From contig NZ_KB889965.1 of the NCBI RefSeq assembly GCF_000372865.1, forward strand, positions 3,021,450 through 3,085,449: DNA of 64,000 bases, in the 5' to 3' direction. The stretch is from Methylosarcina fibrata AML-C10 (GTDB lineage: Bacteria; Pseudomonadota; Gammaproteobacteria; Methylococcales; Methylomonadaceae). Position numbers and translations under genes: made by a program. The notes beneath the pieces were generated by a model. That model did not search any database, had not been told where the DNA came from, and saw only the letters and a list, made by a program, of their open reading frames with translations. Positions 1-64,000 of this stretch are shown piece after piece (the stretch's first letter is position 1; every line of letters starts with the position of its first letter).

Positions 1-404
1 TGCACCGCCCCCTGATCGATCCAGCGCGTCGGCACTTGCGACTGACGGGTAATGCCGACTTTGATGCCGCTGGAATTGGCGAGATAGACGATGTGGGGCT
101 GAAAGCAGAAGGTCTGGCCCCATTCGGGCTCTCGGCAGGTGCCCGCTGCAAAATGGCAGATTTCGGGCTTCACGATGCAGCGGTCGCACTCGGCCGACTT
201 GATGAAACAAGGATAACAGTAACCCTGGTTGAAACTTTTTTTCGTCGACCTGTTGCAGCGGACGCAAATTATTCTGCCGGTATGTTTCAGCCGGACCGGT
301 TTTCCGATCAATGGATTCATTTCGATGCTCCGGCCGCTCAATTGCAGGGTGTACTGCACCGGCCGATCCAGCGCGGCGTTCATTTTGGTTAAATTGCCCA
401 GCAT
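1..404 (-). CDS. DUF2797 family protein, N-terminal part (runs off the left edge)
   Basis: The minus strand reads open from position 410 to the window edge. It encodes a Cys-rich N-terminal region with CxxC-type pairs (ICVRCN, YCYPC, CDRC, then further Cys and His) followed by a segment ending VGITR, which resembles the DUF2797 family of unknown function. Two in-frame ATGs occur at 410 and 404. The second is preferred because a GAGGAG ribosome site lies about 6 bases before it, but only about 1 base before the first. It starts just after the moaE stop, so it is probably co-transcribed with moaD-moaE. The C-terminus is outside the window. The family assignment is from memory of its pattern. 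Confidence 0.75.
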
Positions 405-414
405 ATCCATCTCC

Positions 415-867
415 TCAGATTTTTTTATAGCCGTCGCTGTTACCGCCCACCCAGCGTTCCTGCTCCGACTGGAGCCGCTCTTTTTTCCAGAACGGCGCTT
501 TCGATTTCAACGCTTCCATGATGTAGCGGCTGGCGTCGAAGGCATCGCCCCGGTGCGCCGCCCATACCGAGACCAGCACGATCGGTTCGTTCGGCCGAAT
601 CTCGCCGACCCGGTGCACCACCAGAGCATCAAGAATCTGCCAGCGCCGGGAGGCGTCGCCGACGATGTTCTCCAGTTCTTTTTCGGTCATGCCGGGGTAA
701 TGCTCCAGCGTCATGCCCAGGACGCCGTCGCCTTCATTGAAATCGCGCATGGTGCCGATAAAAATACCGGTTGCGCCGAATTTTCCGAATATCCCGGCCG
801 AAGCCTCCTGGTACAGGCGCGCCTCGTTCCACGGATCGAAGCCTTCTTCACAGATTTTTACCTTCAT
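415..867 (-). CDS. moaE: Molybdopterin synthase catalytic subunit MoaE
   Basis: MoaE is the large subunit of molybdopterin synthase. With thiocarboxylated MoaD it converts cyclic pyranopterin monophosphate to molybdopterin in the cytoplasm. The 150-residue product has family hallmarks: [14 protein letters not shown] near the start, a central YPGMTEKEL, then [12 protein letters not shown] and the C-terminal [10 protein letters not shown] carrying the conserved lysines. The open frame extends further upstream, but the ATG at 867 gives the usual length. It also overlaps the moaD stop by 4 bases (ATGA), which argues for translational coupling. Confidence 0.95.
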
Positions 868-1103
868 TTGGCGCCTCCGGTAACCGGCGGGAAAAAAGCC
901 ACCTCGTCGCCGTCCCGGACAACGCTGTTCCATTCCGCATAATTCATGTTGATCGCCACCAACGTATTGTCGGGCACGGCTTTATCCGGCATGCACAACC
1001 GCCATACGTCACGGGCAGTCAGGTTTTCAACGGGGGCCAGAACGTCTTCCGGGCGCCCGGCCTTTTCTTTTAAACTGGCAAAATAGCGGACTTTAATTGA
1101 CAT
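864..1103 (-). CDS. moaD: Molybdopterin synthase sulfur carrier subunit MoaD
   Basis: MoaD is the small ubiquitin-like sulfur carrier of molybdopterin synthase. The product has 79 residues, as expected. It starts with a beta-strand-type MSIKVRYFASLKEKAG and ends in [16 protein letters not shown]. The family normally ends exactly in Gly-Gly, because the terminal Gly is adenylated and thiocarboxylated. Here Ala-Lys follows the Gly-Gly, so either the tail is trimmed or it is tolerated. The gene is first in a minus-strand operon with moaE and the DUF2797 gene, and it is divergent from moaC. Confidence 0.9.
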   Translation of the reverse strand: MSIKVRYFASLKEKAGRPEDVLAPVENLTARDVWRLCMPDKAVPDNTLVAINMNYAEWNSVVRDGDEVAFFPPVTGGAK

Positions 1104-1199
1104 GCTTGATCAGGCAATGATAAAAATTCGGGTTTTATGATGCGGCCCTGCTTTAAAAGGCCGTTCGCTAACCCTTCAAACTCTTTATTGTACCGAATT

Positions 1200-1709
1200 G
1201 TGACGCACACACCACACTTTAACCGGGCCGGGGAGGCCGTCATGATCGATGTAGGCGAGAAAGCCGTGACCGAGCGCACCGCCGTCACGGAAGGCTACAT
1301 CGAAATGAAACCGGCCACGCTGCAATTGATCCTCGCCGGCAACCATAAAAAAGGAGACGTGCTGGCGGTCGCCCGAATCGCTGGCATCATGGCCAGCAAA
1401 AAAACGGCCGAGCTGATTCCGCTGTGCCATCCCCTGCCCATTACCCATGTGGAAATCAATTTGACCGCGGAAACCGAAAAAAATCGCATTCGCTGCCAAA
1501 GCACCGTTAAAACCGTTGCCCAAACCGGCGTGGAGATGGAAGCCCTGACAGCGACTCAGATCGCTCTGCTGACGATCTACGACATGTGCAAGGGCGTGGA
1601 CCGCGGCATGGTCATCCAGTCGGTACGCTTGCTGGAAAAAGCGGGCGGCAAATCGGGACACTGGCAGGCACCGGAAGAAACCGCCCAGGATTTCAGGCAA
1701 GGCCGTTAA
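1200..1709 (+). CDS. moaC: Cyclic pyranopterin monophosphate synthase MoaC
   Basis: MoaC acts with MoaA to form cyclic pyranopterin monophosphate from GTP, the first stage of molybdenum cofactor synthesis. The sequence has the family start [20 protein letters not shown], the [19 protein letters not shown] block, the LCHPLP motif and [29 protein letters not shown]. The open frame reaches back to 1137, but homologous sequence begins only at about 1200. I therefore chose the GTG there, giving 169 residues; no good ribosome site helps decide. moaC is transcribed away from moaD-moaE across a gap of under 100 bases, so the two promoters share that space. Confidence 0.93.
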
Positions 1710-1947
1710 GATCATTAAGATAGGAGGAGACAAGACAGGGACAAGACGGAGCGATTCAAAGTCAAGATACGGCCAACTAAACCGGGAGCCGGATAACTTT
1801 TACCAACTCGTTCGCAATTGCATCGGCCGTTTTTTATCGAATATAATCGTGTTTCAAGCTTTTCCAAGCACCGCCGTCAGCCGGTTGCGGCCGGCTTCCA
1901 TTCCTGTCTTATCCTCAGACGCTTACCCAATTACAGCAGAGAACTCC

Positions 1948-2991
1948 ATGCCGATGACCATCAAAGAACTTGCCGATTTATGCGGAGCCCGAATCGAAGG
2001 AGGAGACTCTTCAGTCAGCCTACTATCGGCCGCCGACATTACCTCGGCCAAACCCTATCAGGTTACCCAACTGACAAATAGCCGGTACGTTCCTTATCTC
2101 AAGGAGACCGGAGCTTCCGCCTGTTTTGTCGCCGAAGGGTTTGCCGTAGACGCCAAACCTGAAAATCTGGCGTTGCTGGTCTGCCCCGACCCCGAAATCA
2201 GCTTTATCAAAGCGGTTAAATTGCTTCATCCGGACAGAGAATACGGTCGATTCATCGCACCCCAGGCCGTCCTGGAAGAAAACGTCAAGCTCGGCGACAA
2301 CCTCTTCATCGGTCCTTACGCCGTGATCGGAGAAAATTCCGGCATCGGCGACAACACTCAAATTCTGGCCGGAAGTTATATCGGCAGGAATGTAAGCATC
2401 GGAAGAAATTGCCGGCTTCATCCCTACGTCGTCATCTACGACGACGTCCAAATCGGCGACAACGTCATCATTCATTCGGGCGCCATTATCGGCGCCGACG
2501 GATTCGGTTACAAGTTCAGGGATCATGCCCACGTCAAGGTTCCGCAAGTAGGCAACGTGGTCATCGAAGACAATGTCGAAATCGGAGCCAATACCTGCGT
2601 TGACCGCGGCGCACTGGGCAGCACCACCATCGGATACGGCAGCAAAATCGATAATCTGGTTCAGATCGGGCACAACAACAAGGTCGGCAAGCACGTCATC
2701 ATGTGCGGACAAACCGGCGTGTCGGGCTCCTGCCATATTGAAGACTATGCGATCCTGGCCGGCAGTTCCGGTATTGCCGACCACGTCACGATCGGTAAAG
2801 GCGCGGTGGTCATGGCGCGTTCCGGCGTCGCCGGCAATATTGCGGCGGGTACCCAGGTATTCGGCAGCCCGGCAAAGGAAAAGAAAATAGCCTATAAGGA
2901 ACAGGCCGCCATCAGTAAGCTGCCCGAGTTGCTGAAGAAAATCAAACTGCTCGAAGAAAAAATTCAAAAGCTCGAGCAAGGTGAAAAATAA
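1948..2991 (+). CDS. lpxD: UDP-3-O-(3-hydroxyacyl)glucosamine N-acyltransferase LpxD
   Basis: LpxD adds the second acyl chain to UDP-3-O-acylglucosamine in lipid A synthesis. The 347-residue product begins with the uridine-binding domain (MPMTIKELADLCGARIEG). It continues as a left-handed beta-helix of hexapeptide repeats (for example IGDNTQI, IGRNVSI, IGDNVII), with GADGFGYKF and the IGHNNKVGKHVIM block around the catalytic His. It ends in a helical tail rich in Lys and Glu. An ATG six bases later is also possible. It stands apart from the usual skp-lpxD-fabZ-lpxA cluster, so it may be a second or relocated copy. The open frame extends to 1849, but that part has no family similarity. Confidence 0.95.
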   Translation: MPMTIKELADLCGARIEGGDSSVSLLSAADITSAKPYQVTQLTNSRYVPYLKETGASACFVAEGFAVDAKPENLALLVCPDPEISFIKAVKLLHPDREYGRFIAPQAVLEENVKLGDNLFIGPYAVIGENSGIGDNTQILAGSYIGRNVSIGRNCRLHPYVVIYDDVQIGDNVIIHSGAIIGADGFGYKFRDHAHVKVPQVGNVVIEDNVEIGANTCVDRGALGSTTIGYGSKIDNLVQIGHNNKVGKHVIMCGQTGVSGSCHIEDYAILAGSSGIADHVTIGKGAVVMARSGVAGNIAAGTQVFGSPAKEKKIAYKEQAAISKLPELLKKIKLLEEKIQKLEQGEK

Positions 2992-3286
2992 ACCTTGCAA
3001 ACGACCGGCACGAACCGGACGTTCGAGCCATAAATACGAAGCTAATCAATGCTTCGAGGAGTTTCTAGCCGAGAGAAGTCTTGCCGTCGACGGCAAAGCA
3101 CGACGAGGAATGATGCAGGACTTACCGGCATTCATTTTCACCGGTCCAGTTACGCGTAAATAAAAAAAATCGATTGCAAATTGGCCTATCTGTACTTGAC
3201 GTCCAACTCAACAATCGAGCGACCAATGACTGTAGAGAAAACCGGCGAAAATTGAGGAGGGGGAGTTGATCTAATTAAAAAAGAAA
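2992..3286. other. Intergenic stretch, no gene seen
   Basis: About 300 bases between lpxD and the terminator of the next, convergent gene. No open frame with a plausible start and ribosome site was seen. I find no convincing RNA structure apart from the hairpin at its right end. Confidence 0.6.
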
Positions 3287-3315
3287 CTCCCCGACGGCTT
3301 ACTACCATCGGGGAG
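3287..3315 (-). terminator. Rho-independent terminator
   Basis: A perfect 8-bp stem (ctccccga paired with tcggggag) encloses a 13-base loop. On the minus strand it is followed by tttctttttt. It lies directly after the stop codon of the small gene at 3323-3523. A run of T also follows on the plus strand, so it may work for lpxD readthrough too. Confidence 0.85.
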
Positions 3316-3322
3316 CATTTTT

Positions 3323-3523
3323 TTAGTTTCCTTCGGTACCAGTTACGTTGCTGGTAGATCTTTTTTCTAATTTTGCGAAAACTTCGGCATTACTTTGAGC
3401 AACAGCGCCGCTTTCCAAATGTTTCATTTCGTCTTTCTTCAACAATACAACCAGAAGAATAATCGAAGCGATGCAAACTCCAACGATTATCCATGTGTTA
3501 TCTTTTTCTTGTGCTTCAGCCAT
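3323..3523 (-). CDS. Small single-pass membrane protein of unknown function
   Basis: I do not recognise this 66-residue protein. It has a short charged N-terminus, one strongly hydrophobic segment at about residues 10-28 (WIIVGVCIASIILLVVLL), then a Lys-rich juxtamembrane stretch and a polar tail. An AGAGGA ribosome site about 7 bases before the ATG and a textbook terminator right after the stop show it is a genuine monocistronic gene. Its function cannot be told from the sequence. Confidence 0.75.
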   Translation of the reverse strand: MAEAQEKDNTWIIVGVCIASIILLVVLLKKDEMKHLESGAVAQSNAEVFAKLEKRSTSNVTGTEGN

Positions 3524-3997
3524 TTTTAAATCCTCTATAGTTATTAAAGTTATATTAATGTTTAAGCCCCTCTCCTCAAAGGAGCAACTCAGAAAATATT
3601 TTTTATGAGTTGGTTGTCGAATTAATTTTAAACAACGATGTAATTTTTATCATGAGATAAGGCTCTATGTCAAAACTATAGATAAAAAAAAATTCAAAAA
3701 TCCTCATTTCTTTTCTTCAGCCCGCAGAGAACGGCTTGAGCGCATGCGCCGGCGCGATCGCTTAAGTTACTGATAGAAAATGACAATATCTTGATAAGAA
3801 AGCGAAACCTGGCCGCGGCCTCCAATTCAAGGCGCTATTCCTCTCTCTGCCCGGAACCAGTCTTCGGAAGGAAGCCGAAGCCGCCAAGTTTTCCGCCATC
3901 GGCCAGCTTCTGAAAGTTTCCGACGCTTCTTCGGGCAACCATGGCCGCCAAAGCTCAGGCCAGAACTTAAGAACTAAACGCTGCCGAAATTGCCCAA
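3524..3997. other. Intergenic stretch upstream of the small membrane protein gene
   Basis: This 474-base stretch is AT-rich next to the small gene and becomes GC-rich further right. It should hold the promoter of the 3323-3523 gene and the end of the birA operon transcript. No further gene or clear hairpin terminator was identified. Confidence 0.5.
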
Positions 3998-4867
3998 TCA
4001 GGGCGCGCCGCAGCTTGTTGCCGATTGCAGAGTAATGCCGGGATGTTTTTTTTGCAGAAGCGTCAAACGTTCCGCCACTTGCCTTCCTCCTGCAATCAAA
4101 ACATATTTCCGCTCTTGATTTCTATATCTCGGCATGACTTCGGCATCGATTCCTTTTGCTCGAAGCTGTTCTTTCATGACCACCGCTTTTTCTTCCTTTT
4201 TAAACACGCCCAGCGCTATTCCGCCTTTTTCCTCTCCTTCCGTCATTTTCCATACGTCGGCAAATCCCAGGCCCTTCAGCATTTTCAGATTGGCATCGCT
4301 TTGCTCCGGTGTTTCCGCCGCGGGTTGATAAACCAGATAATCGCCGACGGCTTGCCCCGGCCGGGACTGAATCTGTAGCCGGGCATTGACTGCCGTCAAC
4401 TGCCTGCGCCATTCATTCAACAGTTTCTCATCGGTGAAAGGCCCGGCTTCAACACAAACGTGCCCTTCCGTGCGCTCCTCTCCGACACGATCTTCGGCTG
4501 CGGAATTTTCACCGTTGGCCAAGACGGGCTCCTTTCGAAGCACTTCCGATCCTGAGCCGGTAAACGGATGTTCGACATTGAGCGGTGCCCTGCCCTCATT
4601 CGCACTATCGGCCGTTTCTCCAGTTGCGGCGCGGTTTTGCCCAGCACCGGAATCTATGCCTTGATGGTCTGCAATTTCGGCCGCCGCGGCTGTCTCCCGG
4701 CCGGCAGGAAGAGGCTCGTTCAGTTCGTCGGCCAGCACAATCGACTCCTGTACGGGGATGCCGGGCGTTTGGGTTCGTTCTGCAACCTGTTGCACCGCAT
4801 TCCTGTGGTATTCCCACATGAAGAATGCCACATTTGCCAACGCCACGAAAAAGAAAACCGCTTTCAT
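3998..4867 (-). CDS. SPOR-domain-like membrane-anchored protein
   Basis: A 289-residue protein with an N-terminal membrane anchor (about residues 3-18) and a long low-complexity periplasmic linker. The C-terminal half contains a SPOR-like unit (GIALGVFKKEEKA...AKGIDAEVMPR), the fold that binds denuded peptidoglycan glycan at division sites. The first four bases overlap the coaX stop, so it is the last gene of a birA-coaX operon. The exact role is unknown. A cell-wall or division role is inferred from the domain only. Confidence 0.75.
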   Translation of the reverse strand: MKAVFFFVALANVAFFMWEYHRNAVQQVAERTQTPGIPVQESIVLADELNEPLPAGRETAAAAEIADHQGIDSGAGQNRAATGETADSANEGRAPLNVEHPFTGSGSEVLRKEPVLANGENSAAEDRVGEERTEGHVCVEAGPFTDEKLLNEWRRQLTAVNARLQIQSRPGQAVGDYLVYQPAAETPEQSDANLKMLKGLGFADVWKMTEGEEKGGIALGVFKKEEKAVVMKEQLRAKGIDAEVMPRYRNQERKYVLIAGGRQVAERLTLLQKKHPGITLQSATSCGAP

Positions 4868-5598
4868 ACCGCTTCTTCCAGAACAATAGCCAGCCCGCGG
4901 AAGACCAAATCGGAATCCACCACCACCCGGTAAGCCAGATGTCCGGCCACTCGTTCAGCATCGCCTCCGGTTAATATCAACAGGCTATTGCCGGGTTGCG
5001 CGGCAAAAACGTGTTCGATCAGGCCGATGGCTGCCGTCAATACTCCACTGTCAATCGCCGCTTCGGTATGGTTTGCCGGCCCCGGATCATAACGGGCGTC
5101 GTCGAATTTTAACGCCGCCGTACTGGCCGCAAGCGATTGTTTCATCAATCTCAGGCCCGGGCAGATTAGGCCGCCTTGATGGCGGCCATGGTCATCGAGC
5201 AAATCCACGGTGATGGCCGTGCCGCAATCGACGATACAAGCCGGCATAGAATAGTAACAGTGGCGCACGGCGATTAACGACAGCCAGCGGTCGGCACCCA
5301 GCTTTTCGGGCTGCAAATACGCATTGGTCACGCCAAACGCATCGGCTTGCGAGCGGATTCGGGTGATTTTCGCGCCGGGCCAGAGCTCAAGTGCGGCCTT
5401 GCAGACAAGCTCCGCGGTGTTTTCCGCGCCGACGCAGGAAACGGCTATCCGCCCCGGTGGAGGTACGCTTTGCCAGAGTTCTTTCAGTCGCTCTTCACTG
5501 AGTTGCGAATTGGCCAGGAAGTCTCCGGGAACGAGACGATCCGCCTCGGTCATTGCCCACTTCAAGCGAGTATTGCCGATATCCACCAGTAAATTCAT
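4864..5598 (-). CDS. coaX: Type III pantothenate kinase CoaX
   Basis: CoaX phosphorylates pantothenate, the first step of coenzyme A synthesis. The 244 residues show the phosphate-binding DIGNTRLKWA at the N-terminus, a central GADRWLSLIA and the VDCGTAITVDLL motif, followed by GGLICPGLRLM. Length matches the family. It overlaps birA upstream and the SPOR gene downstream by 4 bases each, a tightly coupled operon. The birA-coaX pairing is common in gammaproteobacteria and betaproteobacteria. Confidence 0.96.
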   Translation of the reverse strand: MNLLVDIGNTRLKWAMTEADRLVPGDFLANSQLSEERLKELWQSVPPPGRIAVSCVGAENTAELVCKAALELWPGAKITRIRSQADAFGVTNAYLQPEKLGADRWLSLIAVRHCYYSMPACIVDCGTAITVDLLDDHGRHQGGLICPGLRLMKQSLAASTAALKFDDARYDPGPANHTEAAIDSGVLTAAIGLIEHVFAAQPGNSLLILTGGDAERVAGHLAYRVVVDSDLVFRGLAIVLEEAV

Positions 5599-6590
5599 AA
5601 GAGGGGACTGCTGAAGCTTAACTCGCCGGAAGCGAACGATTGAACGGTTCCGTCGGGACGCTTCATCAATAATAAACCGTTGTCGTCGATGCCCTGCACG
5701 ACGCCTTCATAGCGGTGGTGGCCGACAAATACGGCGGCAAATTGATTCATCAGGCAGTCGTAGCGCCGCCATTCGTCCAGATAGCCGCCGATACCGACGG
5801 ACTCGTAGACATCCAGTACCGCAAACAGGTTATTGATCAATTGGCCTGCCAGAGGGTTTCTGCGCAATCGGCTTTGGCCGGTCGCTCTGCTCAAGTCCGT
5901 CCAGGCCTGATCAATCGATTCGGCTTCCTCCTCGGTCAAATACAAATTGAGCCCCAAGCCGATGACCGCTGCGCAAGGCCCCTGATTTTCTCCGGAAACC
6001 TCGATCAGGATGCCTCCCAATTTTTTATCCCGACAATAAATATCGTTGGGCCATTTCAGGCCGATGCCGGGGACGGAATAATGCTTCAACGTTCTTATCG
6101 CCGCAACGCCGACGGCCAGACTCAATGCGGAAATGGCCGCGGGCCCTTGTTGAAATCGCCAGAGAATCGAAACATAGATGTTATTGCCGTAGGGGGATAC
6201 CCAGCATCTTCCCCGCCGTCCCTTGCCGGCCGTTTGCTGCTCGGCAAAACAGACCACGCCCGACGGCGCGCCCTTATGCGCAAGCTCGTTTAAATAACTG
6301 TTGGTGGAAGGAATCTGGTCATGAATCTCCAGCGAAGCAAGCAAAGCCCTGCTTTTTTCATCAAGAAATTCACCGATCTGGGCATGATCCAGCAATTCCA
6401 GAGGTTTCTCCAGCCGATACCCCCTGCCGCTGACGGCCGCATGCCGAAGACCGATTTCGGTGAGAAAGGACAACTGTTTCCAGACAGCCGAACGCGTGAC
6501 GCCGACTTGATCCGCCAGTTCGGTTCCGGAATGAAATTCTCCGTCGGCCAGAATGGACAGCAATTTTTTTTGTTTTTCGGAAATAATCAC
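5595..6590 (-). CDS. birA: Bifunctional biotin-[acetyl-CoA-carboxylase] ligase / biotin operon repressor BirA
   Basis: BirA attaches biotin to the carboxyl carrier protein and can repress biotin genes. The N-terminal winged helix is visible (LADGEFHSGTELADQVGVTRSAVWKQL). The ligase domain follows with TNSYLNELAHKGAPSG, the biotin-binding GKGRRGRCWVSP and GLKWPNDIYC, and a C-terminal SH3-like part. The open frame reaches 6635 through TTG codons. I chose the GTG at 6590, giving 331 residues, because homology begins with the Ser-Glu-Lys-Gln stretch there. No strong ribosome site settles the start. Confidence 0.93.
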   Translation of the reverse strand: MIISEKQKKLLSILADGEFHSGTELADQVGVTRSAVWKQLSFLTEIGLRHAAVSGRGYRLEKPLELLDHAQIGEFLDEKSRALLASLEIHDQIPSTNSYLNELAHKGAPSGVVCFAEQQTAGKGRRGRCWVSPYGNNIYVSILWRFQQGPAAISALSLAVGVAAIRTLKHYSVPGIGLKWPNDIYCRDKKLGGILIEVSGENQGPCAAVIGLGLNLYLTEEEAESIDQAWTDLSRATGQSRLRRNPLAGQLINNLFAVLDVYESVGIGGYLDEWRRYDCLMNQFAAVFVGHHRYEGVVQGIDDNGLLLMKRPDGTVQSFASGELSFSSPLL

Positions 6591-6719
6591 GAAGATAAAC
6601 TCTATAATTTGACTGCATCCGGAATTTGGCAACAAAAATGGCCCGAATGAAACAGAAATCGGGCTCGATGCCGAACCGCAGCGGTGAAAAACGGCCCAAA
6701 AATCAAGCCGTCTAAAAAT

Positions 6720-7304
6720 CTACAACTTCTTCTTTTTGGCCTTGATTTGCTGAATTTGCCTTTTTACCAGATGTTGGATCAGCAAGTCGCGATCCTGTTC
6801 CCTCATACTGATGAAATCGGCGCTGATCAGATACGGCGAACCGCCGGGACTTTCAGGCTCCAGCGTGCATTGAACGACTCTACCGCAAGTCACCATCAGC
6901 ACCCGAAAAGAGAGCAGCATCAGCCGAAGCTCCAGAAACCTCTCCGGCTCGATGGCTTTATCGCTGTGAAACGCCAGACCTGAAGCGCTTAGGTTAATGG
7001 CCCGGGTATTTTTTTTATCCTCCGGATTGATCTGAAGCATGACGGACTGAGCAATCAGATCGATTTTGCTGTCGAGCAATTTCAGCAAAGGGGTGACGTC
7101 GGGATGGCTTTTTTCCATCCTGTGCAGCAATTTCCCGGTTTCCTCGGAGATACTGTCCAGCAACGAAGACAGAGTACACTCATTTAAAATGTTGTGAGCG
7201 TTCTGGCTGGATTCGGTCACGTCCTGTTCGTCTATGATTCTGTAATTCAGTTCGACCGTATCTTCGATACGAAAATATTGCCGCCTATTTTCAGCCCTGA
7301 CCAT
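6720..7304 (-). CDS. PilZ-domain protein with long internal insertion
   Basis: PilZ domains bind cyclic di-GMP. This 194-residue protein carries both halves of the binding signature: RRQYFR at residues 7-12 and NLSASG at 104-109. The two halves normally lie about 25-30 residues apart. Here roughly 90 residues with helical, coiled-coil-like character lie between them, as in the tetrameric PilZ type described in Xanthomonas (family knowledge, not proven here). It lies downstream of a membrane hybrid kinase and a YfiR-like gene on the same strand, with a 153-base gap, which fits a second-messenger role. Confidence 0.82.
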   Translation of the reverse strand: MVRAENRRQYFRIEDTVELNYRIIDEQDVTESSQNAHNILNECTLSSLLDSISEETGKLLHRMEKSHPDVTPLLKLLDSKIDLIAQSVMLQINPEDKKNTRAINLSASGLAFHSDKAIEPERFLELRLMLLSFRVLMVTCGRVVQCTLEPESPGGSPYLISADFISMREQDRDLLIQHLVKRQIQQIKAKKKKL

Positions 7305-7457
7305 ATTCTAATTATGCTCTTCTATTTAGATTTTTTAATGATACCGTCTGCGATTAAATTCGGATTCGCGGAAAAACTGTCCGATCGTGCGGAAAAAGGA
7401 TAACAAATTCTTGTATGGCGCGGTCTGCAAATGCCATTCGGCCATAACACGGAAAGC

Positions 7458-9977
7458 CTATTGTTTGACGAAAATATCGTTCAACTCCGTCAAAACTCTG
7501 TAAAATTCAAAATGCATGCCGGCCAATATCGCTTCCGCGTTTTGCAGTTTATTTTGCTGCCCAGCTTGTTCCAACATATAACATCGTGAAGAAAGCTCTT
7601 TCGCACCGACATTGGCGCTGATCGATTTCAAGCTATGGGCCAGCTTGCGCACCTGGTCCGCGTCATTACTTTCGATGCTCAGTTGCAACGATTTAAACGT
7701 CTGCTCGGCGTTTTGCTGGAATACCTGCTTTAAGTGCCCCATAAACTCGATATCGTTCGGGTCGTCGAAATTAAAATTCTGAAGAAGAAAGCTGAGATCG
7801 ATCGCCGAACCCTGACTGCTCGATTCGACCGTATTCCGGGCAGGCGCGGCAATCGAACGGGACGGCTCTGCCCCGACCATCATGCGTTCCGGCAACCATT
7901 TTTGCAGTACTCCATTCAAATCCTGGCGCGTGAAAGGTTTGGTCACCCATTCATCCATGCCGACCGCCAGACATTTCGCTCTATCTTCCGCCAAAGCATG
8001 CGCCGTTAAAGCAATCACCGGTATGGGCGTCCGGACTCTTTCTTCGGACTCACGGCGCCTGATCGCCATAGTGGCCTGATAACCGTCCATCACCGGCATC
8101 TGGCAATCCATAAAAACGAGATCGTAGTGTTCGCGCTGTAATTCGTCGACCGCTTCCAGGCCGTTATTAACGATCTTGACCTGACAACCGAGACTCTCCA
8201 GCGCTCTTTTGGCCAACAACTGATTGGCGGGATAATCTTCAGCCACCAACAGACGTGCGCTGAACCGGCAATCAGCCACAAAATGGGTTTCCGCCGGCAC
8301 GGCTGCCTTTTTTTCGAGTTCAACCCAGAACCAGAAAGTGGCTCCTTTACCCGGCTGACTGGTCACTCCGATGTTGCCTTCCATCAAGGTCACCAACTGT
8401 CTGGCAATGGCCAGACCCAGTCCCGTGCCTCCGAATACTCGGGTCATGGAGCCGTCGGCCTGAGAGAAGGCATCAAAAATCAGCGCCTGTTTATCTTCTT
8501 CAATGCCGATTCCGGTATCGCTTACTTCGAATAACAGACGGACTTTGCTCTCCGACAGGATCGGATGACTGGAAACTCTTAAAGTCACTTCTCCCTGCGC
8601 GGTAAATTTAATCGCATTGCTGAGCAGGTTGACCAGGATCTGGCTCAGCCTCAGCGAATCGCCCTCGACACAAGCCGGTAATTCGGAATGAATCAGACGG
8701 TAACCGAGACCTTTGACTTTTGCCTGGTTTTCGAACAGGTAAAAACTCTTTCCGATCATCTGATTGCAATCAAAAGGATGATAATCGAGAACGAATTTTC
8801 CCGACTCGATCTTGGAGAAATCCAGAATGTCGTTGATGACCCTAAGCAATAATTGAGCCGACTGCTGCACAATTTCTACGGAATGTCGCTGCTCCTGCGT
8901 CAGGTCGCTTTCCGATAAAAAATCGATCATGCCCAACACCGAATTCATCGGCGTTCGGATTTCATGGCTCATATTGGCTAAAAACTGGGATTTTGCCCGG
9001 TTAGCCATTTCAGCTTCTTCTTTTGAAGCCAGAGCATCCGCCACCGCCAGCTTAAGCACCTCATTTTTTTTCGAAAGCTCGGCCGTTCGCGCGCCCACCT
9101 GAAATTCCAGGTCGGCACGATGTTTGTCCAGCATTTCGTCCCGCTGCCGAATTTCAGCCAGCATGTCGTTGTAAACATCGATCAACTGGCCAAACTCGTC
9201 ATTGCGGGTTTTTTCCACCCTGGTCGTAAATTTTTTCTCGATGGCCACCGCCTTCATGGCCTGCATTAATTCCAGTACCGGCGTTGAAAATATGCGTTGC
9301 AGCCGGGCCGAAACCAGCAGAGTTGAAAAGAGGGTAAATAAAACGATCATCCCGATAATTCGGTAAAATTGAAACAAAAACGTATTCAATCGGCTAAGAT
9401 CGTCCACTAAATGAAGAACGCCGACGAATTCGTTGTCGATGAGAATGGGATGAAAAAGATGAAGCTGACCGTAACGGTCGTAGAGGGTCAGTTCCGAAAA
9501 GGGAGCTTCGCTGGGCCTGTTTGCCGTCAAACCGAATGGGCTCTTATACCATCCGCCCACTTTGCTGACGAGGGACGGCGCCGGCGCCATGCCTTCGATG
9601 GATGCAATTTCTTTTTTCACGAGCCGGATAATTTGCCTGCCGGCAAGTCTCTCCACTGCCCGGTAAGAAGTTTTGTATTCGGCGAAAACGGCCCCTTCGT
9701 CTTTATATAAAAAAGCCGCCACGACCTCCGGCTGGGTTCTTAGCATGCTCAGAGTCTGCTCGGCGGACTGGTAATCCACAAAAACCAACGCGACCGAACT
9801 GTTCCAGGAAACCATGTCCGCCAGCGAGGACAAGTTCCGCTCCGTTTCCTGTTTGCGGGTAATGTATTCGTTAATAATAATGGCAGAAGCAACCACCAAT
9901 AAAGCCAGCAAGGAAGCCGCGCCAATAATCAGCATCAGCTTGTAGCGGATGGACGCGTCACGAAAGCTGATTTTCAT
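7458..9977 (-). CDS. Membrane hybrid sensor histidine kinase (CHASE8-like, HAMP, HisKA, HATPase, REC, Hpt)
   Basis: An 839-residue hybrid kinase. Order: a transmembrane helix near residues 13-36, a periplasmic region of about 165 residues that looks like a CHASE8 sensor, a second transmembrane helix, HAMP, a HisKA phosphoacceptor (SHEIRTPMNSVLGM, about residue 340), an ATPase with DTGIGI and GGTGLGLAI, a receiver with FMDCQMPVMDG, and a C-terminal Hpt domain with AHSLKSISANVG. All phosphorelay residues seem present, so it should feed an external response regulator. It overlaps the preceding YfiR-like gene by 4 bases (ATGA). The stop is TAG. Confidence 0.92.
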   Translation of the reverse strand: MKISFRDASIRYKLMLIIGAASLLALLVVASAIIINEYITRKQETERNLSSLADMVSWNSSVALVFVDYQSAEQTLSMLRTQPEVVAAFLYKDEGAVFAEYKTSYRAVERLAGRQIIRLVKKEIASIEGMAPAPSLVSKVGGWYKSPFGLTANRPSEAPFSELTLYDRYGQLHLFHPILIDNEFVGVLHLVDDLSRLNTFLFQFYRIIGMIVLFTLFSTLLVSARLQRIFSTPVLELMQAMKAVAIEKKFTTRVEKTRNDEFGQLIDVYNDMLAEIRQRDEMLDKHRADLEFQVGARTAELSKKNEVLKLAVADALASKEEAEMANRAKSQFLANMSHEIRTPMNSVLGMIDFLSESDLTQEQRHSVEIVQQSAQLLLRVINDILDFSKIESGKFVLDYHPFDCNQMIGKSFYLFENQAKVKGLGYRLIHSELPACVEGDSLRLSQILVNLLSNAIKFTAQGEVTLRVSSHPILSESKVRLLFEVSDTGIGIEEDKQALIFDAFSQADGSMTRVFGGTGLGLAIARQLVTLMEGNIGVTSQPGKGATFWFWVELEKKAAVPAETHFVADCRFSARLLVAEDYPANQLLAKRALESLGCQVKIVNNGLEAVDELQREHYDLVFMDCQMPVMDGYQATMAIRRRESEERVRTPIPVIALTAHALAEDRAKCLAVGMDEWVTKPFTRQDLNGVLQKWLPERMMVGAEPSRSIAAPARNTVESSSQGSAIDLSFLLQNFNFDDPNDIEFMGHLKQVFQQNAEQTFKSLQLSIESNDADQVRKLAHSLKSISANVGAKELSSRCYMLEQAGQQNKLQNAEAILAGMHFEFYRVLTELNDIFVKQ

Positions 9978-10546
9978 TCCTCATCATTACCTGTATTTTT
10001 CACATTAATAATGGATGTCAATGCTAAAACTCGGGAACTGATTTTAATGCCTGACCTTGTCACTGCTTCCAGATTGACCTGAATATGTATCTTTCCGTCT
10101 TCCAATGCTAGATTGACCAAGCCTCCCCGCTCTAAAAAATCATCCCGTTCTCCGATAGTGAGCGCGGGCTGCCCCTCTATAAGGGAAAGCACTTGAATCA
10201 GGGCGGTTTCCTCCAATTCGCTCACATAGATCATGTTGCATTGATCCAGGTGGACCGGGTCGTGCATTTGAATAACATGAAGAGACCGCTTACCTAATGG
10301 TTTTTTTTCCATTTGCGCGAAGGCCTGCTGCATATTCTTATTGCCGAATACGCAAAGATTAATGTTAAGATTGTCTGCCCCTAAGGCCCCCTCGGGCCAT
10401 TCGGTAAATCGGGCCAAATTTAACGATATGGCCGCCTTGACCATATATTCTCTGGCAAAATCGGCAGATTCGGCACGATAAGCGACACCCGCAAGAACAG
10501 CAAAAAACAACATGAATGCGACGCTTATCAATACATTCTTCTTCAT
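9974..10546 (-). CDS. YfiR/HmsC-like periplasmic protein (DUF4154)
   Basis: A 190-residue protein with a signal peptide (residues 1-28), then the family pattern YMVKAAISLNLARFTEWP, INLCVFGNK, and a C-terminal NLALEDGKIHIQVNLEAV. In Pseudomonas, YfiR holds the CHASE8 diguanylate cyclase YfiN inactive from the periplasm. Here the coupled downstream gene is a hybrid kinase with a comparable periplasmic part, so YfiR-type control of a kinase is a reasonable inference. No cyclase domain and no YfiB-like outer membrane partner are seen next to it. Confidence 0.85.
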   Translation of the reverse strand: MKKNVLISVAFMLFFAVLAGVAYRAESADFAREYMVKAAISLNLARFTEWPEGALGADNLNINLCVFGNKNMQQAFAQMEKKPLGKRSLHVIQMHDPVHLDQCNMIYVSELEETALIQVLSLIEGQPALTIGERDDFLERGGLVNLALEDGKIHIQVNLEAVTRSGIKISSRVLALTSIINVKNTGNDEE

Positions 10547-11890
10547 ATTTCGGTCAAGGCGATAATCAATCGGAACAGCCAGCCCAAACGACTCCTTAAA
10601 CCGGTATCTTCAGATCGCCTCATTCGGTCTTGGTTGAAAAATATTGACTCCCGGGAACAACTTAATAATTTTTATGCTCCGGCCAGACAATCATGCATAA
10701 TAATTAAAAAACCGAGCCATGCTTAAATTTTCAAATCCAATCAAACCATCGTCTGCCGATTCTTTCCATGTTTCGACAAAGACTTACTCAGCAGTGGATC
10801 TCTCTTCAAATACTCTCCAGACCATCAAAGCCATAACATGAAATAACAGAATTCCCGAAAATGATTGCAATTTTTGAAACAGCCTGTTTGAAGACACTCC
10901 CGGCAGAATAAAAACCGAGACAGCCTGGAATTCAAATAAAACTCTTGATTGCGGGAACCGGCCGGATGGGTCGAACTACAAACCCTACGACAAAAGCATC
11001 TTCCTGTCCAATCCCGCTATCAATAAATCCGGCTTTCGTACCGCTTGCCGCATTGCGTTCGAGCCTTTTCTCCAACCGGAGAAAAAACCGGGCAACACAA
11101 GCAATTTTTCAGTGAATTTTTCCGCCGGGACTGAGGCTGATTTTAATGGATGCGGTACAAAGAAGTTCGGAAAAATTATTATAAGGTTAAGCTTAGTTCA
11201 AAATCATCTTCAAGAGCTTTTACTTTATAGTAGAAATTGAAGAAATTTAACACCACGAATTCAAATGTTGGCCATAAACCGGAAAACGGCGGTGAGTCAC
11301 ACACTTCTTCCGTTGAAGACAGGCATCTTCTTACCCAAGCGACCTGTAACAATCGGCAATGACCTCTACACCGGCGACCGCCTGAAATATTCTCGAACCG
11401 GAAGTCATCGATTATTTCAAGCCGTCATTAAAAAATTCCGGCGATTGCAAGGGCCTCGCCAAGAATTGAGCTTATCGAGATGCCGGGCTGCATACCTTTC
11501 TATAAAAGGAAATTCATTAGACTCATGCTTGCCCTGGCTTGACTTGAAGGCCGGGAGCTTCCGGCGCCGTCGCCACCGGCGATAGGAAAAATCCTCAATA
11601 AACTCCGCAAGCCCGTTTTTTTGTGCAGACAGTATGAGGTTTTACCGAGATGGATAAAATGGAGGTTTAACGTCTTTTCTGGAAGGTAATGGATCAAGTT
11701 CCTGCCCGGAAATATTCCTTCCTGGTTGACGGATGAATCAACGGAACCGGACAGACTCGACTCCAGCCTTCCATTAAATATTGGAAAAATCGCATCGATA
11801 TCGGACATTTACCGAGCGATCCGCAGCGACAGTCATCGGCGAGGCGCAACTTTCGGATAAAAGGCTTGGCGGAGCCCAAGCTCAAACCGC
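10547..11890. other. Gene-poor stretch of about 1.3 kb
   Basis: Only short open frames without ribosome sites or recognisable products occur here (for example plus-strand 11265-11585 and minus-strand 11500-11808), and none looks coding. I saw no tRNA, no repeat array and no convincing terminator. It may contain the promoter for the YfiR-kinase operon, decayed sequence or an unrecognised small RNA. I cannot support any of these directly. Confidence 0.5.
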
Positions 11891-12145
11891 TCAAAAATCG
11901 AAATCAAAATCTTCAAAGTCCCCAAGCTGCTCTTTTAAGCGTTTCTTCTCCCAATACATTTCTATTTTCCGGCGAGCCGCCATTTTTTTTACCGCTTCCT
12001 CGTTCTCGGCAGGAAAAGCGGTGTACTCATCGATCAGATTCAAATCGAAATCTTCGATGTCGATGTCGCTTTCGTGCTTGGCTTTGTCAACTTCGGGTTC
12101 AACAGAAGGATTATTCGGTACGGATGGAGATGCTTCTTTAGTCAT
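11891..12145 (-). CDS. PA3496-family small acidic protein
   Basis: An 84-residue, strongly acidic protein. The C-terminal third has the pattern of the PA3496 family, annotated elsewhere as a putative envelope integrity protein: RRKIEMYWEKKRLKEQLGDF followed by an Asp/Phe tail. The N-terminal part is disordered and rich in Pro, Glu and Asp. It starts at an ATG with only a weak ribosome site. It is isolated in a gene-poor region. The family call rests on the pattern only and the function is unknown. Confidence 0.7.
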   Translation of the reverse strand: MTKEASPSVPNNPSVEPEVDKAKHESDIDIEDFDLNLIDEYTAFPAENEEAVKKMAARRKIEMYWEKKRLKEQLGDFEDFDFDF

Positions 12146-12448
12146 AGTAAAATCAACCTAAAAAATAAGTGCTTTATAATTATCAGTCACAAACTTGTAA
12201 AGAAAATTATTAAATTACCCTCATTTAATTGTTCGGATCGGTTCCGGTTGCCGGCGGCGGTCAATGGTTTTTTGCTCTTCCAATCGCTCGATTCATTAGA
12301 AAGAGGATTGCAATTGTTTCGACGGGAACGGACGGAGACCTGTGCCTCCTGCCTTAAAATCCATAACCTTGCTCAGGAATAGAATAGCATTTGTGATCAG
12401 CTCAGTTCTTAAATCTTCGTTAAATTGTCGAGCAATTAGAGCCTCGAG
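12146..12448. other. Intergenic stretch, no gene seen
   Basis: About 300 bases between the PA3496-type gene and the end of glcF. It is AT-rich on the left and must hold the promoter of the small gene. I see no coding sequence or clear terminator. Confidence 0.45.
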
Positions 12449-13648
12449 CTAACTCAATAATTCAACCCAGTGCACTATTTTTCCTGGGCGGACCGATTGC
12501 AAGTAACTTAAACAGCCGATATTGGCCGTCGCAATCAGGTCGGGCCGTCCCGCCTCCAGCGTCTTCAGTTTATTAGTCAGCAATTGCTTCGATATCTCCG
12601 GCTGTAATAAGGAATACGCTCCGGCCGATCCGCAGCAAAGGTGCGGATCGGCCACCACGGTGAGCTGATAACCGACCTGTTCCAGCAAGCCCTCCACCAC
12701 GCCGATCAGTTTTTGCCCGTGCTGGAGAGTGCAAGGGGAATGAAACGCGATCTTCTTTCGCGTTTTTTTTAATTTGCTCAAATCTTCCGAAGCCAACACT
12801 TCGCCGACGTCTTTGACCGCCGCCGAGAACCGGGCGGCTTCCTCGGCATAAACCGGATCGTGCCGCAATAACCGGCCATAATCTTTGGCCATAACGCCGC
12901 AGGCGGACGCGGTCATGACGATGGCTTCGGCGCCCTGCTCCAGATAAGGCCGGCAGGCATCGATATTTTGACGCGCGAAAGCCAGAGCCAGACCGGGCTC
13001 GGACAAGTGACAGGCTAATGCGCCGCAGCATCCTCCCGCAGACACCGGTGTCAATGTCACGCCCAATTGATCCAGAACCCTCGCGGCAGCCACATCAATG
13101 GCCGGAGCCAGAGGCTGCTGCACACAGCCCGGAAGAATCAGCATTTTTCGGCCATGCCGAGGCTCGGGCCAAGCCGCCACGGCTGGTTTCGGCGGAATTT
13201 TGCTCCGCAGGGACTCGGGTAAAAGAAGCCTTGTCTTTCTTGCCAGATTCAGCAACGCCTCAAAACGGCGCCGGTAGGAAAACATTCGAACGATCAGGCG
13301 CCGCCTGAGCGCATCATGGAAGGAACGCCCGGCTTCCCTGTCCACCACCGCCCGTCCGGCCTCAAGCAATTGTCCATACCGGACTCCGGAAGGACATGCC
13401 GTTTCGCAGGACAAACAGGTCAGGCAGCGGTCGAGATGCCGCTGAGTCAACCGGGTAGCGGGCCGGCCTTCCAGCGCCTGTTTCATCAGATAGATTCTGC
13501 CGCGCGGGCCATCGCGCTCATCGCCCGTCAGTTGATAAGTCGGGCAGACCGCATTACAAAAACCGCAGTGCACGCAGGAGCGCAAGATGGCTTCCACTTC
13601 GTCTTTCTGCCGTGATTCACCGATCAAGTCGGTCAGTCTGGTTTGCAT
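12449..13648 (-). CDS. glcF: Glycolate oxidase iron-sulfur subunit GlcF
   Basis: GlcF passes electrons from glycolate oxidation to the respiratory chain. The 399 residues carry two ferredoxin-type clusters near the N-terminus (CVHCGFCNAVCP and CLTCLSCETACP). Two CCG domains follow (GCVQQ...GGCCGALACHL and SPCTLQHGQ...CCGSAGAYSLLQ). The ATG overlaps the glcE stop (TAATG), so the two are coupled. glcD, which normally precedes glcE, is not here, so it must lie elsewhere or be replaced. Confidence 0.95.
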   Translation of the reverse strand: MQTRLTDLIGESRQKDEVEAILRSCVHCGFCNAVCPTYQLTGDERDGPRGRIYLMKQALEGRPATRLTQRHLDRCLTCLSCETACPSGVRYGQLLEAGRAVVDREAGRSFHDALRRRLIVRMFSYRRRFEALLNLARKTRLLLPESLRSKIPPKPAVAAWPEPRHGRKMLILPGCVQQPLAPAIDVAAARVLDQLGVTLTPVSAGGCCGALACHLSEPGLALAFARQNIDACRPYLEQGAEAIVMTASACGVMAKDYGRLLRHDPVYAEEAARFSAAVKDVGEVLASEDLSKLKKTRKKIAFHSPCTLQHGQKLIGVVEGLLEQVGYQLTVVADPHLCCGSAGAYSLLQPEISKQLLTNKLKTLEAGRPDLIATANIGCLSYLQSVRPGKIVHWVELLS

Positions 13649-14721
13649 TACCACTCCCTGTACATTCTTCCGGGATTGAACAGGCCGGCGGGATCGAACG
13701 CCTTCTTGAGATGAGCGTTAATCTCTTGCAACTTGCCTGTCAGAGGCTGAAAAACATCGCCTGTTCGATCCTGACCTTTGAAAAGTACGGCATGACCCTG
13801 AGCTTGGGCCGCAAGAGCAAAGATTCGCGCCGCCGGCTCTTCGGATTTCAACCATCTTAATCCGCCGCCCCAGTCGTAATACCAGTGGCCCTCAAGAGCC
13901 AGCGGAGGCGTTGCCGAGGGGAGGCACAGCCTCCAAAGGTTTTGACCGGTTTGAAAAAATTCATGCCGCTGCTCGTTCAACTGCCGCCAATAGTCCGGTT
14001 CGGCGGTCACCGCATCGCCTCCGGTTTGAGCCGCTGCCGCCCTGACCGCCTTTTCGGCGCCAGAAAACCTGACGTAGAGCCTGCCTCCGTCGTAACTCAA
14101 CCCGGAAATCGACAATGCTTTGTTCGCCAACTTCGTCATTCTGTCGAAAGCTTTTTCGGCATCGAGCTCGAAGCAACAGGTCAATTCCGCCTCCGGCAAG
14201 GGCAATACCTTTAACGAAATCTCCAGCAATACGCCCAAGGTACCCAGCGCCCCGGCCATTAATCTGGAAACATCGTAACCGGCCACGTTTTTGATCACTT
14301 CCCCGCCGAACGAGAGCACTTCGGCTTTGCCGTTGATGATCCTGCAGCCCAGGACGAAATCCCGCACCGAGCCGGTAAAGGGCCTTCGCGGTCCGGAAAA
14401 ACCGCAGGCTACGGTTCCGCCCAGGGTCGCCCCGGCGTTGAAGGAAGGCGGCTCAAACGCAAGCATCTGCCCCGCTTGTGCCAATTCGCTTTGCAAATCG
14501 GACAATAACGTGCCGGCGCGCGCGGTGACGACCAGTTCCGACGGATAATAATTGACAATGCCTCGATGCTGTTCGACGCTCAGGACCTTTCCGGTCGTTT
14601 CCCGCCCGTAAAAAACCTTGCTCCCACCGCCGGTTATCGTCAACGGCGTCTTTTCAGCCAGGGCATCGGCCACGGCTTGCCGCAGCCTGTCCGTTCGATC
14701 GTTTGCAATTGGGTTGGTCAT
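13648..14721 (-). CDS. glcE: Glycolate oxidase FAD-binding subunit GlcE
   Basis: A 357-residue protein of the FAD-linked oxidase family. The PCMH-type FAD domain is clear: TPLTITGGGSKVFYGR, NYYPSELVVTARAGT, then LAFEPPSFNAGATLGGTVACG and GEVIKNVAGYDVSRLMAGALGTLG. It ends with the typical NPGRMY. This is the short GlcE type, not GlcD, which is about 500 residues. It is translationally coupled to glcF and follows the ornithine-cyclodeaminase-like gene after 53 bases. Confidence 0.94.
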   Translation of the reverse strand: MTNPIANDRTDRLRQAVADALAEKTPLTITGGGSKVFYGRETTGKVLSVEQHRGIVNYYPSELVVTARAGTLLSDLQSELAQAGQMLAFEPPSFNAGATLGGTVACGFSGPRRPFTGSVRDFVLGCRIINGKAEVLSFGGEVIKNVAGYDVSRLMAGALGTLGVLLEISLKVLPLPEAELTCCFELDAEKAFDRMTKLANKALSISGLSYDGGRLYVRFSGAEKAVRAAAAQTGGDAVTAEPDYWRQLNEQRHEFFQTGQNLWRLCLPSATPPLALEGHWYYDWGGGLRWLKSEEPAARIFALAAQAQGHAVLFKGQDRTGDVFQPLTGKLQEINAHLKKAFDPAGLFNPGRMYREW

Positions 14722-14774
14722 GCCTTGATGCGCGTTATTGATCCGGTAGCGAAAGTAAGTTGTGAAGGCCTCTT

Positions 14775-15785
14775 CTAGAAATCCAGCAAACCGAACAGAT
14801 TTTTCGGATCTTCGGGTTCGGGGAGCATAGACAGTTCCGTGCCCAGCCGGTAAACACTCGCCAGTTCGTAAACGACCCGAAGAATCGAATAATCTTCCAG
14901 GGCAAAGCCGACCGAGTCAAATAAAGTAATCTCCTCAGCATTCTCTCGCCCGGCTTTTTTCCCGGCTATCAGCTCCCATAATTCCGCATGGACCTGGCCG
15001 GGGCCGACCTGTTGCGCTTCGCCTTCCTGCAGGCTTTGCGGCATGTATTCGACCACCAGTTTGACCTGCCGCAGCAAGTTTTCGGAAAATTCGGTCTTGC
15101 CCGGACAGTCTCCGCCCATGGCATGGATGTGAGTACCCGCAGCGATGTCGCCGATCTCAAACAAGGATTGCCGCTTCTTGGCGGCGGTGGCGGTGATGAC
15201 GATGTCCGCACGAGAGACGGCCTCGATAATGCTTCGGCAGGGCATCAAAGCCCATCTTTGCCGTTTCAGATTGGCGGAAAATTTTGCCATGGCGCGGCTA
15301 TCGCAATCGTAAAACCGGATGCTGTTCAGCCCGAAAAAGCGGGAAAAACCTATCGCCTGGAATTCCGCCTGCGCTCCGGTACCGATGATCGCCAACGAAG
15401 CCGCGTCATGGCGGGCAAGATAGCGGGCAGCTAATACTCCCGTTGCCGCCGTTCTGAATGCGGTTAACAAAGTCATATCGCAGATCATCAAAGGATAGCC
15501 GGCCTCGACCTCGCTTAATTGACCGACAGCGATCACGCTGAGCTTGTCTTTCAGAGTATTGCCCGGATGGCCGTTGACGTATTTGAAGGCATACAGGCTA
15601 TTATCGGAACAGGGCATCAATTCGATAACGCCGTGAGGATAGTGAGTCGCATGGCGCGGCGATAGATTAAATTCGTGCCATCGACCGAAATCCTCTTCCA
15701 GAGCCAGGACGATGCGATCGAAAAATTTTTCCAGGCCAATAATATGTACCAGCTCACGGATATCGGTCACGGTAAGCAATTTCAT
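14775..15785 (-). CDS. Ornithine cyclodeaminase / mu-crystallin family protein
   Basis: A 336-residue NAD(P)-dependent enzyme of the ornithine cyclodeaminase/mu-crystallin family. The Rossmann motif LAIIGTGAQAEFQAIGF, the preceding LTAFRTAATGVLAARYLA, and ADIVITATAAKK with HIHAMGGDCPGKTEF are all characteristic. Members act on ornithine, alanine, ketimines or related imines, and the sequence does not tell which. It is on the same strand as glcE-glcF with a 53-base gap. Co-transcription with glycolate/glyoxylate genes suggests a link to glyoxylate-derived amino acids, but that is inference. Confidence 0.88.
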   Translation of the reverse strand: MKLLTVTDIRELVHIIGLEKFFDRIVLALEEDFGRWHEFNLSPRHATHYPHGVIELMPCSDNSLYAFKYVNGHPGNTLKDKLSVIAVGQLSEVEAGYPLMICDMTLLTAFRTAATGVLAARYLARHDAASLAIIGTGAQAEFQAIGFSRFFGLNSIRFYDCDSRAMAKFSANLKRQRWALMPCRSIIEAVSRADIVITATAAKKRQSLFEIGDIAAGTHIHAMGGDCPGKTEFSENLLRQVKLVVEYMPQSLQEGEAQQVGPGQVHAELWELIAGKKAGRENAEEITLFDSVGFALEDYSILRVVYELASVYRLGTELSMLPEPEDPKNLFGLLDF

Positions 15786-16177
15786 AAAACAACACCGGCT
15801 CTTACGGATTCCATTCGACGATGAAATCCAGTGTATCGCTTATTTGAAGCGGGTCAAATTAAATCGGAAGGAAGAGATCCTGGTTCTTTTAAAAATCAAG
15901 AAGAAATGGCCGAAAAACCGGGGCATTAACGGAAACAATAATTCGTACGGGAAAGATTTTTTCAGGCAAGATAATGAATTCCGGAAAAAACCGAAATGAG
16001 GAGCCTTTAGAGAGGCCATCGGATTAGGTAGGAAATTTCGAAGAGATTCTCTCCGAAGGATGAACCTCTTCAAAATCGATGCGTTCTATGATCAACTAGG
16101 TCAACAACAGAAGCCTATGGCGAGACGTCTTCTGTCTCCACCCGTTCGGCTCAGCAAGAGATACAGCGCCGATAAGA
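15786..16177. other. Intergenic stretch, no gene seen
   Basis: A 392-base AT-rich gap between two minus-strand genes. It should hold the promoter of the ornithine-cyclodeaminase-like gene. No open frame in it has a credible start or product. Confidence 0.45.
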
Positions 16178-16795
16178 TTACAAGGACATTTTGTCATACA
16201 ACGACAGCACCTGTTTGACATAATTCTGTGTCTCAGGATAAGGCGGTATGCTGTAGTTGTATTTGATCACCGCATTTTCGCCGGCATTGTAGGCGGCCAC
16301 GGCCAGCTCCAGGTTCGGCGTGAACATTTCGATCAAGTCTTTCAGATAACGGGTGCCGCCCTCGATATTTTGATCGGGATCGGTCAGATTGGTCACTCCG
16401 TAACGTTTCGCGGTGTCCGGCATAAGCTGCATCAGGCCCACGGCGCCCGCCGAGGAAACGGCATGGGCATTGTAGGCGGATTCGGTTTGAATCACCGCAT
16501 GCACCAACCGCGGGTCAACCCGGTGTTTGTACGCCGCCTGATTGATCAGGTCGGCAAACTTGCTTTTATTGCGCAGCCGGGACATTATGGAAGGTTTGCC
16601 CGAAAAAGTTCCGGTGCGGTAATAACGCGACGAATAATAATGCGGCAGCGCCGACTCCAGGACACGCTTATAGCCGCTCTGAAGAGGCTTAACATTAGTA
16701 TAATGGGTCTGGCCATTGCCATCGGTATAACGATAGATATCGGCCAGAACCCCTTTCGAGATGAAAAAGGCCAATAAAATTAATGTTATTCTCAT
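16178..16795 (-). CDS. Lytic transglycosylase (DUF4124 plus SLT domain)
   Basis: A 205-residue exported murein hydrolase. After a signal peptide (residues 1-18) comes a DUF4124 segment (DIYRYTDGNGQTHYTNVKP). A Slt-type catalytic domain follows: VHAVIQTESAYNAHAVSSAG with the catalytic Glu, then GLMQLMPDTAKRYGV and AVAAYNAGENAV. It would cleave peptidoglycan with formation of 1,6-anhydromuramic acid. It begins 8 bases after purT and is probably co-transcribed with it. Confidence 0.92.
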   Translation of the reverse strand: MRITLILLAFFISKGVLADIYRYTDGNGQTHYTNVKPLQSGYKRVLESALPHYYSSRYYRTGTFSGKPSIMSRLRNKSKFADLINQAAYKHRVDPRLVHAVIQTESAYNAHAVSSAGAVGLMQLMPDTAKRYGVTNLTDPDQNIEGGTRYLKDLIEMFTPNLELAVAAYNAGENAVIKYNYSIPPYPETQNYVKQVLSLYDKMSL

Positions 16796-16803
16796 TATTC
16801 CCC

Positions 16804-18006
16804 CTATCCAGCAGGATTGATCACTACTAAACTTGCAGCTTTAACAGCTCTTTTTCTAGCTTCTTCAATACTCTTGGCATTTGCTAAAGCCACTCCCATG
16901 CGCCTGTTGACAAACGACTCAGGCTTGGCGAATATTCGGACTTCACTGTCCGGTACGGCCAATGCGTCGGCCAGACCTTCGTAAACAAGATCGCGGCCGT
17001 TGAATTTTCCGAGAATAACTGCACTCGCACCCTCTCTGATCAGAGAGGTATCTACCGGCAACCCCAAAATGGCCCTGGCGTGCAGCTCGAATTCATTTTG
17101 TTTCTGAGTTACCATTGTAACCATACCTGTATCGTGTGGTCTGGGACTTACTTCACTAAACCACACTTTTTCTCCCTTTACGAACAATTCTACGCCAAAT
17201 ACACCCAATCCGCCGATTTCGTCGGTGACTTTTTCGGCGATTTCCCGCGCCGATTCAATCGCGGCCGGGCTCATCGCTTGGGGTTGCCAGCTTTCCCGGT
17301 AATCGCCCTGCTCCTGAACGTGCCCGATAGGCTCGCAAAAATAGGTCCGGACGGCGCCTTGTTCGTTCAGCGCCCGCACCGTCAGCAAGGTAATTTCGAA
17401 ATCGAAATCGATGCTGGCCTCAATGATCACCTTGCCGGTATCGACGCGTCCGCTGGATCTGGCGTAATCCCACGCGGCTTTAAGCTGTTCAGGACTTTTT
17501 ACCCGCGACTGACCTTTGCCGGAAGACGACATCGTCGGCTTAACAAAGCAAGGATAGCCGATATTTTTTCCGACCGCCAGCTCTAATTCTTCAAAGCTCC
17601 CGGCAAAAGCATAAGCCGACGTCGGAAGTTTCAGTTTTTCCGCCACCAGCGTCCGGATGCCTTCCCTGTTCATGGTCAATTGGATCGCTCTGGCGTTCGG
17701 AACGACGGTGCAACCGCCCTCGTTTTCTATCTCGGTCAGGGCCTCCGTCGCGATCGCTTCAATTTCGGGAATGATGAAGTCGGGCTGCTCCAGGGCAATC
17801 AGTTTTTTTACCGCTTCGCCGTCGGTCATGTCGATCACGTGGCTGCGATGAGCAACCTGCTGAGCCGGGGCATCGGCATAGCGGTCGACGGCGATCACTT
17901 CAATGCCGTAGCGTTGCAGCGAAATGACCAGTTCCTTGCCGAGTTCGCCGCTGCCGAGCAACAGAGCCTTGGTGGAACCATTGGATAATGCCGTGCCTAT
18001 TTTCAT
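16804..18006 (-). CDS. purT: Formate-dependent phosphoribosylglycinamide formyltransferase PurT
   Basis: PurT makes formyl-GAR from GAR, formate and ATP in purine synthesis. The 400 residues have the family start ([21 protein letters not shown]), the ATP-grasp region ([17 protein letters not shown]), and [17 protein letters not shown] near the C-terminus. A formate-using step would be natural in an organism with ample C1 metabolism. The ATG overlaps the stop of the MutS-like gene by 4 bases. Confidence 0.97.
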
Positions 18007-19574
18007 TTTGAACCGGATAAATAGTTGTCGATGTCTTCTTTGGAAAAACCGATCTTTTTCGCCACGCGGTCGGCATGACTGACCCTCGAAATGCCGGGAA
18101 TCAATCGATAAGTCGGCGCCTCGTGGGCAAATTCGACCTGCTTCGGAATGCCGATGCCCTCGGCGACGAAATGATCGACCAACTGATGATTGTGGGTAAT
18201 CAGCACGGTGCTATTGCCTTTACGGTAAAAGCCGTTCAGCACGGTAGCGGACGATTCCATTTTTTCTTCGAAGGTCGTTCCTTCCGATAACTCGTCCAGA
18301 ACCACGAGGCTTTTCGCCGTCGTCGCCAGAAAAATGTCCTTGGTTCGTTTTAATTCGGTGCCGAAGCGCCCTTCGCCGTCGACCAGATGGCTGATTTCGG
18401 GCGCCTGATAAAAAATCCGGTCGGCCACGGTCAGACTGGCGGATTTCGCCGGCACGAAACAACCTATCTGGGCCAGCACCTGAATCTGGGTGATGGTCTT
18501 GCAGAAAGCCGTCTTGCCGCCGCTGTTGGGTCCGGTAACCAGCACCAGCTTGTCGTCTTCGAGCACGAAGTCGTTGCCGACGTAATTGGGATTGGCTTTG
18601 CCCAGCACCGGATTCTTGGCGTCGACCAGCTTGATGCGGTGATGAGGTGCGTCCACCAGTTCGGGCAGGACCATGTCGCTGCCAAAATCCTCGGCAAACG
18701 TCACAAAAGACAGCAACTCATCGATTTCACCGAGGGCGTCCAGCGCTTCGCCCACCGCTTCGGAATTTTTGAACAGATTTCTTAACGGAATAATGCAGTT
18801 GTCCCGGTCGTAGCCGCCGACGATCGGAAAATACACCAGCAACAACGGCGCGAAGAAAATGATTTGAGCCGGCGTCGTGATGTTCATGGCCATCGGCAAC
18901 AAAGCCAGAATGACCGCCAGCAGAATAAAAATGAGCGGCTTGAATAGCCGGGGCTTGAAAATCACTGAAAAAGGAAAGAGGCCTTTCTTCTCCTCCCTGC
19001 TTTGGATGACGCCTTCGGTGACATAAACCGGCCCCTTCATCAGCGAATATTCCCGGGTCTTCGCAAACGAGGCGATCCGGCCGAATACGTCGCTCAAATA
19101 CCGGCTTTCGGGCGGCACGGCGCGCTGCACTCCTTCCACCAGCTCCAGCATGAAACGGACGCCTCTTCGGTATTGAGCATAGCCGTAGCCCTCGATTTCA
19201 TGCTCGCCCCTGGCCGTCCCCAGGGAACCGATGAAGAGCCCGTACAACAGCATATAAAAATGGTTTTCCCCGGCGGCGGCGTGTTTCAGGAGGCGTTCGA
19301 TGCTTTCCCGGAGCTCCGGATTGTTTCTGATTTCCTCGGCCGCCGCCTGCTTTGCCTTGAGATGATCGAGATCATTCGAGGGCTGCGTCAAGGAGCGATA
19401 AAGAAACGCCTGGCCGACGGTGGTCTGTGCGGAGTTAACGGTTTCGAAAACCTTGTCCAGCTCGATCGTATTGAAAGCGCTTTCATCGACGACGCCTTCG
19501 CCGGTGCCTAAAGGCTGACTGGACTTCACGGCGGGCCAGGCCTCTGTCCAACTTTGTAATAGGGTTTCTTTCAT
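18003..19574 (-). CDS. Membrane-associated MutS-family ATPase
   Basis: A 523-residue protein whose C-terminal third is a MutS-type ABC ATPase: Walker [10 protein letters not shown] at about residue 348, a following [16 protein letters not shown] segment, Walker [16 protein letters not shown] and a switch [11 protein letters not shown]. Unlike mismatch-repair MutS, it has no mismatch-binding domain and carries two adjacent hydrophobic segments (about 211-231 and 237-253) that look transmembrane. It belongs to the poorly studied MutS-domain-V membrane proteins. The open frame starts earlier, but the ATG at 19574 fits better. It is coupled to purT by a 4-base overlap. Confidence 0.8.
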
Positions 19575-19755
19575 GATGTCCGCTCTTGATCGTCTGGAGA
19601 CAAAAAAGGAATGCAACTCAAATCCATCGGTTTAATTTTAAAAAATCCCGCTCCGGTTGTCCGCTTGTTTGCCGAAAGAAGTCCCTGCCCGACCGTTTTA
19701 TCTTGCCTGATAAGCGGTAGGCTGAAGCGGAATCCCGGCCTTCATGCCCGGAACC

Positions 19756-20724
19756 TTAAAGCCGAGAATCAATTATACCGGCAAGCGCGTCGGCATGGGC
19801 TTCCGAATCGTTCAGCGCCGGAATGTAATGATAAACGGATCCTCCGGCATTAATAAAGACCGCTTTGTTTTCCATCGCGATTTCTTCCAGGGTTTCCAGG
19901 CAGTCCACGGCAAAACCGGGACAGACGACGTCCACTTTCTTGATGCCTTGCGCAGGAAGTCCTTGCAAAGTCTCCAGGCAGTACGGCTTGAGCCATTCGG
20001 CCTTGCCGAAACGCGACTGAAACACCATCAGCCACTCGTTTTCACCGAGGCCCAATTGCTCCGCAATCAGCTCCGCCGTTTCCCGGCAATGATAAAAATA
20101 AGGATCGCCCCACCGGGTTAATACTTCGGGCAGGCCGTGAAACGACATCAACAACAGATCGTTTTTGCCGTGCTCGCGCCAGCTTTGCCGGATGGATTCG
20201 GCCACCGCCGCAATATAGCGGGGATGGCGATGGTAATCGCTGATGAAGTGCAGATCGGGCAGATGGAACCAACCGTTCAATTCGCTGACCGCCGCGTCGT
20301 AGACGGAAGCCGTCGTGGTCGACGAATACTGCGGATAGAGCGGCAATACGATCAGTTTTTCCATGCCCTGCGCCTTAAAAGCGGCCAGCCGGCTGCCGAC
20401 CTGAGGTTCGCCGTAACGCATCGCGTAATCGGTTATGACGCCTTTTGCCTGAAGCCTGGAAGCGATTTTCCCGGTTAACTGCCGGGTCAGAAAAATCAGA
20501 GGCGAACCTTTAATATCCCAGATTTTGCGGTAAGCCAGGGCCGACCGGCGCGGCCGAAACGGCAGCACGAAAAAATGAAGAACGACCCACCACACAGGCC
20601 TGGGCAGATTGACGACGCGTCGGTCCCAGAGAAAATCCCTGAGAAAACGCCGCACAGACTTGGCCGTCGGCGCCTCCGGAGAACCGAGATTGACCAGCAG
20701 AACGCCGGTTTTTTTAGCGGACAT
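19756..20724 (-). CDS. hemH: Ferrochelatase HemH
   Basis: HemH inserts Fe2+ into protoporphyrin IX. The 322-residue sequence starts with TGVLLVNLGSPEAPT and has AMRYGEPQV, LPLYPQYSSTTTASVYD, MSFHGLPE with the catalytic His, and VVCPGFAVDCLETLEEI. These are all ferrochelatase motifs. It starts 3 bases after the folE stop, so folE and hemH form an operon. The protein is probably a peripheral membrane or soluble cytoplasmic enzyme. Confidence 0.97.
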   Translation of the reverse strand: MSAKKTGVLLVNLGSPEAPTAKSVRRFLRDFLWDRRVVNLPRPVWWVVLHFFVLPFRPRRSALAYRKIWDIKGSPLIFLTRQLTGKIASRLQAKGVITDYAMRYGEPQVGSRLAAFKAQGMEKLIVLPLYPQYSSTTTASVYDAAVSELNGWFHLPDLHFISDYHRHPRYIAAVAESIRQSWREHGKNDLLLMSFHGLPEVLTRWGDPYFYHCRETAELIAEQLGLGENEWLMVFQSRFGKAEWLKPYCLETLQGLPAQGIKKVDVVCPGFAVDCLETLEEIAMENKAVFINAGGSVYHYIPALNDSEAHADALAGIIDSRL

Positions 20725-20727
20725 GGC

Positions 20728-21273
20728 CTAGCGGCGTCGGATCAGATTCAGAAATTCCGAACGCGTGCTGAGCTCTTTACGGAAAATGCCGGTCATCACC
20801 GACGTGGTCATGACCGAATTCTGTTTTTCGATGCCCCGCATCATCATGCACAAATGCTGGGCCTCGATAACGACCGCAACTCCCTTGGCGTCTACCGCAT
20901 GCTCGATGGCGTCGGCGATCTGTTTGGTCAGCTTTTCCTGAATCTGCAGGCGCCGTGCATACATATCGACCACGCGCGCCACTTTGGACAAGCCCAGCAC
21001 TTTGCCGCGGGGCAGATAGCCGACGTGGCATTTTCCGATAAACGGCAACAAATGGTGCTCGCACAAAGAATACAGTTCGATGTCTTTAATGATGACCATG
21101 TCTTCGGTGTCGGCGGTAAAAATGGCGTTGTTCAGCACCTCATCAAGCGTTTTTGCATAACCGTTATTGAGAAACTTGAATGCCTTGGCCGCACGCGCGG
21201 GAGTATCCTTCAAACCTTCACGGTTCAAATCCTCGCCGATGGCTTCGATAATTTTGGCAAAATGTTCTTCCAC
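20728..21273 (-). CDS. folE: GTP cyclohydrolase I FolE
   Basis: FolE converts GTP to dihydroneopterin triphosphate for folate synthesis. In C1-utilising bacteria it also serves tetrahydromethanopterin-linked routes. The 181-residue product has [20 protein letters not shown] (zinc Cys and His ligands), [23 protein letters not shown] and [17 protein letters not shown]. The start is a GTG with an AGGAT site upstream. It is followed directly by hemH. Confidence 0.97.
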
Positions 21274-21313
21274 GAGCTGATCCTAAATTGAGAAAAATAC
21301 AAGGCAGTATACC

Positions 21314-22357
21314 TCATTGCCAAGTGAATTTTAATGCTTCCAGCAATACCGACTCATCCGCGCCCCGTTTGCCCGCCTGTTCACTGATGTGCCGGCGCCA
21401 GGCCCGGGCGCCGGCGGCGCCGTGAAATAGGCCCAGAATATGCCGCGACACACTGTGCAGGCGGGTATCGGTCTTCAGTTGCCGGCGGACATAGGGAATC
21501 AACCGCTCCAGGATCTCCTCGCGGCTAACGATGGGAGCGTCGGTTTCGCCGAAAATACGCCGGTCGACTTCCGCCAGGAGATAAGGATTATGATAGGCTT
21601 CCCGGCCTATCATGACGCCGTCCACGCGGGTCAGCGCCTCTTCCGCCTGGCTTAACGACGTAATGCCTCCGTTCAGAACAATGTCAAGATCCGGAAAATC
21701 CTCTTTCAATTGAAAAACCACTTCGTACCGCAGCGGCGGCACGTCCCGGTTTTGTTTGGGCGACAAACCCTTGAGCCAGGCTTTGCGGGCATGGACGATA
21801 AAGGTCTCGCAGCCGGCTTCGGCCACGGTGGCGACAAAATTCACCAGCTCTTCGTAGGAATCGCGCTCGTCGATCCCGATCCTGGACTTGACCGTCACCG
21901 GTATCGAGACACTGTCCCGCATCGCCGCCACGCAATCGGCCACCAGTTGCGGCTCGGCCATCAGGCAGGCGCCGAAACGCCCGTTTTGCACCCGGTCGCT
22001 GGGGCAACCGACGTTCAGATTGACCTCGTCGTAGCCGTGATCCTCGACCATCCGGGCGCACGTCGCCAGATCGTCGGGATGGCTGCCACCCAGTTGAAAA
22101 GCGACCGGGTTCTCGGCCGGATCGAACGCCAGAAAGCGCTCGCGATCCCCGTGGATCAATGCTCCGGTCGTCACCATTTCGGTATAAAGCAGAGCATGCC
22201 GGGTCAGCAGGCGGTGGAAATAACGGCAATGCCGGTCGGTCCAGTCCAGCATCGGGGCTATACAGAACCTGTGAGCCTTGAATTGATTGGGTTCTGGATC
22301 GTTAGCCGCTTTGTCGGCTGAGCTCAACATGCGATATTTGTCGATATTTTTAAACAT
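21314..22357 (-). CDS. dusA: tRNA-dihydrouridine(20/20a) synthase DusA
   Basis: DusA reduces uridine at positions 20/20a in the tRNA D-loop with FMN and NADPH. The 347 residues include FCIAPMLDWTDRHCRYFHRLL, VAFQLGGSHPDDLA, EVNLNVGCPSDRVQNGRFGACLM with the catalytic Cys, and TFIVHARKAWLKGLSPKQNR. The gene is complete. Its 5' end faces the accessory patch at 22.4-28 kb. The 5' end of dusA is a known integration site for some genomic islands, but no integrase is seen here. Confidence 0.96.
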   Translation of the reverse strand: MFKNIDKYRMLSSADKAANDPEPNQFKAHRFCIAPMLDWTDRHCRYFHRLLTRHALLYTEMVTTGALIHGDRERFLAFDPAENPVAFQLGGSHPDDLATCARMVEDHGYDEVNLNVGCPSDRVQNGRFGACLMAEPQLVADCVAAMRDSVSIPVTVKSRIGIDERDSYEELVNFVATVAEAGCETFIVHARKAWLKGLSPKQNRDVPPLRYEVVFQLKEDFPDLDIVLNGGITSLSQAEEALTRVDGVMIGREAYHNPYLLAEVDRRIFGETDAPIVSREEILERLIPYVRRQLKTDTRLHSVSRHILGLFHGAAGARAWRRHISEQAGKRGADESVLLEALKFTWQ

Positions 22358-22488
22358 TTTCTGAGTATTCTTAATTATTTTGGCGCTTCAATTTGCTCAA
22401 AAAATTGGACTGATTTTGTCGATTTTTGGCTTCAAATTCATTAAAAACCACAAATTATATCTTTCGCACTTCAAAATTCGGCAGTATG

Positions 22489-22525
22489 CCCCTTCTCCCA
22501 CATTGGGAGAGGGCTGGGGTGAGGG
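22489..22525. repeat. Dispersed-type palindromic repeat (ctccca / tgggag)
   Basis: A short hairpin in which ctccca and tgggag are separated by three bases, followed by gagggctggggtgaggg. Elements of this composition are common intergenic repeats in many proteobacterial genomes. Only one copy is in the window, so the dispersed nature is from general knowledge. Confidence 0.6.
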
Positions 22526-22644
22526 TTTAATAAAACTGAATTTGATGTGCGGACACTATAGCTCGCTCCCTCAGCTACCCGTGCGCAAATGCAATTCATT
22601 GCGGGCAATCTTTGACGTTAACGTTCCGACCACTAATGCCTTGG

Positions 22645-22857
22645 CTAGAAGTTTACCGGACTTAATTCATCGGTAATTCTGTCGTCGCCGAGCCTAGCCA
22701 AAGTAGCGATCCACCGATCTGTCTGCCAATGGCAGCCGTTGCCGGCCCATAGGGCTTTGACTTGAACTAAGGCCTCTGGGAGTGAAAAGAACTTGACGTA
22801 TTGCTGTTTTCCCCTAAAAGACAGCGTCACCTTTTTCCAAAGGAGTGAACCAACCAA
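22645..22857 (-). pseudogene. Possible gene fragment, about 70 codons
   Basis: An open frame of 70 codons beginning at a TTG, with coding-like composition and a Trp-rich motif (WAGNGCHWQTDRWIATLA). I do not recognise it. There is no good start codon, although an aggag sits nearby. It lies between dusA and the ATPase-protease pair among other scraps of open frame, so it is more likely a remnant of a lost accessory gene than a working gene. Confidence 0.3.
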
Positions 22858-22954
22858 CTATTGTAAAATGCCTTGAGCCGATTACCAACTTACCGGTTGA
22901 TGGAAAATAATCAACTCCGGTTTACATCTTTGCTTTCGAAAGTAGTTCTTGGCG

Positions 22955-23080
22955 CTAAGCTAATTCCGTTTCGATGGAATCAACCGTCTCAAAGAAGGAG
23001 GTAGCCCGAATATATTTATGATAGTCCTCATGCTGAAGAGGGTTAAGCGCCTCGATAAGATCTGGGCCACACACAGCCAT
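22955..23080 (-). pseudogene. Possible C-terminal gene remnant, about 41 codons
   Basis: A short minus-strand frame whose product contains GPDLIEALNPLQHEDYHKYI and ends in a Glu-rich tail. It is too short for the ORF cut-off used by most callers and has no ribosome site. The composition looks like the tail of a real protein. I read it as debris of an accessory gene, with low certainty. Confidence 0.25.
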
Positions 23081-23309
23081 TTTTGTGAAATCGCGCTTAG
23101 CTGATTATCCAATCTCATAATGTTGGCTGGCTGTTATCGATCCTAAACGGAAAGTCACGGAAATATTTTTAATTTCAGGTTAAAATTCCCAAACAGACGT
23201 TCAAATCGAAGATAGCCCCACATCTAGGCAGAGTTGGACAAAATGAAGTCCCGCATTTATGCTTTAACCATTGGAAATATATAGATTTCAGCATATTTAA
23301 GGCACAAAA

Positions 23310-24308
23310 ATGGCTTCCGGGGCACTATTAAGACAACTTATTAAGTCAGGGTCAGAGGGCGACTCGGAATCTTTTCGTCGTGTTTCGGAAAAAATCATTC
23401 AGGAAGAACGGGATAAACAGCACCATCTTTTGGCCAACGACTTGGAAAAAATCCTTTACGGCCGACGCAGCTCTTCCGAACAAGCAAAGCGGTTTGTATT
23501 CTCGAAACTGCCTGAAGACAAAGAGCGCGGCTTGGCGCTATTGCAGATAAAGGAACCCTTACGCCGAATTGATGATGTGGTTTTGTCTGATGAAAATCGT
23601 TCTCTGTTGGACGAAATCCTAGAAGAGCATCATCGTGTAGAAACTCTTAAGTCGCATGGCTTATTTCCTGCGGACAGGCTACTTTTTTGCGGCCCCCCAG
23701 GCTGCGGCAAAACGCTATCGGCAGAAGTTGTAGCCGCAGAATTAAGTTTGCCTTTGGCAATTGTCCGAATCGACAGCGTTGTTTCTTCTTATCTGGGCGA
23801 GACCGCTGCAAACCTGCGTAAGGTGTTCGACTTTATCGCCGCTGTTCCTATGGTAGTTTTATTCGACGAGTTTGATGCATTGGCAAAAGAGCGTGCCGAC
23901 AGTGCTGAACATGGCGAGTTAAAGCGCGTTGTGAATGCTTTTTTACAACTGTTGGACGCTTATGACGGTAAAAGTCTGTTAATCGCAGCCACCAATCATG
24001 AAGGTATTTTAGATTCCGCAATTTGGCGACGCTTTGACGAAGTGTTAGTTTTCGAAGCTCCCAATTTGGAACAGCTCAAACGCTTACTTAGCATCAAACT
24101 TAAAGGTGTACGGAGGGAATTCGAGATCGACAACGGCAAAATTTCTGGATTGCTCAAAGGAATGTCACATGCCGATGTCGAACGGGTTTTACGTCGTGCC
24201 ATTAAAGAAAAAGTTTTATCAGGTAAGGAGTTTTTAACCGAACGTCACATTCAATCAGCCATCCGCCGTGAAGATGCAAGAAGGAATCGAGTTTCTAAAC
24301 AGGAATAG
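23310..24308 (+). CDS. ietA: AAA+ ATPase of an IetAS-type system
   Basis: A 332-residue AAA+ ATPase. Walker A is GPPGCGKT at residues 128-135 and Walker B ends in the DE pair at 186-187. Sensor-1 lies in IAATNHE (Asn 229), with an arginine-finger pair in WRRFD (240-241). The first 90 residues are a helical domain. It is followed after 6 bases by a subtilisin-like protease. That pairing and both lengths match IetA/IetS, described as a plasmid-stabilising toxin-antitoxin pair on an Agrobacterium Ti plasmid and later as a phage-defence system. By analogy the ATPase would restrain or direct the protease. The stop codon is TAG. Confidence 0.85.
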   Translation: MASGALLRQLIKSGSEGDSESFRRVSEKIIQEERDKQHHLLANDLEKILYGRRSSSEQAKRFVFSKLPEDKERGLALLQIKEPLRRIDDVVLSDENRSLLDEILEEHHRVETLKSHGLFPADRLLFCGPPGCGKTLSAEVVAAELSLPLAIVRIDSVVSSYLGETAANLRKVFDFIAAVPMVVLFDEFDALAKERADSAEHGELKRVVNAFLQLLDAYDGKSLLIAATNHEGILDSAIWRRFDEVLVFEAPNLEQLKRLLSIKLKGVRREFEIDNGKISGLLKGMSHADVERVLRRAIKEKVLSGKEFLTERHIQSAIRREDARRNRVSKQE

Positions 24309-24314
24309 TTATTC

Positions 24315-26651
24315 ATGACATCAAGTTATCCACATTTGCCGCTGCAACGTGAAGAACCAATCACAGAGAAAAGGCCTGGTAATCCACCGCGTTTTAAAGA
24401 GCCTGCCGATCCGGCAGAACATGCAAAAAACCTTGGATTACAGCTAAAACACACAATCCAACAAACAGAGAAAGATATTGGTGGTTTTGATGACCGCAAA
24501 CTGTTTCGTTTTCAGATAGAAAAAGGCTTCAATCCCGATGAACTCAGGAAGATTTCCAAAGAAATTGAATTCGTTAGTCAAGAGAACGACGAAATAGTGG
24601 TTGCCTTTATAAGCCACTCAGCTCTGCAATCATTCGAGGCCAGATTAGCATCAATAGCTAAAGGGGAAACCGTTACCAACAAACAAATCTATTACGCATT
24701 GCATGCGATGAGTGGATGGACTCCGAACGATAGAATCGGTTGGTCATTAAAACAGGAAGGATTCCCAGAAACGGAAAGCTTTTACCTCGACCTTGAACTT
24801 TGGCCAATTGAGGATAACCCCAAAGAGCGTCAGTTGCTTTTAAGTCGTTTCGAATCCTGGCTAAGAGAAAATAGCATCGAATCTCCTGACAGCGTTAAAC
24901 AACCTGGCCTGACTATTTATCGTGTTCGTTGTGATCGTAATCAAGCAGAAAAATTGCTGCATCACCGCGATATACGGATCGTTGATTTACCGCCGCGTTT
25001 TGGCCTAAATTTGAGGCATCTCGGTTTAGATATTCAGCAGTTCCCCATCCCCCCTTCGCCATTACCCAATGCACCTGGGGTTGTGGTTTTAGATAGTGGA
25101 CTGGCAAGCGGGCACCCGTTGTTGGGACCAGCGGTGGGCGATGCGCAAAGCTTTTTACCCGGTCACATGGCAGCAGATGAAACGGGGCATGGCACACATG
25201 TCGCAGGTATTGCTCTTTATGGCGACTTGACTAAGTCAATAGAGGCTGGCTCGTTTACTCCGGAATTACGTCTTTTTAGCGGCCGTATTCTGGATAAAAA
25301 CAATGAAAATGATGGCCTGATAGAAAACCATATTGACGATGCTGTTCGATATTTTGTCGATCAATACAATTGTCAGGTTTTCAACCTGTCTTTCGGCGAC
25401 AGCCGCAAGCCTTATCTGGGTGGACACTTACGCGGTTTGGCATATACCCTGGACAGGCTGTCGCGTGAATTAGGCGTTTTATTCATTGTATCGGCTGGTA
25501 ATGTCCTGCCCGGACAGATGGATGGTCTGGCTTGGAAACAGAATTATCCCCAGTATTTAGTCGATGATGAGTGGGCGATTATCGATCCGGCCACAGCACT
25601 CAATGTGCTGACCATTGGCAGTATGGCTCGCTGGGAGGCTAGTCTGAATGCTCAGCGTTATAGTCATGACCCCGCTGAATTGCCCGTAGCTAAAACCGAA
25701 CAACCATCACCGTTTACTCGTCATGGCCCTTCCGTTGGTGGCGCCATAAAGCCTGAGTTGGTCGCCTTCGGCGGCAACTGGGCCTTGAATGCTCGTAATG
25801 GCGCCAATCATATAATCGAACAGGGTTTAGGCGAGTTATCCACCTGTTTAGACTTTGCACAAGAAAGTCTACTCGGGGTTAAATGCGGCACAAGCTTTGC
25901 TGCTCCGCATATTGCCCATATAGCAGGGAAAGTGCTATCTGAGCATCCGGAAGCCAGCTCCAATTTAATACGTGCTTTATTGGTAACCCATGCTGCGATA
26001 CCCAACGCTTCATTGGATATTTTTGATGATCAAGACTATGTCAGAAAAGTGTTGGGCTACGGTCACGTCGATGCACGGGCACTATTCAAATCATTGGAAA
26101 ATGAAGTAAACCTGATTGCCGAAGGCGCGATCGAGAACAAGCGGCATCATTTTTACGAATTATTGATACCGGACGACTTTGTCTCATCAGGCAAACGGGT
26201 ACGCGAAATAGTAGTCAGCCTAGCCCATACGCCGCTGGTTCGATCAACTCGCGTAGCCTATAAAGCTACTCGCTTGTATTATCAATTAATTGCTGCGTCG
26301 GATCTCGATCATGCGGTCAAAATGTTTAGCAAGGCAACCAGCGAGGATGACTTTAAAAATATACCAGAATTACCCAAAGCTAGTGTTAGTTGGAGACGTA
26401 GAAGCCAAGGTACGGTTCAAAGTGCAATGTGGCAATTTAAGCAAATCAACCGCAATTCCAAATTAAAAACCGATAAGCTCTTCGTAGTCGTTACTAGAAA
26501 TGATCATCCTTGGGGTGAGGCTATTACCAATACATCCGAGGAATACTCGCTGGTTGTTTGTTTACGTGACCGTGAGAATCAGCAAGCCAAACTATACAGT
26601 CAAATTCAGAGTCGCTTACAACAACGTCAACGAGCAAGGGCAAGAGGTTAA
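24315..26651 (+). CDS. ietS: Subtilisin-like serine protease of an IetAS-type system
   Basis: A 778-residue S8-family protease without a signal peptide, so probably cytoplasmic. The catalytic residues are Asp260 (VVVLDSG), His292 (GHGTHVAG), oxyanion Asn396 (VSAGN) and Ser527 (GTSFAAP). About 240 residues precede the catalytic domain and about 230 follow it, with no family I recognise. The ribosome site AGGAA lies inside the end of the ATPase gene, so the two are co-translated. A cytoplasmic protease tied to an AAA+ partner fits the toxin/effector role of IetS. Base composition is lower in GC than the neighbouring core genes, which fits horizontal transfer. Confidence 0.88.
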   Translation: MTSSYPHLPLQREEPITEKRPGNPPRFKEPADPAEHAKNLGLQLKHTIQQTEKDIGGFDDRKLFRFQIEKGFNPDELRKISKEIEFVSQENDEIVVAFISHSALQSFEARLASIAKGETVTNKQIYYALHAMSGWTPNDRIGWSLKQEGFPETESFYLDLELWPIEDNPKERQLLLSRFESWLRENSIESPDSVKQPGLTIYRVRCDRNQAEKLLHHRDIRIVDLPPRFGLNLRHLGLDIQQFPIPPSPLPNAPGVVVLDSGLASGHPLLGPAVGDAQSFLPGHMAADETGHGTHVAGIALYGDLTKSIEAGSFTPELRLFSGRILDKNNENDGLIENHIDDAVRYFVDQYNCQVFNLSFGDSRKPYLGGHLRGLAYTLDRLSRELGVLFIVSAGNVLPGQMDGLAWKQNYPQYLVDDEWAIIDPATALNVLTIGSMARWEASLNAQRYSHDPAELPVAKTEQPSPFTRHGPSVGGAIKPELVAFGGNWALNARNGANHIIEQGLGELSTCLDFAQESLLGVKCGTSFAAPHIAHIAGKVLSEHPEASSNLIRALLVTHAAIPNASLDIFDDQDYVRKVLGYGHVDARALFKSLENEVNLIAEGAIENKRHHFYELLIPDDFVSSGKRVREIVVSLAHTPLVRSTRVAYKATRLYYQLIAASDLDHAVKMFSKATSEDDFKNIPELPKASVSWRRRSQGTVQSAMWQFKQINRNSKLKTDKLFVVVTRNDHPWGEAITNTSEEYSLVVCLRDRENQQAKLYSQIQSRLQQRQRARARG

Positions 26652-26927
26652 CGATTTACCTGCCAGTAGCATGATTCCCTGAGCGAATGTCAGCTTTGAT
26701 GCCACAAGCTTCCTTTGAAATTTAATTGTTGATAGTCTGCTTCTGACCGATGTCTTCCAACTAACAAAATTAACCGCTAGCGATAGCTTTGGAACAGGCT
26801 GAGTCGTATAGACATTCACGATGGGAGGCGTAATCCGGTGCTTCCCTATCGAAATCATCCGCATCCCAAGCCTCCATTTCCAATAGGCGCCCAGTGCCGA
26901 TAAAATGAGGTTATGTTTGTTGTACCG

Positions 26928-28121
26928 TCAAATTTCTCCTGCCTGGATGCCTGCCTTGACCAATCGCTTCACCCAGGCGCCGCGTTTGCCATGGGTGCCG
27001 AGCGACTTGACTAAACCGGCTTGAAATTCGGCTTCTCGCCCGGCTTGGGCCATGGCTTCGGCCAAGTCTTTCACTGCTTGCAAGGCCTGGTCATAGGCAT
27101 GGCCGGTACCTCGTTGCAAGGTTTGGTCGATGTCCGCCCAAACCCTGTCCGCATGAGCCGCCAAACGTTCCAGTTGTTGTTTGCGCTCGGCACGGCGCTT
27201 GGCTTCCTCGGCTGCACGCCTCTGCCGTTCGATCTCGAGACGCTGGGCCCTTGCCCTTTCCCGGCCGGCATCGATTTCGGCCACCGTGCGACGCGAAGAG
27301 AATGGCAGGTGGGATGAGCGTTCCCGTTGCCAGGCCAGATAACGTTGCCGCAATGCTCGCTCCGCTTCCAGGCTGCGTCCTTCCAACAGCAAACGCATCG
27401 TTGCTTGCATAGTCTCCTGGGTTTGCAACGCAAGCCAGTCGCCCAGATCCGAATTGACGGTATCACGATCGAGCAACGCAGGACTGGCGCCGGCCGCGGC
27501 GGCCAGCCAGTCGGGATTGATCTCAAGAAATTCCGTCAAGGCGGTCTGTGCAGGGGTCAATATTTGCAAGCCCGCCGGAACGGGCGGCTCGATATCGTCG
27601 TCGCCCAATTCTTCATTACCCAGCCGCGCCAGCCAGCCTATATAAAGAGGCCGGGTATCGCCCCGCAATAACTCGTCCCGCAACGGCAATAAACTGCTTA
27701 TCCAGCCCGGGCCGTCATCGTGATTCCAAAAACGTTCGAACTCGCCCGAATCGTCGTTAAAGCCCCAATACACTATCCAATGATCGACCGTGGACGTTGC
27801 CCCGAAAGCCTCGCTAAAGCCGGATTGCGTACCGCATCGCGATGGCTGAGTGAAGGGGGCCAGCACAGCCTTATCCCATGCCGAAAGGGGTAAACGCAAC
27901 ATTAAACTGCACGTTCCCCAATTGGCCGAATAAACGTGTGCATCGAAATAACGCCGCATCCAATCGAGGGGATCGCCTTTGAGATCGCCCCAATGGTATT
28001 CGTTGATGAAGCTGGTCGCCGTGATGGTCGCGCGGGAAGAACGGCTCCGCAGTTCCGCTTGTTGTTGTGGGGTGAGCGGCCGGTCGACCGCTCTGAATTC
28101 GTAATATTGGTATTCACTCAT
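26928..28121 (-). CDS. Conserved-looking protein of unknown function with a charged helical region
   Basis: A 397-residue protein I cannot name with confidence. The first 180 residues are rich in Trp, Tyr and acidic groups (YQYYEFRAVDRPLT, FINEYHWGDLKGDP, WIVYWGFNDD). Residues of about 285-340 form a long Arg/Glu/Ala helix of coiled-coil type, and the end is basic (KRGAWVKRLVKAGIQ). It has no signal peptide or membrane segment. It converges on the IetAS-type pair across a 276-base gap that holds no clear gene. It could be an accessory gene of the same mobile patch. No motif gives a function. Confidence 0.75.
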   Translation of the reverse strand: MSEYQYYEFRAVDRPLTPQQQAELRSRSSRATITATSFINEYHWGDLKGDPLDWMRRYFDAHVYSANWGTCSLMLRLPLSAWDKAVLAPFTQPSRCGTQSGFSEAFGATSTVDHWIVYWGFNDDSGEFERFWNHDDGPGWISSLLPLRDELLRGDTRPLYIGWLARLGNEELGDDDIEPPVPAGLQILTPAQTALTEFLEINPDWLAAAAGASPALLDRDTVNSDLGDWLALQTQETMQATMRLLLEGRSLEAERALRQRYLAWQRERSSHLPFSSRRTVAEIDAGRERARAQRLEIERQRRAAEEAKRRAERKQQLERLAAHADRVWADIDQTLQRGTGHAYDQALQAVKDLAEAMAQAGREAEFQAGLVKSLGTHGKRGAWVKRLVKAGIQAGEI

Positions 28122-28328
28122 AAGATGTCATCAAGCAATGGCCTGCCCGATTCTGCGCATTCCCGAGATTTGGCTTTCAAAACAATTGATCACCCAACGG
28201 CATTCGGCATTAAGCGTTTTTTATTTTTTCTGAGTCAATCAATTTCATCAAATTCCTGTTTAAGCTTTTGAGAGTGTTCCCTACCGGAAAAAACAGTTCT
28301 CGCTCGTCCCGTTGCGCTATTCAGCCTG

Positions 28329-29711
28329 TCAAAAATCCAGACGGGTTCTGAAGCCCACTACCCAGGCATCCTTCGGACCCGGCAGATTCACGGCCGGAAA
28401 AGGGCCCAGAGCGGGCAGGCCCGCTTCGGTCAGGGCGGAATTGATGTACTGAACGTCCGCGGTCACTTGCAGCCAGGGCGTCACCGCGGCATTGTAAAAC
28501 GCTTCGAAGCCGGTTTCGTCGTGAATTCCCAGCCGGTTGAGCACGGCTTCGTTGCTGGCGCCCAAAGCGTAACCGCCGACACCCCAGGTGTCATGAGACC
28601 GCCACGAGCCCACGCCGATACCTCCGAAGCCGAAAGCGACGTTCCATTTAACCGGGTTCGGATGGCCGTCCGAGACGCCGGCACGCAGGAACGGCCCCCA
28701 GCCGCCTTTCGCATCGCCCTGAAGATACTGGTGAGCATTGTAAAAGAGAGCCCAGGTGTCGGCATTGGTTTTGATCGCCTCTCCCGCTGTCAGCAGCGAA
28801 GACAACTGCAACCGGGGATCGGCGCCGAAGTCCAGTTTTTTCCGGTCGAAACCATAAACGAAGCCGACCGTTTGCTTGCCGGGCAGGCCGGCCAGAGCAT
28901 GCTTGAATTGCCATTCGGTCAGAAAAGTCGTGCCGTGGTCCCGCTCGAAAGGATCATAGCCCGCCGTTTCCTCGGCATTGATCAATCCGATCTGTCCGCT
29001 AATGTTTCGGGTCGGCAGGAAGAGGGCGGAAACGCCCAGGGTCGTCAGCAAAGGCACGGCCGCGCCGATCACCGGCGAAATCCGCATGCCGACGTTCATG
29101 AAATGGGAACGGGAGCGCAAAGATCCCGCGAATTCGTTTCTATCGCCGTCCGCCATATTGAACAGGCCGAAGGCGATGCCGAACCGTTCCGACAAAAACT
29201 GGGCATAATTCAGTTCGGTCAGCGCCAGCACGTCCTGATTCGCATGCTTCGGCACCTGCGGCGACAGGGCATCGCCGTTGACCGGCATCAGGCTGCCGGG
29301 GCGAAGGCCGAGCGAATCGCCGACTCGCCCCTCCCCCCGCACCGTCAGAAAGCCGCCCGGCCAAAGCCCGGCTTTGCCGGTGTCAATCTTCAGCAGCATA
29401 TTGAACATCGCATCGCTTGCCGTTTCGCTCAAGCCGGGAAAGCGCTGGCTAACCCGGTTGCCGGGGAACCGGCTCAACAACGAACCGTCATATCCGCCCG
29501 AGGCCACGTGCTGGGTTACCTGAGTCGCCTCCAGATCCAGCGTGACGCCATGCTCGGCCATTTCGTTGCGGACCCCGCCCCAATCGCCGGACAATTTGGG
29601 CCGCGAGAAAAGATCTCCGGAATAGATCCCCTCGCTCGAAATATCGGCGGCCTGCGCGCCGTGACCGAACGCCAGCGTGGCCAATATCGCCATGGGTATC
29701 ATCGTACGCAT
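28329..29711 (-). CDS. OprB-family carbohydrate-selective porin
   Basis: A 460-residue outer membrane protein. A signal peptide (about 22 residues) is followed by the OprB start pattern LSGDWGGVRNEMAEHGVTLDLE, and the final residues VVGFRTRLDF end in an aromatic residue as in beta-barrels. OprB porins pass sugars and similar small solutes. The open frame continues upstream to 29906, but the ATG at 29711 gives the signal peptide. A conserved dyad box with a -10-like hexamer lies about 220-245 bases upstream, so it may belong to the shared regulon described for this window. Confidence 0.9.
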   Translation of the reverse strand: MRTMIPMAILATLAFGHGAQAADISSEGIYSGDLFSRPKLSGDWGGVRNEMAEHGVTLDLEATQVTQHVASGGYDGSLLSRFPGNRVSQRFPGLSETASDAMFNMLLKIDTGKAGLWPGGFLTVRGEGRVGDSLGLRPGSLMPVNGDALSPQVPKHANQDVLALTELNYAQFLSERFGIAFGLFNMADGDRNEFAGSLRSRSHFMNVGMRISPVIGAAVPLLTTLGVSALFLPTRNISGQIGLINAEETAGYDPFERDHGTTFLTEWQFKHALAGLPGKQTVGFVYGFDRKKLDFGADPRLQLSSLLTAGEAIKTNADTWALFYNAHQYLQGDAKGGWGPFLRAGVSDGHPNPVKWNVAFGFGGIGVGSWRSHDTWGVGGYALGASNEAVLNRLGIHDETGFEAFYNAAVTPWLQVTADVQYINSALTEAGLPALGPFPAVNLPGPKDAWVVGFRTRLDF

Positions 29712-30175
29712 CGTCACGATCCGCTGATAGAACAGTTTTGTCCGTTGGTGAACGTTTAAAAAGACCCCGCTCCCAGGCGCGTCCTTGCATTGCCGGCGGC
29801 CTTTAAGCCGACCGTATCTGCCGGCAAATCGGCACAAACGCAGTCGAAGTTTCGTTCTCCATGAAGCCGTTTTCACGATCAATCGGGAAGGTCGGGTTTC
29901 AGTCAATTAATGACTTAAATTTTTCATGGTATATTACGGGCCACAACCATTCGTTCCTATTGGACCTTAGGCTAAGTTTATGCGAAGTTCGCACCGGACA
30001 AATCATACAGTCGCGTGTTCTCTTGGTAATTATCGTTTCGAAAGGAAGCTTGCAAGGCATAACAATTTGCCCATTGATTTTCCGAACAACGAAAATGGTA
30101 ATTCCATCCGTCAAGTCCCGTTCCGGTCCCGGTCGTTGGATTAAGCACTGATCGAGTAAAAGTAGAGGAATTCCG
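29712..30175. other. Divergent regulatory region between the porin and the sensor kinase genes
   Basis: A 464-base gap with no credible gene. It holds dyad box copy 1 and its -10 hexamer for the porin direction, and must also hold the promoter of the kinase-regulator operon on the plus strand. I could not define that second promoter. Confidence 0.6.
29931..29976 (-). promoter_or_regulatory. Dyad-box promoter, copy 1 (toward the OprB porin)
   Basis: The box occupies 29957-29976. Read toward the porin gene it is CTTAGCCTAAGGTCCAATAG. A -10-like TAATAT lies at 29936-29931, 20 bases after the box. The orientation and spacing match the five other copies. The leader to the porin ATG would be about 215 bases. 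Confidence 0.6.
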
Positions 30176-32035
30176 TTGAGCTGGCTTACGGTAATCTGGT
30201 CGATGGTCGCGGCATTCTCCCTGACCTTTGCCCTGCTGCATCTTTTCTTCTGGGCCAAGGAAATCAAGCCGCGGGCGAATTTATCCTTTGCGGCGGCCGC
30301 CTTCGCCGCTTCCGTTATCACTATCATGGAACTGATGGCGATGAAGACGGCGTCTCCCGAACAGATGGCGGCCCTTCTCCGCTGGGTCCACCTGCCTGTT
30401 CTCGTGCTGAGCGTGGGAATCATTTACTTCGTCCGCGGCTACCTGGCCTCGGGGCGGTGGTGGCTTGCCGTGACGGCCATCGGTTTGCGTTGTCTGGCGT
30501 TGATTCTGAGTCTGACCACCGGACAGAGCCTGTTTTTTAAGAAAGTCCTCGGCCTTAAGCGTATAACGGTTCTGGACGGCGAAACAGTCTCACTCCCTCT
30601 CGGCTCACTCAATCCGTGGTATTTCGTCGGTCCGCTCAGCGTCCTGGCGCTCGCCGCATTCGTTCTGGACGGCGCCTTCACCTTATGGCGGCGTGGAACA
30701 GACAGCGACCGCCGTCGAGCCGTCCTGTTCAGTGCGACCATTTTCTTCTTCCTGATAACGGCAGTCGGCCATACCTGGCTTGTCAACTCAGGCGCGATCG
30801 ATTCTCCCTATATCGCCGGCTTTTCCTTCGTGCCCATTCTTCTCGCGATGTTCTATGAGTTAAGCTGCGACATGCTGCATTCCGTGCAGCTTACCGACCA
30901 GTTGCGCTTGAGCGAAGCCGAATTGCGCAACAACAAGCAGCGGATGAAATTGGCGGCAAGAGCTGCGGATCTCAGGTTGTGGGAATGGGACATCGTGCGC
31001 GATCGCATCTGGAGCACCGATGGAATTCGAAGCCTGTACGGTCTTCTCCCCTACCAGGAAATCGGCCTGGATCATTTTCTGAACATGCTTTATGAAGAAG
31101 ACCGCGAACGGGTCCGGGGTGAAATAGCCCGAGCGCTCGCCAATAACGGCCATTACGAAAGCGAGTACCGCATCCGGATACCGGAAGGGCGATTACACTG
31201 GTTCAACTCCAGAGGCCGCGTCGAGTTCGGCGAAAATCATCAACCGCTCCGAATGCTGGGCGTCACCATCAACATTACCCGGCGCAAACAGGCAGAACTC
31301 GAGGCACAGCAGCTACGTCACGAAATGACCCACCTTTCGCGCGCCCTGCTGCTGGGCGAACTGTCCGGTTCGCTGGCGCACGAACTGAATCAGCCGTTGA
31401 CGTCCATCCTCAGCAACGCCCAGGCCGCGCAACGCTTTCTTGCCCGCGACCCGGCCGATCTGGCCGAAGTCCGGAATGTTCTCACCGACATCGTCGAGGA
31501 AGACCGGCGCGCCGCGGAGATCATCCGCCGCCTGCGCGCGCTGCTCAAGAAGGGCGAGGCTCAACGATCGGCCATCGATTTGAATAAAACGGTGCACGAC
31601 GTTCTGAAGCTTGTGCACAGCGACCTGGTGAATCACACGACGACCGTCCATCTCGCTCTCGATCCGACGCTTCCCTCCGTTCTGGCCGACCGCATACAAA
31701 TCCAGCAAGTGCTGCTCAACCTGGTCATGAACGCCTGCAAAGCAATGATTCAAACCGACGTGAAAGAACGTTGGCTGCTCATCGCCACGACCTGGAACAA
31801 CGCAGACAAAATCCATGTCTCCGTTGCCGACCAAGGACCGGGCATTCCCGCTGAAGACAGAAAAACCGTCTTTACGCCGTTTTTTACCACCAAGGCGAAC
31901 GGCATGGGCTTGGGGCTCTCCATTTGCCGCACCCTCATTGCCGCTCAAGGCGGAACCATCTGGGCCACGCAGAATCTTCCTCACGGCACCGTCTTTCACT
32001 TCACGCTGCCGATTTTTCCGGAAAAAAAGGCATGA
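30176..32035 (+). CDS. Membrane PAS sensor histidine kinase (FixL/TodS-like class)
   Basis: A 619-residue kinase. The first 240 residues contain about seven hydrophobic helices. Next comes a PAS fold (LRLWEWDIVRDRIWS...YRIRIPEGRLHWFNSRGRV). The phosphoacceptor His is in SLAHELNQPLTSILSNAQA, and the ATPase domain follows with NLVMNACKA, DQGPGIP and GMGLGLSICRTLI. The start is a TTG with AGAGGA 7 bases before it. The stop overlaps the ATG of the response regulator by 4 bases, so the two form one signalling pair. The stimulus is unknown: the 7-helix input is unlike FixL and no haem site is evident. Confidence 0.9.
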   Translation: MSWLTVIWSMVAAFSLTFALLHLFFWAKEIKPRANLSFAAAAFAASVITIMELMAMKTASPEQMAALLRWVHLPVLVLSVGIIYFVRGYLASGRWWLAVTAIGLRCLALILSLTTGQSLFFKKVLGLKRITVLDGETVSLPLGSLNPWYFVGPLSVLALAAFVLDGAFTLWRRGTDSDRRRAVLFSATIFFFLITAVGHTWLVNSGAIDSPYIAGFSFVPILLAMFYELSCDMLHSVQLTDQLRLSEAELRNNKQRMKLAARAADLRLWEWDIVRDRIWSTDGIRSLYGLLPYQEIGLDHFLNMLYEEDRERVRGEIARALANNGHYESEYRIRIPEGRLHWFNSRGRVEFGENHQPLRMLGVTINITRRKQAELEAQQLRHEMTHLSRALLLGELSGSLAHELNQPLTSILSNAQAAQRFLARDPADLAEVRNVLTDIVEEDRRAAEIIRRLRALLKKGEAQRSAIDLNKTVHDVLKLVHSDLVNHTTTVHLALDPTLPSVLADRIQIQQVLLNLVMNACKAMIQTDVKERWLLIATTWNNADKIHVSVADQGPGIPAEDRKTVFTPFFTTKANGMGLGLSICRTLIAAQGGTIWATQNLPHGTVFHFTLPIFPEKKA

Positions 32036-32661
32036 AACCATCCGTTCCCACCGTCTTTGTCGTCGACGACGATTTCCTCATTTTGAAAGCTCTGACCCGT
32101 CTTTTCCGCTCCGTGGATATGGAGGCCGCCCCTTTCGCCTCGCCTAGGGAATTCCTTGACCAATTCGACCCCGGCGCACCCGGCTGCCTGGTGCTCGACC
32201 TCGAAATGCCGGGCTTCGGCGGCATCGAGCTGCAACAGGAACTGGCGGCTCTGGGCAGTGAATTACCGGTGATCTTTCTCACCGGTCACGGCAGTATTCC
32301 GGCCAGCGTACAAGCGATGAAACAAGGCGCCGTCGATTTTCTGACCAAACCGGTGCATGACGGCGACTTGCTTGAAGCGGTCCGGGCCGCCCTCGAAAAG
32401 GACCGTATGAACCGAAGGGCGCGCAACGAACTGGCCGAGATCCGGGAAAAACTGGCCCTGCTCACCCCGCGTGAACGGGAAGTGCTGAGCCATGTGGTTT
32501 CCGGCAGGCTCAACAAACAAATCGCCGCGGATCTTGGCACCGTCGAAAAAACGATCAAAGTCCACCGCGCCCATTTGATGAGCAAACTGGCGGTGCGCAC
32601 GGTGGCCGACCTGGTGCGTCTGGCGGAGCGCGCCGGCATTACGCCGGCTCACAAGAAGTAG
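32032..32661 (+). CDS. FixJ-type response regulator (receiver plus LuxR helix-turn-helix)
   Basis: A 209-residue transcription factor. The receiver has the acidic pocket VVDDD, the phospho-Asp in LVLDLEMPGFGG, FLTGHGSIP and a conserved Lys in FLTKPV. After a short linker comes a LuxR/FixJ helix-turn-helix (LTPREREVLSHVVSG...IAADLGTVEKTIKVHRAHLM). The open frame starts earlier, but the ATG at 32032 gives the standard N-terminus and overlaps the kinase stop. Regulators of this class activate by binding dyads centred near -40. The six dyad boxes in this window are therefore candidate targets, which is inference. Confidence 0.92.
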   Translation: MKPSVPTVFVVDDDFLILKALTRLFRSVDMEAAPFASPREFLDQFDPGAPGCLVLDLEMPGFGGIELQQELAALGSELPVIFLTGHGSIPASVQAMKQGAVDFLTKPVHDGDLLEAVRAALEKDRMNRRARNELAEIREKLALLTPREREVLSHVVSGRLNKQIAADLGTVEKTIKVHRAHLMSKLAVRTVADLVRLAERAGITPAHKK

Positions 32662-32684
32662 CAAACTGAAAGCAGGAAGCCTCC

Positions 32685-32716
32685 GAGCCGGTATTGATGG
32701 CCGCGCTGACCGGCTC
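32685..32716. terminator. Hairpin between convergent genes, probable bidirectional terminator
   Basis: An 8-bp perfect stem (gagccggt / accggctc) with a 16-base loop lies between the end of the response regulator gene and the end of the convergent 33-kb gene. The T-tract after it is weak (gatttatttg), so it may be inefficient. Confidence 0.5.
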
Positions 32717-32719
32717 GAT

Positions 32720-33739
32720 TTATTTGAAAGCATTGCGCAAGTTCGTCAGCCTGTCGACGATTGCCTTTTTCATTTGCTCTCGCCCGATCGCGTGCTTGAG
32801 GCTGCTGCCCATGCCGGCCACCTGGTCGGTAAAATTACGGTTCGCGTAGAAAATCAGCGAGCCGCTCCGGTAAGGCAGGCATGCGATGCTGAGCTGATTG
32901 GAGTTATAGGAATGGCCCACGTAAAACTGGCGGGACAGAATCACCTCGCCCATGTTCCCGGCGCTCATGATGACCCGATGCCCCAGAATGGCCGTGGGCC
33001 GCCCTTCCACCTTGCGGTTAAGCCAGAAAAACCGATCTTCGGCCCCTGCGGGCAACGCCGCCGGATAGTTGAGCCAGGCCCGGTAAAGCTCGGGAAAGTA
33101 ACGCGCCAGCACCTTGCCGGCCTTGGCCGCGTCCCTAAGTTCCGCCGCCGGATCGGCTTCGGTGCCGTTGCCCCGGTCATAGGCCGGGATTCCTTTCAAA
33201 CCGTTTTTGCGATAACCGGCCCAACGATCGAACAGAATCTTCCGATAGGCTGGCGCGGCCGCATCCGGTTTCCCGCCTCCGGCCTGCCGAAGGCTCTGGA
33301 ATTCTTCAAACGACAGATTGAATTGGCTTCCGGGCTTGGCCTCCAGAAAATCCCGGGCATCCTCATCCGATTTGAAAGCAAAGCCTTTGAACGCGTCCGC
33401 CGTTGCCTGATCCGGGAGCGTGCCTTGCGCGATCATATCGCCGTCGACCGTGGCCAGGCCTTTTTTACTGATGAACCGGATAATTTTGGACGGCGCAGCC
33501 GGCAGATACATGACCACGCCTGCCGCCAACTCGTTTTCTTTATCCTCCGCGACCTCGAAGGAAACGGTTTGCCCCTGCTCCAGACCGGCCAGTTCATTCT
33601 GTCCGATACCGAGTATCTTTCCTAATTCCTCCGTGTCCGGAAGCTCGGCGGCATGAAGCTCGATAACGCCGATCAGTCCCAGCGCAAGGGCGGCGCTTCG
33701 CCATTTTTTCGATACAGCGGTATGATTTGGATTGGGCAT
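32720..33739 (-). CDS. Exported protein of unknown function
   Basis: A 339-residue protein with an N-terminal signal peptide (hydrophobic core about residues 15-29, likely cut after HAA). I do not recognise the rest. It has several acidic and aromatic segments, such as DRWAGYRKNGLKGIPAYDRGNG and HSYNSNQLSIACLPYRSG, and no lipobox. It begins 9 bases after the preceding gene on the same strand (a SpoIIAA-like protein), so they are probably co-transcribed. It belongs to the cluster of envelope/stress genes around the two-component system. Confidence 0.75.
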   Translation of the reverse strand: MPNPNHTAVSKKWRSAALALGLIGVIELHAAELPDTEELGKILGIGQNELAGLEQGQTVSFEVAEDKENELAAGVVMYLPAAPSKIIRFISKKGLATVDGDMIAQGTLPDQATADAFKGFAFKSDEDARDFLEAKPGSQFNLSFEEFQSLRQAGGGKPDAAAPAYRKILFDRWAGYRKNGLKGIPAYDRGNGTEADPAAELRDAAKAGKVLARYFPELYRAWLNYPAALPAGAEDRFFWLNRKVEGRPTAILGHRVIMSAGNMGEVILSRQFYVGHSYNSNQLSIACLPYRSGSLIFYANRNFTDQVAGMGSSLKHAIGREQMKKAIVDRLTNLRNAFK

Positions 33740-33748
33740 GTTCTTAAT

Positions 33749-34135
33749 CTATTCAAGAAAAAGGGACTGAACGCTGCCTTCGGCTAACCAGACTTTCGCC
33801 TCGGCAAGCCGGGAGGCCGGAAAGAACTCGATAGCCGTTTTCCGTATCGGTTTTCCCATAAACATCAACGCGTCGTCTTTCCATTTCTCGTCCCCGACCA
33901 TGGCGATCCTGACGCGTTGCAGCTCGTCCTCCGATAAAAAGAACGTATCTTCCCAGCCGGGTTCCCGGCTCCAGCCCTGAAATCCGTCCAGCTCGATCAA
34001 TATCCGGAACCGGCCGAACCGTTCCAGACTCGACTCGCCCAGGCGTTGAAGCTTGTGAAAGTCGCCGACGGTAAGCTGCCCGCCGATTCGGATCCAGTGC
34101 TCGCTGTCAAGCGTTTTAATAGATTCAATGGTCAT
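33749..34135 (-). CDS. SpoIIAA-like (STAS-fold) protein
   Basis: A 128-residue protein resembling the SpoIIAA-like family (PF11964). It has WIRIGGQLTVGDFHKL at the N-terminus, FRILIELDGFQGWSREPGWED, and KWKDDALMFMGKPIRKTAIEFFPASRLAEAKVWL at the end. Family members have a STAS/CRAL-TRIO-like fold and often accompany stress genes. The open frame extends to 34447, but only the ATG at 34135 gives the family start. It is followed by the exported protein gene. Confidence 0.8.
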   Translation of the reverse strand: MTIESIKTLDSEHWIRIGGQLTVGDFHKLQRLGESSLERFGRFRILIELDGFQGWSREPGWEDTFFLSEDELQRVRIAMVGDEKWKDDALMFMGKPIRKTAIEFFPASRLAEAKVWLAEGSVQSLFLE

Positions 34136-34386
34136 CGCGGAATCTCTTGATTGATGAATGACAAAGGAGCAAAGCAGGCTTACTGGCGAAATCGCGGCAA
34201 GCGCCTCCTCCGGCTCCGCCGGTTTAACGGCGCAAGAAAAATCAACAGCTTGAAAGGCGGAAACCGGCTTGCACCCAGGGTCAATTTTCGGTAAAGCAAG
34301 CGGTTCATATACATCCTTCGCTAAGGATCGGGACGGGATGAGAGCGATGAAACATGCCCTCGTTCCGTTTCCGTCAACGCACTTCA

Positions 34387-35109
34387 CTAAGGGGTCGCCG
34401 CTCCGGTAGTCCATGAAGACAAACGTTCCGCGGTTTTCTCGCACCATTCGTCAATGGCGTGTTCGGCGTCGCCCCACTGCCATTGAAATCCGGTCGTGAA
34501 ACTGCCGCCGCCGATGCGCTTATCGGCAACCGCAGCCAACAAATCGCCAGAAACCGCATCGGTGATTTTTGCTTCCGCTTGAGCGCCTCCGACAAAAGGA
34601 AAGGTGCCCGAAGCCAGATACTTGAGATTGGCCAGCATGTGCGCTTGAGGAACGATCATCGATACGCTGCGCAGCACCGGCGTGGCCGTTTCGGCATCGG
34701 TCATCGCCACGGTCAATTTCATCGTTCCGGGAGCCGGATGATCGACGATTTCAAATTTCTTGCCGAGCTGCTCTCTGAGCTGTTGAGAAAAATAATTAAT
34801 CAGCATTTGCTGGTCGGCAGCCGAAACCGACGTGGAAGAACCGCCCCAAAAAGTCACCGGCTCGATCATGACCTTGCTGTAGCGGGTCCATTGTGCGGCC
34901 GGATTGATATAACGCAGGCTCGCCTGATCCTTACCGCCGGGGGTCAGTTGTCCGCAGACGTCGCTCAAAAGGCCGCAATTGGCCGAGGTCTGATCAATAG
35001 GCGCTTTCTGCGTCGTCGTACACGCATTCAACAGAACGGCGAAAGCCATCGCCGAAAAAGGAGCCCAGGCTGTCATTCCGAATTTTTCGGCAGTGTTATC
35101 ATTCTTCAT
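34387..35109 (-). CDS. DUF3313-family lipoprotein
   Basis: A 240-residue probable outer membrane lipoprotein with lipobox LLNAC. The pattern after it (YINPAAQWTRYSKVMIEPVTFWGG, YFSQQLREQLGKKFEIVDHPAPGTMKLTVAMTDAE, and ITDAVSGDLLAAVADKR) is that of the DUF3313 family. These proteins are of unknown function and frequent in environmental proteobacteria. It lies 70 bases after the orphan receiver gene on the same strand, so it may be in its transcript. Confidence 0.8.
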   Translation of the reverse strand: MKNDNTAEKFGMTAWAPFSAMAFAVLLNACTTTQKAPIDQTSANCGLLSDVCGQLTPGGKDQASLRYINPAAQWTRYSKVMIEPVTFWGGSSTSVSAADQQMLINYFSQQLREQLGKKFEIVDHPAPGTMKLTVAMTDAETATPVLRSVSMIVPQAHMLANLKYLASGTFPFVGGAQAEAKITDAVSGDLLAAVADKRIGGGSFTTGFQWQWGDAEHAIDEWCEKTAERLSSWTTGAATP

Positions 35110-35178
35110 CGTTTTTCTCCTTGAGTTTTGGTTTGCTTGTTGTAGCCAGAAAAACTTTAGGGGTAACGGTACGTCCGC

Positions 35179-35562
35179 TTACGGTTCAATCGGACGGATC
35201 GCCTTATCGATGGCGTCCAGCAATGCCTCGTCTTCCACGGGTTTCCGCAAAAATGCGGCAATGCCCCGGCTGACCGCGGCTTGATGGATTTCCTCGCGGT
35301 CGTCTCCGGTGATAACGATCACCGGCAGTTTCCGGTCGGACAGCGCCAGCCGATCCAGCACCGCAAGACCGTTCATCGGCATCATGTTCAGATCCAGCAC
35401 CAGGCAGTCCGGTGTGCCGTTTTCCAGAGACCGCAGGAAATCGACCCCAGTCGCAAAGGTTTTCGCGGCAAGTCCGGCGGAACGCAACAGCCGTTCCAAC
35501 CCCTTCAAGATCGTTTCTTCATCGTCAACGATGGCGATCACTGTCTTCCCACTGTTCGTCAT
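35179..35562 (-). CDS. Single-domain response regulator (receiver only)
   Basis: A 127-residue receiver of the FixJ type with no output domain: acidic pocket IVDDEE, phospho-Asp in LVLDLNMMPMNG, VITGDDRE and Lys in FLRKPVEDE. It may act as a phosphate sink or a connector for the nearby kinase at 30176-32035, or for the hybrid kinase at 7458-9977; this is inference. Dyad-box promoter copy 2 lies immediately upstream. Its -10 hexamer ends 6 bases before the ATG, which would give a leaderless mRNA. Confidence 0.9.
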   Translation of the reverse strand: MTNSGKTVIAIVDDEETILKGLERLLRSAGLAAKTFATGVDFLRSLENGTPDCLVLDLNMMPMNGLAVLDRLALSDRKLPVIVITGDDREEIHQAAVSRGIAAFLRKPVEDEALLDAIDKAIRPIEP

Positions 35563-35568
35563 GAACCT

Positions 35569-35614
35569 ACTTTATCGATTTCAGCCCGGCGGCGCTATTG
35601 GACCTTAGCCTAAT
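35569..35614 (-). promoter_or_regulatory. Dyad-box promoter, copy 2 (receiver gene)
   Basis: The box at 35595-35614 reads ATTAGGCTAAGGTCCAATAG toward the receiver gene. A -10-like TAAAGT at 35574-35569 follows after 20 bases. The start codon comes only 6 bases after the hexamer. This is the shortest distance among the six copies, and it makes promoter function here especially plausible. Confidence 0.65.
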
Positions 35615-35672
35615 ACCGGAACTTCGTTTTTCAGCAGGTCGGCTAAGTCATGCTGGCGAATGACCGTCCGGA

Positions 35673-36044
35673 TTATTTATTTCCTTGCAATTCCCTCACC
35701 CACCGTTGCATACCCTCGTCATCCGGCAAAGCTTCGGCAGCTTTCCTGGCGTAGCCCAGCGCTGACTCATCCTCTCCGGCTTCACGCAGCATGGCAACGA
35801 GCGCGCCGAGAAGATCGGGATCAGAAGGGTGTTTTGCTTCAGCCTTCTTCAAGACCGCCAGCGCTTCGCGAAATTTACCCGATGAATGCAAAGCCACGGC
35901 ATAGACGTATGCATAGCGGGGATTCTCGGGAGCGAGCGTCGACGCAGCCCTCAGTTCCCGCAACGCAGAAGCCGTCCGGCCCTGGCGCACCCGGAGCAGA
36001 CCCAAGGCATGGTGCAGGTCCGCCGCGTTCGACAACCGGATCAA
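35673..36044 (-). pseudogene. TPR C-terminal part of the octaheme cytochrome gene, separated by an in-frame TAG
   Basis: This frame continues the upstream cytochrome gene in exactly the same phase. Only a TAG at 36051-36053 separates them. It encodes about 120 residues of tetratricopeptide repeats (ADLHHALGLLRVRQGRTASALRELRAA, NPRYAYVYAVALHSSGKFREALAVLKKAE). The first repeat is completed only if the stop is read through. Independent initiation would need a TTG at 36044 with no ribosome site. I treat it as the cut-off end of one ancestral gene of about 800 codons. Confidence 0.75.
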
Positions 36045-36050
36045 CCCTTT

Positions 36051-38078
36051 CTAAAGCAGCTTTTCTCCTTCGTCGTCACGACCCTGTTGCCGATACAGAT
36101 CGGCGAAATTGACGTAGGCGCCGATCAAGAGCGGATCGAGTTCGAGCGCCCGGCGATAGGCCGCCGTCGCGGCATCGATCCGGCCCTGACGCAACAGAAA
36201 ATTGCCTTCGTTGACATTTTCCTGGGGCCAATCGGCATTCAGCGCTAGGGCCTCCCGGTATTCCCGGCTCGCTTTATTCCGGGCTTCCCGCAGGGCCGAC
36301 GGCAGCAAGTCGTCGGACACATCGGCCAGAATGCGCGCCGCTTCGATGCGAACGCCACGGATGGGATCGGACAGCAGCGGGCTCGCCGCCTCGGTGCGGA
36401 AGGCCGGCTCGAACCTTTCGGCAAGGCCCAGCGCGGCCACACGGACAGTGGGGTCGATATCTTGCAATAGCTGCCGCGCCTCGTCGATGAATTCGGGGCG
36501 CAGGCCGGGCTCTGCCAGCGCCGCCGCGGTCGCCCGAATCACGGCAGGAATCATCGGGTCTTGAGCAAGATCGAGCAATGCGGGGACTGCCCCGGTCCCC
36601 TCCGTAACGCCCGCTTGCAGCACCGTTCCGTAATGCGGGCGTTTGCGCCAGGAGGATCCGTACCATCGGTCCAGCGCGGCAGCCGCCCATTCGGGCTTGC
36701 GGTCCTGATGACACTCGGTGCAGGCGTTCGGGCTGCCCAATCGGCTCGACAGGTCCGGCCTGGGCAAACGGAAGCTGTGATCGTGCCGGCCGTCGATGAC
36801 CATGTAATTCCGTTTCGGCGCGTGGCAATCGAGGCATTGGGCGCCTGTCGAGCCTGCCTTGTGGAAATGATGCCGGCCGGTATCGAAGGCGGCCGCCTGA
36901 TGGCAGCGCGTGCACAAGGCATTGCCTTCGGCGCGCAGTTTCAGCGCGTGGGGCTCATGGCAATCCAGGCAGGTCACGCCTTTCGAGTACATCCTGCTCT
37001 GGCGGAACGAGCCCCAGGTGTAATCCTCCTCGCGCTGCTGGCCGTCGGCATAATAGGCCGGCTGCATCAACAGCGCCGGACGATGCGTCTCCTCCAGAGG
37101 CCGGCCGGGCAAGCCGCCTTCGGCCAGCGTCGAGCGGCGCGCATGACAGGCCCAGCAGACATTCATCAGGGTATCGCCGGCCGGCCGGTCGCGCTGCGCG
37201 AACCGGGCGTCCGGAGCCGGAAATCGCCAGGCCTCCCGCCATCGGCTCTCGAGCTTCACCACAAGCCCTTTGTCGTCATTCGGGGCCGGCGCCTTCCCCT
37301 GTCCGGCCCAGTCGACATGGCGCGAAGCGGGGCCATGGCACGCCTCGCAGGACACATTCAAGGCGCTGAAGGTGGTTCGGTACATATCGGTCGTCCGGTC
37401 GTAGCCTTTTTTAAGCCCGGTCGAGTGGCATTCGGCGCATTGCATGTTCCAGTTCTGATAGCGCCCGGTCCAGTGCAGTGGATCGCCGGCATCCATTTTT
37501 TCTCCGGGATAAAGAGAAAACCAGCGCTGTCCGCCTTCGGACTTCGGACGACTGTCCCAGGCGATGCCAAGCGCCTGATAGCGTCCTCCGGGAAACTCGA
37601 TCAGATATTGTTGCAGCGGGGTGACGCCGAACGTGTATCTGATCTGATAATCGGCCGGCTTGCCGTCAGGCCCGCCGGTGCGCACCCAATATTTGCCGTC
37701 GCGCTTGAAAAAAACGGATTCCACACCGAAGTGCTTGAATTTCACCTCATCGAAATGGCCGAGCACCGTCTCGCCGGCCGCTTCCTGCATCGCCAGAGCA
37801 TGGTGCGAGCCGCGCCATGTTTCAACCTCGTTCCGGTGGCAATCTCGGCAGGCCTCCGCGCCGACATAGCCCGGCTCTCCTGCCGGCGGCACCGATTTCG
37901 TCCTGACGATCGCCGAAGCGGGTCCTGCCGGCTGCCCGGCATAAAACCATACTCCGGTTAATGCCGCGATCAGGACGAAAGCGGGCAGAATGCGCCAACG
38001 GCGCTTCCTTGCGGTCCGTGTCCGAGACGGCAACGGAACCGCGGTCCGGGCTGTTCTGGGCGTCTTACGAAGGTTCAT
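36051..38078 (-). CDS. Octaheme c-type cytochrome with HEAT/TPR-like tail (truncated by TAG)
   Basis: A 675-residue membrane-anchored multihaem protein. A basic N-terminus and one hydrophobic helix (about residues 29-47) export it. Eight CxxCH haem sites follow: CRDCH, CAECH, CEACH, CWACH, CLDCH, CTRCH, CLDCH and CTECH. After them come HEAT-like repeats and the start of TPRs. The architecture resembles cytochrome c554/hydroxylamine-oxidoreductase-like proteins fused to TPRs. The TPR domain is cut at a TAG in mid-repeat. Homologous-looking TPR coding continues in frame for 120 codons, so the gene is either damaged or read through. The haem domain is intact. It is in a minus-strand run with MscS and a small membrane protein. 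Confidence 0.88.
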   Translation of the reverse strand: MNLRKTPRTARTAVPLPSRTRTARKRRWRILPAFVLIAALTGVWFYAGQPAGPASAIVRTKSVPPAGEPGYVGAEACRDCHRNEVETWRGSHHALAMQEAAGETVLGHFDEVKFKHFGVESVFFKRDGKYWVRTGGPDGKPADYQIRYTFGVTPLQQYLIEFPGGRYQALGIAWDSRPKSEGGQRWFSLYPGEKMDAGDPLHWTGRYQNWNMQCAECHSTGLKKGYDRTTDMYRTTFSALNVSCEACHGPASRHVDWAGQGKAPAPNDDKGLVVKLESRWREAWRFPAPDARFAQRDRPAGDTLMNVCWACHARRSTLAEGGLPGRPLEETHRPALLMQPAYYADGQQREEDYTWGSFRQSRMYSKGVTCLDCHEPHALKLRAEGNALCTRCHQAAAFDTGRHHFHKAGSTGAQCLDCHAPKRNYMVIDGRHDHSFRLPRPDLSSRLGSPNACTECHQDRKPEWAAAALDRWYGSSWRKRPHYGTVLQAGVTEGTGAVPALLDLAQDPMIPAVIRATAAALAEPGLRPEFIDEARQLLQDIDPTVRVAALGLAERFEPAFRTEAASPLLSDPIRGVRIEAARILADVSDDLLPSALREARNKASREYREALALNADWPQENVNEGNFLLRQGRIDAATAAYRRALELDPLLIGAYVNFADLYRQQGRDDEGEKLL

Positions 38079-38111
38079 CCGGACGATTCAACCCGACTGA
38101 ATAAAAGAAGG

Positions 38112-39695
38112 CTATGAAGTGGTGGCCGGGGCCTGGCTCCAGCGCTCTCTGGGCACGACTTTCGCCGATTCCGGATCGGTCATGTAATGCGGCGACATGA
38201 TCTGTACGCCGTACTCGTTGAAAGCATCCTGGATATTCTGATGCAGTTCCGAATAAAGCTTCGGCATATTGTCGGCCGACGCGGCGTACACGTTCAGCTC
38301 GTACCTGACGTAAAAATCGTCCAGCGCGCTTTGCTGCACGAACGGCGCCGGCTCGTGCAGCACTTGTCCGGTCCTTTCCGCCGCCAGCAAGAGCAGTCCA
38401 TGAACCTGCCGCCACGGCGCGTCGTAGCCGATGGTAACGGTGGTCGGCAAAATTAGCCTCCCTTCTGTGGCGGCAAAGCTGTAATTGGTCACCTGATTAG
38501 TCATCAATACCGAATTCGGAATCGTGATCTCCACGTTTTTCAGCGTGCGCAGGCGAGTCACCAGCATGGCAACCTCCGTTACCCTGCCGGACGTATCGCC
38601 GATCTTGACCACATCCCCGATCCGGAAGCCGCGCATATAAGTCAGCACGACGCCCGCCACCATGTTTGCGATCAGCGAGGTCGACCCCAATGAAAACAGC
38701 ACGCCGAGAAAAATGGAAATGCCCTGAAAAGCACGGGAATCGGATCCGGGTAAATACGGATAAGCCACAGTAACGGCAAGAACGATGACCATGAAGCGGC
38801 ATATCTTGTAAGTCGGCATGGCCCAATCGGGATAAAATCCGGCGAGCGTGATTTCTTCTTTTTCCACGGCCGAAAAAAAGAAACGCAAGATGCCCAGGAA
38901 CCAATGAACGATGAAGGCAAAAATGATCAGAAAAATCATGTTGGGCAGGCCGTTCCAGATGTTGTGGCCGATTTGTCTGATAGGCTCCGCCACGAACTCG
39001 AACAGTTTTTCGGCGAACGGTCGGGTCCAGGGAAAGAAACTCAGGATAAGACTGAAATACAGATAGAGGCTTCCGATCACCATCAGTAGCCGAAACACTT
39101 TGAGTATCCCGGTGAGCATTCCTTGAATGACGAAATCGAAAATTCCGATGCGCGTATGAGACAGCCAGCGGCGAACTCTCGCACAAAGATCAACCTGGGC
39201 CTTGTCGAAAAACTTGAAAAGCCCGTAAATAAAAGCGATCAATCCAGCAGTCGCCAGTAAGGCGAAGAGCAGTCCCTGAAGCAGATTGCCGATACTGTGC
39301 GCCTCGCGGTATTGAGTAATCGCAACACGGATTTTTTCGGCTAATTTCGTGGCCCGTTCATGCCTGGAAACCGCCTCCCCGGCCACATCCGGATCCAATA
39401 CCGATAGGATGATCGTATCCCCCGCCATGACATCGGACGAAATGTCATCGTCGGTAACCGTGATGCTGTCGACGTCAAGATAGGGATCCTCCGCCAACTG
39501 CCGGATGCGCTCGGCGATTTTATCGGCCCGAAATTGCGCAGGAAGGCTTTTCAAACGGCGCACGTAAAACAGCGTCTCCCCGTCCACGACCACCGCCACC
39601 GGCTCCGCAGGCGCGGTCGTCGCGCCGGCAAGCTCCATCATGGGCCACGGACTGAACCAGAAAAGCCCCCACCACAACAGCCATCCGAACTTCAT
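38112..39695 (-). CDS. MscS-family mechanosensitive ion channel
   Basis: A 527-residue channel protein with a signal peptide, a periplasmic N-terminal region of about 130 residues, and several transmembrane helices. The MscS pore and beta domain follow: GISIFLGVLFSLGSTSLIANMVAGVVLTYMR, then FRIGDVVKIGDTSGRVTEVAMLVTRLRTLKNVEITIPNSVL. It is longer than E. coli MscS and nearer to the YnaI/YbiO class. The ATG at 39695 has a GGAG site, while the open frame extends to 39758. It releases solutes on osmotic downshock. It is followed by the octaheme cytochrome gene after 33 bases. Confidence 0.93.
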   Translation of the reverse strand: MKFGWLLWWGLFWFSPWPMMELAGATTAPAEPVAVVVDGETLFYVRRLKSLPAQFRADKIAERIRQLAEDPYLDVDSITVTDDDISSDVMAGDTIILSVLDPDVAGEAVSRHERATKLAEKIRVAITQYREAHSIGNLLQGLLFALLATAGLIAFIYGLFKFFDKAQVDLCARVRRWLSHTRIGIFDFVIQGMLTGILKVFRLLMVIGSLYLYFSLILSFFPWTRPFAEKLFEFVAEPIRQIGHNIWNGLPNMIFLIIFAFIVHWFLGILRFFFSAVEKEEITLAGFYPDWAMPTYKICRFMVIVLAVTVAYPYLPGSDSRAFQGISIFLGVLFSLGSTSLIANMVAGVVLTYMRGFRIGDVVKIGDTSGRVTEVAMLVTRLRTLKNVEITIPNSVLMTNQVTNYSFAATEGRLILPTTVTIGYDAPWRQVHGLLLLAAERTGQVLHEPAPFVQQSALDDFYVRYELNVYAASADNMPKLYSELHQNIQDAFNEYGVQIMSPHYMTDPESAKVVPRERWSQAPATTS

Positions 39696-39741
39696 TGTCT
39701 CTCCGCCTCCGCCGAACCGTCCCCGGGCCGTTTCCGATTTT

Positions 39742-40248
39742 TTATCCTTGCCCGGCATTGCCTATAAGAAACAACCGGATGATTTTATCCCTGCCGATGA
39801 CGATCACCAGCTCCCGCAAGGAGCAATAGAGGAAGAATAACACCGCGAGCCACATCTGGATGACCCAGAAATGAGGCCAGACGACTTTTGCCATGAGATG
39901 ACGGTGGGCTTCGGCAAAGGCGCCGTATTCCCGAAGCAGTGGAAAAAGATGCTCCGCATAGCGGAACAAAAACGCGAACACGAAATAAATCGCGCTTTTC
40001 CAGGCAACGTTGTAGAGCAAAGGCTTATCGGGAAATTGATTCATCAAGGGCAGATTGTCGGCGATCAACACCACCTTGCCGACGATCAGGGCGCCGACCA
40101 CCGCCCCTCCGAATCCGCTCAGAGGCAGCCCGTATTCCCGCTGAATCAGACGCTGGGTGATCGAAAGCAAAAGGAAGGCGAAGAAAAAAAAGAGCGTAGG
40201 CGGCAGAATGAGAAGAAACTCGTGCTTCAATTTTTTCAGTCGTTTCAT
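39742..40248 (-). CDS. Multi-pass membrane protein of unknown function
   Basis: A 168-residue protein with about four hydrophobic segments (about residues 10-30, 43-62, 83-97 and 124-147), a basic N-terminus and a charged loop containing HRHLMAKVVWPHFW. No family is recognised. It precedes the MscS gene by 46 bases on the same strand, so the two are probably co-transcribed and may be functionally linked. Confidence 0.7.
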   Translation of the reverse strand: MKRLKKLKHEFLLILPPTLFFFFAFLLLSITQRLIQREYGLPLSGFGGAVVGALIVGKVVLIADNLPLMNQFPDKPLLYNVAWKSAIYFVFAFLFRYAEHLFPLLREYGAFAEAHRHLMAKVVWPHFWVIQMWLAVLFFLYCSLRELVIVIGRDKIIRLFLIGNAGQG

Positions 40249-40366
40249 TGGATCATCTCGTTAACGAAATCCGGCGAAAAATAATGCTTGATGGTTGCTC
40301 TTCCGGGCCAGAATACATCTTCCGGGGCATGAGAAGCAACCGCCGTCACCGGCATCAATCCATTTC

Positions 40367-41194
40367 CTACGGCGGCGCCACCGGCATGTAAATGACGCCC
40401 GTGCTGCCGTAGGCCTGAGTATACCAACTGGAGCCGCACTGATAATACGTTACTCCTTTAACGACCGCCGTACTGGGGTTGCATGGCAGCCCTCCGGATG
40501 GCGGAGGCGGCGCGCTGTAAACGACGGTCGTAGAAGGAGGCGGAGCGGCCGACGAGCTTTGCGAGGACGACGAGTGGCCGGCCGCATAGCCGCCGACGGC
40601 TCCGAGCGCCGCCGCACCGACCGCCACGGCCGCGACTTCGCCGTCGTCCCAGTTATTGCTGTTGTTGTAATAGACTGGCGGAGGCGGCGGGTAATAGCCT
40701 CCGGCCGGTGGCGGATAATAACCGGACGGATAGCTTCCCTTATAGGACTGCGCCGTTTGCTGCCGGCTTTGCGTGCGGCTCGTATAGCCTTGCTGGCGGG
40801 TTTCGACATTCTCGTTCGAATATTGCTGCCGCTGTGCCTGATTCTGCGACATGGAGGACTGGCGCTGCGCCTGGTTCGCGGTCGTCGTCGATTGCCAGCC
40901 CTGTTGGGTCGCCGCCCGGTTCGCCGATGCGGTCGAAAACGCCTGGGTCCGGTTCGCGGAAATCGATTGGGCGCTTTGCGCCCAGCCGCCTCCCGAACTC
41001 ATCGACCCGTATCGTCCGGCGCCGGATGAAAAGCTGCCGCTGGAGGCGGCGCCGTAGCGGGAAAAACCTCCCGCGCCTCCTCCGCCCCAACCGCCTCCTC
41101 CAAAACCGCGGGCTTGGGAATCATTCAGGGCGCCTAGCGGCAATATTAAAAAAACCGCCATGGCCTTAACGATTAATTTAGGTTGGGTTTTCAT
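40367..41194 (-). CDS. Exported low-complexity protein rich in Ser, Gln, Gly, Tyr and Pro
   Basis: A 275-residue exported protein. After a signal peptide comes a Gly-rich stretch, then a long Ser/Gln/Asn/Ala region with repeated NQAQRQ-like units, and a Tyr/Pro segment (YPPPAGGYYPPPPP). A hydrophobic Ala/Gly-zipper-like helix follows (VAVGAAALGAVGGYAAG), and a C-terminal end with two Cys. It looks like a surface or cell-envelope structural protein. No function can be assigned. Its ATG overlaps the stop of the DUF2092 gene by 4 bases. Confidence 0.75.
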   Translation of the reverse strand: MKTQPKLIVKAMAVFLILPLGALNDSQARGFGGGGWGGGGAGGFSRYGAASSGSFSSGAGRYGSMSSGGGWAQSAQSISANRTQAFSTASANRAATQQGWQSTTTANQAQRQSSMSQNQAQRQQYSNENVETRQQGYTSRTQSRQQTAQSYKGSYPSGYYPPPAGGYYPPPPPVYYNNSNNWDDGEVAAVAVGAAALGAVGGYAAGHSSSSQSSSAAPPPSTTVVYSAPPPPSGGLPCNPSTAVVKGVTYYQCGSSWYTQAYGSTGVIYMPVAPP

Positions 41195-42045
41195 TTCTTT
41201 TCTCCCGATGGATCCGGTTTTGCCGGCGTCTCAAGCGCCACTTGCGGCAATTCGGCAGCGAAGGCAATTTTCCGAGCCCCTTCCGGAGGAGTGAAGACGA
41301 ATTGATTAGCCGGGATTTCAGGCGCGAGATTCCAGTCGGCAAAGTCCGCCCGATAGGACGGCTGACCCTCCGCATTTTTGTAGGTCAACACCACGCGCAT
41401 GGGCAGCGGCTGGGCTCCGGCAGGAATCCAGACCTGATAATCGACCGTGTCGGTACGGCCGGCCAGGTGATGGACCGGCGTCCCATGCATTACGTTCTGC
41501 TCCACATACTCCAGCGACTGCGTGCGGTTTTCCAGTTCGGCCGGAAAGCGGCTGAGCAGAAGTGCCGCCAACGGCAGCCGCATATGCAGATCCTTCAGGA
41601 AATAAGTCACTGCCTCGTCAATGCCGCCCGGCTTGGCTATCTGGGCGTAGACGTTTCCGGTCGGGGTAAACGCCGTGATCTGCTGGCCGTCGTAAAGGAT
41701 AAGATGCCTTTCGCCGTCGCTGTGGCCCACTTCGACCCGCAGTCCATCCGGGCGGCTCACGAGAATCTTCCGGCTCTCGCCGAATTCAATCTTCTGCCCG
41801 GACGCCTGCAGCACTTCGTAGTTTCCCGTCAAATTCACGCTGAACCTTGGCGTCTTGGCCAGAAACCCGGCCATGCTCGTCAGTATTTTTTTGGCATCGC
41901 GCTCCGTTGCGGCGACCGACGCCGGCGCCCGGACCGCCGAAGGTGGCGTTCGGGTGACCGCCTGTTCCCGGACGCAACCCACTATCATCCAAGGAATTAC
42001 GGCACATAGAACGGAGCGCTTCAGACTCCATCGATCATCGTTCAT
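41191..42045 (-). CDS. DUF2092-family lipoprotein
   Basis: A 284-residue protein with lipobox IVGC near residue 24 and a DUF2092 pattern: ILTSMAGFLAKTPRFSVNLTGNYEVLQASGQKIEFGESRKILVSRPDGLRVEV, FDGQQ-like YDGQQITAFTP, and YFLKDLHMRLPLAALLLS. The fold is likely LolA/LolB-like, binding hydrophobic ligands in the periplasm (family inference). I chose the ATG at 42045 because GAGGAG lies about 8 bases before it. A dyad-box promoter (copy 3) is about 90-135 bases upstream. The downstream low-complexity protein is coupled to it. Confidence 0.85.
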   Translation of the reverse strand: MNDDRWSLKRSVLCAVIPWMIVGCVREQAVTRTPPSAVRAPASVAATERDAKKILTSMAGFLAKTPRFSVNLTGNYEVLQASGQKIEFGESRKILVSRPDGLRVEVGHSDGERHLILYDGQQITAFTPTGNVYAQIAKPGGIDEAVTYFLKDLHMRLPLAALLLSRFPAELENRTQSLEYVEQNVMHGTPVHHLAGRTDTVDYQVWIPAGAQPLPMRVVLTYKNAEGQPSYRADFADWNLAPEIPANQFVFTPPEGARKIAFAAELPQVALETPAKPDPSGEKK

Positions 42046-42132
42046 GCTGAACACTCCTCTTGAAACATAAGGTGGGCATTAACATCGGTCTCATCCACCG
42101 GCGGGCTCTTAAGCCGGGGGTTGGGAAATACC

Positions 42133-42179
42133 ATTGTATTTTTGCCCGCGCCGGCCTTGCTATTGGACTTTGGACCAAG
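42133..42179 (-). promoter_or_regulatory. Dyad-box promoter, copy 3 (DUF2092 operon)
   Basis: The box at 42160-42179 reads CTTGGTCCAAAGTCCAATAG toward the DUF2092 gene. A good -10 hexamer TACAAT is at 42138-42133, 21 bases after the box. The leader would be about 80 bases. Confidence 0.7.
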
Positions 42180-42249
42180 GCCTGCTGTCTCCTGACTCTC
42201 AACAGCGCCGACGGGACCGCTCCGGCAAAACCAGAAGCCGTTGTTTTTT

Positions 42250-42630
42250 TTATTGGCCGCTTTCCAGAACGTTTGCGGTCTGAGAAAAGGCATTGCAATT
42301 ATTCCGGTCACGGCAGGCCACCATGTAGACGGTTTGCTTGTTGCAGCCCCTGACGCCGATGGTGTATTCGGTCCATTCATAGCCGCCGGCGGCAATGCCG
42401 TTAATGTAAGTGACTTTTTGCGAAAGCACCGTCGCCGTCGCCTCGGGACAGTTCAGTTCGAAGCGTCCGCGGGTCAGCGCCGTGTTTTGGGCTGAAGGAG
42501 CATTCTCTGCCAGAAATTCGGCCTCGGTCGCGCAAGCGCTCAAAAGGACAGGCAGGGCAAGAGCGGCCAGACCCGGCCGAAGCACATTCCAGGCATTGAT
42601 CCCGTCATTCAATTTCTCTGTTACTCTCAT
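42250..42630 (-). CDS. Small Cys-containing lipoprotein
   Basis: A 126-residue probable lipoprotein with signal sequence and lipobox LLSAC. The mature part has a Cys-containing core (FELNCPEATATVLSQKVTYI, GYEWTEYTIGVRGCNKQTVYMVACRDRNNCNAF) suggesting disulfide bonds. The open frame extends to 42855, but the ATG at 42630 has an AGGAG site and gives the lipoprotein signal. The family is unknown. Dyad-box copy 4 lies about 330 bases upstream, with no gene between. Confidence 0.78.
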   Translation of the reverse strand: MRVTEKLNDGINAWNVLRPGLAALALPVLLSACATEAEFLAENAPSAQNTALTRGRFELNCPEATATVLSQKVTYINGIAAGGYEWTEYTIGVRGCNKQTVYMVACRDRNNCNAFSQTANVLESGQ

Positions 42631-43760
42631 TGGCTTTCTCCTCTTGATCTGATTTGGCGCGCCGGTCATTAACCGAGGGCTCTGGAAGACTTTCCTTTCC
42701 CGGCAAACAGTGCGCTTCCTTACCGTTGCGCTCTGTTCGCCCTGTTTCAGCCAGGGATGGCGGCAATTCCCTCCGGTCAAGGGCTGGCTTGGCATTGCGA
42801 GGCACGGCAGGGGCAGTGAATCCAACCTTGTTGTCGAAGGCTGATCTTCAGCCAAGAGTCAATTTCAGCCATATCGCATTGATACAAGCTGTCGCCAACG
42901 GAAAAGCGAAATCCATCTTTACCGCGCCCGAAGCCGAAAGTCAGCTCATTCCGAAAATGCATTGTAGGCAGGCTCGAACGAATCCGGCTATTGGACTTTG
43001 GACCTAGAGGAAATGGATAGCCGAACCGGTCCCGAACAGCGGGATAACAGGGAACCCTGTCCTGGTTGAGGTTGATCCATTGCCTCCTACCTTGCGAAGG
43101 CAGAACAAGGAGCCATCTCCTCGAGATAGAGAGCGACGGGCTGCCGTGACCGGAAAATCCTCTCCGAATACAGCTTCTGCTCAGTTAAAAATGGACTTTA
43201 TGCGACAATTGGTGTATTTTTAGCAACATGTCTTCAAATAAGTAGCTTTCTTGCTAAAATTGTCGTTTTCCCGGAAGAAAAAATTTTGACGGTTGTCGGC
43301 TATGGAATGTTCGACCCATTCCGTGGGCGGGCTAGGAAAACGTCGACCAACAACAGAGCCGTTCAACCGAAATCTTTAATTTTTCTTCGAAGGATGAGCG
43401 AACGACTGAAATCGGCGGCTATTTCCGTCCCCGTTCGATTCGAGAGTGACCGCGAAAGACGCGCCGCTCATTTAGCAAGACAAAACATTTCCAACCACCG
43501 ATGCCTTTTCAGTTGAAGCCGGCATTGGCAATTGCCTGCCCGGAACAGAAGAATAAATCGGAGCCAAGGCTGCGATCTTGAAGATGGACCTGAATAACAA
43601 ATAACTTTAGGAAAATACTGTAAGTCCCGAATCATAATGGCGACAAATGCTTTACTTTTCCTAAACAATGAGCTATTTAAGTGTCTTTAATGAAGGACGG
43701 TTTTAATCGTTAAGATTAACCCTTTGATAGAATTCGATTAACAATTAACAGGAGATTACT
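42631..43760. other. Long regulatory/intergenic stretch before the OmpA gene
   Basis: About 1.1 kb without a credible gene. It contains dyad-box promoter copy 4 (42961-43007), pointing to the lipoprotein at 42250-42630, and the promoter and AGGAG ribosome site of the ompA-like gene at its right end. Short open frames here (for example 43286-43516) lack ribosome sites. A long leader or a small RNA downstream of copy 4 is possible. Confidence 0.5.
42961..43007 (-). promoter_or_regulatory. Dyad-box promoter, copy 4 (lipoprotein gene, long leader)
   Basis: The box at 42988-43007 reads CTAGGTCCAAAGTCCAATAG toward the lipoprotein gene. A -10 hexamer TACAAT is at 42966-42961, exactly 21 bases after the box, identical to copy 3 in spacing and sequence. 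The leader to the lipoprotein start would be about 320 bases. Confidence 0.65.
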
Positions 43761-44813
43761 ATGCTGAAACCTATCGCTCTGGCTGTGGCCGCGCTATCGA
43801 CAATGAGCCTGGTAGCCGAGGCGCAAGCCGATGAATATCAGGACGACAGATGGTACGTTGCCCCTTTCGGGACTTTCATCAACTCCGGCGGCGACCGGGG
43901 AGCCAATGATGAATGGGGAGGCGGCATGGGCATCGGCAAGATGATTAACGACCATTTCAATGTCGAAGCAAGAGGCTTTTACCAACGCCTGGGCGGCGAT
44001 TCGGGCAGTTGGGACATGACCGGCGGCAACGCGGATCTGCAATATTATCTGTTCCGCGACACCTTTTCGCCATACACCGTTCTGGGCCTGGGCGCGATGA
44101 ACACCAGCCACGGCGGCGACAGCGGCACAGGCTTTATCGGCGAAGCAGGGGTCGGTTTTACCTATGAGCTCATGGACAACTTCATGCTTCGCAGCGACGT
44201 CCGCTATCGTTACAACCACAACTTCAACGCGCAGCTTCAGCCCGGCACGGACGAATTTCACGACATGACCGTCAACGTCGGATTCGTCATTCCGTTCGGC
44301 GACAAACCCAAGCCGCAACCGGCCGCCCAGGCCGAACCGCCAGCGCCGGCGCCGGCTCCGGTGGCCACCAGTTGCACGGCGCTCGACGACGACCACGACG
44401 GCGTCAACAATTGCGACGACAAATGCCCCAATTCGCTGAGCGACACCAAAGTAAGCAAGCACGGCTGCTGGATCGTCGACGTCAAGTTCGACAACGACAA
44501 GGCGATCATCAAGCCCCAGTATTACCCGAATCTGGACAGCGTCGCCGAGGCGATCAAAAACCATCCGGATCTGATGATCGAAGTTCAGGGCCATACCAGC
44601 AAAACCGGCGGCTTCAAGCACAACATGGAGCTGTCCGAACGCCGCGCCAACGCGGTTAAGGATTATCTGATCCGCGGCTACCACTTCCCCAACATTACCG
44701 CGCGCGGTTACGGCTGGACCCAGCCCATCGACACCAACGACACCGAGGAAGGACGCGCCAATAACCGGCGTGTACAACTCGAGGTCAATGGCCAGCCTCA
44801 ATCCGCCCCTTAA
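43761..44813 (+). CDS. OmpA-family outer membrane protein
   Basis: A 350-residue outer membrane protein. The signal peptide ends near AEAQA. A beta-barrel of about 170 residues follows (YVAPFGTFINSGGD to MTVNVGFVIPFG). Next come a Pro/Ala linker, a thrombospondin-3-like calcium motif with paired Cys (DDDHDGVNNCDDKCPNS) and an OmpA/MotB peptidoglycan-binding domain (IEVQGHTSKTGGFKHNMELSERRANAVKDYLI). It tethers the outer membrane to murein. It is monocistronic, with an AGGAG ribosome site and a strong terminator after the stop. Confidence 0.93.
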   Translation: MLKPIALAVAALSTMSLVAEAQADEYQDDRWYVAPFGTFINSGGDRGANDEWGGGMGIGKMINDHFNVEARGFYQRLGGDSGSWDMTGGNADLQYYLFRDTFSPYTVLGLGAMNTSHGGDSGTGFIGEAGVGFTYELMDNFMLRSDVRYRYNHNFNAQLQPGTDEFHDMTVNVGFVIPFGDKPKPQPAAQAEPPAPAPAPVATSCTALDDDHDGVNNCDDKCPNSLSDTKVSKHGCWIVDVKFDNDKAIIKPQYYPNLDSVAEAIKNHPDLMIEVQGHTSKTGGFKHNMELSERRANAVKDYLIRGYHFPNITARGYGWTQPIDTNDTEEGRANNRRVQLEVNGQPQSAP

Positions 44814-44838
44814 GCACTCGTAAGGGTTCGGATGAATC

Positions 44839-44873
44839 AGGCAGGACAGCTTCAGCTTTCCTGCCTTTTTTTT
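44839..44873 (+). terminator. Rho-independent terminator after the OmpA gene
   Basis: A perfect 8-bp stem (aggcagga / tcctgcct) with a 12-base loop is followed by eight T. It lies 26 bases after the OmpA stop codon. Confidence 0.92.
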
Positions 44874-45000
44874 GCCTTCCGGATCAGGGAAAAGCGGATC
44901 TGAAGTAAAGAAAGCGAGCTTTTCGCCTTCCCCTACGCCGCTTCTCCACCGAAAAGCCCCAAGGCAAGCCATTACCGACGATATCACCGGAGCAGCGCCG

Positions 45001-46101
45001 ATGAGCAATGAAAATGAACCGACATCCGACAAGACGCTGGAAAAATTTATCTCGCGCAAACTGATCGATCTCTTCATCCAGATCGGATTGATCGGCTTTT
45101 TAGTGGTGTATTGCTACCAGATATTCAAACCTTTCATCGGCCTCTTGCTGTGGTCGATCATACTGGCTGTGGCGCTGTATCCTTTAAATGCCCTGATCGC
45201 CCGCAAGATGGGCGGCAAGGAGGGCTATGCCGCCGTCGCCGTCGTGCTGTTCATCCTGTTGAGCGTCCTCGCGCCCGCCGCATCGTTGAGCTTTTCCTTC
45301 GCGGAATCGACCAGCGGCCTGGTCAAACAAGTCCAAAGCGGCACCTGGCAGGTGCCCGCACCCGACGAATCGGTCGCCGGCTGGCCGCTGGTCGGGGAAA
45401 AAGTATACGAACTATGGAGTTCGGCTCATACGGACCTCGGCGCCGTCATAGCGAAACACCGGCCGGCCATCGCGACTTTCGCCAGACAGATACTGGGCTA
45501 TGCCGCCACCGCGGGCACGGCCGTTGTCACTTTTTTGGCCGCCATGGTATTGGCCGGCATCTGGATGGCCTACGCCGCCTCCGCCCATGCAGCGGCCAAA
45601 GCCATCGCCAATCGCATGGCGGGACCTGCGAAAGGCGAAAACTTGATCGCGCTGTCGACTGCGACCATCCGCGCCGTGGCGCAGGGCGTCATCGGCATTG
45701 CCTGCGTGCAAGCCCTTTTGCTGGGAGCCGGATTCATCGTGGTAGGCTTGCCGGCGGCCGGCATCTGGGCCTTGCTGGTATTATTGCTGGGAATCGCGCA
45801 AATCCCCGCCGCACTGGTCTCGGTGCCGGCCATCGTTTATATCTGGTCCACCCAGGGTTCGACGCCGGCGGCCATCCTGTTCACGGTCTATACCCTGGTA
45901 GCCGGTTCGGCCGACAACATCCTCAAACCCCTGGTCCTGGGCCGCGGCGTGGACGCCCCGATGCCGGTGATTCTACTGGGCGCATTGGGCGGCATGGCCA
46001 GCGGCGGCATCATCGGCCTGTTTCTGGGATCGGTCATGCTGGCTCTGGGATATCAGTTGTTCATGGCCTGGGTGTATAGTCCCAATGAAGAGGAAAGATA
46101 A
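45001..46101 (+). CDS. AI-2E family transporter (YdiK/PerM type)
   Basis: A 366-residue membrane protein of the AI-2E transporter superfamily. It has hydrophobic segments near the N-terminus (FIQIGLIGFLVVYCYQIFKPFIGLLLWSI), a soluble central loop, and a C-terminal block of helices with the family pattern GLPAAGIWALLVLLLGIAQIPA and KPLVLGRGVDAPMPVILLGALGGMASGGIIGLFLG. The open frame begins at 44872, inside the OmpA terminator. The ATG at 45001 starts the conserved part. Members export signals or ions, and the substrate here is unknown. Confidence 0.9.
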   Translation: MSNENEPTSDKTLEKFISRKLIDLFIQIGLIGFLVVYCYQIFKPFIGLLLWSIILAVALYPLNALIARKMGGKEGYAAVAVVLFILLSVLAPAASLSFSFAESTSGLVKQVQSGTWQVPAPDESVAGWPLVGEKVYELWSSAHTDLGAVIAKHRPAIATFARQILGYAATAGTAVVTFLAAMVLAGIWMAYAASAHAAAKAIANRMAGPAKGENLIALSTATIRAVAQGVIGIACVQALLLGAGFIVVGLPAAGIWALLVLLLGIAQIPAALVSVPAIVYIWSTQGSTPAAILFTVYTLVAGSADNILKPLVLGRGVDAPMPVILLGALGGMASGGIIGLFLGSVMLALGYQLFMAWVYSPNEEER

Positions 46102-46289
46102 TCAGCGGGAAATTCGTTGGCTTAAAAACAATGGAGCCATTCCCCCGAGGATCCTGCCCGACAGCCCCCGGGGGGAGGACCTTTAAATATCTATTCCGGC
46201 ATGGCAACCAGCACCTTAGTTTTGCCAGCTTTGCTCTTATCCTCCAAATCATGGCACTGCTTTTCTCTATCAGAAAAATGCTAACCAAT

Positions 46290-46318
46290 TTGCCACATGT
46301 AACCTACAAGGTTACAAT
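46290..46318 (+). promoter_or_regulatory. higBA promoter with internal palindromic operator
   Basis: A sigma70-type promoter TTGCCA-17-TACAAT (46290-46295 and 46313-46318) encloses a 19-base palindrome at 46298-46316 with arms tgtaacc and ggttaca. The -10 ends 6 bases before the higB ATG, so transcription would start at or very near the start codon. The palindrome is the natural binding site for HigA autorepression. Confidence 0.8.
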
Positions 46319-46324
46319 TGTTCC

Positions 46325-46603
46325 ATGATTAAGAGTTTCACGCACAAAGGCCTGGAAAAATTTTTTACCACCGGCAGTTTAGCCGGGATCCAAGCCATCC
46401 ATGCCCAGCGTTTGCGCTTGATCTTGTCGTTACTGAATGACGCTCGTAGCCTGAGTGATCTTAACGCTCCCGCATTGAAACTGCACGAGTTGAAAGGCAA
46501 TCTGGCAGGGTTGTGGGCGGTAACAGTACAAGCTAACTGGCGAGTCGTCTTTCGTTTCGAAGATGGTAACGTTTACGTTGTTGATTATCTCGACTATCAC
46601 TGA
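46325..46603 (+). CDS. higB: HigB-like toxin (RelE/ParE superfamily)
   Basis: A 92-residue toxin of the HigB/RelE fold. It starts MIKSFTHKGLEKFF and has LHELKGNLAGLWAVTVQANWRVVFRFEDGN and a final VDYLDYH, all typical of HigB. Such toxins are ribosome-dependent mRNA endonucleases. The toxin gene comes first, as is usual for higBA. The antitoxin gene follows after 12 bases. Confidence 0.94.
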   Translation: MIKSFTHKGLEKFFTTGSLAGIQAIHAQRLRLILSLLNDARSLSDLNAPALKLHELKGNLAGLWAVTVQANWRVVFRFEDGNVYVVDYLDYH

Positions 46604-46615
46604 GGAAATTGCGTT

Positions 46616-46900
46616 ATGCGTATGTTTAACCCACCCCATCCGGGAGAAATTCTAGCTGACTTATGGCTTGAGCCAATGGGCTTAAGCATTACCGAGACCG
46701 CGCGGCATTTAAATGTATCGCGCAAGGCCGTATCCGAGCTGGTTAACGGCAAGACAGCGTTAAGTGCAGAAATGGCGGTGCGCCTGGAGCTGGCTTTTGG
46801 CAAGAGTGCTGAATCGTGGTTGGCGGCCCAGGCCGCCTACGATGTTTGGCAGCTCGAATCCAAGCGAGGCGAGCTAGGCGTTCACAATCTGGCGGCTTGA
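46616..46900 (+). CDS. higA: HigA-like antitoxin (Xre-type helix-turn-helix)
   Basis: A 94-residue antitoxin with the HigA start NPPHPGEILADLWLEPMGLSITETARHLNVSRKAVSELVNGK, an Xre helix-turn-helix, then LSAEMAVRLELAFGKSAESWLAAQAAYDVWQ. It would neutralise HigB and repress the operon at the upstream palindrome. Confidence 0.95.
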   Translation: MRMFNPPHPGEILADLWLEPMGLSITETARHLNVSRKAVSELVNGKTALSAEMAVRLELAFGKSAESWLAAQAAYDVWQLESKRGELGVHNLAA

Positions 46901-47102
46901 TGCGATTGGCTTACCGGTGCGCGAAGGCCTCGGTGAGGTGCGCGCGTTCGATTACGGCCTGTCTTCTTCCGGATTGAAATAAGGCGATCGTCTTTTATCT
47001 ACTGAGCCCTGTTGTCAAAATATTATCTGATTACCCATGAGGCTCAGCAACGTTAGCCGCTCTCTGTTGTCGAAAGGTCATTGATTCAATTGGAGAAGCG
47101 CC

Positions 47103-47440
47103 ATGAGCAAGAACAAAGTGCAATTCCAAAAGGGATACAGCCTTACCGGTTTTATCAAGGATTACGGCACAGAAGAACAATGCCGCCAAGCCCTATTTAA
47201 ATGGCGTTGGCCTGACGGATTCCGTTGTCCTGACTGAGGGTCAAACCGTTATACGGTCATCAAGACCCGCAGCCTGTACCAATGCTCAAAGCGTCATCAC
47301 CAGACCTCCGTGATCAGCGGTACTATTTTTGAGCAAACCAAACTGCCGCTGACCACTTGGTTCATGGCAATCCATCTGATTACTCAGGCGAAAACTGGGC
47401 TTTCGGCTTTGGCGCTCAACAAGAAAATAGTGGGTTTAAA
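47103..47440 (+). pseudogene. Decayed IS1595-family transposase (N-terminal part)
   Basis: The reading frame from the ATG at 47103 translates as an IS1595/ISXO2-type transposase N-terminus: FIKDYGTEEQCRQALFKWRWPDGFRCPD, a zinc-ribbon-like region, then SLYQCSKRHHQTSVISGTIFEQTKLPLTTWF and KTGLSALALN. A TGA at 47237-47239 replaces a zinc-ribbon Cys codon and another Cys has become Arg. Similarity stops at about 47435, so roughly two thirds of the protein is missing. The element is dead. No clear terminal repeats were seen. Confidence 0.85.
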
Positions 47441-47503
47441 AACTCTGGATTCATTCTTCCCTCCGGTCCGGCGTTCAAACCGATCCTTTACAGTGGCGTC
47501 CGG

Positions 47504-47548
47504 CTTGGCCTAAAGTCCAATAGCGAAAAGCGATCATAATAATAAAAT
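47504..47548 (+). promoter_or_regulatory. Dyad-box promoter, copy 6 (PPK2 gene)
   Basis: The box at 47504-47523 reads CTTGGCCTAAAGTCCAATAG toward the PPK2 gene on the plus strand. It is the only copy on this strand and is again oriented toward its gene. A -10-like TAAAAT at 47543-47548 follows after 19 bases. The box lies just after the transposase remnant. Confidence 0.65.
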
Positions 47549-47674
47549 ATTTGGATTTATTATAGATAAGCGCTAATGCTTTCCAAAGGCTCGGCGGGAG
47601 CAGGACGGCCGCTCCGAAGCTGCGGGTCGTGCCCCTTTTCTCTGTATATTTCATCCATCCCAAGGTATTCAAGA

Positions 47675-48835
47675 ATGGAAAATCAAGATCCTCCTGCTTC
47701 CCCCATCCGGTCGACTCGGAAAGCATTGCCTAGGAGCCGCAGCCGCAGGTCGGCCGAAGGGGATATTCCTCCGAACTTGACGCCGGCTGGCATCGAGTCG
47801 TTCGTGGTCGGCCAGGCCATCGAAGCGGCGCAATCTTCCAAAGAAATAGCGGTTCAGGACATTCTCTCCAATATCAAGGAAGGCGATACCCAAACCCTTG
47901 CGCTTACCCTGGAAAGCATTTTAGCGGGCGCTTCCCCAGACGATGCCGTAAAATTGCGCCATGCCTTGCTGGCACAGATAGAGCCCGTCATTTTAAAACG
48001 CAAAGCGCACCCGGATGATGAGTTATCGGAAGAATGGCGCGAGGGAAGTTATCCCTATAAGAATCTGATGACTCGAAAGAGCTATGAAAAAAACAAATAC
48101 CTGCTGCAGGTCGAACTCTTGAAATTGCAAGCCTGGGTTAAGGAAAAGCGACAACGCGTCGTCATCTTGTTCGAAGGCCGCGACGCTGCGGGAAAGGGCG
48201 GCACGATCAAACGGTTCATGGAACATTTGAACCCACGGGGAGCCAGAGTCGTGGCGCTCGAAAAACCCTCAGAGATCGAACGCGGTCAATGGTATTTTCA
48301 GCGCTATATTCAACACTTGCCCACCGAAGGCGAAATCGTCCTGTTCGACCGGTCCTGGTACAACCGGGCCGGAGTCGAGCGGGTCATGGGGTTCTGCTCC
48401 AATGACGAATACAACGAATTCATGCGGCAGGTTCCGGAATTCGAACGGAATCTGGTACGCAGCGGCATTCATCTGATCAAGTTCTGGTTTTCCGTAACCC
48501 GGCAGGAACAGCGCCGCCGTTTCAAGGAACGAGAATCCCATCCTTTGAAACAGTGGAAATTATCTCCGATCGACATGGCCTCCCTGGACAAATGGAATGA
48601 ATACACCAGAGCCAAGGAAGCCATGTTTTTTTATACCGATACCGCCGACTCCCCGTGGACGGTGATCAAATCCGACTGCAAGAAACGGGCGAGATTGAAC
48701 GCCATGCGCTACGTGCTGCATAAATTACCGTACACTAATAAGAATCTCGAGCACATAGGCCCTCTGGATCCGTTACTGGTCGGCCGCGCTCATGTGGTTT
48801 ACGAACAAGGGGAAGAAGAAAAGGCCATTTTATAG
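47675..48835 (+). CDS. ppk2: Polyphosphate kinase 2 family protein (PPK2)
   Basis: PPK2 enzymes transfer phosphate between polyphosphate and nucleotides, usually making GTP or ATP. The 386 residues include an N-terminal extension of about 130 residues, Walker A (LFEGRDAAGKGGTIKRF), Walker B and lid (LFDRSWYNRAGVERVMGF), and KFWFSVTRQEQRRRFKERESHPLKQWKLSPID. The open frame begins at 47576. The ATG at 47675 is my choice. It is preceded by dyad-box promoter copy 6, which puts a phosphate/energy-stress enzyme in the putative regulon. The stop is TAG. Confidence 0.93.
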   Translation: MENQDPPASPIRSTRKALPRSRSRRSAEGDIPPNLTPAGIESFVVGQAIEAAQSSKEIAVQDILSNIKEGDTQTLALTLESILAGASPDDAVKLRHALLAQIEPVILKRKAHPDDELSEEWREGSYPYKNLMTRKSYEKNKYLLQVELLKLQAWVKEKRQRVVILFEGRDAAGKGGTIKRFMEHLNPRGARVVALEKPSEIERGQWYFQRYIQHLPTEGEIVLFDRSWYNRAGVERVMGFCSNDEYNEFMRQVPEFERNLVRSGIHLIKFWFSVTRQEQRRRFKERESHPLKQWKLSPIDMASLDKWNEYTRAKEAMFFYTDTADSPWTVIKSDCKKRARLNAMRYVLHKLPYTNKNLEHIGPLDPLLVGRAHVVYEQGEEEKAIL

Positions 48836-48917
48836 AAGATGGACCCAATCTTGGCATTCCGAAAAACAAAGGAAGCTTTGCCTTAAACTTGGTATTTATT
48901 CAATCGATAAACGAACT

Positions 48918-48960
48918 GTAGCGTTCATCCTGGATTCCATTTCATTCCATCCAGGCTACG
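48918..48960. repeat. Palindromic interspersed-type repeat (cctggat / atccagg)
   Basis: Arms cctggat and atccagg are separated by 13 bases and flanked by gtagc and gctac, forming a larger imperfect hairpin. The composition resembles a family of intergenic repeats widespread in proteobacteria (GTAGC...TGGAT...ATCCA...GCTAC). It lies between PPK2 and the next gene and could act as a weak terminator. Confidence 0.6.
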
Positions 48961-49011
48961 CTTGCTAAACTATATCCAATGATCGTCTATCCTAGGCATT
49001 AGGAGGAATTC

Positions 49012-50748
49012 ATGGAAAACACAGCCTTAGCGTCAAAGCTAGGCGCTAGCTTGGAGCAGCTCCAATCCGCTCTGAATCTCGACCTTGCACAAATACGAGC
49101 CGAATACCGTATCTCCGGTAAATCAGAATCAAGAGTATCGGCTCACCTAAAAACCCACCTGCAACCCGAACAATGCAGAATGCTCCTCTCGACCTTTTCA
49201 ATTCCTGCTGCGTGCTCGGATATCTTTCAAGCCCTGCTGCTGGGAGTTCCAAGCGAACGTCAAATCGTTCGTGTCGACCTTCAAGGGACAATTGGTTTAT
49301 TGTTCAAATCCAATTTACCTCCCACGGGAATACGACCAATGGCGGAAGCATTAGGCTGCGATTCCAACAGTCCGGCTCTCGACTATTTCTCAAACCTGAA
49401 CCGGTTTCCTTGCGGTTTCGAGATCACAGCATCGAGGAATGGCAATTTGAGCCTATGTATTTACGACTGCATTGGGAGCAGTCAGGATGATCTTATGCGA
49501 GCCATCGATAGGTTGGGACCTGGAGAAATGGCGCAATCTTGGAATCAAGTCGTGCCACTGTTAGAAACATCGGTATCTTCTGAGCCTGCTGTTACGATCA
49601 TCGTAGAAATCCATGATGACAACAAAGTTTCGGTGATTTTCGAAGTGCCTGAAGTACCCATTGATCACATTCACGGTATTTTAAAATTGGACTGCGCCGA
49701 ACAAGCCGCTTTCCAAAGTGCAAGAAAAATAGCGGTCAAATCCGGCCACAAGGTTTTCAGCAGTGTCTCCATACATTGCCTGGGAAAAAACACACGGGAT
49801 ATTTGTTTCAATGTGGAAGTGAGAGATAGTTTAATTCCGCATAAGGCGAAACCCAAGCATTCTGGCGATACATTAGCACATCAATTATCACGAAATCGCT
49901 TATCGCTTTTCGACACCAAAGATCTGCCAATAACCAAACTTTTTCTGCCAGTTGGCATCGGAACTTCGAAGATTCCCAGGATATTGATCAGTGAAGGGAC
50001 AACAGAATCTCCGATTTTAGAATCGAATCCCCCTTATTACCGCCGAGAGGCTCTCGTACCGCAAGGGCCTTGGCGGGCGCCGAATGCAATGGAACAACGT
50101 CTGCTTTTGTACGACTCCCCTCCCGGCAGTCCAGACCTGTGCGTGGCGATCCTCCCTATAGATGTCACGCAAATAACAAAGTTTAACCGCTTTGATCTAC
50201 AGAATGTAACAACCATTGGACAGGTTGAGGAAGTCAGAAAACATCCACAACTGGCAACAGTCTTTATCGAGTTAGCCGAATACTTAGCCGATAAATTCTC
50301 TATGGTATCCGATCAATTCACTTGTCTCGGTCTGTCCGCTTACCCCGGAGGATTGCGGACCGTCTCGTACGACCATGACATCAAGCGTCGTGTCGGCCTT
50401 CATTTGGACACATGGGATAACGTGGATCTCGACGCGCGCGCTTCTTCCAGAAACATCCTATTAATCAACTTAGGACGTTCAGACCGCTACTTCCTTTTCG
50501 TAAACGTTGGCATGAACATCATGCAGGCTCTTCTCACGGACCTCCCGCCCGACGCAGATGGGCTTGCTGACGAGTTCATGCGGCGATTTCCCGAATATCC
50601 GGTAATTAAGATCCGTGTAGCGCCTGGTGAAGCCTACATAGCGCCAGTACAAAACATTATTCACGATGGTTCAACAGAAGGCAGCCAACAATTAGACATC
50701 CATGTGGCTTACCTCGGGCGATTCCATGTGTCTCACCTGACGAGCTAA
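49012..50748 (+). CDS. Large protein with an HxD...H oxygenase-like signature, peptide-modification context
   Basis: I do not recognise the family of this 578-residue protein. The C-terminal 150 residues show GLHLDTWD (His464, Asp466) and a distal His551 in NIIHDG within VAPGEAYIAP, the spacing of a jelly-roll Fe(II)/2-oxoglutarate-type facial triad. The N-terminal 290 residues have no known motif. No signal peptide is present. An AGGAGG site lies 5 bases before the ATG. It converges on a small gene and a radical SAM gene, and together they resemble a ribosomal-peptide modification locus. Oxygenase activity is inferred from the triad only. Confidence 0.7.
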   Translation: MENTALASKLGASLEQLQSALNLDLAQIRAEYRISGKSESRVSAHLKTHLQPEQCRMLLSTFSIPAACSDIFQALLLGVPSERQIVRVDLQGTIGLLFKSNLPPTGIRPMAEALGCDSNSPALDYFSNLNRFPCGFEITASRNGNLSLCIYDCIGSSQDDLMRAIDRLGPGEMAQSWNQVVPLLETSVSSEPAVTIIVEIHDDNKVSVIFEVPEVPIDHIHGILKLDCAEQAAFQSARKIAVKSGHKVFSSVSIHCLGKNTRDICFNVEVRDSLIPHKAKPKHSGDTLAHQLSRNRLSLFDTKDLPITKLFLPVGIGTSKIPRILISEGTTESPILESNPPYYRREALVPQGPWRAPNAMEQRLLLYDSPPGSPDLCVAILPIDVTQITKFNRFDLQNVTTIGQVEEVRKHPQLATVFIELAEYLADKFSMVSDQFTCLGLSAYPGGLRTVSYDHDIKRRVGLHLDTWDNVDLDARASSRNILLINLGRSDRYFLFVNVGMNIMQALLTDLPPDADGLADEFMRRFPEYPVIKIRVAPGEAYIAPVQNIIHDGSTEGSQQLDIHVAYLGRFHVSHLTS

Positions 50749-50803
50749 AGCTTACATGCGGCAGGAAGGCTACCTCCCGGCCGGCACGCTCCTTCAGGAC
50801 ACA

Positions 50804-51214
50804 TTATTTACCTCCCTTCAGCTTATCAACTTCGGATGACAGTTGCTTCACAGCATTCCTGAGATCCTCAATCTCTGATATACGGGAGTCGGGTGAACGG
50901 AAGCGATAGGTATATACATTGCCAGACCACGGATCACCGCATACCTGGCGCCAATATTCCTCATCAATTCGCAATGACAAATCCGTAACTCGCAGTGCGG
51001 GCTCCCCGAACACGTCGGCCAGGGCTTTATTTAACTTCGCAAGGTTCACCTCCCGATCGGGCAGGAAATGCCGTATATGGCCGCGACTGGAATAGCCTTC
51101 GCTGGCTGAAAGGTCATCCATTGCTTCTTTACATCCTGGATCACGTACACGTATCGTTGGTGCCTCAGTACACGGAGTTACAGGGTCACCTGGTTTAAGT
51201 TTGCTGGTATCCAT
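50804..51214 (-). CDS. Small protein downstream of the radical SAM gene (possible substrate or partner)
   Basis: A 136-residue soluble protein of unknown family. Residues 14-30 contain two Cys (CTEAPTIRVRDPGC). The middle has HIRHFLPDREVNLAKLNKALADVFGEP, then YWRQVCGDPWSGNVYTYRF, and the end is a coiled coil (ISEIEDLRNAVKQLSSEVDKL). It starts 4 bases after the radical SAM frame, with a GAGGGG-type ribosome site, so it is translated with it. It may be a precursor peptide, a chaperone or an unrelated partner. Nothing in the sequence decides this. Confidence 0.65.
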   Translation of the reverse strand: MDTSKLKPGDPVTPCTEAPTIRVRDPGCKEAMDDLSASEGYSSRGHIRHFLPDREVNLAKLNKALADVFGEPALRVTDLSLRIDEEYWRQVCGDPWSGNVYTYRFRSPDSRISEIEDLRNAVKQLSSEVDKLKGGK

Positions 51215-51218
51215 ATTG

Positions 51219-51959
51219 TTACCCCCCTCGTCGTTTTAAAAATTGAACAGGCTGCGGATGGTTGAGATGAGTGGCTAATCGGGTGGTATCGAGAGTTGGT
51301 GGCATCAATTCATAACGCGGCTCTGAAATCTCGAACTTCTCGCCGAGTCGCTGAGCGATATGCTCGTAAATTCTAAAGAGGCTAGGACAGTAATAGTCTC
51401 GCTCATGATGGTCCTGAAAAAACTTATAGGCTCGAGCCTGACATCCACCATGACAGACATGTTGCCACTTGCATCGGCTGCATTGCGGATCTGTCTTGCG
51501 GTTCCGGTAGTCGGATGCTGTGTCGGTATTTAGAAGTTCCTCGAGCGAATGCTCCAGGATGTTGCCGTAACGCGTGTCCGCATGTCCTGACAAGGAAGCA
51601 CAAGGATAGACATCTCCAACTGGATCGACAGATATATTCGAAGACGAACATTGCGCCAGTGCGACGCAATCGGCTGGTCGCCCGCTCAGGATGGCACGTG
51701 TCTTATAGACAAAATCCGAGCAATAGACATAATCCTCTGAGGCATCGAACCAGCGGTCATACATCTCGATCCATGCCGGTGCATACTCATCCGACCCGAG
51801 TCCTACATCCTTAAAATTATCCCGGGCAATTCCAGAACGGTTGAGCGGGATAATGTTAAAAGGTAAATTGTGCTCGGCCATGAGATCGTAGATCTCTCCG
51901 ACATGGTCTTTGTTGCTGCGGGAGATCACAACGCAAACGCCGAATGGGATATCTGCGGC
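51219..51959 (-). pseudogene. SPASM domain part of the radical SAM enzyme, after an in-frame TAG
   Basis: This frame continues the radical SAM gene at 51960-52406 in the same phase after a TAG at 51960-51962. Translation directly after the stop (AADIPFGVCVVISRSNKDHV) fits the middle of a radical SAM fold. The SPASM-type cysteines follow: CSSSNISVDPVGDVYPC, then CSRCKWQHVCHGGC and a final YYC. The whole gene would be 395 codons. Separate initiation would need a GTG with no ribosome site, so this half is probably expressed only by readthrough, if at all. Confidence 0.75.
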
Positions 51960-52406
51960 CTAAACTTTCTGAATCGCTTCGACAACTTTCTGATATGTGC
52001 TGCGACCTTGGTGATCGACCCGGTTGCTGTCATGTAAATAGCTAGGACCGTCAATGCTAATACTAACACTGAAGTTCGCCAGCTTGAAGAAATCAAGCCA
52101 ACTATCGTTGATCAGAGTACCATTTGTCTGGATTGAGTTTTCGCACCGGACGCCTTCCGCGTACTTGGCTTGGTATTGCAATGCTCTTTCATAGAAGGTC
52201 CGCTTTGCAAGAAGCGGCTCGCCGCCGTGCCAAACGAAGGATACAACGCGATCCTGTTCGAAACGCCGTACATAAGAAAACGTCTGCTCAATTGTACGGT
52301 GCAGGACGTCGTCATGCATGATTGGATCCCTCACGTCATCGTTATAACAATATCTGCATGCCAAATTGCAGAGATGAGTTGGCTTTATGACGTTAGTAAA
52401 GTTCAT
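51960..52406 (-). pseudogene. Radical SAM domain (N-terminal part) of a SPASM-type peptide maturase
   Basis: The frame starts with a good AAGGTGG ribosome site. It shows the radical SAM cluster motif CNLACRYC (Cys13, Cys17, Cys20), FVWHGGEPLLAKRTFYERAL and IQTNGTLINDSWLDFF, then SISIDGP. This is the layout of SPASM-type enzymes that cross-link ribosomal peptides (FxsB/GrrM-like). It ends at a TAG after 148 residues, whereas the family needs the SPASM half encoded in the following frame. Without readthrough the enzyme is truncated and probably inactive. Confidence 0.8.
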
Positions 52407-52575
52407 GGCGGTCCACCTTGGGTATTAACCAATGGAAAGATCACATAGAATAGCGCGAAAACCAACGCTAACGCTGTCTTGGAACCCAATAACTGAAATG
52501 CCGATCGGCCTTACCATTAGTTAATTACTTTGTCAAGCAACTTATTAATTTATTTTTAAAGGAGACGGTCTTTTC

Positions 52576-53982
52576 ATGCCCCCACTCTATCGGCCTTACA
52601 ATCCACGTCCTCCGGGAAAGGCACGGAAAATCGCGCTTCTCCTCATCTTGGCCTTGATGTTGAGCGGCTGCACTCTGCTCAAAAACACGCTGGAATTGCC
52701 GGAAAAAAGTATCCGCTCCCTGTTTTCGCTTGACCGGGAAAACAAAGCGTCCGATCCTGTCGAACTGCAATCCCAACTGCTCCGTTTTGCCGACAACTCC
52801 ATCAAAAGGCTCAATCTGGCCATAGGCAAGCTGCAATTAAAGGAAGACGAAGCCACCCGAAAACGCTCGCTGCTGATACGCCGGATTAGCACGACTCAGG
52901 ATATACTGGCTGTGGCCACCGGGGCCAACATCAACGCCAATCTGCTCGACATGGTCATCCTGGCCAGCCTGAACCGGATGAACGTCGAGGAATACTGGAC
53001 GTCCAGATACTATGGAGAATCGGCCCAACCCTATCTCCAGGCCGCCAAAGAAGTGGAAAGGCAGATTTTGCGAATCGCGGAAACCGTGCTCAAAAAAGAA
53101 CAGCTCTCGGAATTGCGCACCGCCATCCGCTCCTGGCACGAGAAACATCCGAACGTCCGCTCTCCCAGCGACGTCGGAGCGATCGGTTTCGCGGCCGAAG
53201 TCGCGCAAAGCAACCGCAGTTCCGACGCAATGATAACCGCCAGCGTGTTTAATCTGCTCACCATCGATCCCTTGGCGGGACTCGACCCCGCTACTCGCGA
53301 ACTGGCCGACACCCGACTGTTCGCCGAACGCGGATTGTTTCTGGCCAGGCATATGCCGACCTTGATCCGCTGGCAAACCGAGCTGTTGATTATAAACGCA
53401 GCGGAAGTGCCGCAGTTGGAGAAACTGCTGGCCGATGCGACCCGATTGTCCGAATCGGCGGACCGCTTCAGCCGGACGGCGCAGCGCCTTCCGGGATTCA
53501 TCAGCACGGAGCGCCAGGCGATCGTCCATGCCCTGGACAAGCAACAGCCGGCACTGAACGGGCTCGCTGCACAGATCGAGAAAACACTGGCCGCGGGCAG
53601 CCAAATGTCGAATGCCTCGACCGCCACCTTACAGACTTTTCAGGAAGTGGTGCGGCAACTCCAGGCCAGCCCGTCCGACCCGGACAGCGAGCCTTTCCGG
53701 ATCAACGACTATACCGTTGCCGCCCAACAGATCGGTGATTCCGCCCAAAACTTAACCCATCTTTTGCATATGTTTAACCGGACGCTGTCTCCCGACAATC
53801 TTGACGTCCTGTCCAATCGACTGGACGCCATGCTCCGGCGAACCCAGGCCGGGGGCAAGGAACTGGTGGACTACGCGTTCAGGCAGACCTTGTTTCTGGG
53901 TTTGCTCCTGATCGCTTCCGCCTGCGCAATGGTCTTGGCTTCCGCCATTGCATTCTGGAAATTGAAGAAGAAATTCGCCTGA
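52576..53982 (+). CDS. Lipoprotein-like protein with C-terminal membrane helix, unknown function
   Basis: A 468-residue protein with an N-terminal hydrophobic segment ending in a lipobox (LMLSGC), a long helical middle part, and a C-terminal transmembrane helix (about residues 444-463) followed by KLKKKFA. The helical body suggests a coiled envelope-spanning protein. No family is recognised. An AAGGAG site precedes the ATG. It converges on the lipid-transport operon at 54-58 kb, and a shared envelope role is only a guess. Confidence 0.7.
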   Translation: MPPLYRPYNPRPPGKARKIALLLILALMLSGCTLLKNTLELPEKSIRSLFSLDRENKASDPVELQSQLLRFADNSIKRLNLAIGKLQLKEDEATRKRSLLIRRISTTQDILAVATGANINANLLDMVILASLNRMNVEEYWTSRYYGESAQPYLQAAKEVERQILRIAETVLKKEQLSELRTAIRSWHEKHPNVRSPSDVGAIGFAAEVAQSNRSSDAMITASVFNLLTIDPLAGLDPATRELADTRLFAERGLFLARHMPTLIRWQTELLIINAAEVPQLEKLLADATRLSESADRFSRTAQRLPGFISTERQAIVHALDKQQPALNGLAAQIEKTLAAGSQMSNASTATLQTFQEVVRQLQASPSDPDSEPFRINDYTVAAQQIGDSAQNLTHLLHMFNRTLSPDNLDVLSNRLDAMLRRTQAGGKELVDYAFRQTLFLGLLLIASACAMVLASAIAFWKLKKKFA

Positions 53983-54037
53983 GGCCATGCACCGAACGGC
54001 TTGCTTTCCAGGGGCGAGCCGCTTTGAACCTTTCTTC

Positions 54038-54310
54038 CTATTCCACGCATTCGGCCTCGTAACGCTGCTCTAATGCGAATCTGCGTTGCGGCTTGCCTTT
54101 CAGAGACTCGATTTCCTTGCTCATTTCCTCGCAGCGGCTGGCAGACTGCTTCTCGGGAGACTGATAATTTTCATCCCGCATCCAGGAAGAGTCTTTGGCG
54201 TTTTCCTGATAAAAAGACGACGTGTCCAACTCCAGATCAAGCGGCTTATTTTCGGCAATGCCTGCCGATGAAACCAGGAGGAGAAGCACGAATAAGGATC
54301 GGATTTTCAT
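54038..54310 (-). CDS. Small exported charged protein
   Basis: A 90-residue protein with a clear signal peptide (cut near SAGIA) and a highly charged mature part containing two Cys (SRCEEMSKEIESLKGKPQRRFALEQRYEAEC). A longer frame spans this position, but the ATG at 54310 gives the signal sequence. It lies 50 bases after the PqiC-like gene on the same strand and may be the last gene of the lipid-transport operon. The function is unknown. Confidence 0.65.
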   Translation of the reverse strand: MKIRSLFVLLLLVSSAGIAENKPLDLELDTSSFYQENAKDSSWMRDENYQSPEKQSASRCEEMSKEIESLKGKPQRRFALEQRYEAECVE

Positions 54311-54360
54311 TTGTAGGCCTCGGTTTGAAAATGAGTGGCAACGCTTCCGGAATTTACTGC

Positions 54361-54984
54361 TTAGCGATTTCCTGCCGCCAGCGTCTGCCGCACCGCAGCC
54401 GCCAATTCGCGGCTCATTCGGTTCAAGCAGTCGTTGAGCGCGGCCACCATGACCTGATAATCCGAGGTCGATGCCGGCGTCCGGTACGAGACCTGCCGGA
54501 CCTGGATTCCGTCCTCGCCGCGAGCGATCCGCCATTGCGCGGTCAGGCCGGCCTGCCCTTCCGGATTCACATGAAATTCCAGGATGGCGACCGATACCCG
54601 AAGCCGGGCCTGGCGGGCGAGCCCGGATCCGTTGGTCGGCACGACGTCGACCGAGGCCAGCCGCGACAGATTCTGCGCCAATACACGGCCGATATTGTCG
54701 TCCAGGGATTCGGCCCAGCGGTTCAGCTCGCTCAATCGGTAAGCGTTCGGGCCGGTCGCGGCCACAATCTGCGGACGATCGACATAGCGCGGAATCTTCA
54801 CGGGACTCAGGGCAACCGCGGGCTTTTCCGAAACGGCCGATGCCTCGCTTTCGCTCTCGCGGAGAGGCTCGAGCAGATAGAACTGTGAAGGCGGCGTCGC
54901 TCCGCCGATGCATCCGGTCAAAGAGCCGAGCAAACCGGCCCACAGCGGAATCCAAACGAAACGGTTTGCACGCATGATCAACAT
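54361..54984 (-). CDS. PqiC-like ABC-type transport auxiliary lipoprotein
   Basis: A 207-residue outer membrane lipoprotein (lipobox LTGC) of the PqiC/ABC-type transport auxiliary family (PF03886). It has SQFYLLEPL after the Cys, then LSPVKIPRYVDRPQIVAATGPNAYRLSELNRWAESLDDNIGRVLAQNLSRL, the canonical core. In such systems it receives or anchors MCE-protein tunnels at the outer membrane. It starts 3 bases after the MlaD-like gene, with AAGGAG inside that gene's end. Confidence 0.92.
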   Translation of the reverse strand: MLIMRANRFVWIPLWAGLLGSLTGCIGGATPPSQFYLLEPLRESESEASAVSEKPAVALSPVKIPRYVDRPQIVAATGPNAYRLSELNRWAESLDDNIGRVLAQNLSRLASVDVVPTNGSGLARQARLRVSVAILEFHVNPEGQAGLTAQWRIARGEDGIQVRQVSYRTPASTSDYQVMVAALNDCLNRMSRELAAAVRQTLAAGNR

Positions 54985-54987
54985 CTT

Positions 54988-56013
54988 CTAATTCTCCTTG
55001 CCGGAAATCAACGACTCCGGATGGCGTTCCAAATAATCGGTCAACCTCTCAATCGAACGCGAAGCATCTCTCAGCGCTTCCAGCGTTTCATTCAAAGCCG
55101 ATTCCGGCCCGATCGCCTCATTGACGTTCGCCATGGATTCATCCGCTCTGTTCAAGGCGAGAGTCGCGGCCTTCAAGGTCTGATCGGTGGACGCCAAAAC
55201 AGGCTTGATGTCGCTATGGATGTCCTGAACCATCGCTCGGGAATCCTGCATCAACAGATTGGTATTCCGGATGGCCGTGTTGGTATCCTTGAGCATCGGC
55301 TCAAGATTCCGGTTCAGAGTCGTCACCGTTTTGTCCATTTCTTCCAGGGTCTTGGCCAGGGCGGCCTTGGATTTTTTGACGTCTTCGGAAGCCAGGAGAT
55401 TTTTAATTTCCTTCAGGCTCTCCGACAAATCCAGAACGATTTGATCCAGCGGCAATTCGCGCAGTTTCTTCGCCACTTCCTCGGCGGTGTTGCGAAGCTC
55501 GTCGGTGGTCTTCGGAATGCCGGGAAACTCAACGATGCCTTTGTAATTCAGATTCACGAACAACGGCGGCTTGTCCGGATGCAGGTCGATGTCGACGTAC
55601 AGCAGGCCGGTCAACAGGCTTTGTGTTTCCAGGCGGGCGCGGAATCCGGCTTTCACCAGATCGTCGCGGTTCTTCTCCTGCTGCCCGTGCGTCAGCGCCG
55701 TCGGAAATTTAACTCCGCCGGTACCGGTAAAAGAATTTCGGTCGATCTCGACCACGACCGGTTTATAAATTTTGAGCTTGACCGGGTCGATTTGTATCGA
55801 AACTTCGATGACTTCTCCGATTTTGACACCCTGCATTTTGACCGGTGCACCGATGTCCAGACCGTTCAGCGAGGTATCGAAAAAAATCACGAACCGGGCT
55901 TTGTCGGTTTTTAACAATTGCCCGCCGCCGAACATCAGCAAGCCGGCCACCAGCAGCGTCAGAGCGCCGACGGTAAAGCCGCCTATGGCCACAGGACTGA
56001 TGGGTTTACTCAT
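54988..56013 (-). CDS. MlaD/MCE-domain lipid-binding protein
   Basis: A 341-residue MCE protein with an N-terminal membrane helix (VAIGGFTVGALTLLVAGLLMFGG). The MCE domain follows (FVIFFDTSLNGLDIGAPVKMQGVKIGEVIEV, GLLYVDIDLHPD), then a long helical C-terminal part rich in Leu, Asn and Asp that could form a tunnel or coiled barrel. It binds lipid for transport between the membranes. Its ATG overlaps the end of the ATPase gene by 4 bases. Confidence 0.93.
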   Translation of the reverse strand: MSKPISPVAIGGFTVGALTLLVAGLLMFGGGQLLKTDKARFVIFFDTSLNGLDIGAPVKMQGVKIGEVIEVSIQIDPVKLKIYKPVVVEIDRNSFTGTGGVKFPTALTHGQQEKNRDDLVKAGFRARLETQSLLTGLLYVDIDLHPDKPPLFVNLNYKGIVEFPGIPKTTDELRNTAEEVAKKLRELPLDQIVLDLSESLKEIKNLLASEDVKKSKAALAKTLEEMDKTVTTLNRNLEPMLKDTNTAIRNTNLLMQDSRAMVQDIHSDIKPVLASTDQTLKAATLALNRADESMANVNEAIGPESALNETLEALRDASRSIERLTDYLERHPESLISGKEN

Positions 56014-56798
56014 AAGTTTTGCCGCTCCGTTTCCGTCTGATTGCTCGCACGGCCTTCGCCTCGAGTTAGAAATTGAATGATTTTCGGGTTGTCGGATTCA
56101 GCCAGAAGCGTTTTGGGCGAACCGGTCGCCAGCATCGTTTTGGTCTCCGGATCCAGAAACACCGAATTGGTGCCGATCGCAAAGATGCTCGCCAGTTCGT
56201 GAGTCACGACCGCAATCGTCGTGCCCAGCGTATCGCGCAGGCTGATGATCAGATCGTCCAAAAGCCTGGCGCTGACCGGATCGAGTCCGGCCGACGGCTC
56301 GTCGAAAAACAGGATTTCCGGGTCCAGCGCCATCGCTCGCGCCAAGCCCGCGCGCTTTTGCATGCCTCCGCTGATCTCGGAAGGATAATACCCTTCGAAG
56401 CCGGCCAAGCCGACCAGCGCCAGCTTGTAGGAAACGACGTCGGCGATTTCTCCCCTGCTGAAATCGGTAAACTCTCCAAGCGGCAAGGCAATGTTTTCGG
56501 CCAGCGTCAGCGAACTGAACAAGGCCCCGGACTGATACAGGACGCCGATGCGCCGCATCATGTTCACGCGCGCTTCGGGGTCGGCATGCCAGAAACTTTG
56601 CCGTCCATAAAAAACATCGCCTCGGGCGGGCTGCTGCAAGCCGATCAGATGCCTCAGCAGCGTGCTCTTGCCGCAGCCGCTTCCGCCCATGATGATGAAC
56701 ACGTCGCCCCGGTTGATGGTGAAGTTCAGATCGCGCTGAATCAAAAAGTCGCCGTAAGCCATGGTCAGATCGGTTACCGTGATATGGGGCGTGGCCAT
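56010..56798 (-). CDS. MlaF-like ABC transporter ATP-binding protein
   Basis: A 262-residue ATPase: Walker A GGSGCGKSTLLRHLIG, Q-loop region VLYQSGALFSSLT, signature SGGMQKRAGLARAMALDP, Walker B EILFFDEPSAGLDP and H-loop VTHE. Closest in pattern to MlaF. It powers lipid movement with the MlaE-like permease upstream and the MlaD-like protein downstream. The gap to the permease gene is 18 bases. Confidence 0.94.
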   Translation of the reverse strand: MATPHITVTDLTMAYGDFLIQRDLNFTINRGDVFIIMGGSGCGKSTLLRHLIGLQQPARGDVFYGRQSFWHADPEARVNMMRRIGVLYQSGALFSSLTLAENIALPLGEFTDFSRGEIADVVSYKLALVGLAGFEGYYPSEISGGMQKRAGLARAMALDPEILFFDEPSAGLDPVSARLLDDLIISLRDTLGTTIAVVTHELASIFAIGTNSVFLDPETKTMLATGSPKTLLAESDNPKIIQFLTRGEGRASNQTETERQNL

Positions 56799-56816
56799 GC
56801 GCTCTCCCTGCCGTCT

Positions 56817-57977
56817 CTAAATGCCGAGCCGGTTGCAGATCAGGGTGATGATCGAATCGGCCACCACGATGTAGACGATGCTATTGACGACCGCGGCCGT
56901 GGCGGCGTCGCCGACCGCCGAAGCGCTGCGTCCGCACTGCATGCCGCGCATGCAGCCGGCCGTCGCGATCAGCACGGCGAACACCAGGCTTTTAAACAAG
57001 CCGATGCCGAAATCGGGCAAATGCACCGACTTGCGGGTTTCGTTGACGTACTGAACCAGCGAAACGTCGAAGGCGCTGATCGTGACCATCGCTCCGCCCA
57101 GGATGCCCATCAGATCCGCGTAAAGGCAGAGCAAGGGCAGCATCAGGATCAGCGCCAGCATTCTCGGCATGACCAGAAACTCCATCGGCGAAATGCCCAT
57201 GGTTTTGAGCGCATCGATCTCGCTGTTGACGTTCATCGTCCCGAGTTGCGCGGCGTACGCGGCGTCGGTGCGGCCGGACATGATCACCGCGGTCATCAAG
57301 GCGCCCATCTCGCGCACCGTACCCAGTCCGACCAGGTCGGCGATAAAAATCTGCGCGCCGAACATCGCCAGTTGCACCGCGCCGACAAAAGCCAGAATCA
57401 GGCCCACCAGCAAACTGATCAGCGTCACGATCGCCAGAGCCCCGGGCCCTGCATCCTGGATGCACAACATCAAATCGTGCAGGCGAAACCTGGCCCTGCC
57501 GCGCAACATGGCGACGCTCGCCAGCACCGTCTCGCCGATAAAGCCGATCAGTCCCCGGGCGTCGGCCAGCGCATTCAACACCGCCTTGCCCAGTTGCGCC
57601 AACATCGGCGGTTTTTGCGCGCTGCGCCGGGCGCCGGCCCTTTCCGGCACCGCGCGCGCCAGCCGGAGCAGGCCCTGAACGCCTGGCGGCAGGCCGGAGA
57701 CGTCGGCTTCGACGGCGTTGGCCCGGCATTCGTCAAGAATTTTCAGAAGATAGGTCGGCAGGCGGCTGTCCCATTGGCCGAGCTCGTCCGCATTCAGACG
57801 GATACGGCTGAAAGAACCGAAACTCTTGAGGCTTTCGAGCAGGGTTTCCGCCGGTTTTATCCGGGCGCCCTGCACCCAGTGGCCTTTCAGGCGAATCAGC
57901 AAGGCCGAGTCATCGAGACGCACGAGTTCGACCTCGCCCGATAAGTCCTGCTCGTCCGCAGCCGTCTTCGCTTTCAT
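56817..57977 (-). CDS. MlaE-like permease with N-terminal STAS domain
   Basis: A 386-residue protein. The first 100 residues form a STAS-like domain (GEVELVRLDDSALLIRLKGHWVQG). The rest is an MlaE permease: LSLLVGLILAFVGAVQLAMFGAQIFIADLVGLGTVREMGALMTAVIMSGRTDAAYAAQLGTMNVNSEIDALKTMGISPMEFLVMPR. STAS fused to MlaE replaces the separate MlaB found in E. coli. The open frame extends to 58028, but the ATG at 57977 fits better. It is followed by MlaF-, MlaD- and PqiC-like genes. Confidence 0.93.
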   Translation of the reverse strand: MKAKTAADEQDLSGEVELVRLDDSALLIRLKGHWVQGARIKPAETLLESLKSFGSFSRIRLNADELGQWDSRLPTYLLKILDECRANAVEADVSGLPPGVQGLLRLARAVPERAGARRSAQKPPMLAQLGKAVLNALADARGLIGFIGETVLASVAMLRGRARFRLHDLMLCIQDAGPGALAIVTLISLLVGLILAFVGAVQLAMFGAQIFIADLVGLGTVREMGALMTAVIMSGRTDAAYAAQLGTMNVNSEIDALKTMGISPMEFLVMPRMLALILMLPLLCLYADLMGILGGAMVTISAFDVSLVQYVNETRKSVHLPDFGIGLFKSLVFAVLIATAGCMRGMQCGRSASAVGDAATAAVVNSIVYIVVADSIITLICNRLGI

Positions 57978-57994
57978 GAAAGTTTCATTCTCAT

Positions 57995-58465
57995 CTATTG
58001 AACGGTATAGCCCCGACCCGTCAGACACGCATTCAAGGCGCGGTTGTAGTTAACGGCGGCCTCGTTGGGCGCCGCGGACGCCGCTTTGTCGGCGTCCCGT
58101 TGCGCGAAGCCGCGCCTTAAGCCGCCGGCGGCCGCGCCGATGGCCGCGCCTTTACCGGCATCGCCGGCAATCGCGCCGATCGCGGCTCCCGCGGCGGCGC
58201 CGCGCGCTCCGCCTCTCAACAACTCTTTGCCCTTGCGTTCTTGCGGCTGGCTGGGTTGGGAAGCGGAAGCGCCGGTGCTGGGATCGAAGCCGCTCTGCTG
58301 GACGGCCCAGGTATGGCATTCAAAACGGTCTTGAGCCATCTGCTGCGACGATTGCCCTTTCGCCGGATAGACGATCGGATTTTGAGCAAACACCGACAGC
58401 GGCAGAACCAAAGCCGCGATCGACAGGGGCCAAAGATTTTTCAACTGTCTTGTCCGGGTTTTCAT
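57995..58465 (-). CDS. Glycine-zipper exported protein
   Basis: A 156-residue exported protein with a signal peptide (cut near VFA) and a conserved MAQDRFECHTWAVQQSGFDP segment. The glycine-zipper stretch is GGARGAAAGAAIGAIAGDAGKGAAIGAAAGG, and the end has one more Cys, in YNRALNACLTGRGYTV. Gly-zipper proteins insert into membranes as helical oligomers. It lies 17 bases before the MlaE-like gene and opens that part of the operon. Confidence 0.85.
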   Translation of the reverse strand: MKTRTRQLKNLWPLSIAALVLPLSVFAQNPIVYPAKGQSSQQMAQDRFECHTWAVQQSGFDPSTGASASQPSQPQERKGKELLRGGARGAAAGAAIGAIAGDAGKGAAIGAAAGGLRRGFAQRDADKAASAAPNEAAVNYNRALNACLTGRGYTVQ

Positions 58466-58546
58466 GATACTCTCTCTTCAATAATGAGTTTAAATTTTTC
58501 AATCGAAACCGCTCAATCCAGAGCACGTTTCGCTATTACCGCCGAC

Positions 58547-59974
58547 TCACTCGACTCTTGTTACCGCCGGCGGCACCCAGCGCCCGTCCAGCACCTCGGC
58601 TTTCGGCGCATACAGGCGCATGGTCACGCCCAGCGTTCCCTTGCCCGGCGAAGGCAGCCAGTTGGATTCCTTGTCGGCTCCCGGAGAGTCGTGCCGGATA
58701 TAGAGATCGAGCGAGCCGTCGGCGTTGAATTTCAATGCGTCGCGATCGCCGATGGCGAAGCGGTTCAGCGGATTGGCGACCTGAAAGCCGTCCCCATCGT
58801 ATAGAGTAACCGACCAGAAAGCATCAACCGGCGGCAGTTCTTCCTTCTTGAAATGAAGCCGATACCGACTCCCTCCAACCAGCATTTTGCCTCCGGCATC
58901 GGCCAAGGCCAATGGATAAACGGCATCCTCGGGTTGATTCGCCCCGAGCCCCACCATGGCGACGATCGCGCGTTTCAGGTAATAATTGCCGTAGACGCCC
59001 ATCGTATCGGTATTCATCTGCCAGCCGTTGACCACGCGCGCCAGGGTCGGCGCCTTTTCCTTCATCCACTTCAAGCCGTCCGCCGCGGCGCGCTCCAGCC
59101 CCGCCTTGACGGCGGTCGGGATCCTGTTCCAATCGAAGCGTGGTCCGGGTTCAAGACCGATCCGCCGCATGCGCTCGACCATCGACCAATCGGTGACGTG
59201 GGGCGGGTTGTGCTTCATCAGGTCCATCCCCAGGCTGAAATATTGGCCGGCCGGCATCGTATTCACCTGCACCAGCGGCGGCGTCTTCGTATCCACGCCC
59301 GGATCGGCCGCGGCCTTGGCCTTCATCGGCCGGGGCTTTTTCCTCCATCGGGAAAGCGGTGTGATCCGGTATCCGTCCTGCACCTTGTGCACGGCCTCGT
59401 AGTCTTTGGAACCGTTGGTTTGCGTGCGGCCGATGACCCAGACGTAGGCTGTGGGTGCGTCGATGCGCCGGATGCCTTTGGGCAGTTGGCCTTTCCACCC
59501 TTGCGGCACGACCGCGAAATCTGCGGCGGCCGTGCCGCTGGTCCGTTTGCCCGGCACCGCGAACACGTCGCTCCACAGGTCCAGCATCGGCAGCAGATAA
59601 TAGCGTCCGGCCGTATCCGGCGCGGAGACGATTTGCGGTTCTTCGGTCAGATCCAGCCAGGCGCTGGAATAGAGCGTGTCGAAATTTGGGCGCACCACTT
59701 CCCGAAAATCCGCAGCCGGGAACGCACGCATATGGTGGAAGACGTTCATCGGCCCCATGCCGGCTTTCTCGCCGGGTTCCTGATGGATGGCGACGCGGCG
59801 GGTCACTTCCATCGAGATCAAGGGATAAAGATACACATAAGCCTCCAGTCCGATCTCGTAGGCTTCCTGCTCGGTCGCTTTTTCGGCCGCCAGCGGGGCG
59901 CCAGTCGCCACCCCGATTGCCAGCGCCAGGGACAACAGAGTTTCGACTAAACCTCTCCGAAAATGAATTGTCAT
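58547..59974 (-). CDS. DUF1254/DUF1214 domain exported protein
   Basis: A 475-residue exported protein. The DUF1254 part has AYEIGLEAYVYLYPLISMEVTRR, MNVFHHMRAFPAADFREVVRPNFDTLYSSAWLDL and TAYVWVIGRTQTNG. The DUF1214 part has YPLALADAGGKMLVGGSRYRLHFKKEELPPVDAFWSVTLYDGDGF and a final LPSPGKGTLGVTMRLYAPK. The family is widespread and lacks a settled function. The ATG at 59974 gives a signal peptide. Confidence 0.93.
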   Translation of the reverse strand: MTIHFRRGLVETLLSLALAIGVATGAPLAAEKATEQEAYEIGLEAYVYLYPLISMEVTRRVAIHQEPGEKAGMGPMNVFHHMRAFPAADFREVVRPNFDTLYSSAWLDLTEEPQIVSAPDTAGRYYLLPMLDLWSDVFAVPGKRTSGTAAADFAVVPQGWKGQLPKGIRRIDAPTAYVWVIGRTQTNGSKDYEAVHKVQDGYRITPLSRWRKKPRPMKAKAAADPGVDTKTPPLVQVNTMPAGQYFSLGMDLMKHNPPHVTDWSMVERMRRIGLEPGPRFDWNRIPTAVKAGLERAAADGLKWMKEKAPTLARVVNGWQMNTDTMGVYGNYYLKRAIVAMVGLGANQPEDAVYPLALADAGGKMLVGGSRYRLHFKKEELPPVDAFWSVTLYDGDGFQVANPLNRFAIGDRDALKFNADGSLDLYIRHDSPGADKESNWLPSPGKGTLGVTMRLYAPKAEVLDGRWVPPAVTRVE

Positions 59975-60013
59975 AAGCAATCGTCCAGAATCTTAAAAAA
60001 TTTGCTTCGATCG

Positions 60014-60598
60014 TTAATCGGGATGAATGCGGGTAATCTTGGAGCCTTGGATGCCGAGTCCCGCCATTAATCCTTTTTGGTCGAAGATAAAGGCATAGAC
60101 GTTGTGCTTCGCGGTCGTCGTGGTGATCGATTTGGCGAGGCCGGCGTCGACGACGACAATGCTGGGCCCGACGCCGAGTTCCCAACCGCGGCTGCTGTCG
60201 AGATACTTCATCGTTTCGTCCGACAGGAAAAACAGCGCATATCCGTAAGACTGCACCCCGGCCTGCAACCCGTAAGACGCCGCGATGCTGTTGTAATAGC
60301 CGGCGGTCCGGCCCCTGACCCGCAACGCGCCGCCCCGTCCGTATTGCCCACCGAACACGAAACCGGCTTTGACGATGGTCGGAAACACCAGAATGCCTTT
60401 CGCCCGAGTAGCCAGCTTTTTAGCCTCCGGCGTAGTCGCATAAAGAGTCTGCAAAGCCGCATCGACGTTCCGGTCGATTTCGGCGGCCGTTCCCGAAATG
60501 CCGGGATTGCCGCCCACCGATTGACAACCTGCAAGGGCCAGCAGGCTCATCAGTAAAACGGTTAACCCGGTTTTTTTTAACCTGTCTCGATTTGTCAT
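60014..60598 (-). CDS. SYLF-domain (YSC84-like) lipoprotein
   Basis: A 194-residue lipoprotein (lipobox LALAGC) with a SYLF/YSC84 domain: AKGILVFPTIVKAGFVFGGQYGRGGALRV, AASYGLQAGVQSYGYALFFLSDETMKYL, VGPSIVVVDAGLA and VYAFIFDQKGLMAGLGIQGSKITRI. SYLF domains bind lipids or phosphoinositides in eukaryotes, and the bacterial role is unknown. The ATG at 60598 is preferred over 60637 because it yields the lipoprotein signal. It lies 39 bases upstream of the DUF1254 gene. Confidence 0.9.
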   Translation of the reverse strand: MTNRDRLKKTGLTVLLMSLLALAGCQSVGGNPGISGTAAEIDRNVDAALQTLYATTPEAKKLATRAKGILVFPTIVKAGFVFGGQYGRGGALRVRGRTAGYYNSIAASYGLQAGVQSYGYALFFLSDETMKYLDSSRGWELGVGPSIVVVDAGLAKSITTTTAKHNVYAFIFDQKGLMAGLGIQGSKITRIHPD

Positions 60599-60744
60599 AC
60601 GCACTGGTTGCCTGACCGTTCGGAATTGATAATCCATGCCGTTCCGGTATCGGGTTTGAATGGATGCAAACCGGGGATCCGGTCGGGCGAATTCTTTCGG
60701 ACCGATTCCCGACTTGTCTCATTCAAACCGGCACCGGATGCCGG

Positions 60745-61182
60745 CTATTTTTTCAAATTCAAATCCTTCAAAGCCTGATTGCAGCGCCCGCTGATTTTTT
60801 TCTCGTTGTCTTCGAGGCAGGCCAATAATCTTCCTTCGCCGGCTTCGACCGAGGAACAGTATTGTTCGAGATCGTCGCCGCATTCGTTGGCCGCATAGGA
60901 AAGCGCCGCCACCGCTCGTTCCAGTTGCACTGCCGAATCGTACAGCGCATACTCGCAGCGGCCCGACAGTTTGTCGCCACGAGCATAGATACAAGCGAGG
61001 ATGCGCCCTGCGCCGGGCGTGACGTCCTTGCAATAAGCCTCCAGTTCGGTTTGGCAACCCTGCAAAAAAGTCTCCAGGGGGCCCTGGCCGGACGGCGCGG
61101 CATCGGCAGCGTTTTTCGGTTGCGGTGCGGCGCAAGCGCCGACTGCTGTACAGATCCAGGCAAGCAAGACAATACGTTTCAT
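60745..61182 (-). CDS. Cysteine-rich repeat (GLG1-type) exported protein
   Basis: A 145-residue exported protein with a signal ending near AVGAC and two tandem Cys-rich repeats of about 40 residues. The first is CQTELEAYC...ACIYARGDKLSGRC and the second CGDDLEQYC...ACLEDNEKKISGRC. Both match the cysteine-rich repeat of eukaryotic Golgi protein GLG1 (PF00839). The ATG at 61182 has CAGGA before it. Dyad-box promoter copy 5 lies about 175-220 bases upstream, which makes this the first gene after the box. Confidence 0.88.
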   Translation of the reverse strand: MKRIVLLAWICTAVGACAAPQPKNAADAAPSGQGPLETFLQGCQTELEAYCKDVTPGAGRILACIYARGDKLSGRCEYALYDSAVQLERAVAALSYAANECGDDLEQYCSSVEAGEGRLLACLEDNEKKISGRCNQALKDLNLKK

Positions 61183-61507
61183 ATCGATCCTGTTCATTTT
61201 CATAATTTGGCTTGAAGACATTGTTTTCTGAAAATAACGGCCGCTTCCCCTGTCTTCCAGTTCCTTCACATCCTCACCGGAAACCTGCGATGCGTGCCAT
61301 AGCCGGTCTATTTCCTGATGCTCGAGGAAGCCCTCCGCTTAAAGGCAGGTGGCCAATGTAACCTTTTCCTCGATACGCAGCTATTGGACTTTAGGCCAAG
61401 TTCATCCGGAAAAGCATCGGATAAAATCGAAGGCACGGGCTCAAAACTTGAATTAAATGAAGGGATCGGCGGTCTCTTGGATCGTCCGGAATTAAAGGCA
61501 TGAACCA
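61183..61507. other. Divergent regulatory region
   Basis: A 325-base gap between the Cys-rich protein gene and the kynureninase-like gene. It contains dyad-box promoter copy 5 (61355-61400) directed to the minus strand. It also holds the start region of the plus-strand gene, for which no clear promoter was seen. No gene lies in it. Confidence 0.55.
61355..61400 (-). promoter_or_regulatory. Dyad-box promoter, copy 5 (Cys-rich protein gene and following genes)
   Basis: The box at 61381-61400 reads CTTGGCCTAAAGTCCAATAG toward the minus-strand genes, identical in all 20 bases to copy 6. A -10-like TACATT at 61360-61355 follows after 20 bases. It would drive the Cys-rich, SYLF, DUF1254, Gly-zipper and MlaEFD/PqiC-like genes if they form one transcript. 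Confidence 0.65.
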
Positions 61508-62713
61508 ATGAAGTGTGATGGCATCGAACAAACTGTCCTGGCGTTGGGTCCGGGAGAACTGGAAGCACCGCAAATCGTCCGCCGGATAAGACCGTTGTTT
61601 TCCAGGGCCCTGAGCGCATCCGGGGACCTTATTTATCTCGCGAACCATTCGCTCGGCCGGCCCCTGGACCGAACCGAAAGCGACGTTCTGGAAGGATTGA
61701 GCTATTGGTATACCGAACGGGAACACGCCTGGGAGAGATGGCTGGGCGAAATGACGGCCTTCCGCACGAGGGTGGCGCGGCTGATTCATGCCCCGCGCGC
61801 CGATTGCGTGGTGCCCAAAGCCAGCGCCGGACAAGGCCTGCGCGCCCTGCTCAATAGCTACGGCCGCCCCATCCGGGTGCTGACCAGCGCCGACGAATTC
61901 AATTCCGTCGACCACATCCTCAAGACCTACGCGCGGCGGGGCTGCATTGACCTCAACCTCATCCGTCCGACAGCCGGCCGCGGTTACCGGCTCGAAGACT
62001 TTCTCGGCGCGCTCCGGAAAGGCGCCGACCTGGTCGTGCTGTCGATGGTTCTGTTTACAACCGGCCAGTTGCTGCCCGACCTGCCTTGCTTGATCGCCGC
62101 CGCCCATGAGCGGGGCGCCAGGGTGCTGCTCGATCTGTACCATGCGGCCGGCGCCGTGCCGCTCGATGTCGCCGAGCTGGATACCGATTTTGCGATAGGA
62201 GGCTGCTACAAATACCTGCGCGGCGGCCCCGGCGCCGGCTGGCTTTATCTTCACCCCCGCCATCTGGAAGGCGCTCTCGACACGCTCGATACCGGCTGGT
62301 TCGCATCGCCCGATCCCTTTGCCTTTACCAGGCCGCCTTCACCCGAGCCGGGGCCGGGCGGCAACCGTTTTCTGGAGTCGACGCCGGCCGTGCTGCCTTT
62401 TTACCAGGCGCGGGCGGGCCTGACCTTCACATTGGCCGTGGGCGTGGACCGCTTGCGCCGCCACTCCTTGCAACAGCAGTCGCTTCTTGAGGAATTATTA
62501 TCCGACCAGGGAATACCCTTTCTGGGAAATCCCCAGGAAAGAGGCGCTTTCATCGCCATTCCCGATCCGAACGCACAGCCGATCGCCGAAAGGCTCCGGC
62601 ACGCCGGCGTCGTCTGCGACGCCCGCGAAGGGCTGCTCCGCTTGTGCCCGGACCTTCTGAATACCTACGACGAGCTGGCGGCCGCCGTCGACCGACTGGC
62701 CGAAATTCGGTAG
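61508..62713 (+). CDS. Kynureninase-like class V aminotransferase-fold enzyme
   Basis: A 401-residue PLP enzyme of the class V aminotransferase/kynureninase fold: ANHSLGRPL near the start, YWYTEREHAWERWLGEM, VLLDLYHAAGAVPLDVAELDTDFAIGGCYKYLRGGPGAGWLY with the PLP Lys, and FLESTPAVLPFYQARAGL. The CYKYLRGGPG block and size are those of kynureninase, which cleaves kynurenine to anthranilate. The exact substrate is not certain. The convergent maiA-FAH pair hints at aromatic amino acid breakdown. Confidence 0.82.
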   Translation: MKCDGIEQTVLALGPGELEAPQIVRRIRPLFSRALSASGDLIYLANHSLGRPLDRTESDVLEGLSYWYTEREHAWERWLGEMTAFRTRVARLIHAPRADCVVPKASAGQGLRALLNSYGRPIRVLTSADEFNSVDHILKTYARRGCIDLNLIRPTAGRGYRLEDFLGALRKGADLVVLSMVLFTTGQLLPDLPCLIAAAHERGARVLLDLYHAAGAVPLDVAELDTDFAIGGCYKYLRGGPGAGWLYLHPRHLEGALDTLDTGWFASPDPFAFTRPPSPEPGPGGNRFLESTPAVLPFYQARAGLTFTLAVGVDRLRRHSLQQQSLLEELLSDQGIPFLGNPQERGAFIAIPDPNAQPIAERLRHAGVVCDAREGLLRLCPDLLNTYDELAAAVDRLAEIR

Positions 62714-62787
62714 GGTACGCACCGCGTACCGCACAGGAGCTTGATTAATCGGCCTGTCATAAATAAGATACGCGGTGCGTACCCTAC
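62710..62787. repeat. Perfect 19-bp inverted repeat, interspersed-hairpin type
   Basis: Arms of 19 bases (gtagggtacgcaccgcgta and its exact complement) are separated by 40 bases. They sit precisely between the convergent ends of the kynureninase-like and maiA genes, the left arm overlapping the stop codon. Such TAGGGTACGCACCGCGTA hairpins are known as mobile-like repeats in several bacteria. Here it probably also works as a bidirectional terminator. Confidence 0.85.
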
Positions 62788-62790
62788 GGC

Positions 62791-63438
62791 TCACGTCTCG
62801 GCATCGGGCTGATTTTCCGGAGCGGCTTTAACAAAAGCAGGCTCTTTCAGGCATTGCCGATAAATGCCGTCGATCAGCGGAAACGGCCGCATGTCGCAGT
62901 CGAAACGCAGAGCATTGTAGACTTGCGGCACCAGAAACGCATCGGCCAGGCCGGGCGTATCAGCGAAACAATAGCGGCCGCGCCGCTCGCTTTGTTGCAG
63001 CCGTGTTTCCAGGGCGGCAAAGCCTTCTTCCACCCAATGGCGGTACCAGTCCTGTTTGCCGTCGCATTGAAGCGCGTTTTTCAGATGATTGAGCACCCGC
63101 AAATTGTTCAAAGGGTGAATGTCGCAGGCGATCAGTTGGGCCAGAGAGCGGACATAAGCCCGGTCCAGCGGATTCTCCGGCAGCAAGGGCGGTTCCGGAA
63201 ACACTTCTTCCAGATATTCGATAATGGCCGACGACTGGGTCAGCGCCCGATTCTGTACGATCAGCACCGGCACCCGCCCCTGCGGATTCAGTGCCAGGAA
63301 ATCGGCGCGGAATTGCTCACCGCCGTGCTTGAGTAGATGCACCGGGCGGATTTCATGGTCGACGTTTTTCAGGTTCAACGCAATCCGCACCCGGTACGCC
63401 GCGGAGCTTCTGAAATAGCTGTACAGAATCAACCGCAC
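62791..63438 (-). CDS. maiA: Maleylacetoacetate isomerase (zeta-class glutathione transferase)
   Basis: MaiA converts maleylacetoacetate to fumarylacetoacetate with glutathione in tyrosine/homogentisate breakdown. The 215 residues begin LILYSYFRSSAAYRVRIALNLKN, the zeta-class signature with its Ser-Ser. They continue with LNPQGRVPVLI, LTQSSAIIEYLEE, IACDIHPLNNLRVL and CFADTPGLADAFLVPQVYNALRF. The start is a GTG with GGAGG 7 bases upstream, and it overlaps the upstream hydrolase gene by 10 bases. Confidence 0.95.
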   Translation of the reverse strand: MRLILYSYFRSSAAYRVRIALNLKNVDHEIRPVHLLKHGGEQFRADFLALNPQGRVPVLIVQNRALTQSSAIIEYLEEVFPEPPLLPENPLDRAYVRSLAQLIACDIHPLNNLRVLNHLKNALQCDGKQDWYRHWVEEGFAALETRLQQSERRGRYCFADTPGLADAFLVPQVYNALRFDCDMRPFPLIDGIYRQCLKEPAFVKAAPENQPDAET

Positions 63439-64000
63439 GGCCTGACCTCCTGCTCGATCGCGCCGAAAACCGAATTGCCGCGGGCATCCCGCATCTCGAT
63501 CCGGACCCGGTCGCCGTAACGCAGGAAGCCGGTCGCGGCCGCGCCGCTTTCGATGATTTCCACGACGCGTTTTTCGACGATGCAGGAATAGCCTGCCGCC
63601 GCATCGTAGTTGCTGACCGTGCCGGACCCGATGATCGTGCCGGCGGTCAGTTTTCGTGTTCTGGCGGCATGCGCGATGAGCCTTGCAAAATCAAACTGCA
63701 CGTCGACGCCGGCATTCGCCTGACCGAACAAGCGCCCGTTCCAGTGCACCGTCAGCGGCAGACGGACTTTGCAATCGGTCCAGGCGGCGCCCAGCTCGTC
63801 CGGCGTCACGGCCACCGGCGAAAAGGCGCTGGCCGGCTTGCCGTGCAGAAAGCCGAAGCCTTTGGCCAGTTCGTCGGGAATCAGATGGCGCAGCGACACG
63901 TCGTTGATCAGCAGGATCAGCCGGATGCGCGAAGCCGCTTCCTCCACGGAGATGCCACAGGCGACGTCGTCGGTGATCACCCCGACCTCGGCCTCGAAAT
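63429..64000 (-). CDS. Fumarylacetoacetate hydrolase family protein, C-terminal part (runs off the right edge)
   Basis: The frame is open to the window edge (FEAEVGVITDDV just inside it) and holds the C-terminal 190 residues of an FAH-family hydrolase. It has ILLINDVSLRHLIPDELAKGFGFLHGKPASAFSPVAVTPDELG, VHWNGRLFGQANAGVDVQFDFARLIAHAARTRKLTAGTIIGSGTVSN and a final FLRYGDRVRIEM. It would cleave fumarylacetoacetate to fumarate and acetoacetate, directly after the MaiA step. The N-terminus lies outside the window. Confidence 0.93.
   Translation of the reverse strand, partial: FEAEVGVITDDVACGISVEEAASRIRLILLINDVSLRHLIPDELAKGFGFLHGKPASAFSPVAVTPDELGAAWTDCKVRLPLTVHWNGRLFGQANAGVDVQFDFARLIAHAARTRKLTAGTIIGSGTVSNYDAAAGYSCIVEKRVVEIIESGAAATGFLRYGDRVRIEMRDARGNSVFGAIEQEVRPCG

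Follow-up and report, generated by a model that had tools for sequence, protein, structure and literature searches.

The regulon of DosR (DevR), a NarL-type response regulator of mycobacteria, is marked by a 20-bp box with the consensus TTSGGGACTWWAGTCCCSAA. Operators of a second regulator, the LOV-HTH factor EL222 of Erythrobacter litoralis, follow the consensus RGNCYWWRGNCY as given in the excerpted text of PMC10521638. For DosR, the excerpted text of PMC5999986 points to K179 and K182 as the residues in contact with DNA, a numbering whose register we took from the primers in that paper. The stretch analysed here (64,000 nucleotides of the Methylosarcina fibrata AML-C10 genome, hereafter the window) carries six copies of a 20-bp box, and the cores of all six match the EL222 consensus as published in that excerpt; the same core was found in 38 of 48 other sites, although these had been chosen by a similar matrix. 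We consider it probable, at roughly 85%, that the six boxes are operators of a two-component system encoded in the cluster itself, the response regulator (RR) of which would act as a class II activator of a local regulon.

The initial annotation of the window had described six directional boxes that differ little from their consensus, close with an ATAG end of which the last three bases are invariant, turn the same side toward a gene and are followed by a -10-like hexamer after 19-21 bases. Each of these points held when the sequence was re-examined. All six boxes lie where they had been placed, with 0-4 mismatches to CTTGGCCTAAAGTCCAATAG (2, 4, 2, 3, 0 and 0 for boxes 1 to 6 in coordinate order), the constant end proved to be AATAG in every copy, the gene faced is on the minus strand for five boxes and on the plus strand for one, and the hexamer is present at the claimed distance in six of six (Table 1). 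The proposed targets were also recovered: the OprB porin, the receiver and polyphosphate kinase 2 (PPK2) matched their families, the DUF2092 gene and the SYLF/DUF1254/Mla-like operon were found, and the lipoprotein was recognised by eye. All boxes are intergenic under the chosen gene set, from which mechanical ORFs overlapping some of them were excluded as spurious.

Table 1. Boxes, -10 hexamers and neighbouring genes, in window coordinates.
Feature	Position	Strand	Remarks
Box 1	29957..29976	-	faces oprB; divergent kinase gene on its other side
-10 of box 1, TAATAT	29931..29936	-	20 bases past box
OprB porin ORF	28329..29906	-	PF04966, E 4e-29; true start probably an internal ATG ahead of the signal peptide (by eye)
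Histidine kinase	30176..32035	+	N-terminal half in the membrane (HisKA_7TM, sub-cut-off), PAS_3, HisKA, HATPase_c
FixJ-like response regulator (RR)	32032..32658	+	receiver and GerE/LuxR HTH; helix VEKTIKVHRAHLM; proposed box binder
Box 2	35595..35614	-	faces orphan receiver; 32 nt from box to start codon
-10 of box 2, TAAAGT	35569..35574	-	20 bases past box; ATG 6 nt further; leaderless mRNA predicted
Orphan single-domain receiver	35179..35562	-	Response_reg, E 2e-25
Genes behind receiver	32720..35109	-	DUF3313, SpoIIAA-like, one without family; probable co-transcription, from spacing
Box 3	42160..42179	-	faces DUF2092 gene
-10 of box 3, TACAAT	42133..42138	-	21 bases past box
Probable operon behind box 3	36051..42054	-	DUF2092, two without family, MscS-type channel, multihaem cytochrome with TPR; from spacing
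Box 4	42988..43007	-	faces small lipoprotein-like gene
-10 of box 4, TACAAT	42961..42966	-	21 bases past box
Lipoprotein-like ORF	42250..42855	-	no Pfam family; lipoprotein by eye
Box 5	47504..47523	+	faces PPK2 gene; sole plus-strand copy
-10 of box 5, TAAAAT	47543..47548	+	19 bases past box
PPK2	47576..48835	+	PF03976; exceeds TIGR03707 cut-off
Box 6	61381..61400	-	faces Cys-rich/SYLF/DUF1254/Mla-like operon
-10 of box 6, TACATT	61355..61360	-	20 bases past box
Probable operon behind box 6	54361..61269	-	Cys-rich protein, Ysc84/SYLF, DUF1254/DUF1214, glycine-zipper, MlaE permease, ABC ATPase (by eye), MlaD, ABC_trans_aux lipoprotein; from spacing

Rather than being scattered at random through the genome, an outcome that the annotation had named as fatal to its proposal, the six boxes are the best six matches in 4.98 Mb and all fall within one 32-kb stretch. 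A whole-genome scan with TNGNCYNAAGTCCAATAG returned exactly these six at zero or one mismatch, and the four matches with two mismatches, all outside the six, showed by eye no correctly spaced -10. At three mismatches, 110 matches stood against those of the reversed control, 261 in all, with no excess over the control. We therefore set aside the looser patterns (two to three mismatches), which were swamped by chance matches, the reversed control being equally or more frequent. The pattern TCCAATAG-N19-21-TANNNT had eight matches in the genome, namely the six boxes and two with a non-fitting left half, in one of which (L240) TTGG is shifted two bases out of register; its reversed control had four. 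Several permuted TTGGNC palindromes outnumber the genuine palindrome at these loci; the bare dyad is not significant, and permuting the half-site does not discriminate as a control. What carries the signal is the complete directional box together with the -10, and we rely on these and on the co-occurrence with the RR described below.

The annotation had named no regulator, and a kinase and an RR gene are encoded by the cluster itself, between box 1 and box 2 (window 30176-32658). The RR has the domains of a LuxR/FixJ-type response regulator, both over their Pfam cut-offs (Response_reg, 93.8 bits against 30.2; GerE, 60.7 bits against 23.5); its N-terminus is Response_reg, and no LOV or PAS family matched the protein. 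FixJ and FixL are the best NCBIfam matches of the RR and the kinase, respectively. Nevertheless, the RR reaches 188.3 bits where the curated cut-off of the FixJ equivalog NF006900 is 255, and the kinase 234 bits where that of the FixL oxygen sensor NF041777 is 850, its best stretch (protein 372-615 on profile 241-483) falling short of a full-length match. Because both scores lie far beneath these cut-offs, we dropped the label of FixLJ oxygen sensing.

The box may belong instead to another LuxR/FixJ-type RR or to a one-component EL222-like factor, with the kinase-RR pair just travelling along. This recognition type is common to several HTH families (EL222, DosR), and a second FixJ-like RR (40% identity) is encoded elsewhere in the genome (G000:C1:3544929-3545528). 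The presence of the box, however, follows the RR of the cluster. An exact box was found in 14 of 301 genomes from the order, and 13 of these 14 also belong to the 25 that hold a close orthologue of the RR (match at E<=1e-58; hypergeometric P=3.4e-15). When seven genomes whose RR loci had been seen before the pattern was written were removed, seven of eight box genomes remained among the 18 RR genomes of 294 (P=7e-9). A reversed pattern occurred in six of the 301 genomes, none of which has the RR. The exact box shares a contig with the RR in 11 of the 13 genomes that have both, and the one box genome with no detected RR (G237) is 94% complete and carries its box on a 6.7-kb contig. The exact pattern was absent from 12 of the 25 RR genomes, with weaker boxes in the three that were fetched (G122, G186 and G078).

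The association appeared to extend beyond the order. In a sample of 398 genomes of the phylum, the box occurred in one other genome, which holds the best RR match outside the organism's own, with the RR 2.5 kb away. A looser RR profile search passed 76 of the 398, 74 of them without the exact box, at a threshold loose enough to admit the second FixJ-like RR of the present genome as well. Loci from several distant phyla have the box beside the RR or in the gap between RR and receiver; these loci were found via the RR, so that the proximity there is not an unbiased observation, whereas the whole-genome pattern searches are unbiased. Box presence is also tied to the recognition helix: at a matrix score of at least 20, a box was nearby for 16 of the 29 RRs carrying EKT[IV]K (none for the other 13) and for 0 of the 28 in which the helix differs, and at 16 bits for 3 of those 28. 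Weighing these counts, we regard a different owner of the box as unlikely.

As for promoter geometry, a transcription start some 7 bases beyond the hexamer would put the dyad centre near -42 to -45. The class II arrangement proposed in the annotation is well supported by the sequence, since all six boxes are directional and would cover the -35 at a fixed distance from the -10, and since a directional box with an equally spaced -10 is found again close to orthologues of the regulator in further genomes and phyla. Of 49 box sites outside the window (18 bits), 27 had a strong -10 19-21 bases downstream and none had one at that distance on the opposite, upstream side, which supports a directional class II promoter; three-base windows that avoid these positions held at most four strong -10s each, and the remaining 22 sites lack a strong -10 where one would be expected. 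At 16 bits the counts were 31 of 61, with one on the other side. Both counts cover all RR-anchored loci plus fetched regions; a smaller, chosen subset of loci gave 26 of 48.

The same geometry could be read as that of a repressor, in which the operator overlaps the -35 and blocks RNA polymerase until a signal releases the RR. The box does cover the -35 position, and EL222 operators placed in and after a promoter served to repress it in E. coli, according to the excerpted text of PMC10521638. Inspection found, however, no good -35 hexamer where the box ends on the promoter side, and this, together with the fixed, one-sided -10, argues for activation rather than mere overlap; we hold repression to be marginally less probable again than a different regulator. 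That the boxes represent copies of a dispersed repeat, or an element acting at the RNA level such as a terminator or riboswitch, is highly improbable: near-identical 20-mers are indeed crowded into 32 kb, but their flanks appear unrelated by eye, the same box and -10 spacing recur in other phyla, the predicted transcription start comes after the box, which is thus not part of the RNA, and the RNA-element reading was dropped when an Rfam search of the window gave no match at threshold.

Under the activator reading, the membrane histidine kinase would sense a signal and phosphorylate the FixJ-like RR, a dimer of which would bind ATTGGnCYAARGTCCAATAG, its two EKT[IV]K recognition helices reading the palindromic core. 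The box would occupy the place of the -35, with the conserved ATAG on the promoter side and the -10 19-21 bases on, an arrangement from which we propose class II activation; once bound, the RR would turn on promoters that themselves lack a good -35. In this methanotroph the putative regulon comprises envelope genes (the OprB porin, the DUF2092/MscS/multihaem cytochrome group, the lipoprotein and the SYLF-DUF1254-Mla-like operon) as well as PPK2 and the orphan receiver. Targets vary between lineages, and the most recurrent is the orphan receiver, for which a leaderless mRNA is the usual prediction, as it is here from the short distance between -10 and ATG. The receiver itself probably exerts feedback on the kinase, serving as a sink for phosphate or as a competitor.

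It is attractive to speculate, though we lean slightly against the whole being right in all its parts, that a kinase, an EKT[IV]K-type RR and a box-driven leaderless receiver form an undescribed signalling module that crosses phyla, with the present system as one member. The receiver would then be a fast built-in brake, lineage-specific envelope and sulfatase genes would join by gaining a box and a -10, and the helix lysine would select the ATTGGnC box over the other element seen in Bradyrhizobium relatives.

The annotation had suggested an undescribed regulon. No paper on it was found in the open-access literature, a search that may miss work in subscription journals, and to that extent the suggestion stands; the core of the box, by contrast, is of the recognition type published for EL222 and near that of DosR. 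A regulon is supported by the sequence, but as a local one, confined to one 32-kb cluster, not a genome-wide one. Genes for DUF2092, DUF1254, DUF3313, DUF3300, SYLF and OprB proteins stand behind the box in methanotroph relatives, some also beyond them. For genes of unknown function there is now an operator, with its promoter geometry and a named candidate regulator, and since these genes share one box, a reporter could be used to look for their common trigger. The receiver that recurs behind the box opens a way to test feedback by single-domain receivers, and the helix-to-box association across phyla offers a natural data set for predicting the DNA specificity of LuxR-type regulators.

Among described systems, the best full-length solved structures for the RR by sequence are FixJ (5xso) and 1yio, which we take to be StyR. 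The recognition helix of FixJ reads PRTIEVYR against EKTIKVHR in the RR, and FixL is matched by its kinase half only. DosR is a remote HTH match only (1zlk, E=0.0023), of low overall similarity, and the locus carries neither the TTSGGGACTWWAGTCCCSAA box nor a NarL-type DosR. Both DNA-contacting lysines of DosR, as numbered from the excerpted source, correspond to the lysines of EKTIK in the RR, while N183 is replaced by V; the core of the DosR test oligo in that source, GGACTAAAGTCC, resembles the box core GGCCTAAAGTCC, whereas the DosR half-site GGGAC is absent from the box half-sites. EL222 provides the best-scoring solved HTH for the RR, and its GerE/LuxR HTH has an EKT[VI]K helix as the RR does. 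EL222 senses light through its LOV domain as a one-component factor, whereas the regulator here is a receiver-HTH protein of a two-component system, and the box goes beyond the EL222 operator type in its TT/AATAG flanks and in having a fixed -10.

Each of the six boxes, directional 20-base dyads with ATAG on the promoter side, was found exactly where the initial annotation had placed it. A -10-like hexamer occurs 19-21 bases beyond every box, always on the ATAG side as claimed, and all six boxes are intergenic and precede genes, given the genes chosen here (mechanical ORFs overlapping the boxes were put aside in this choice). Across the 4.98-Mb source genome (G000, two contigs), the only matches to TNGNCYNAAGTCCAATAG with at most one mismatch were these six. 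A genome-wide search with the half-box pattern TCCAATAG-N19-21-TANNNT, which includes a -10 at the same distance, returned eight matches, namely the six boxes and two sites with an unfit left half. As the matches are confined in this way, the regulon is local, with six promoters within 32 kb.

The genes for a histidine kinase and a FixJ-like response regulator (RR), the proposed binder of the box, occupy the interval between boxes 1 and 2 in coordinate order. The best curated names for the pair were FixL (234 bits against a cut-off of 850) and FixJ (188 bits against 255), and we rejected the FixLJ label because both scores fall far under the curated cut-offs. The genome also carries a second FixJ-like regulator (G000:C1:3544929-3545528) with 40% identity to the RR. 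In most RR loci the kinase half adjoins the RR; the N-terminal sensor half of the window's type is recognisable in only some of them, and the signal may therefore differ between lineages. Among the other features of the window, the split radical-SAM ORFs look like a broken gene, and the AAA ATPase and subtilase genes, of which the third-position GC (0.41-0.42) is below that of the regulon genes, were possibly acquired.

Features of the window
Feature	Position	Strand	Remarks
Histidine kinase	30176-32035	+	PAS_3, HisKA, HATPase_c; 7TM match under its cut-off
Receiver-GerE RR	32032-32658	+	Overlaps end of kinase gene
AAA ATPase adjoining subtilase	23310-26651	+	
Two small ORFs	46325-46900	+	Resemble RelE/HigB-HigA toxin-antitoxin pair by eye
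Radical-SAM protein with SPASM domain	51219-52406	-	Apparently split: ORFs 51960-52406 and 51219-51929

The box and the RR co-occur across genomes. Among the 61 relatives, exact TWRGNCYNARGTCCAATAG was found only in G000 (six copies), G001 (two), G022 (one) and G057 (one), which are the four genomes with the RR at at least 57% identity. One-mismatch matches were detected in G001 and G022, and also in G011 (two), G030 and G049, singly per contig, yet the latter three are without the RR at that identity. The exact pattern TWRGNCYNMRGTCCAATAG was found in 14 of 301 genomes of the order and the RR (E<=1e-58) in 25, with 13 genomes carrying both (hypergeometric probability 3.4e-15, or 6.5e-11 after dropping G000, G001, G022 and G057). 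The boxes in G228 and G229 and a weaker one in G122 (loci L099, L100, L097) were known before TWRGNCYNMRGTCCAATAG was written; minus all seven pre-seen genomes, seven of the eight box genomes are among the 18 RR genomes of 294 (P = 7e-9). The reversed pattern, as a control, hit six of the 301 genomes, none with the RR. G237 is the exception, a box genome outside the RR list; 12 RR genomes are without the exact box, and the three fetched (G122, G186, G078) all have weaker boxes. In G039, a genome in which the RR search gave no match at E<=1e-40, locus L093 bears box-like sites at 9629, 15006 and 15517 (13.8-17.3 bits, six-site matrix), one of which precedes a gene for a receiver belonging to the same family.

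In a phylum sample of 398 genomes, the box appeared in one further genome only, G500, and the reversed pattern gave five hits. G500 holds the best non-own RR match, 2.5 kb from its box, which is followed by TAGCGT after 20 bases. The RR profile search of this sample was looser, G000's own second FixJ-like regulator also passing, and 76 of the 398 genomes passed it, 74 of them without the exact box. Named genomes were also scanned with the RR alignment, and the best 80 loci among the matches listed span Methylococcaceae, Acidobacteriota, Alphaproteobacteria, Verrucomicrobia, Nitrospirota, Desulfuromonadales, Planctomycetes and other bacteria. In these loci, selected via the RR and hence a biased sample for a box near it, a matrix built from 14 Methylococcales sites gave 41 hits at at least 13 bits (including two G001 seed sites, and a few near-palindromes counted on both strands) versus five for the reversed matrix.

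The directional class II geometry claimed for the boxes is supported outside the window. All RR-anchored loci plus fetched regions (L081-L175, L217-L232), some of them from related genomes, provided 49 sites at 18 bits after removal of four exact duplicates. A strong -10 starts 19, 20 or 21 bases past the box in 27 of these sites and at 19-21 bases on the upstream side in none, and non-overlapping three-base windows contain at most four; lowering the threshold to 16 bits gives 31 of 61 downstream and one upstream. This test of position and direction is independent, because the matrix was built without the -10. At 17-base spacing a -35 hexamer would start where the box ends in TAG, and inspection revealed nothing like TTGACA there. 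For this reason we prefer the RR as a putative activator; that it represses at the box promoters is less likely. Two tandem overlapping boxes, 15 bp apart, were seen at L098:10736-10770 and L112:2893-2927, with a weak -10-like hexamer at the usual distance for the promoter-side copy only.

The box is also associated with the recognition helix of the RR. In a set of 57 RR loci, from which relatedness was removed solely by dereplication at about 85%, a box of at least 20 bits accompanies 16 of 29 EKT[IV]K helices versus none of 28 others (P = 1.7e-6), 14 of the latter being E[IV]TVK. Minus five Methylococcales loci, the counts are 11 of 24 versus 0 of 28 (P = 4e-5), and at 16 bits they are 18 of 29 versus 3 of 28. 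Such an association would be expected if the RR reads the box. The gap between the RR and a following receiver gene, examined in 78 loci, opens with GTATG in 23 of the 35 E[IV]T-helix loci having such a gap versus none of 15 EKT loci, the 23 being mostly from Bradyrhizobium and not independent; this start (L115-L170) often reads GTATGATTTT, a possible alternative operator. RRs with ERT or EHT helices (L155, L163) lie near altered boxes ATTGCACC and ATTACACC (L155:2802; L163:10611 and 6205), which, in two loci only, hint at a change of specificity.

The window targets are OprB, a receiver, a DUF2092 operon, a lipoprotein, PPK2 and a SYLF-DUF1254-Mla operon. Elsewhere they include orphan receivers, sulfatases, FGE-type sulfatase-modifying enzymes, OprB porin, Ysc84/SYLF, DUF3300, DUF3313, an aquaporin and an adhesin-like protein; many are envelope proteins, and the orphan receiver is the most recurrent target across lineages. 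With receiver starts assigned by script as the first in-frame start codon, 12 of 15 distinct receiver promoters have it 26-38 bases past the box, and those of L111, L158 and L163 have it at 73-171 bases. In the 12 close-start promoters the -10 at 19-21 bases is strong (at least 4 bits) in five and weaker in seven. The predicted transcription start coincides with the initiation codon or lies only a few bases from it, and the receiver mRNA would therefore be leaderless.

We take the source organism to be a methanotroph because of a pmoA/amoA family gene in its genome and its Methylococcaceae relative G001. In the mechanism proposed from these sequences, a signal would act on the kinase, which would phosphorylate the RR; an RR dimer would then bind the box and give class II activation, and the receiver, made early, may dampen the kinase as feedback.

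No paper on the regulon or the box was found among the open-access papers searched. Receiver-GerE regulators with palindromic operators are already known, and the operator core is of a known type. EL222, a LOV-HTH light sensor, is the best-scoring solved HTH for the RR, and its published operator RGNCYWWRGNCY is matched by all six box cores (PMC10521638). The core type is also common to TTGGGGACTAAAGTCCCTAA, a test oligo for the mycobacterial regulator DosR, of which the base contacts K179 and K182 align with both lysines of EKTIK, in a register taken from the mutagenesis primers of the article that describes them (PMC5999986).
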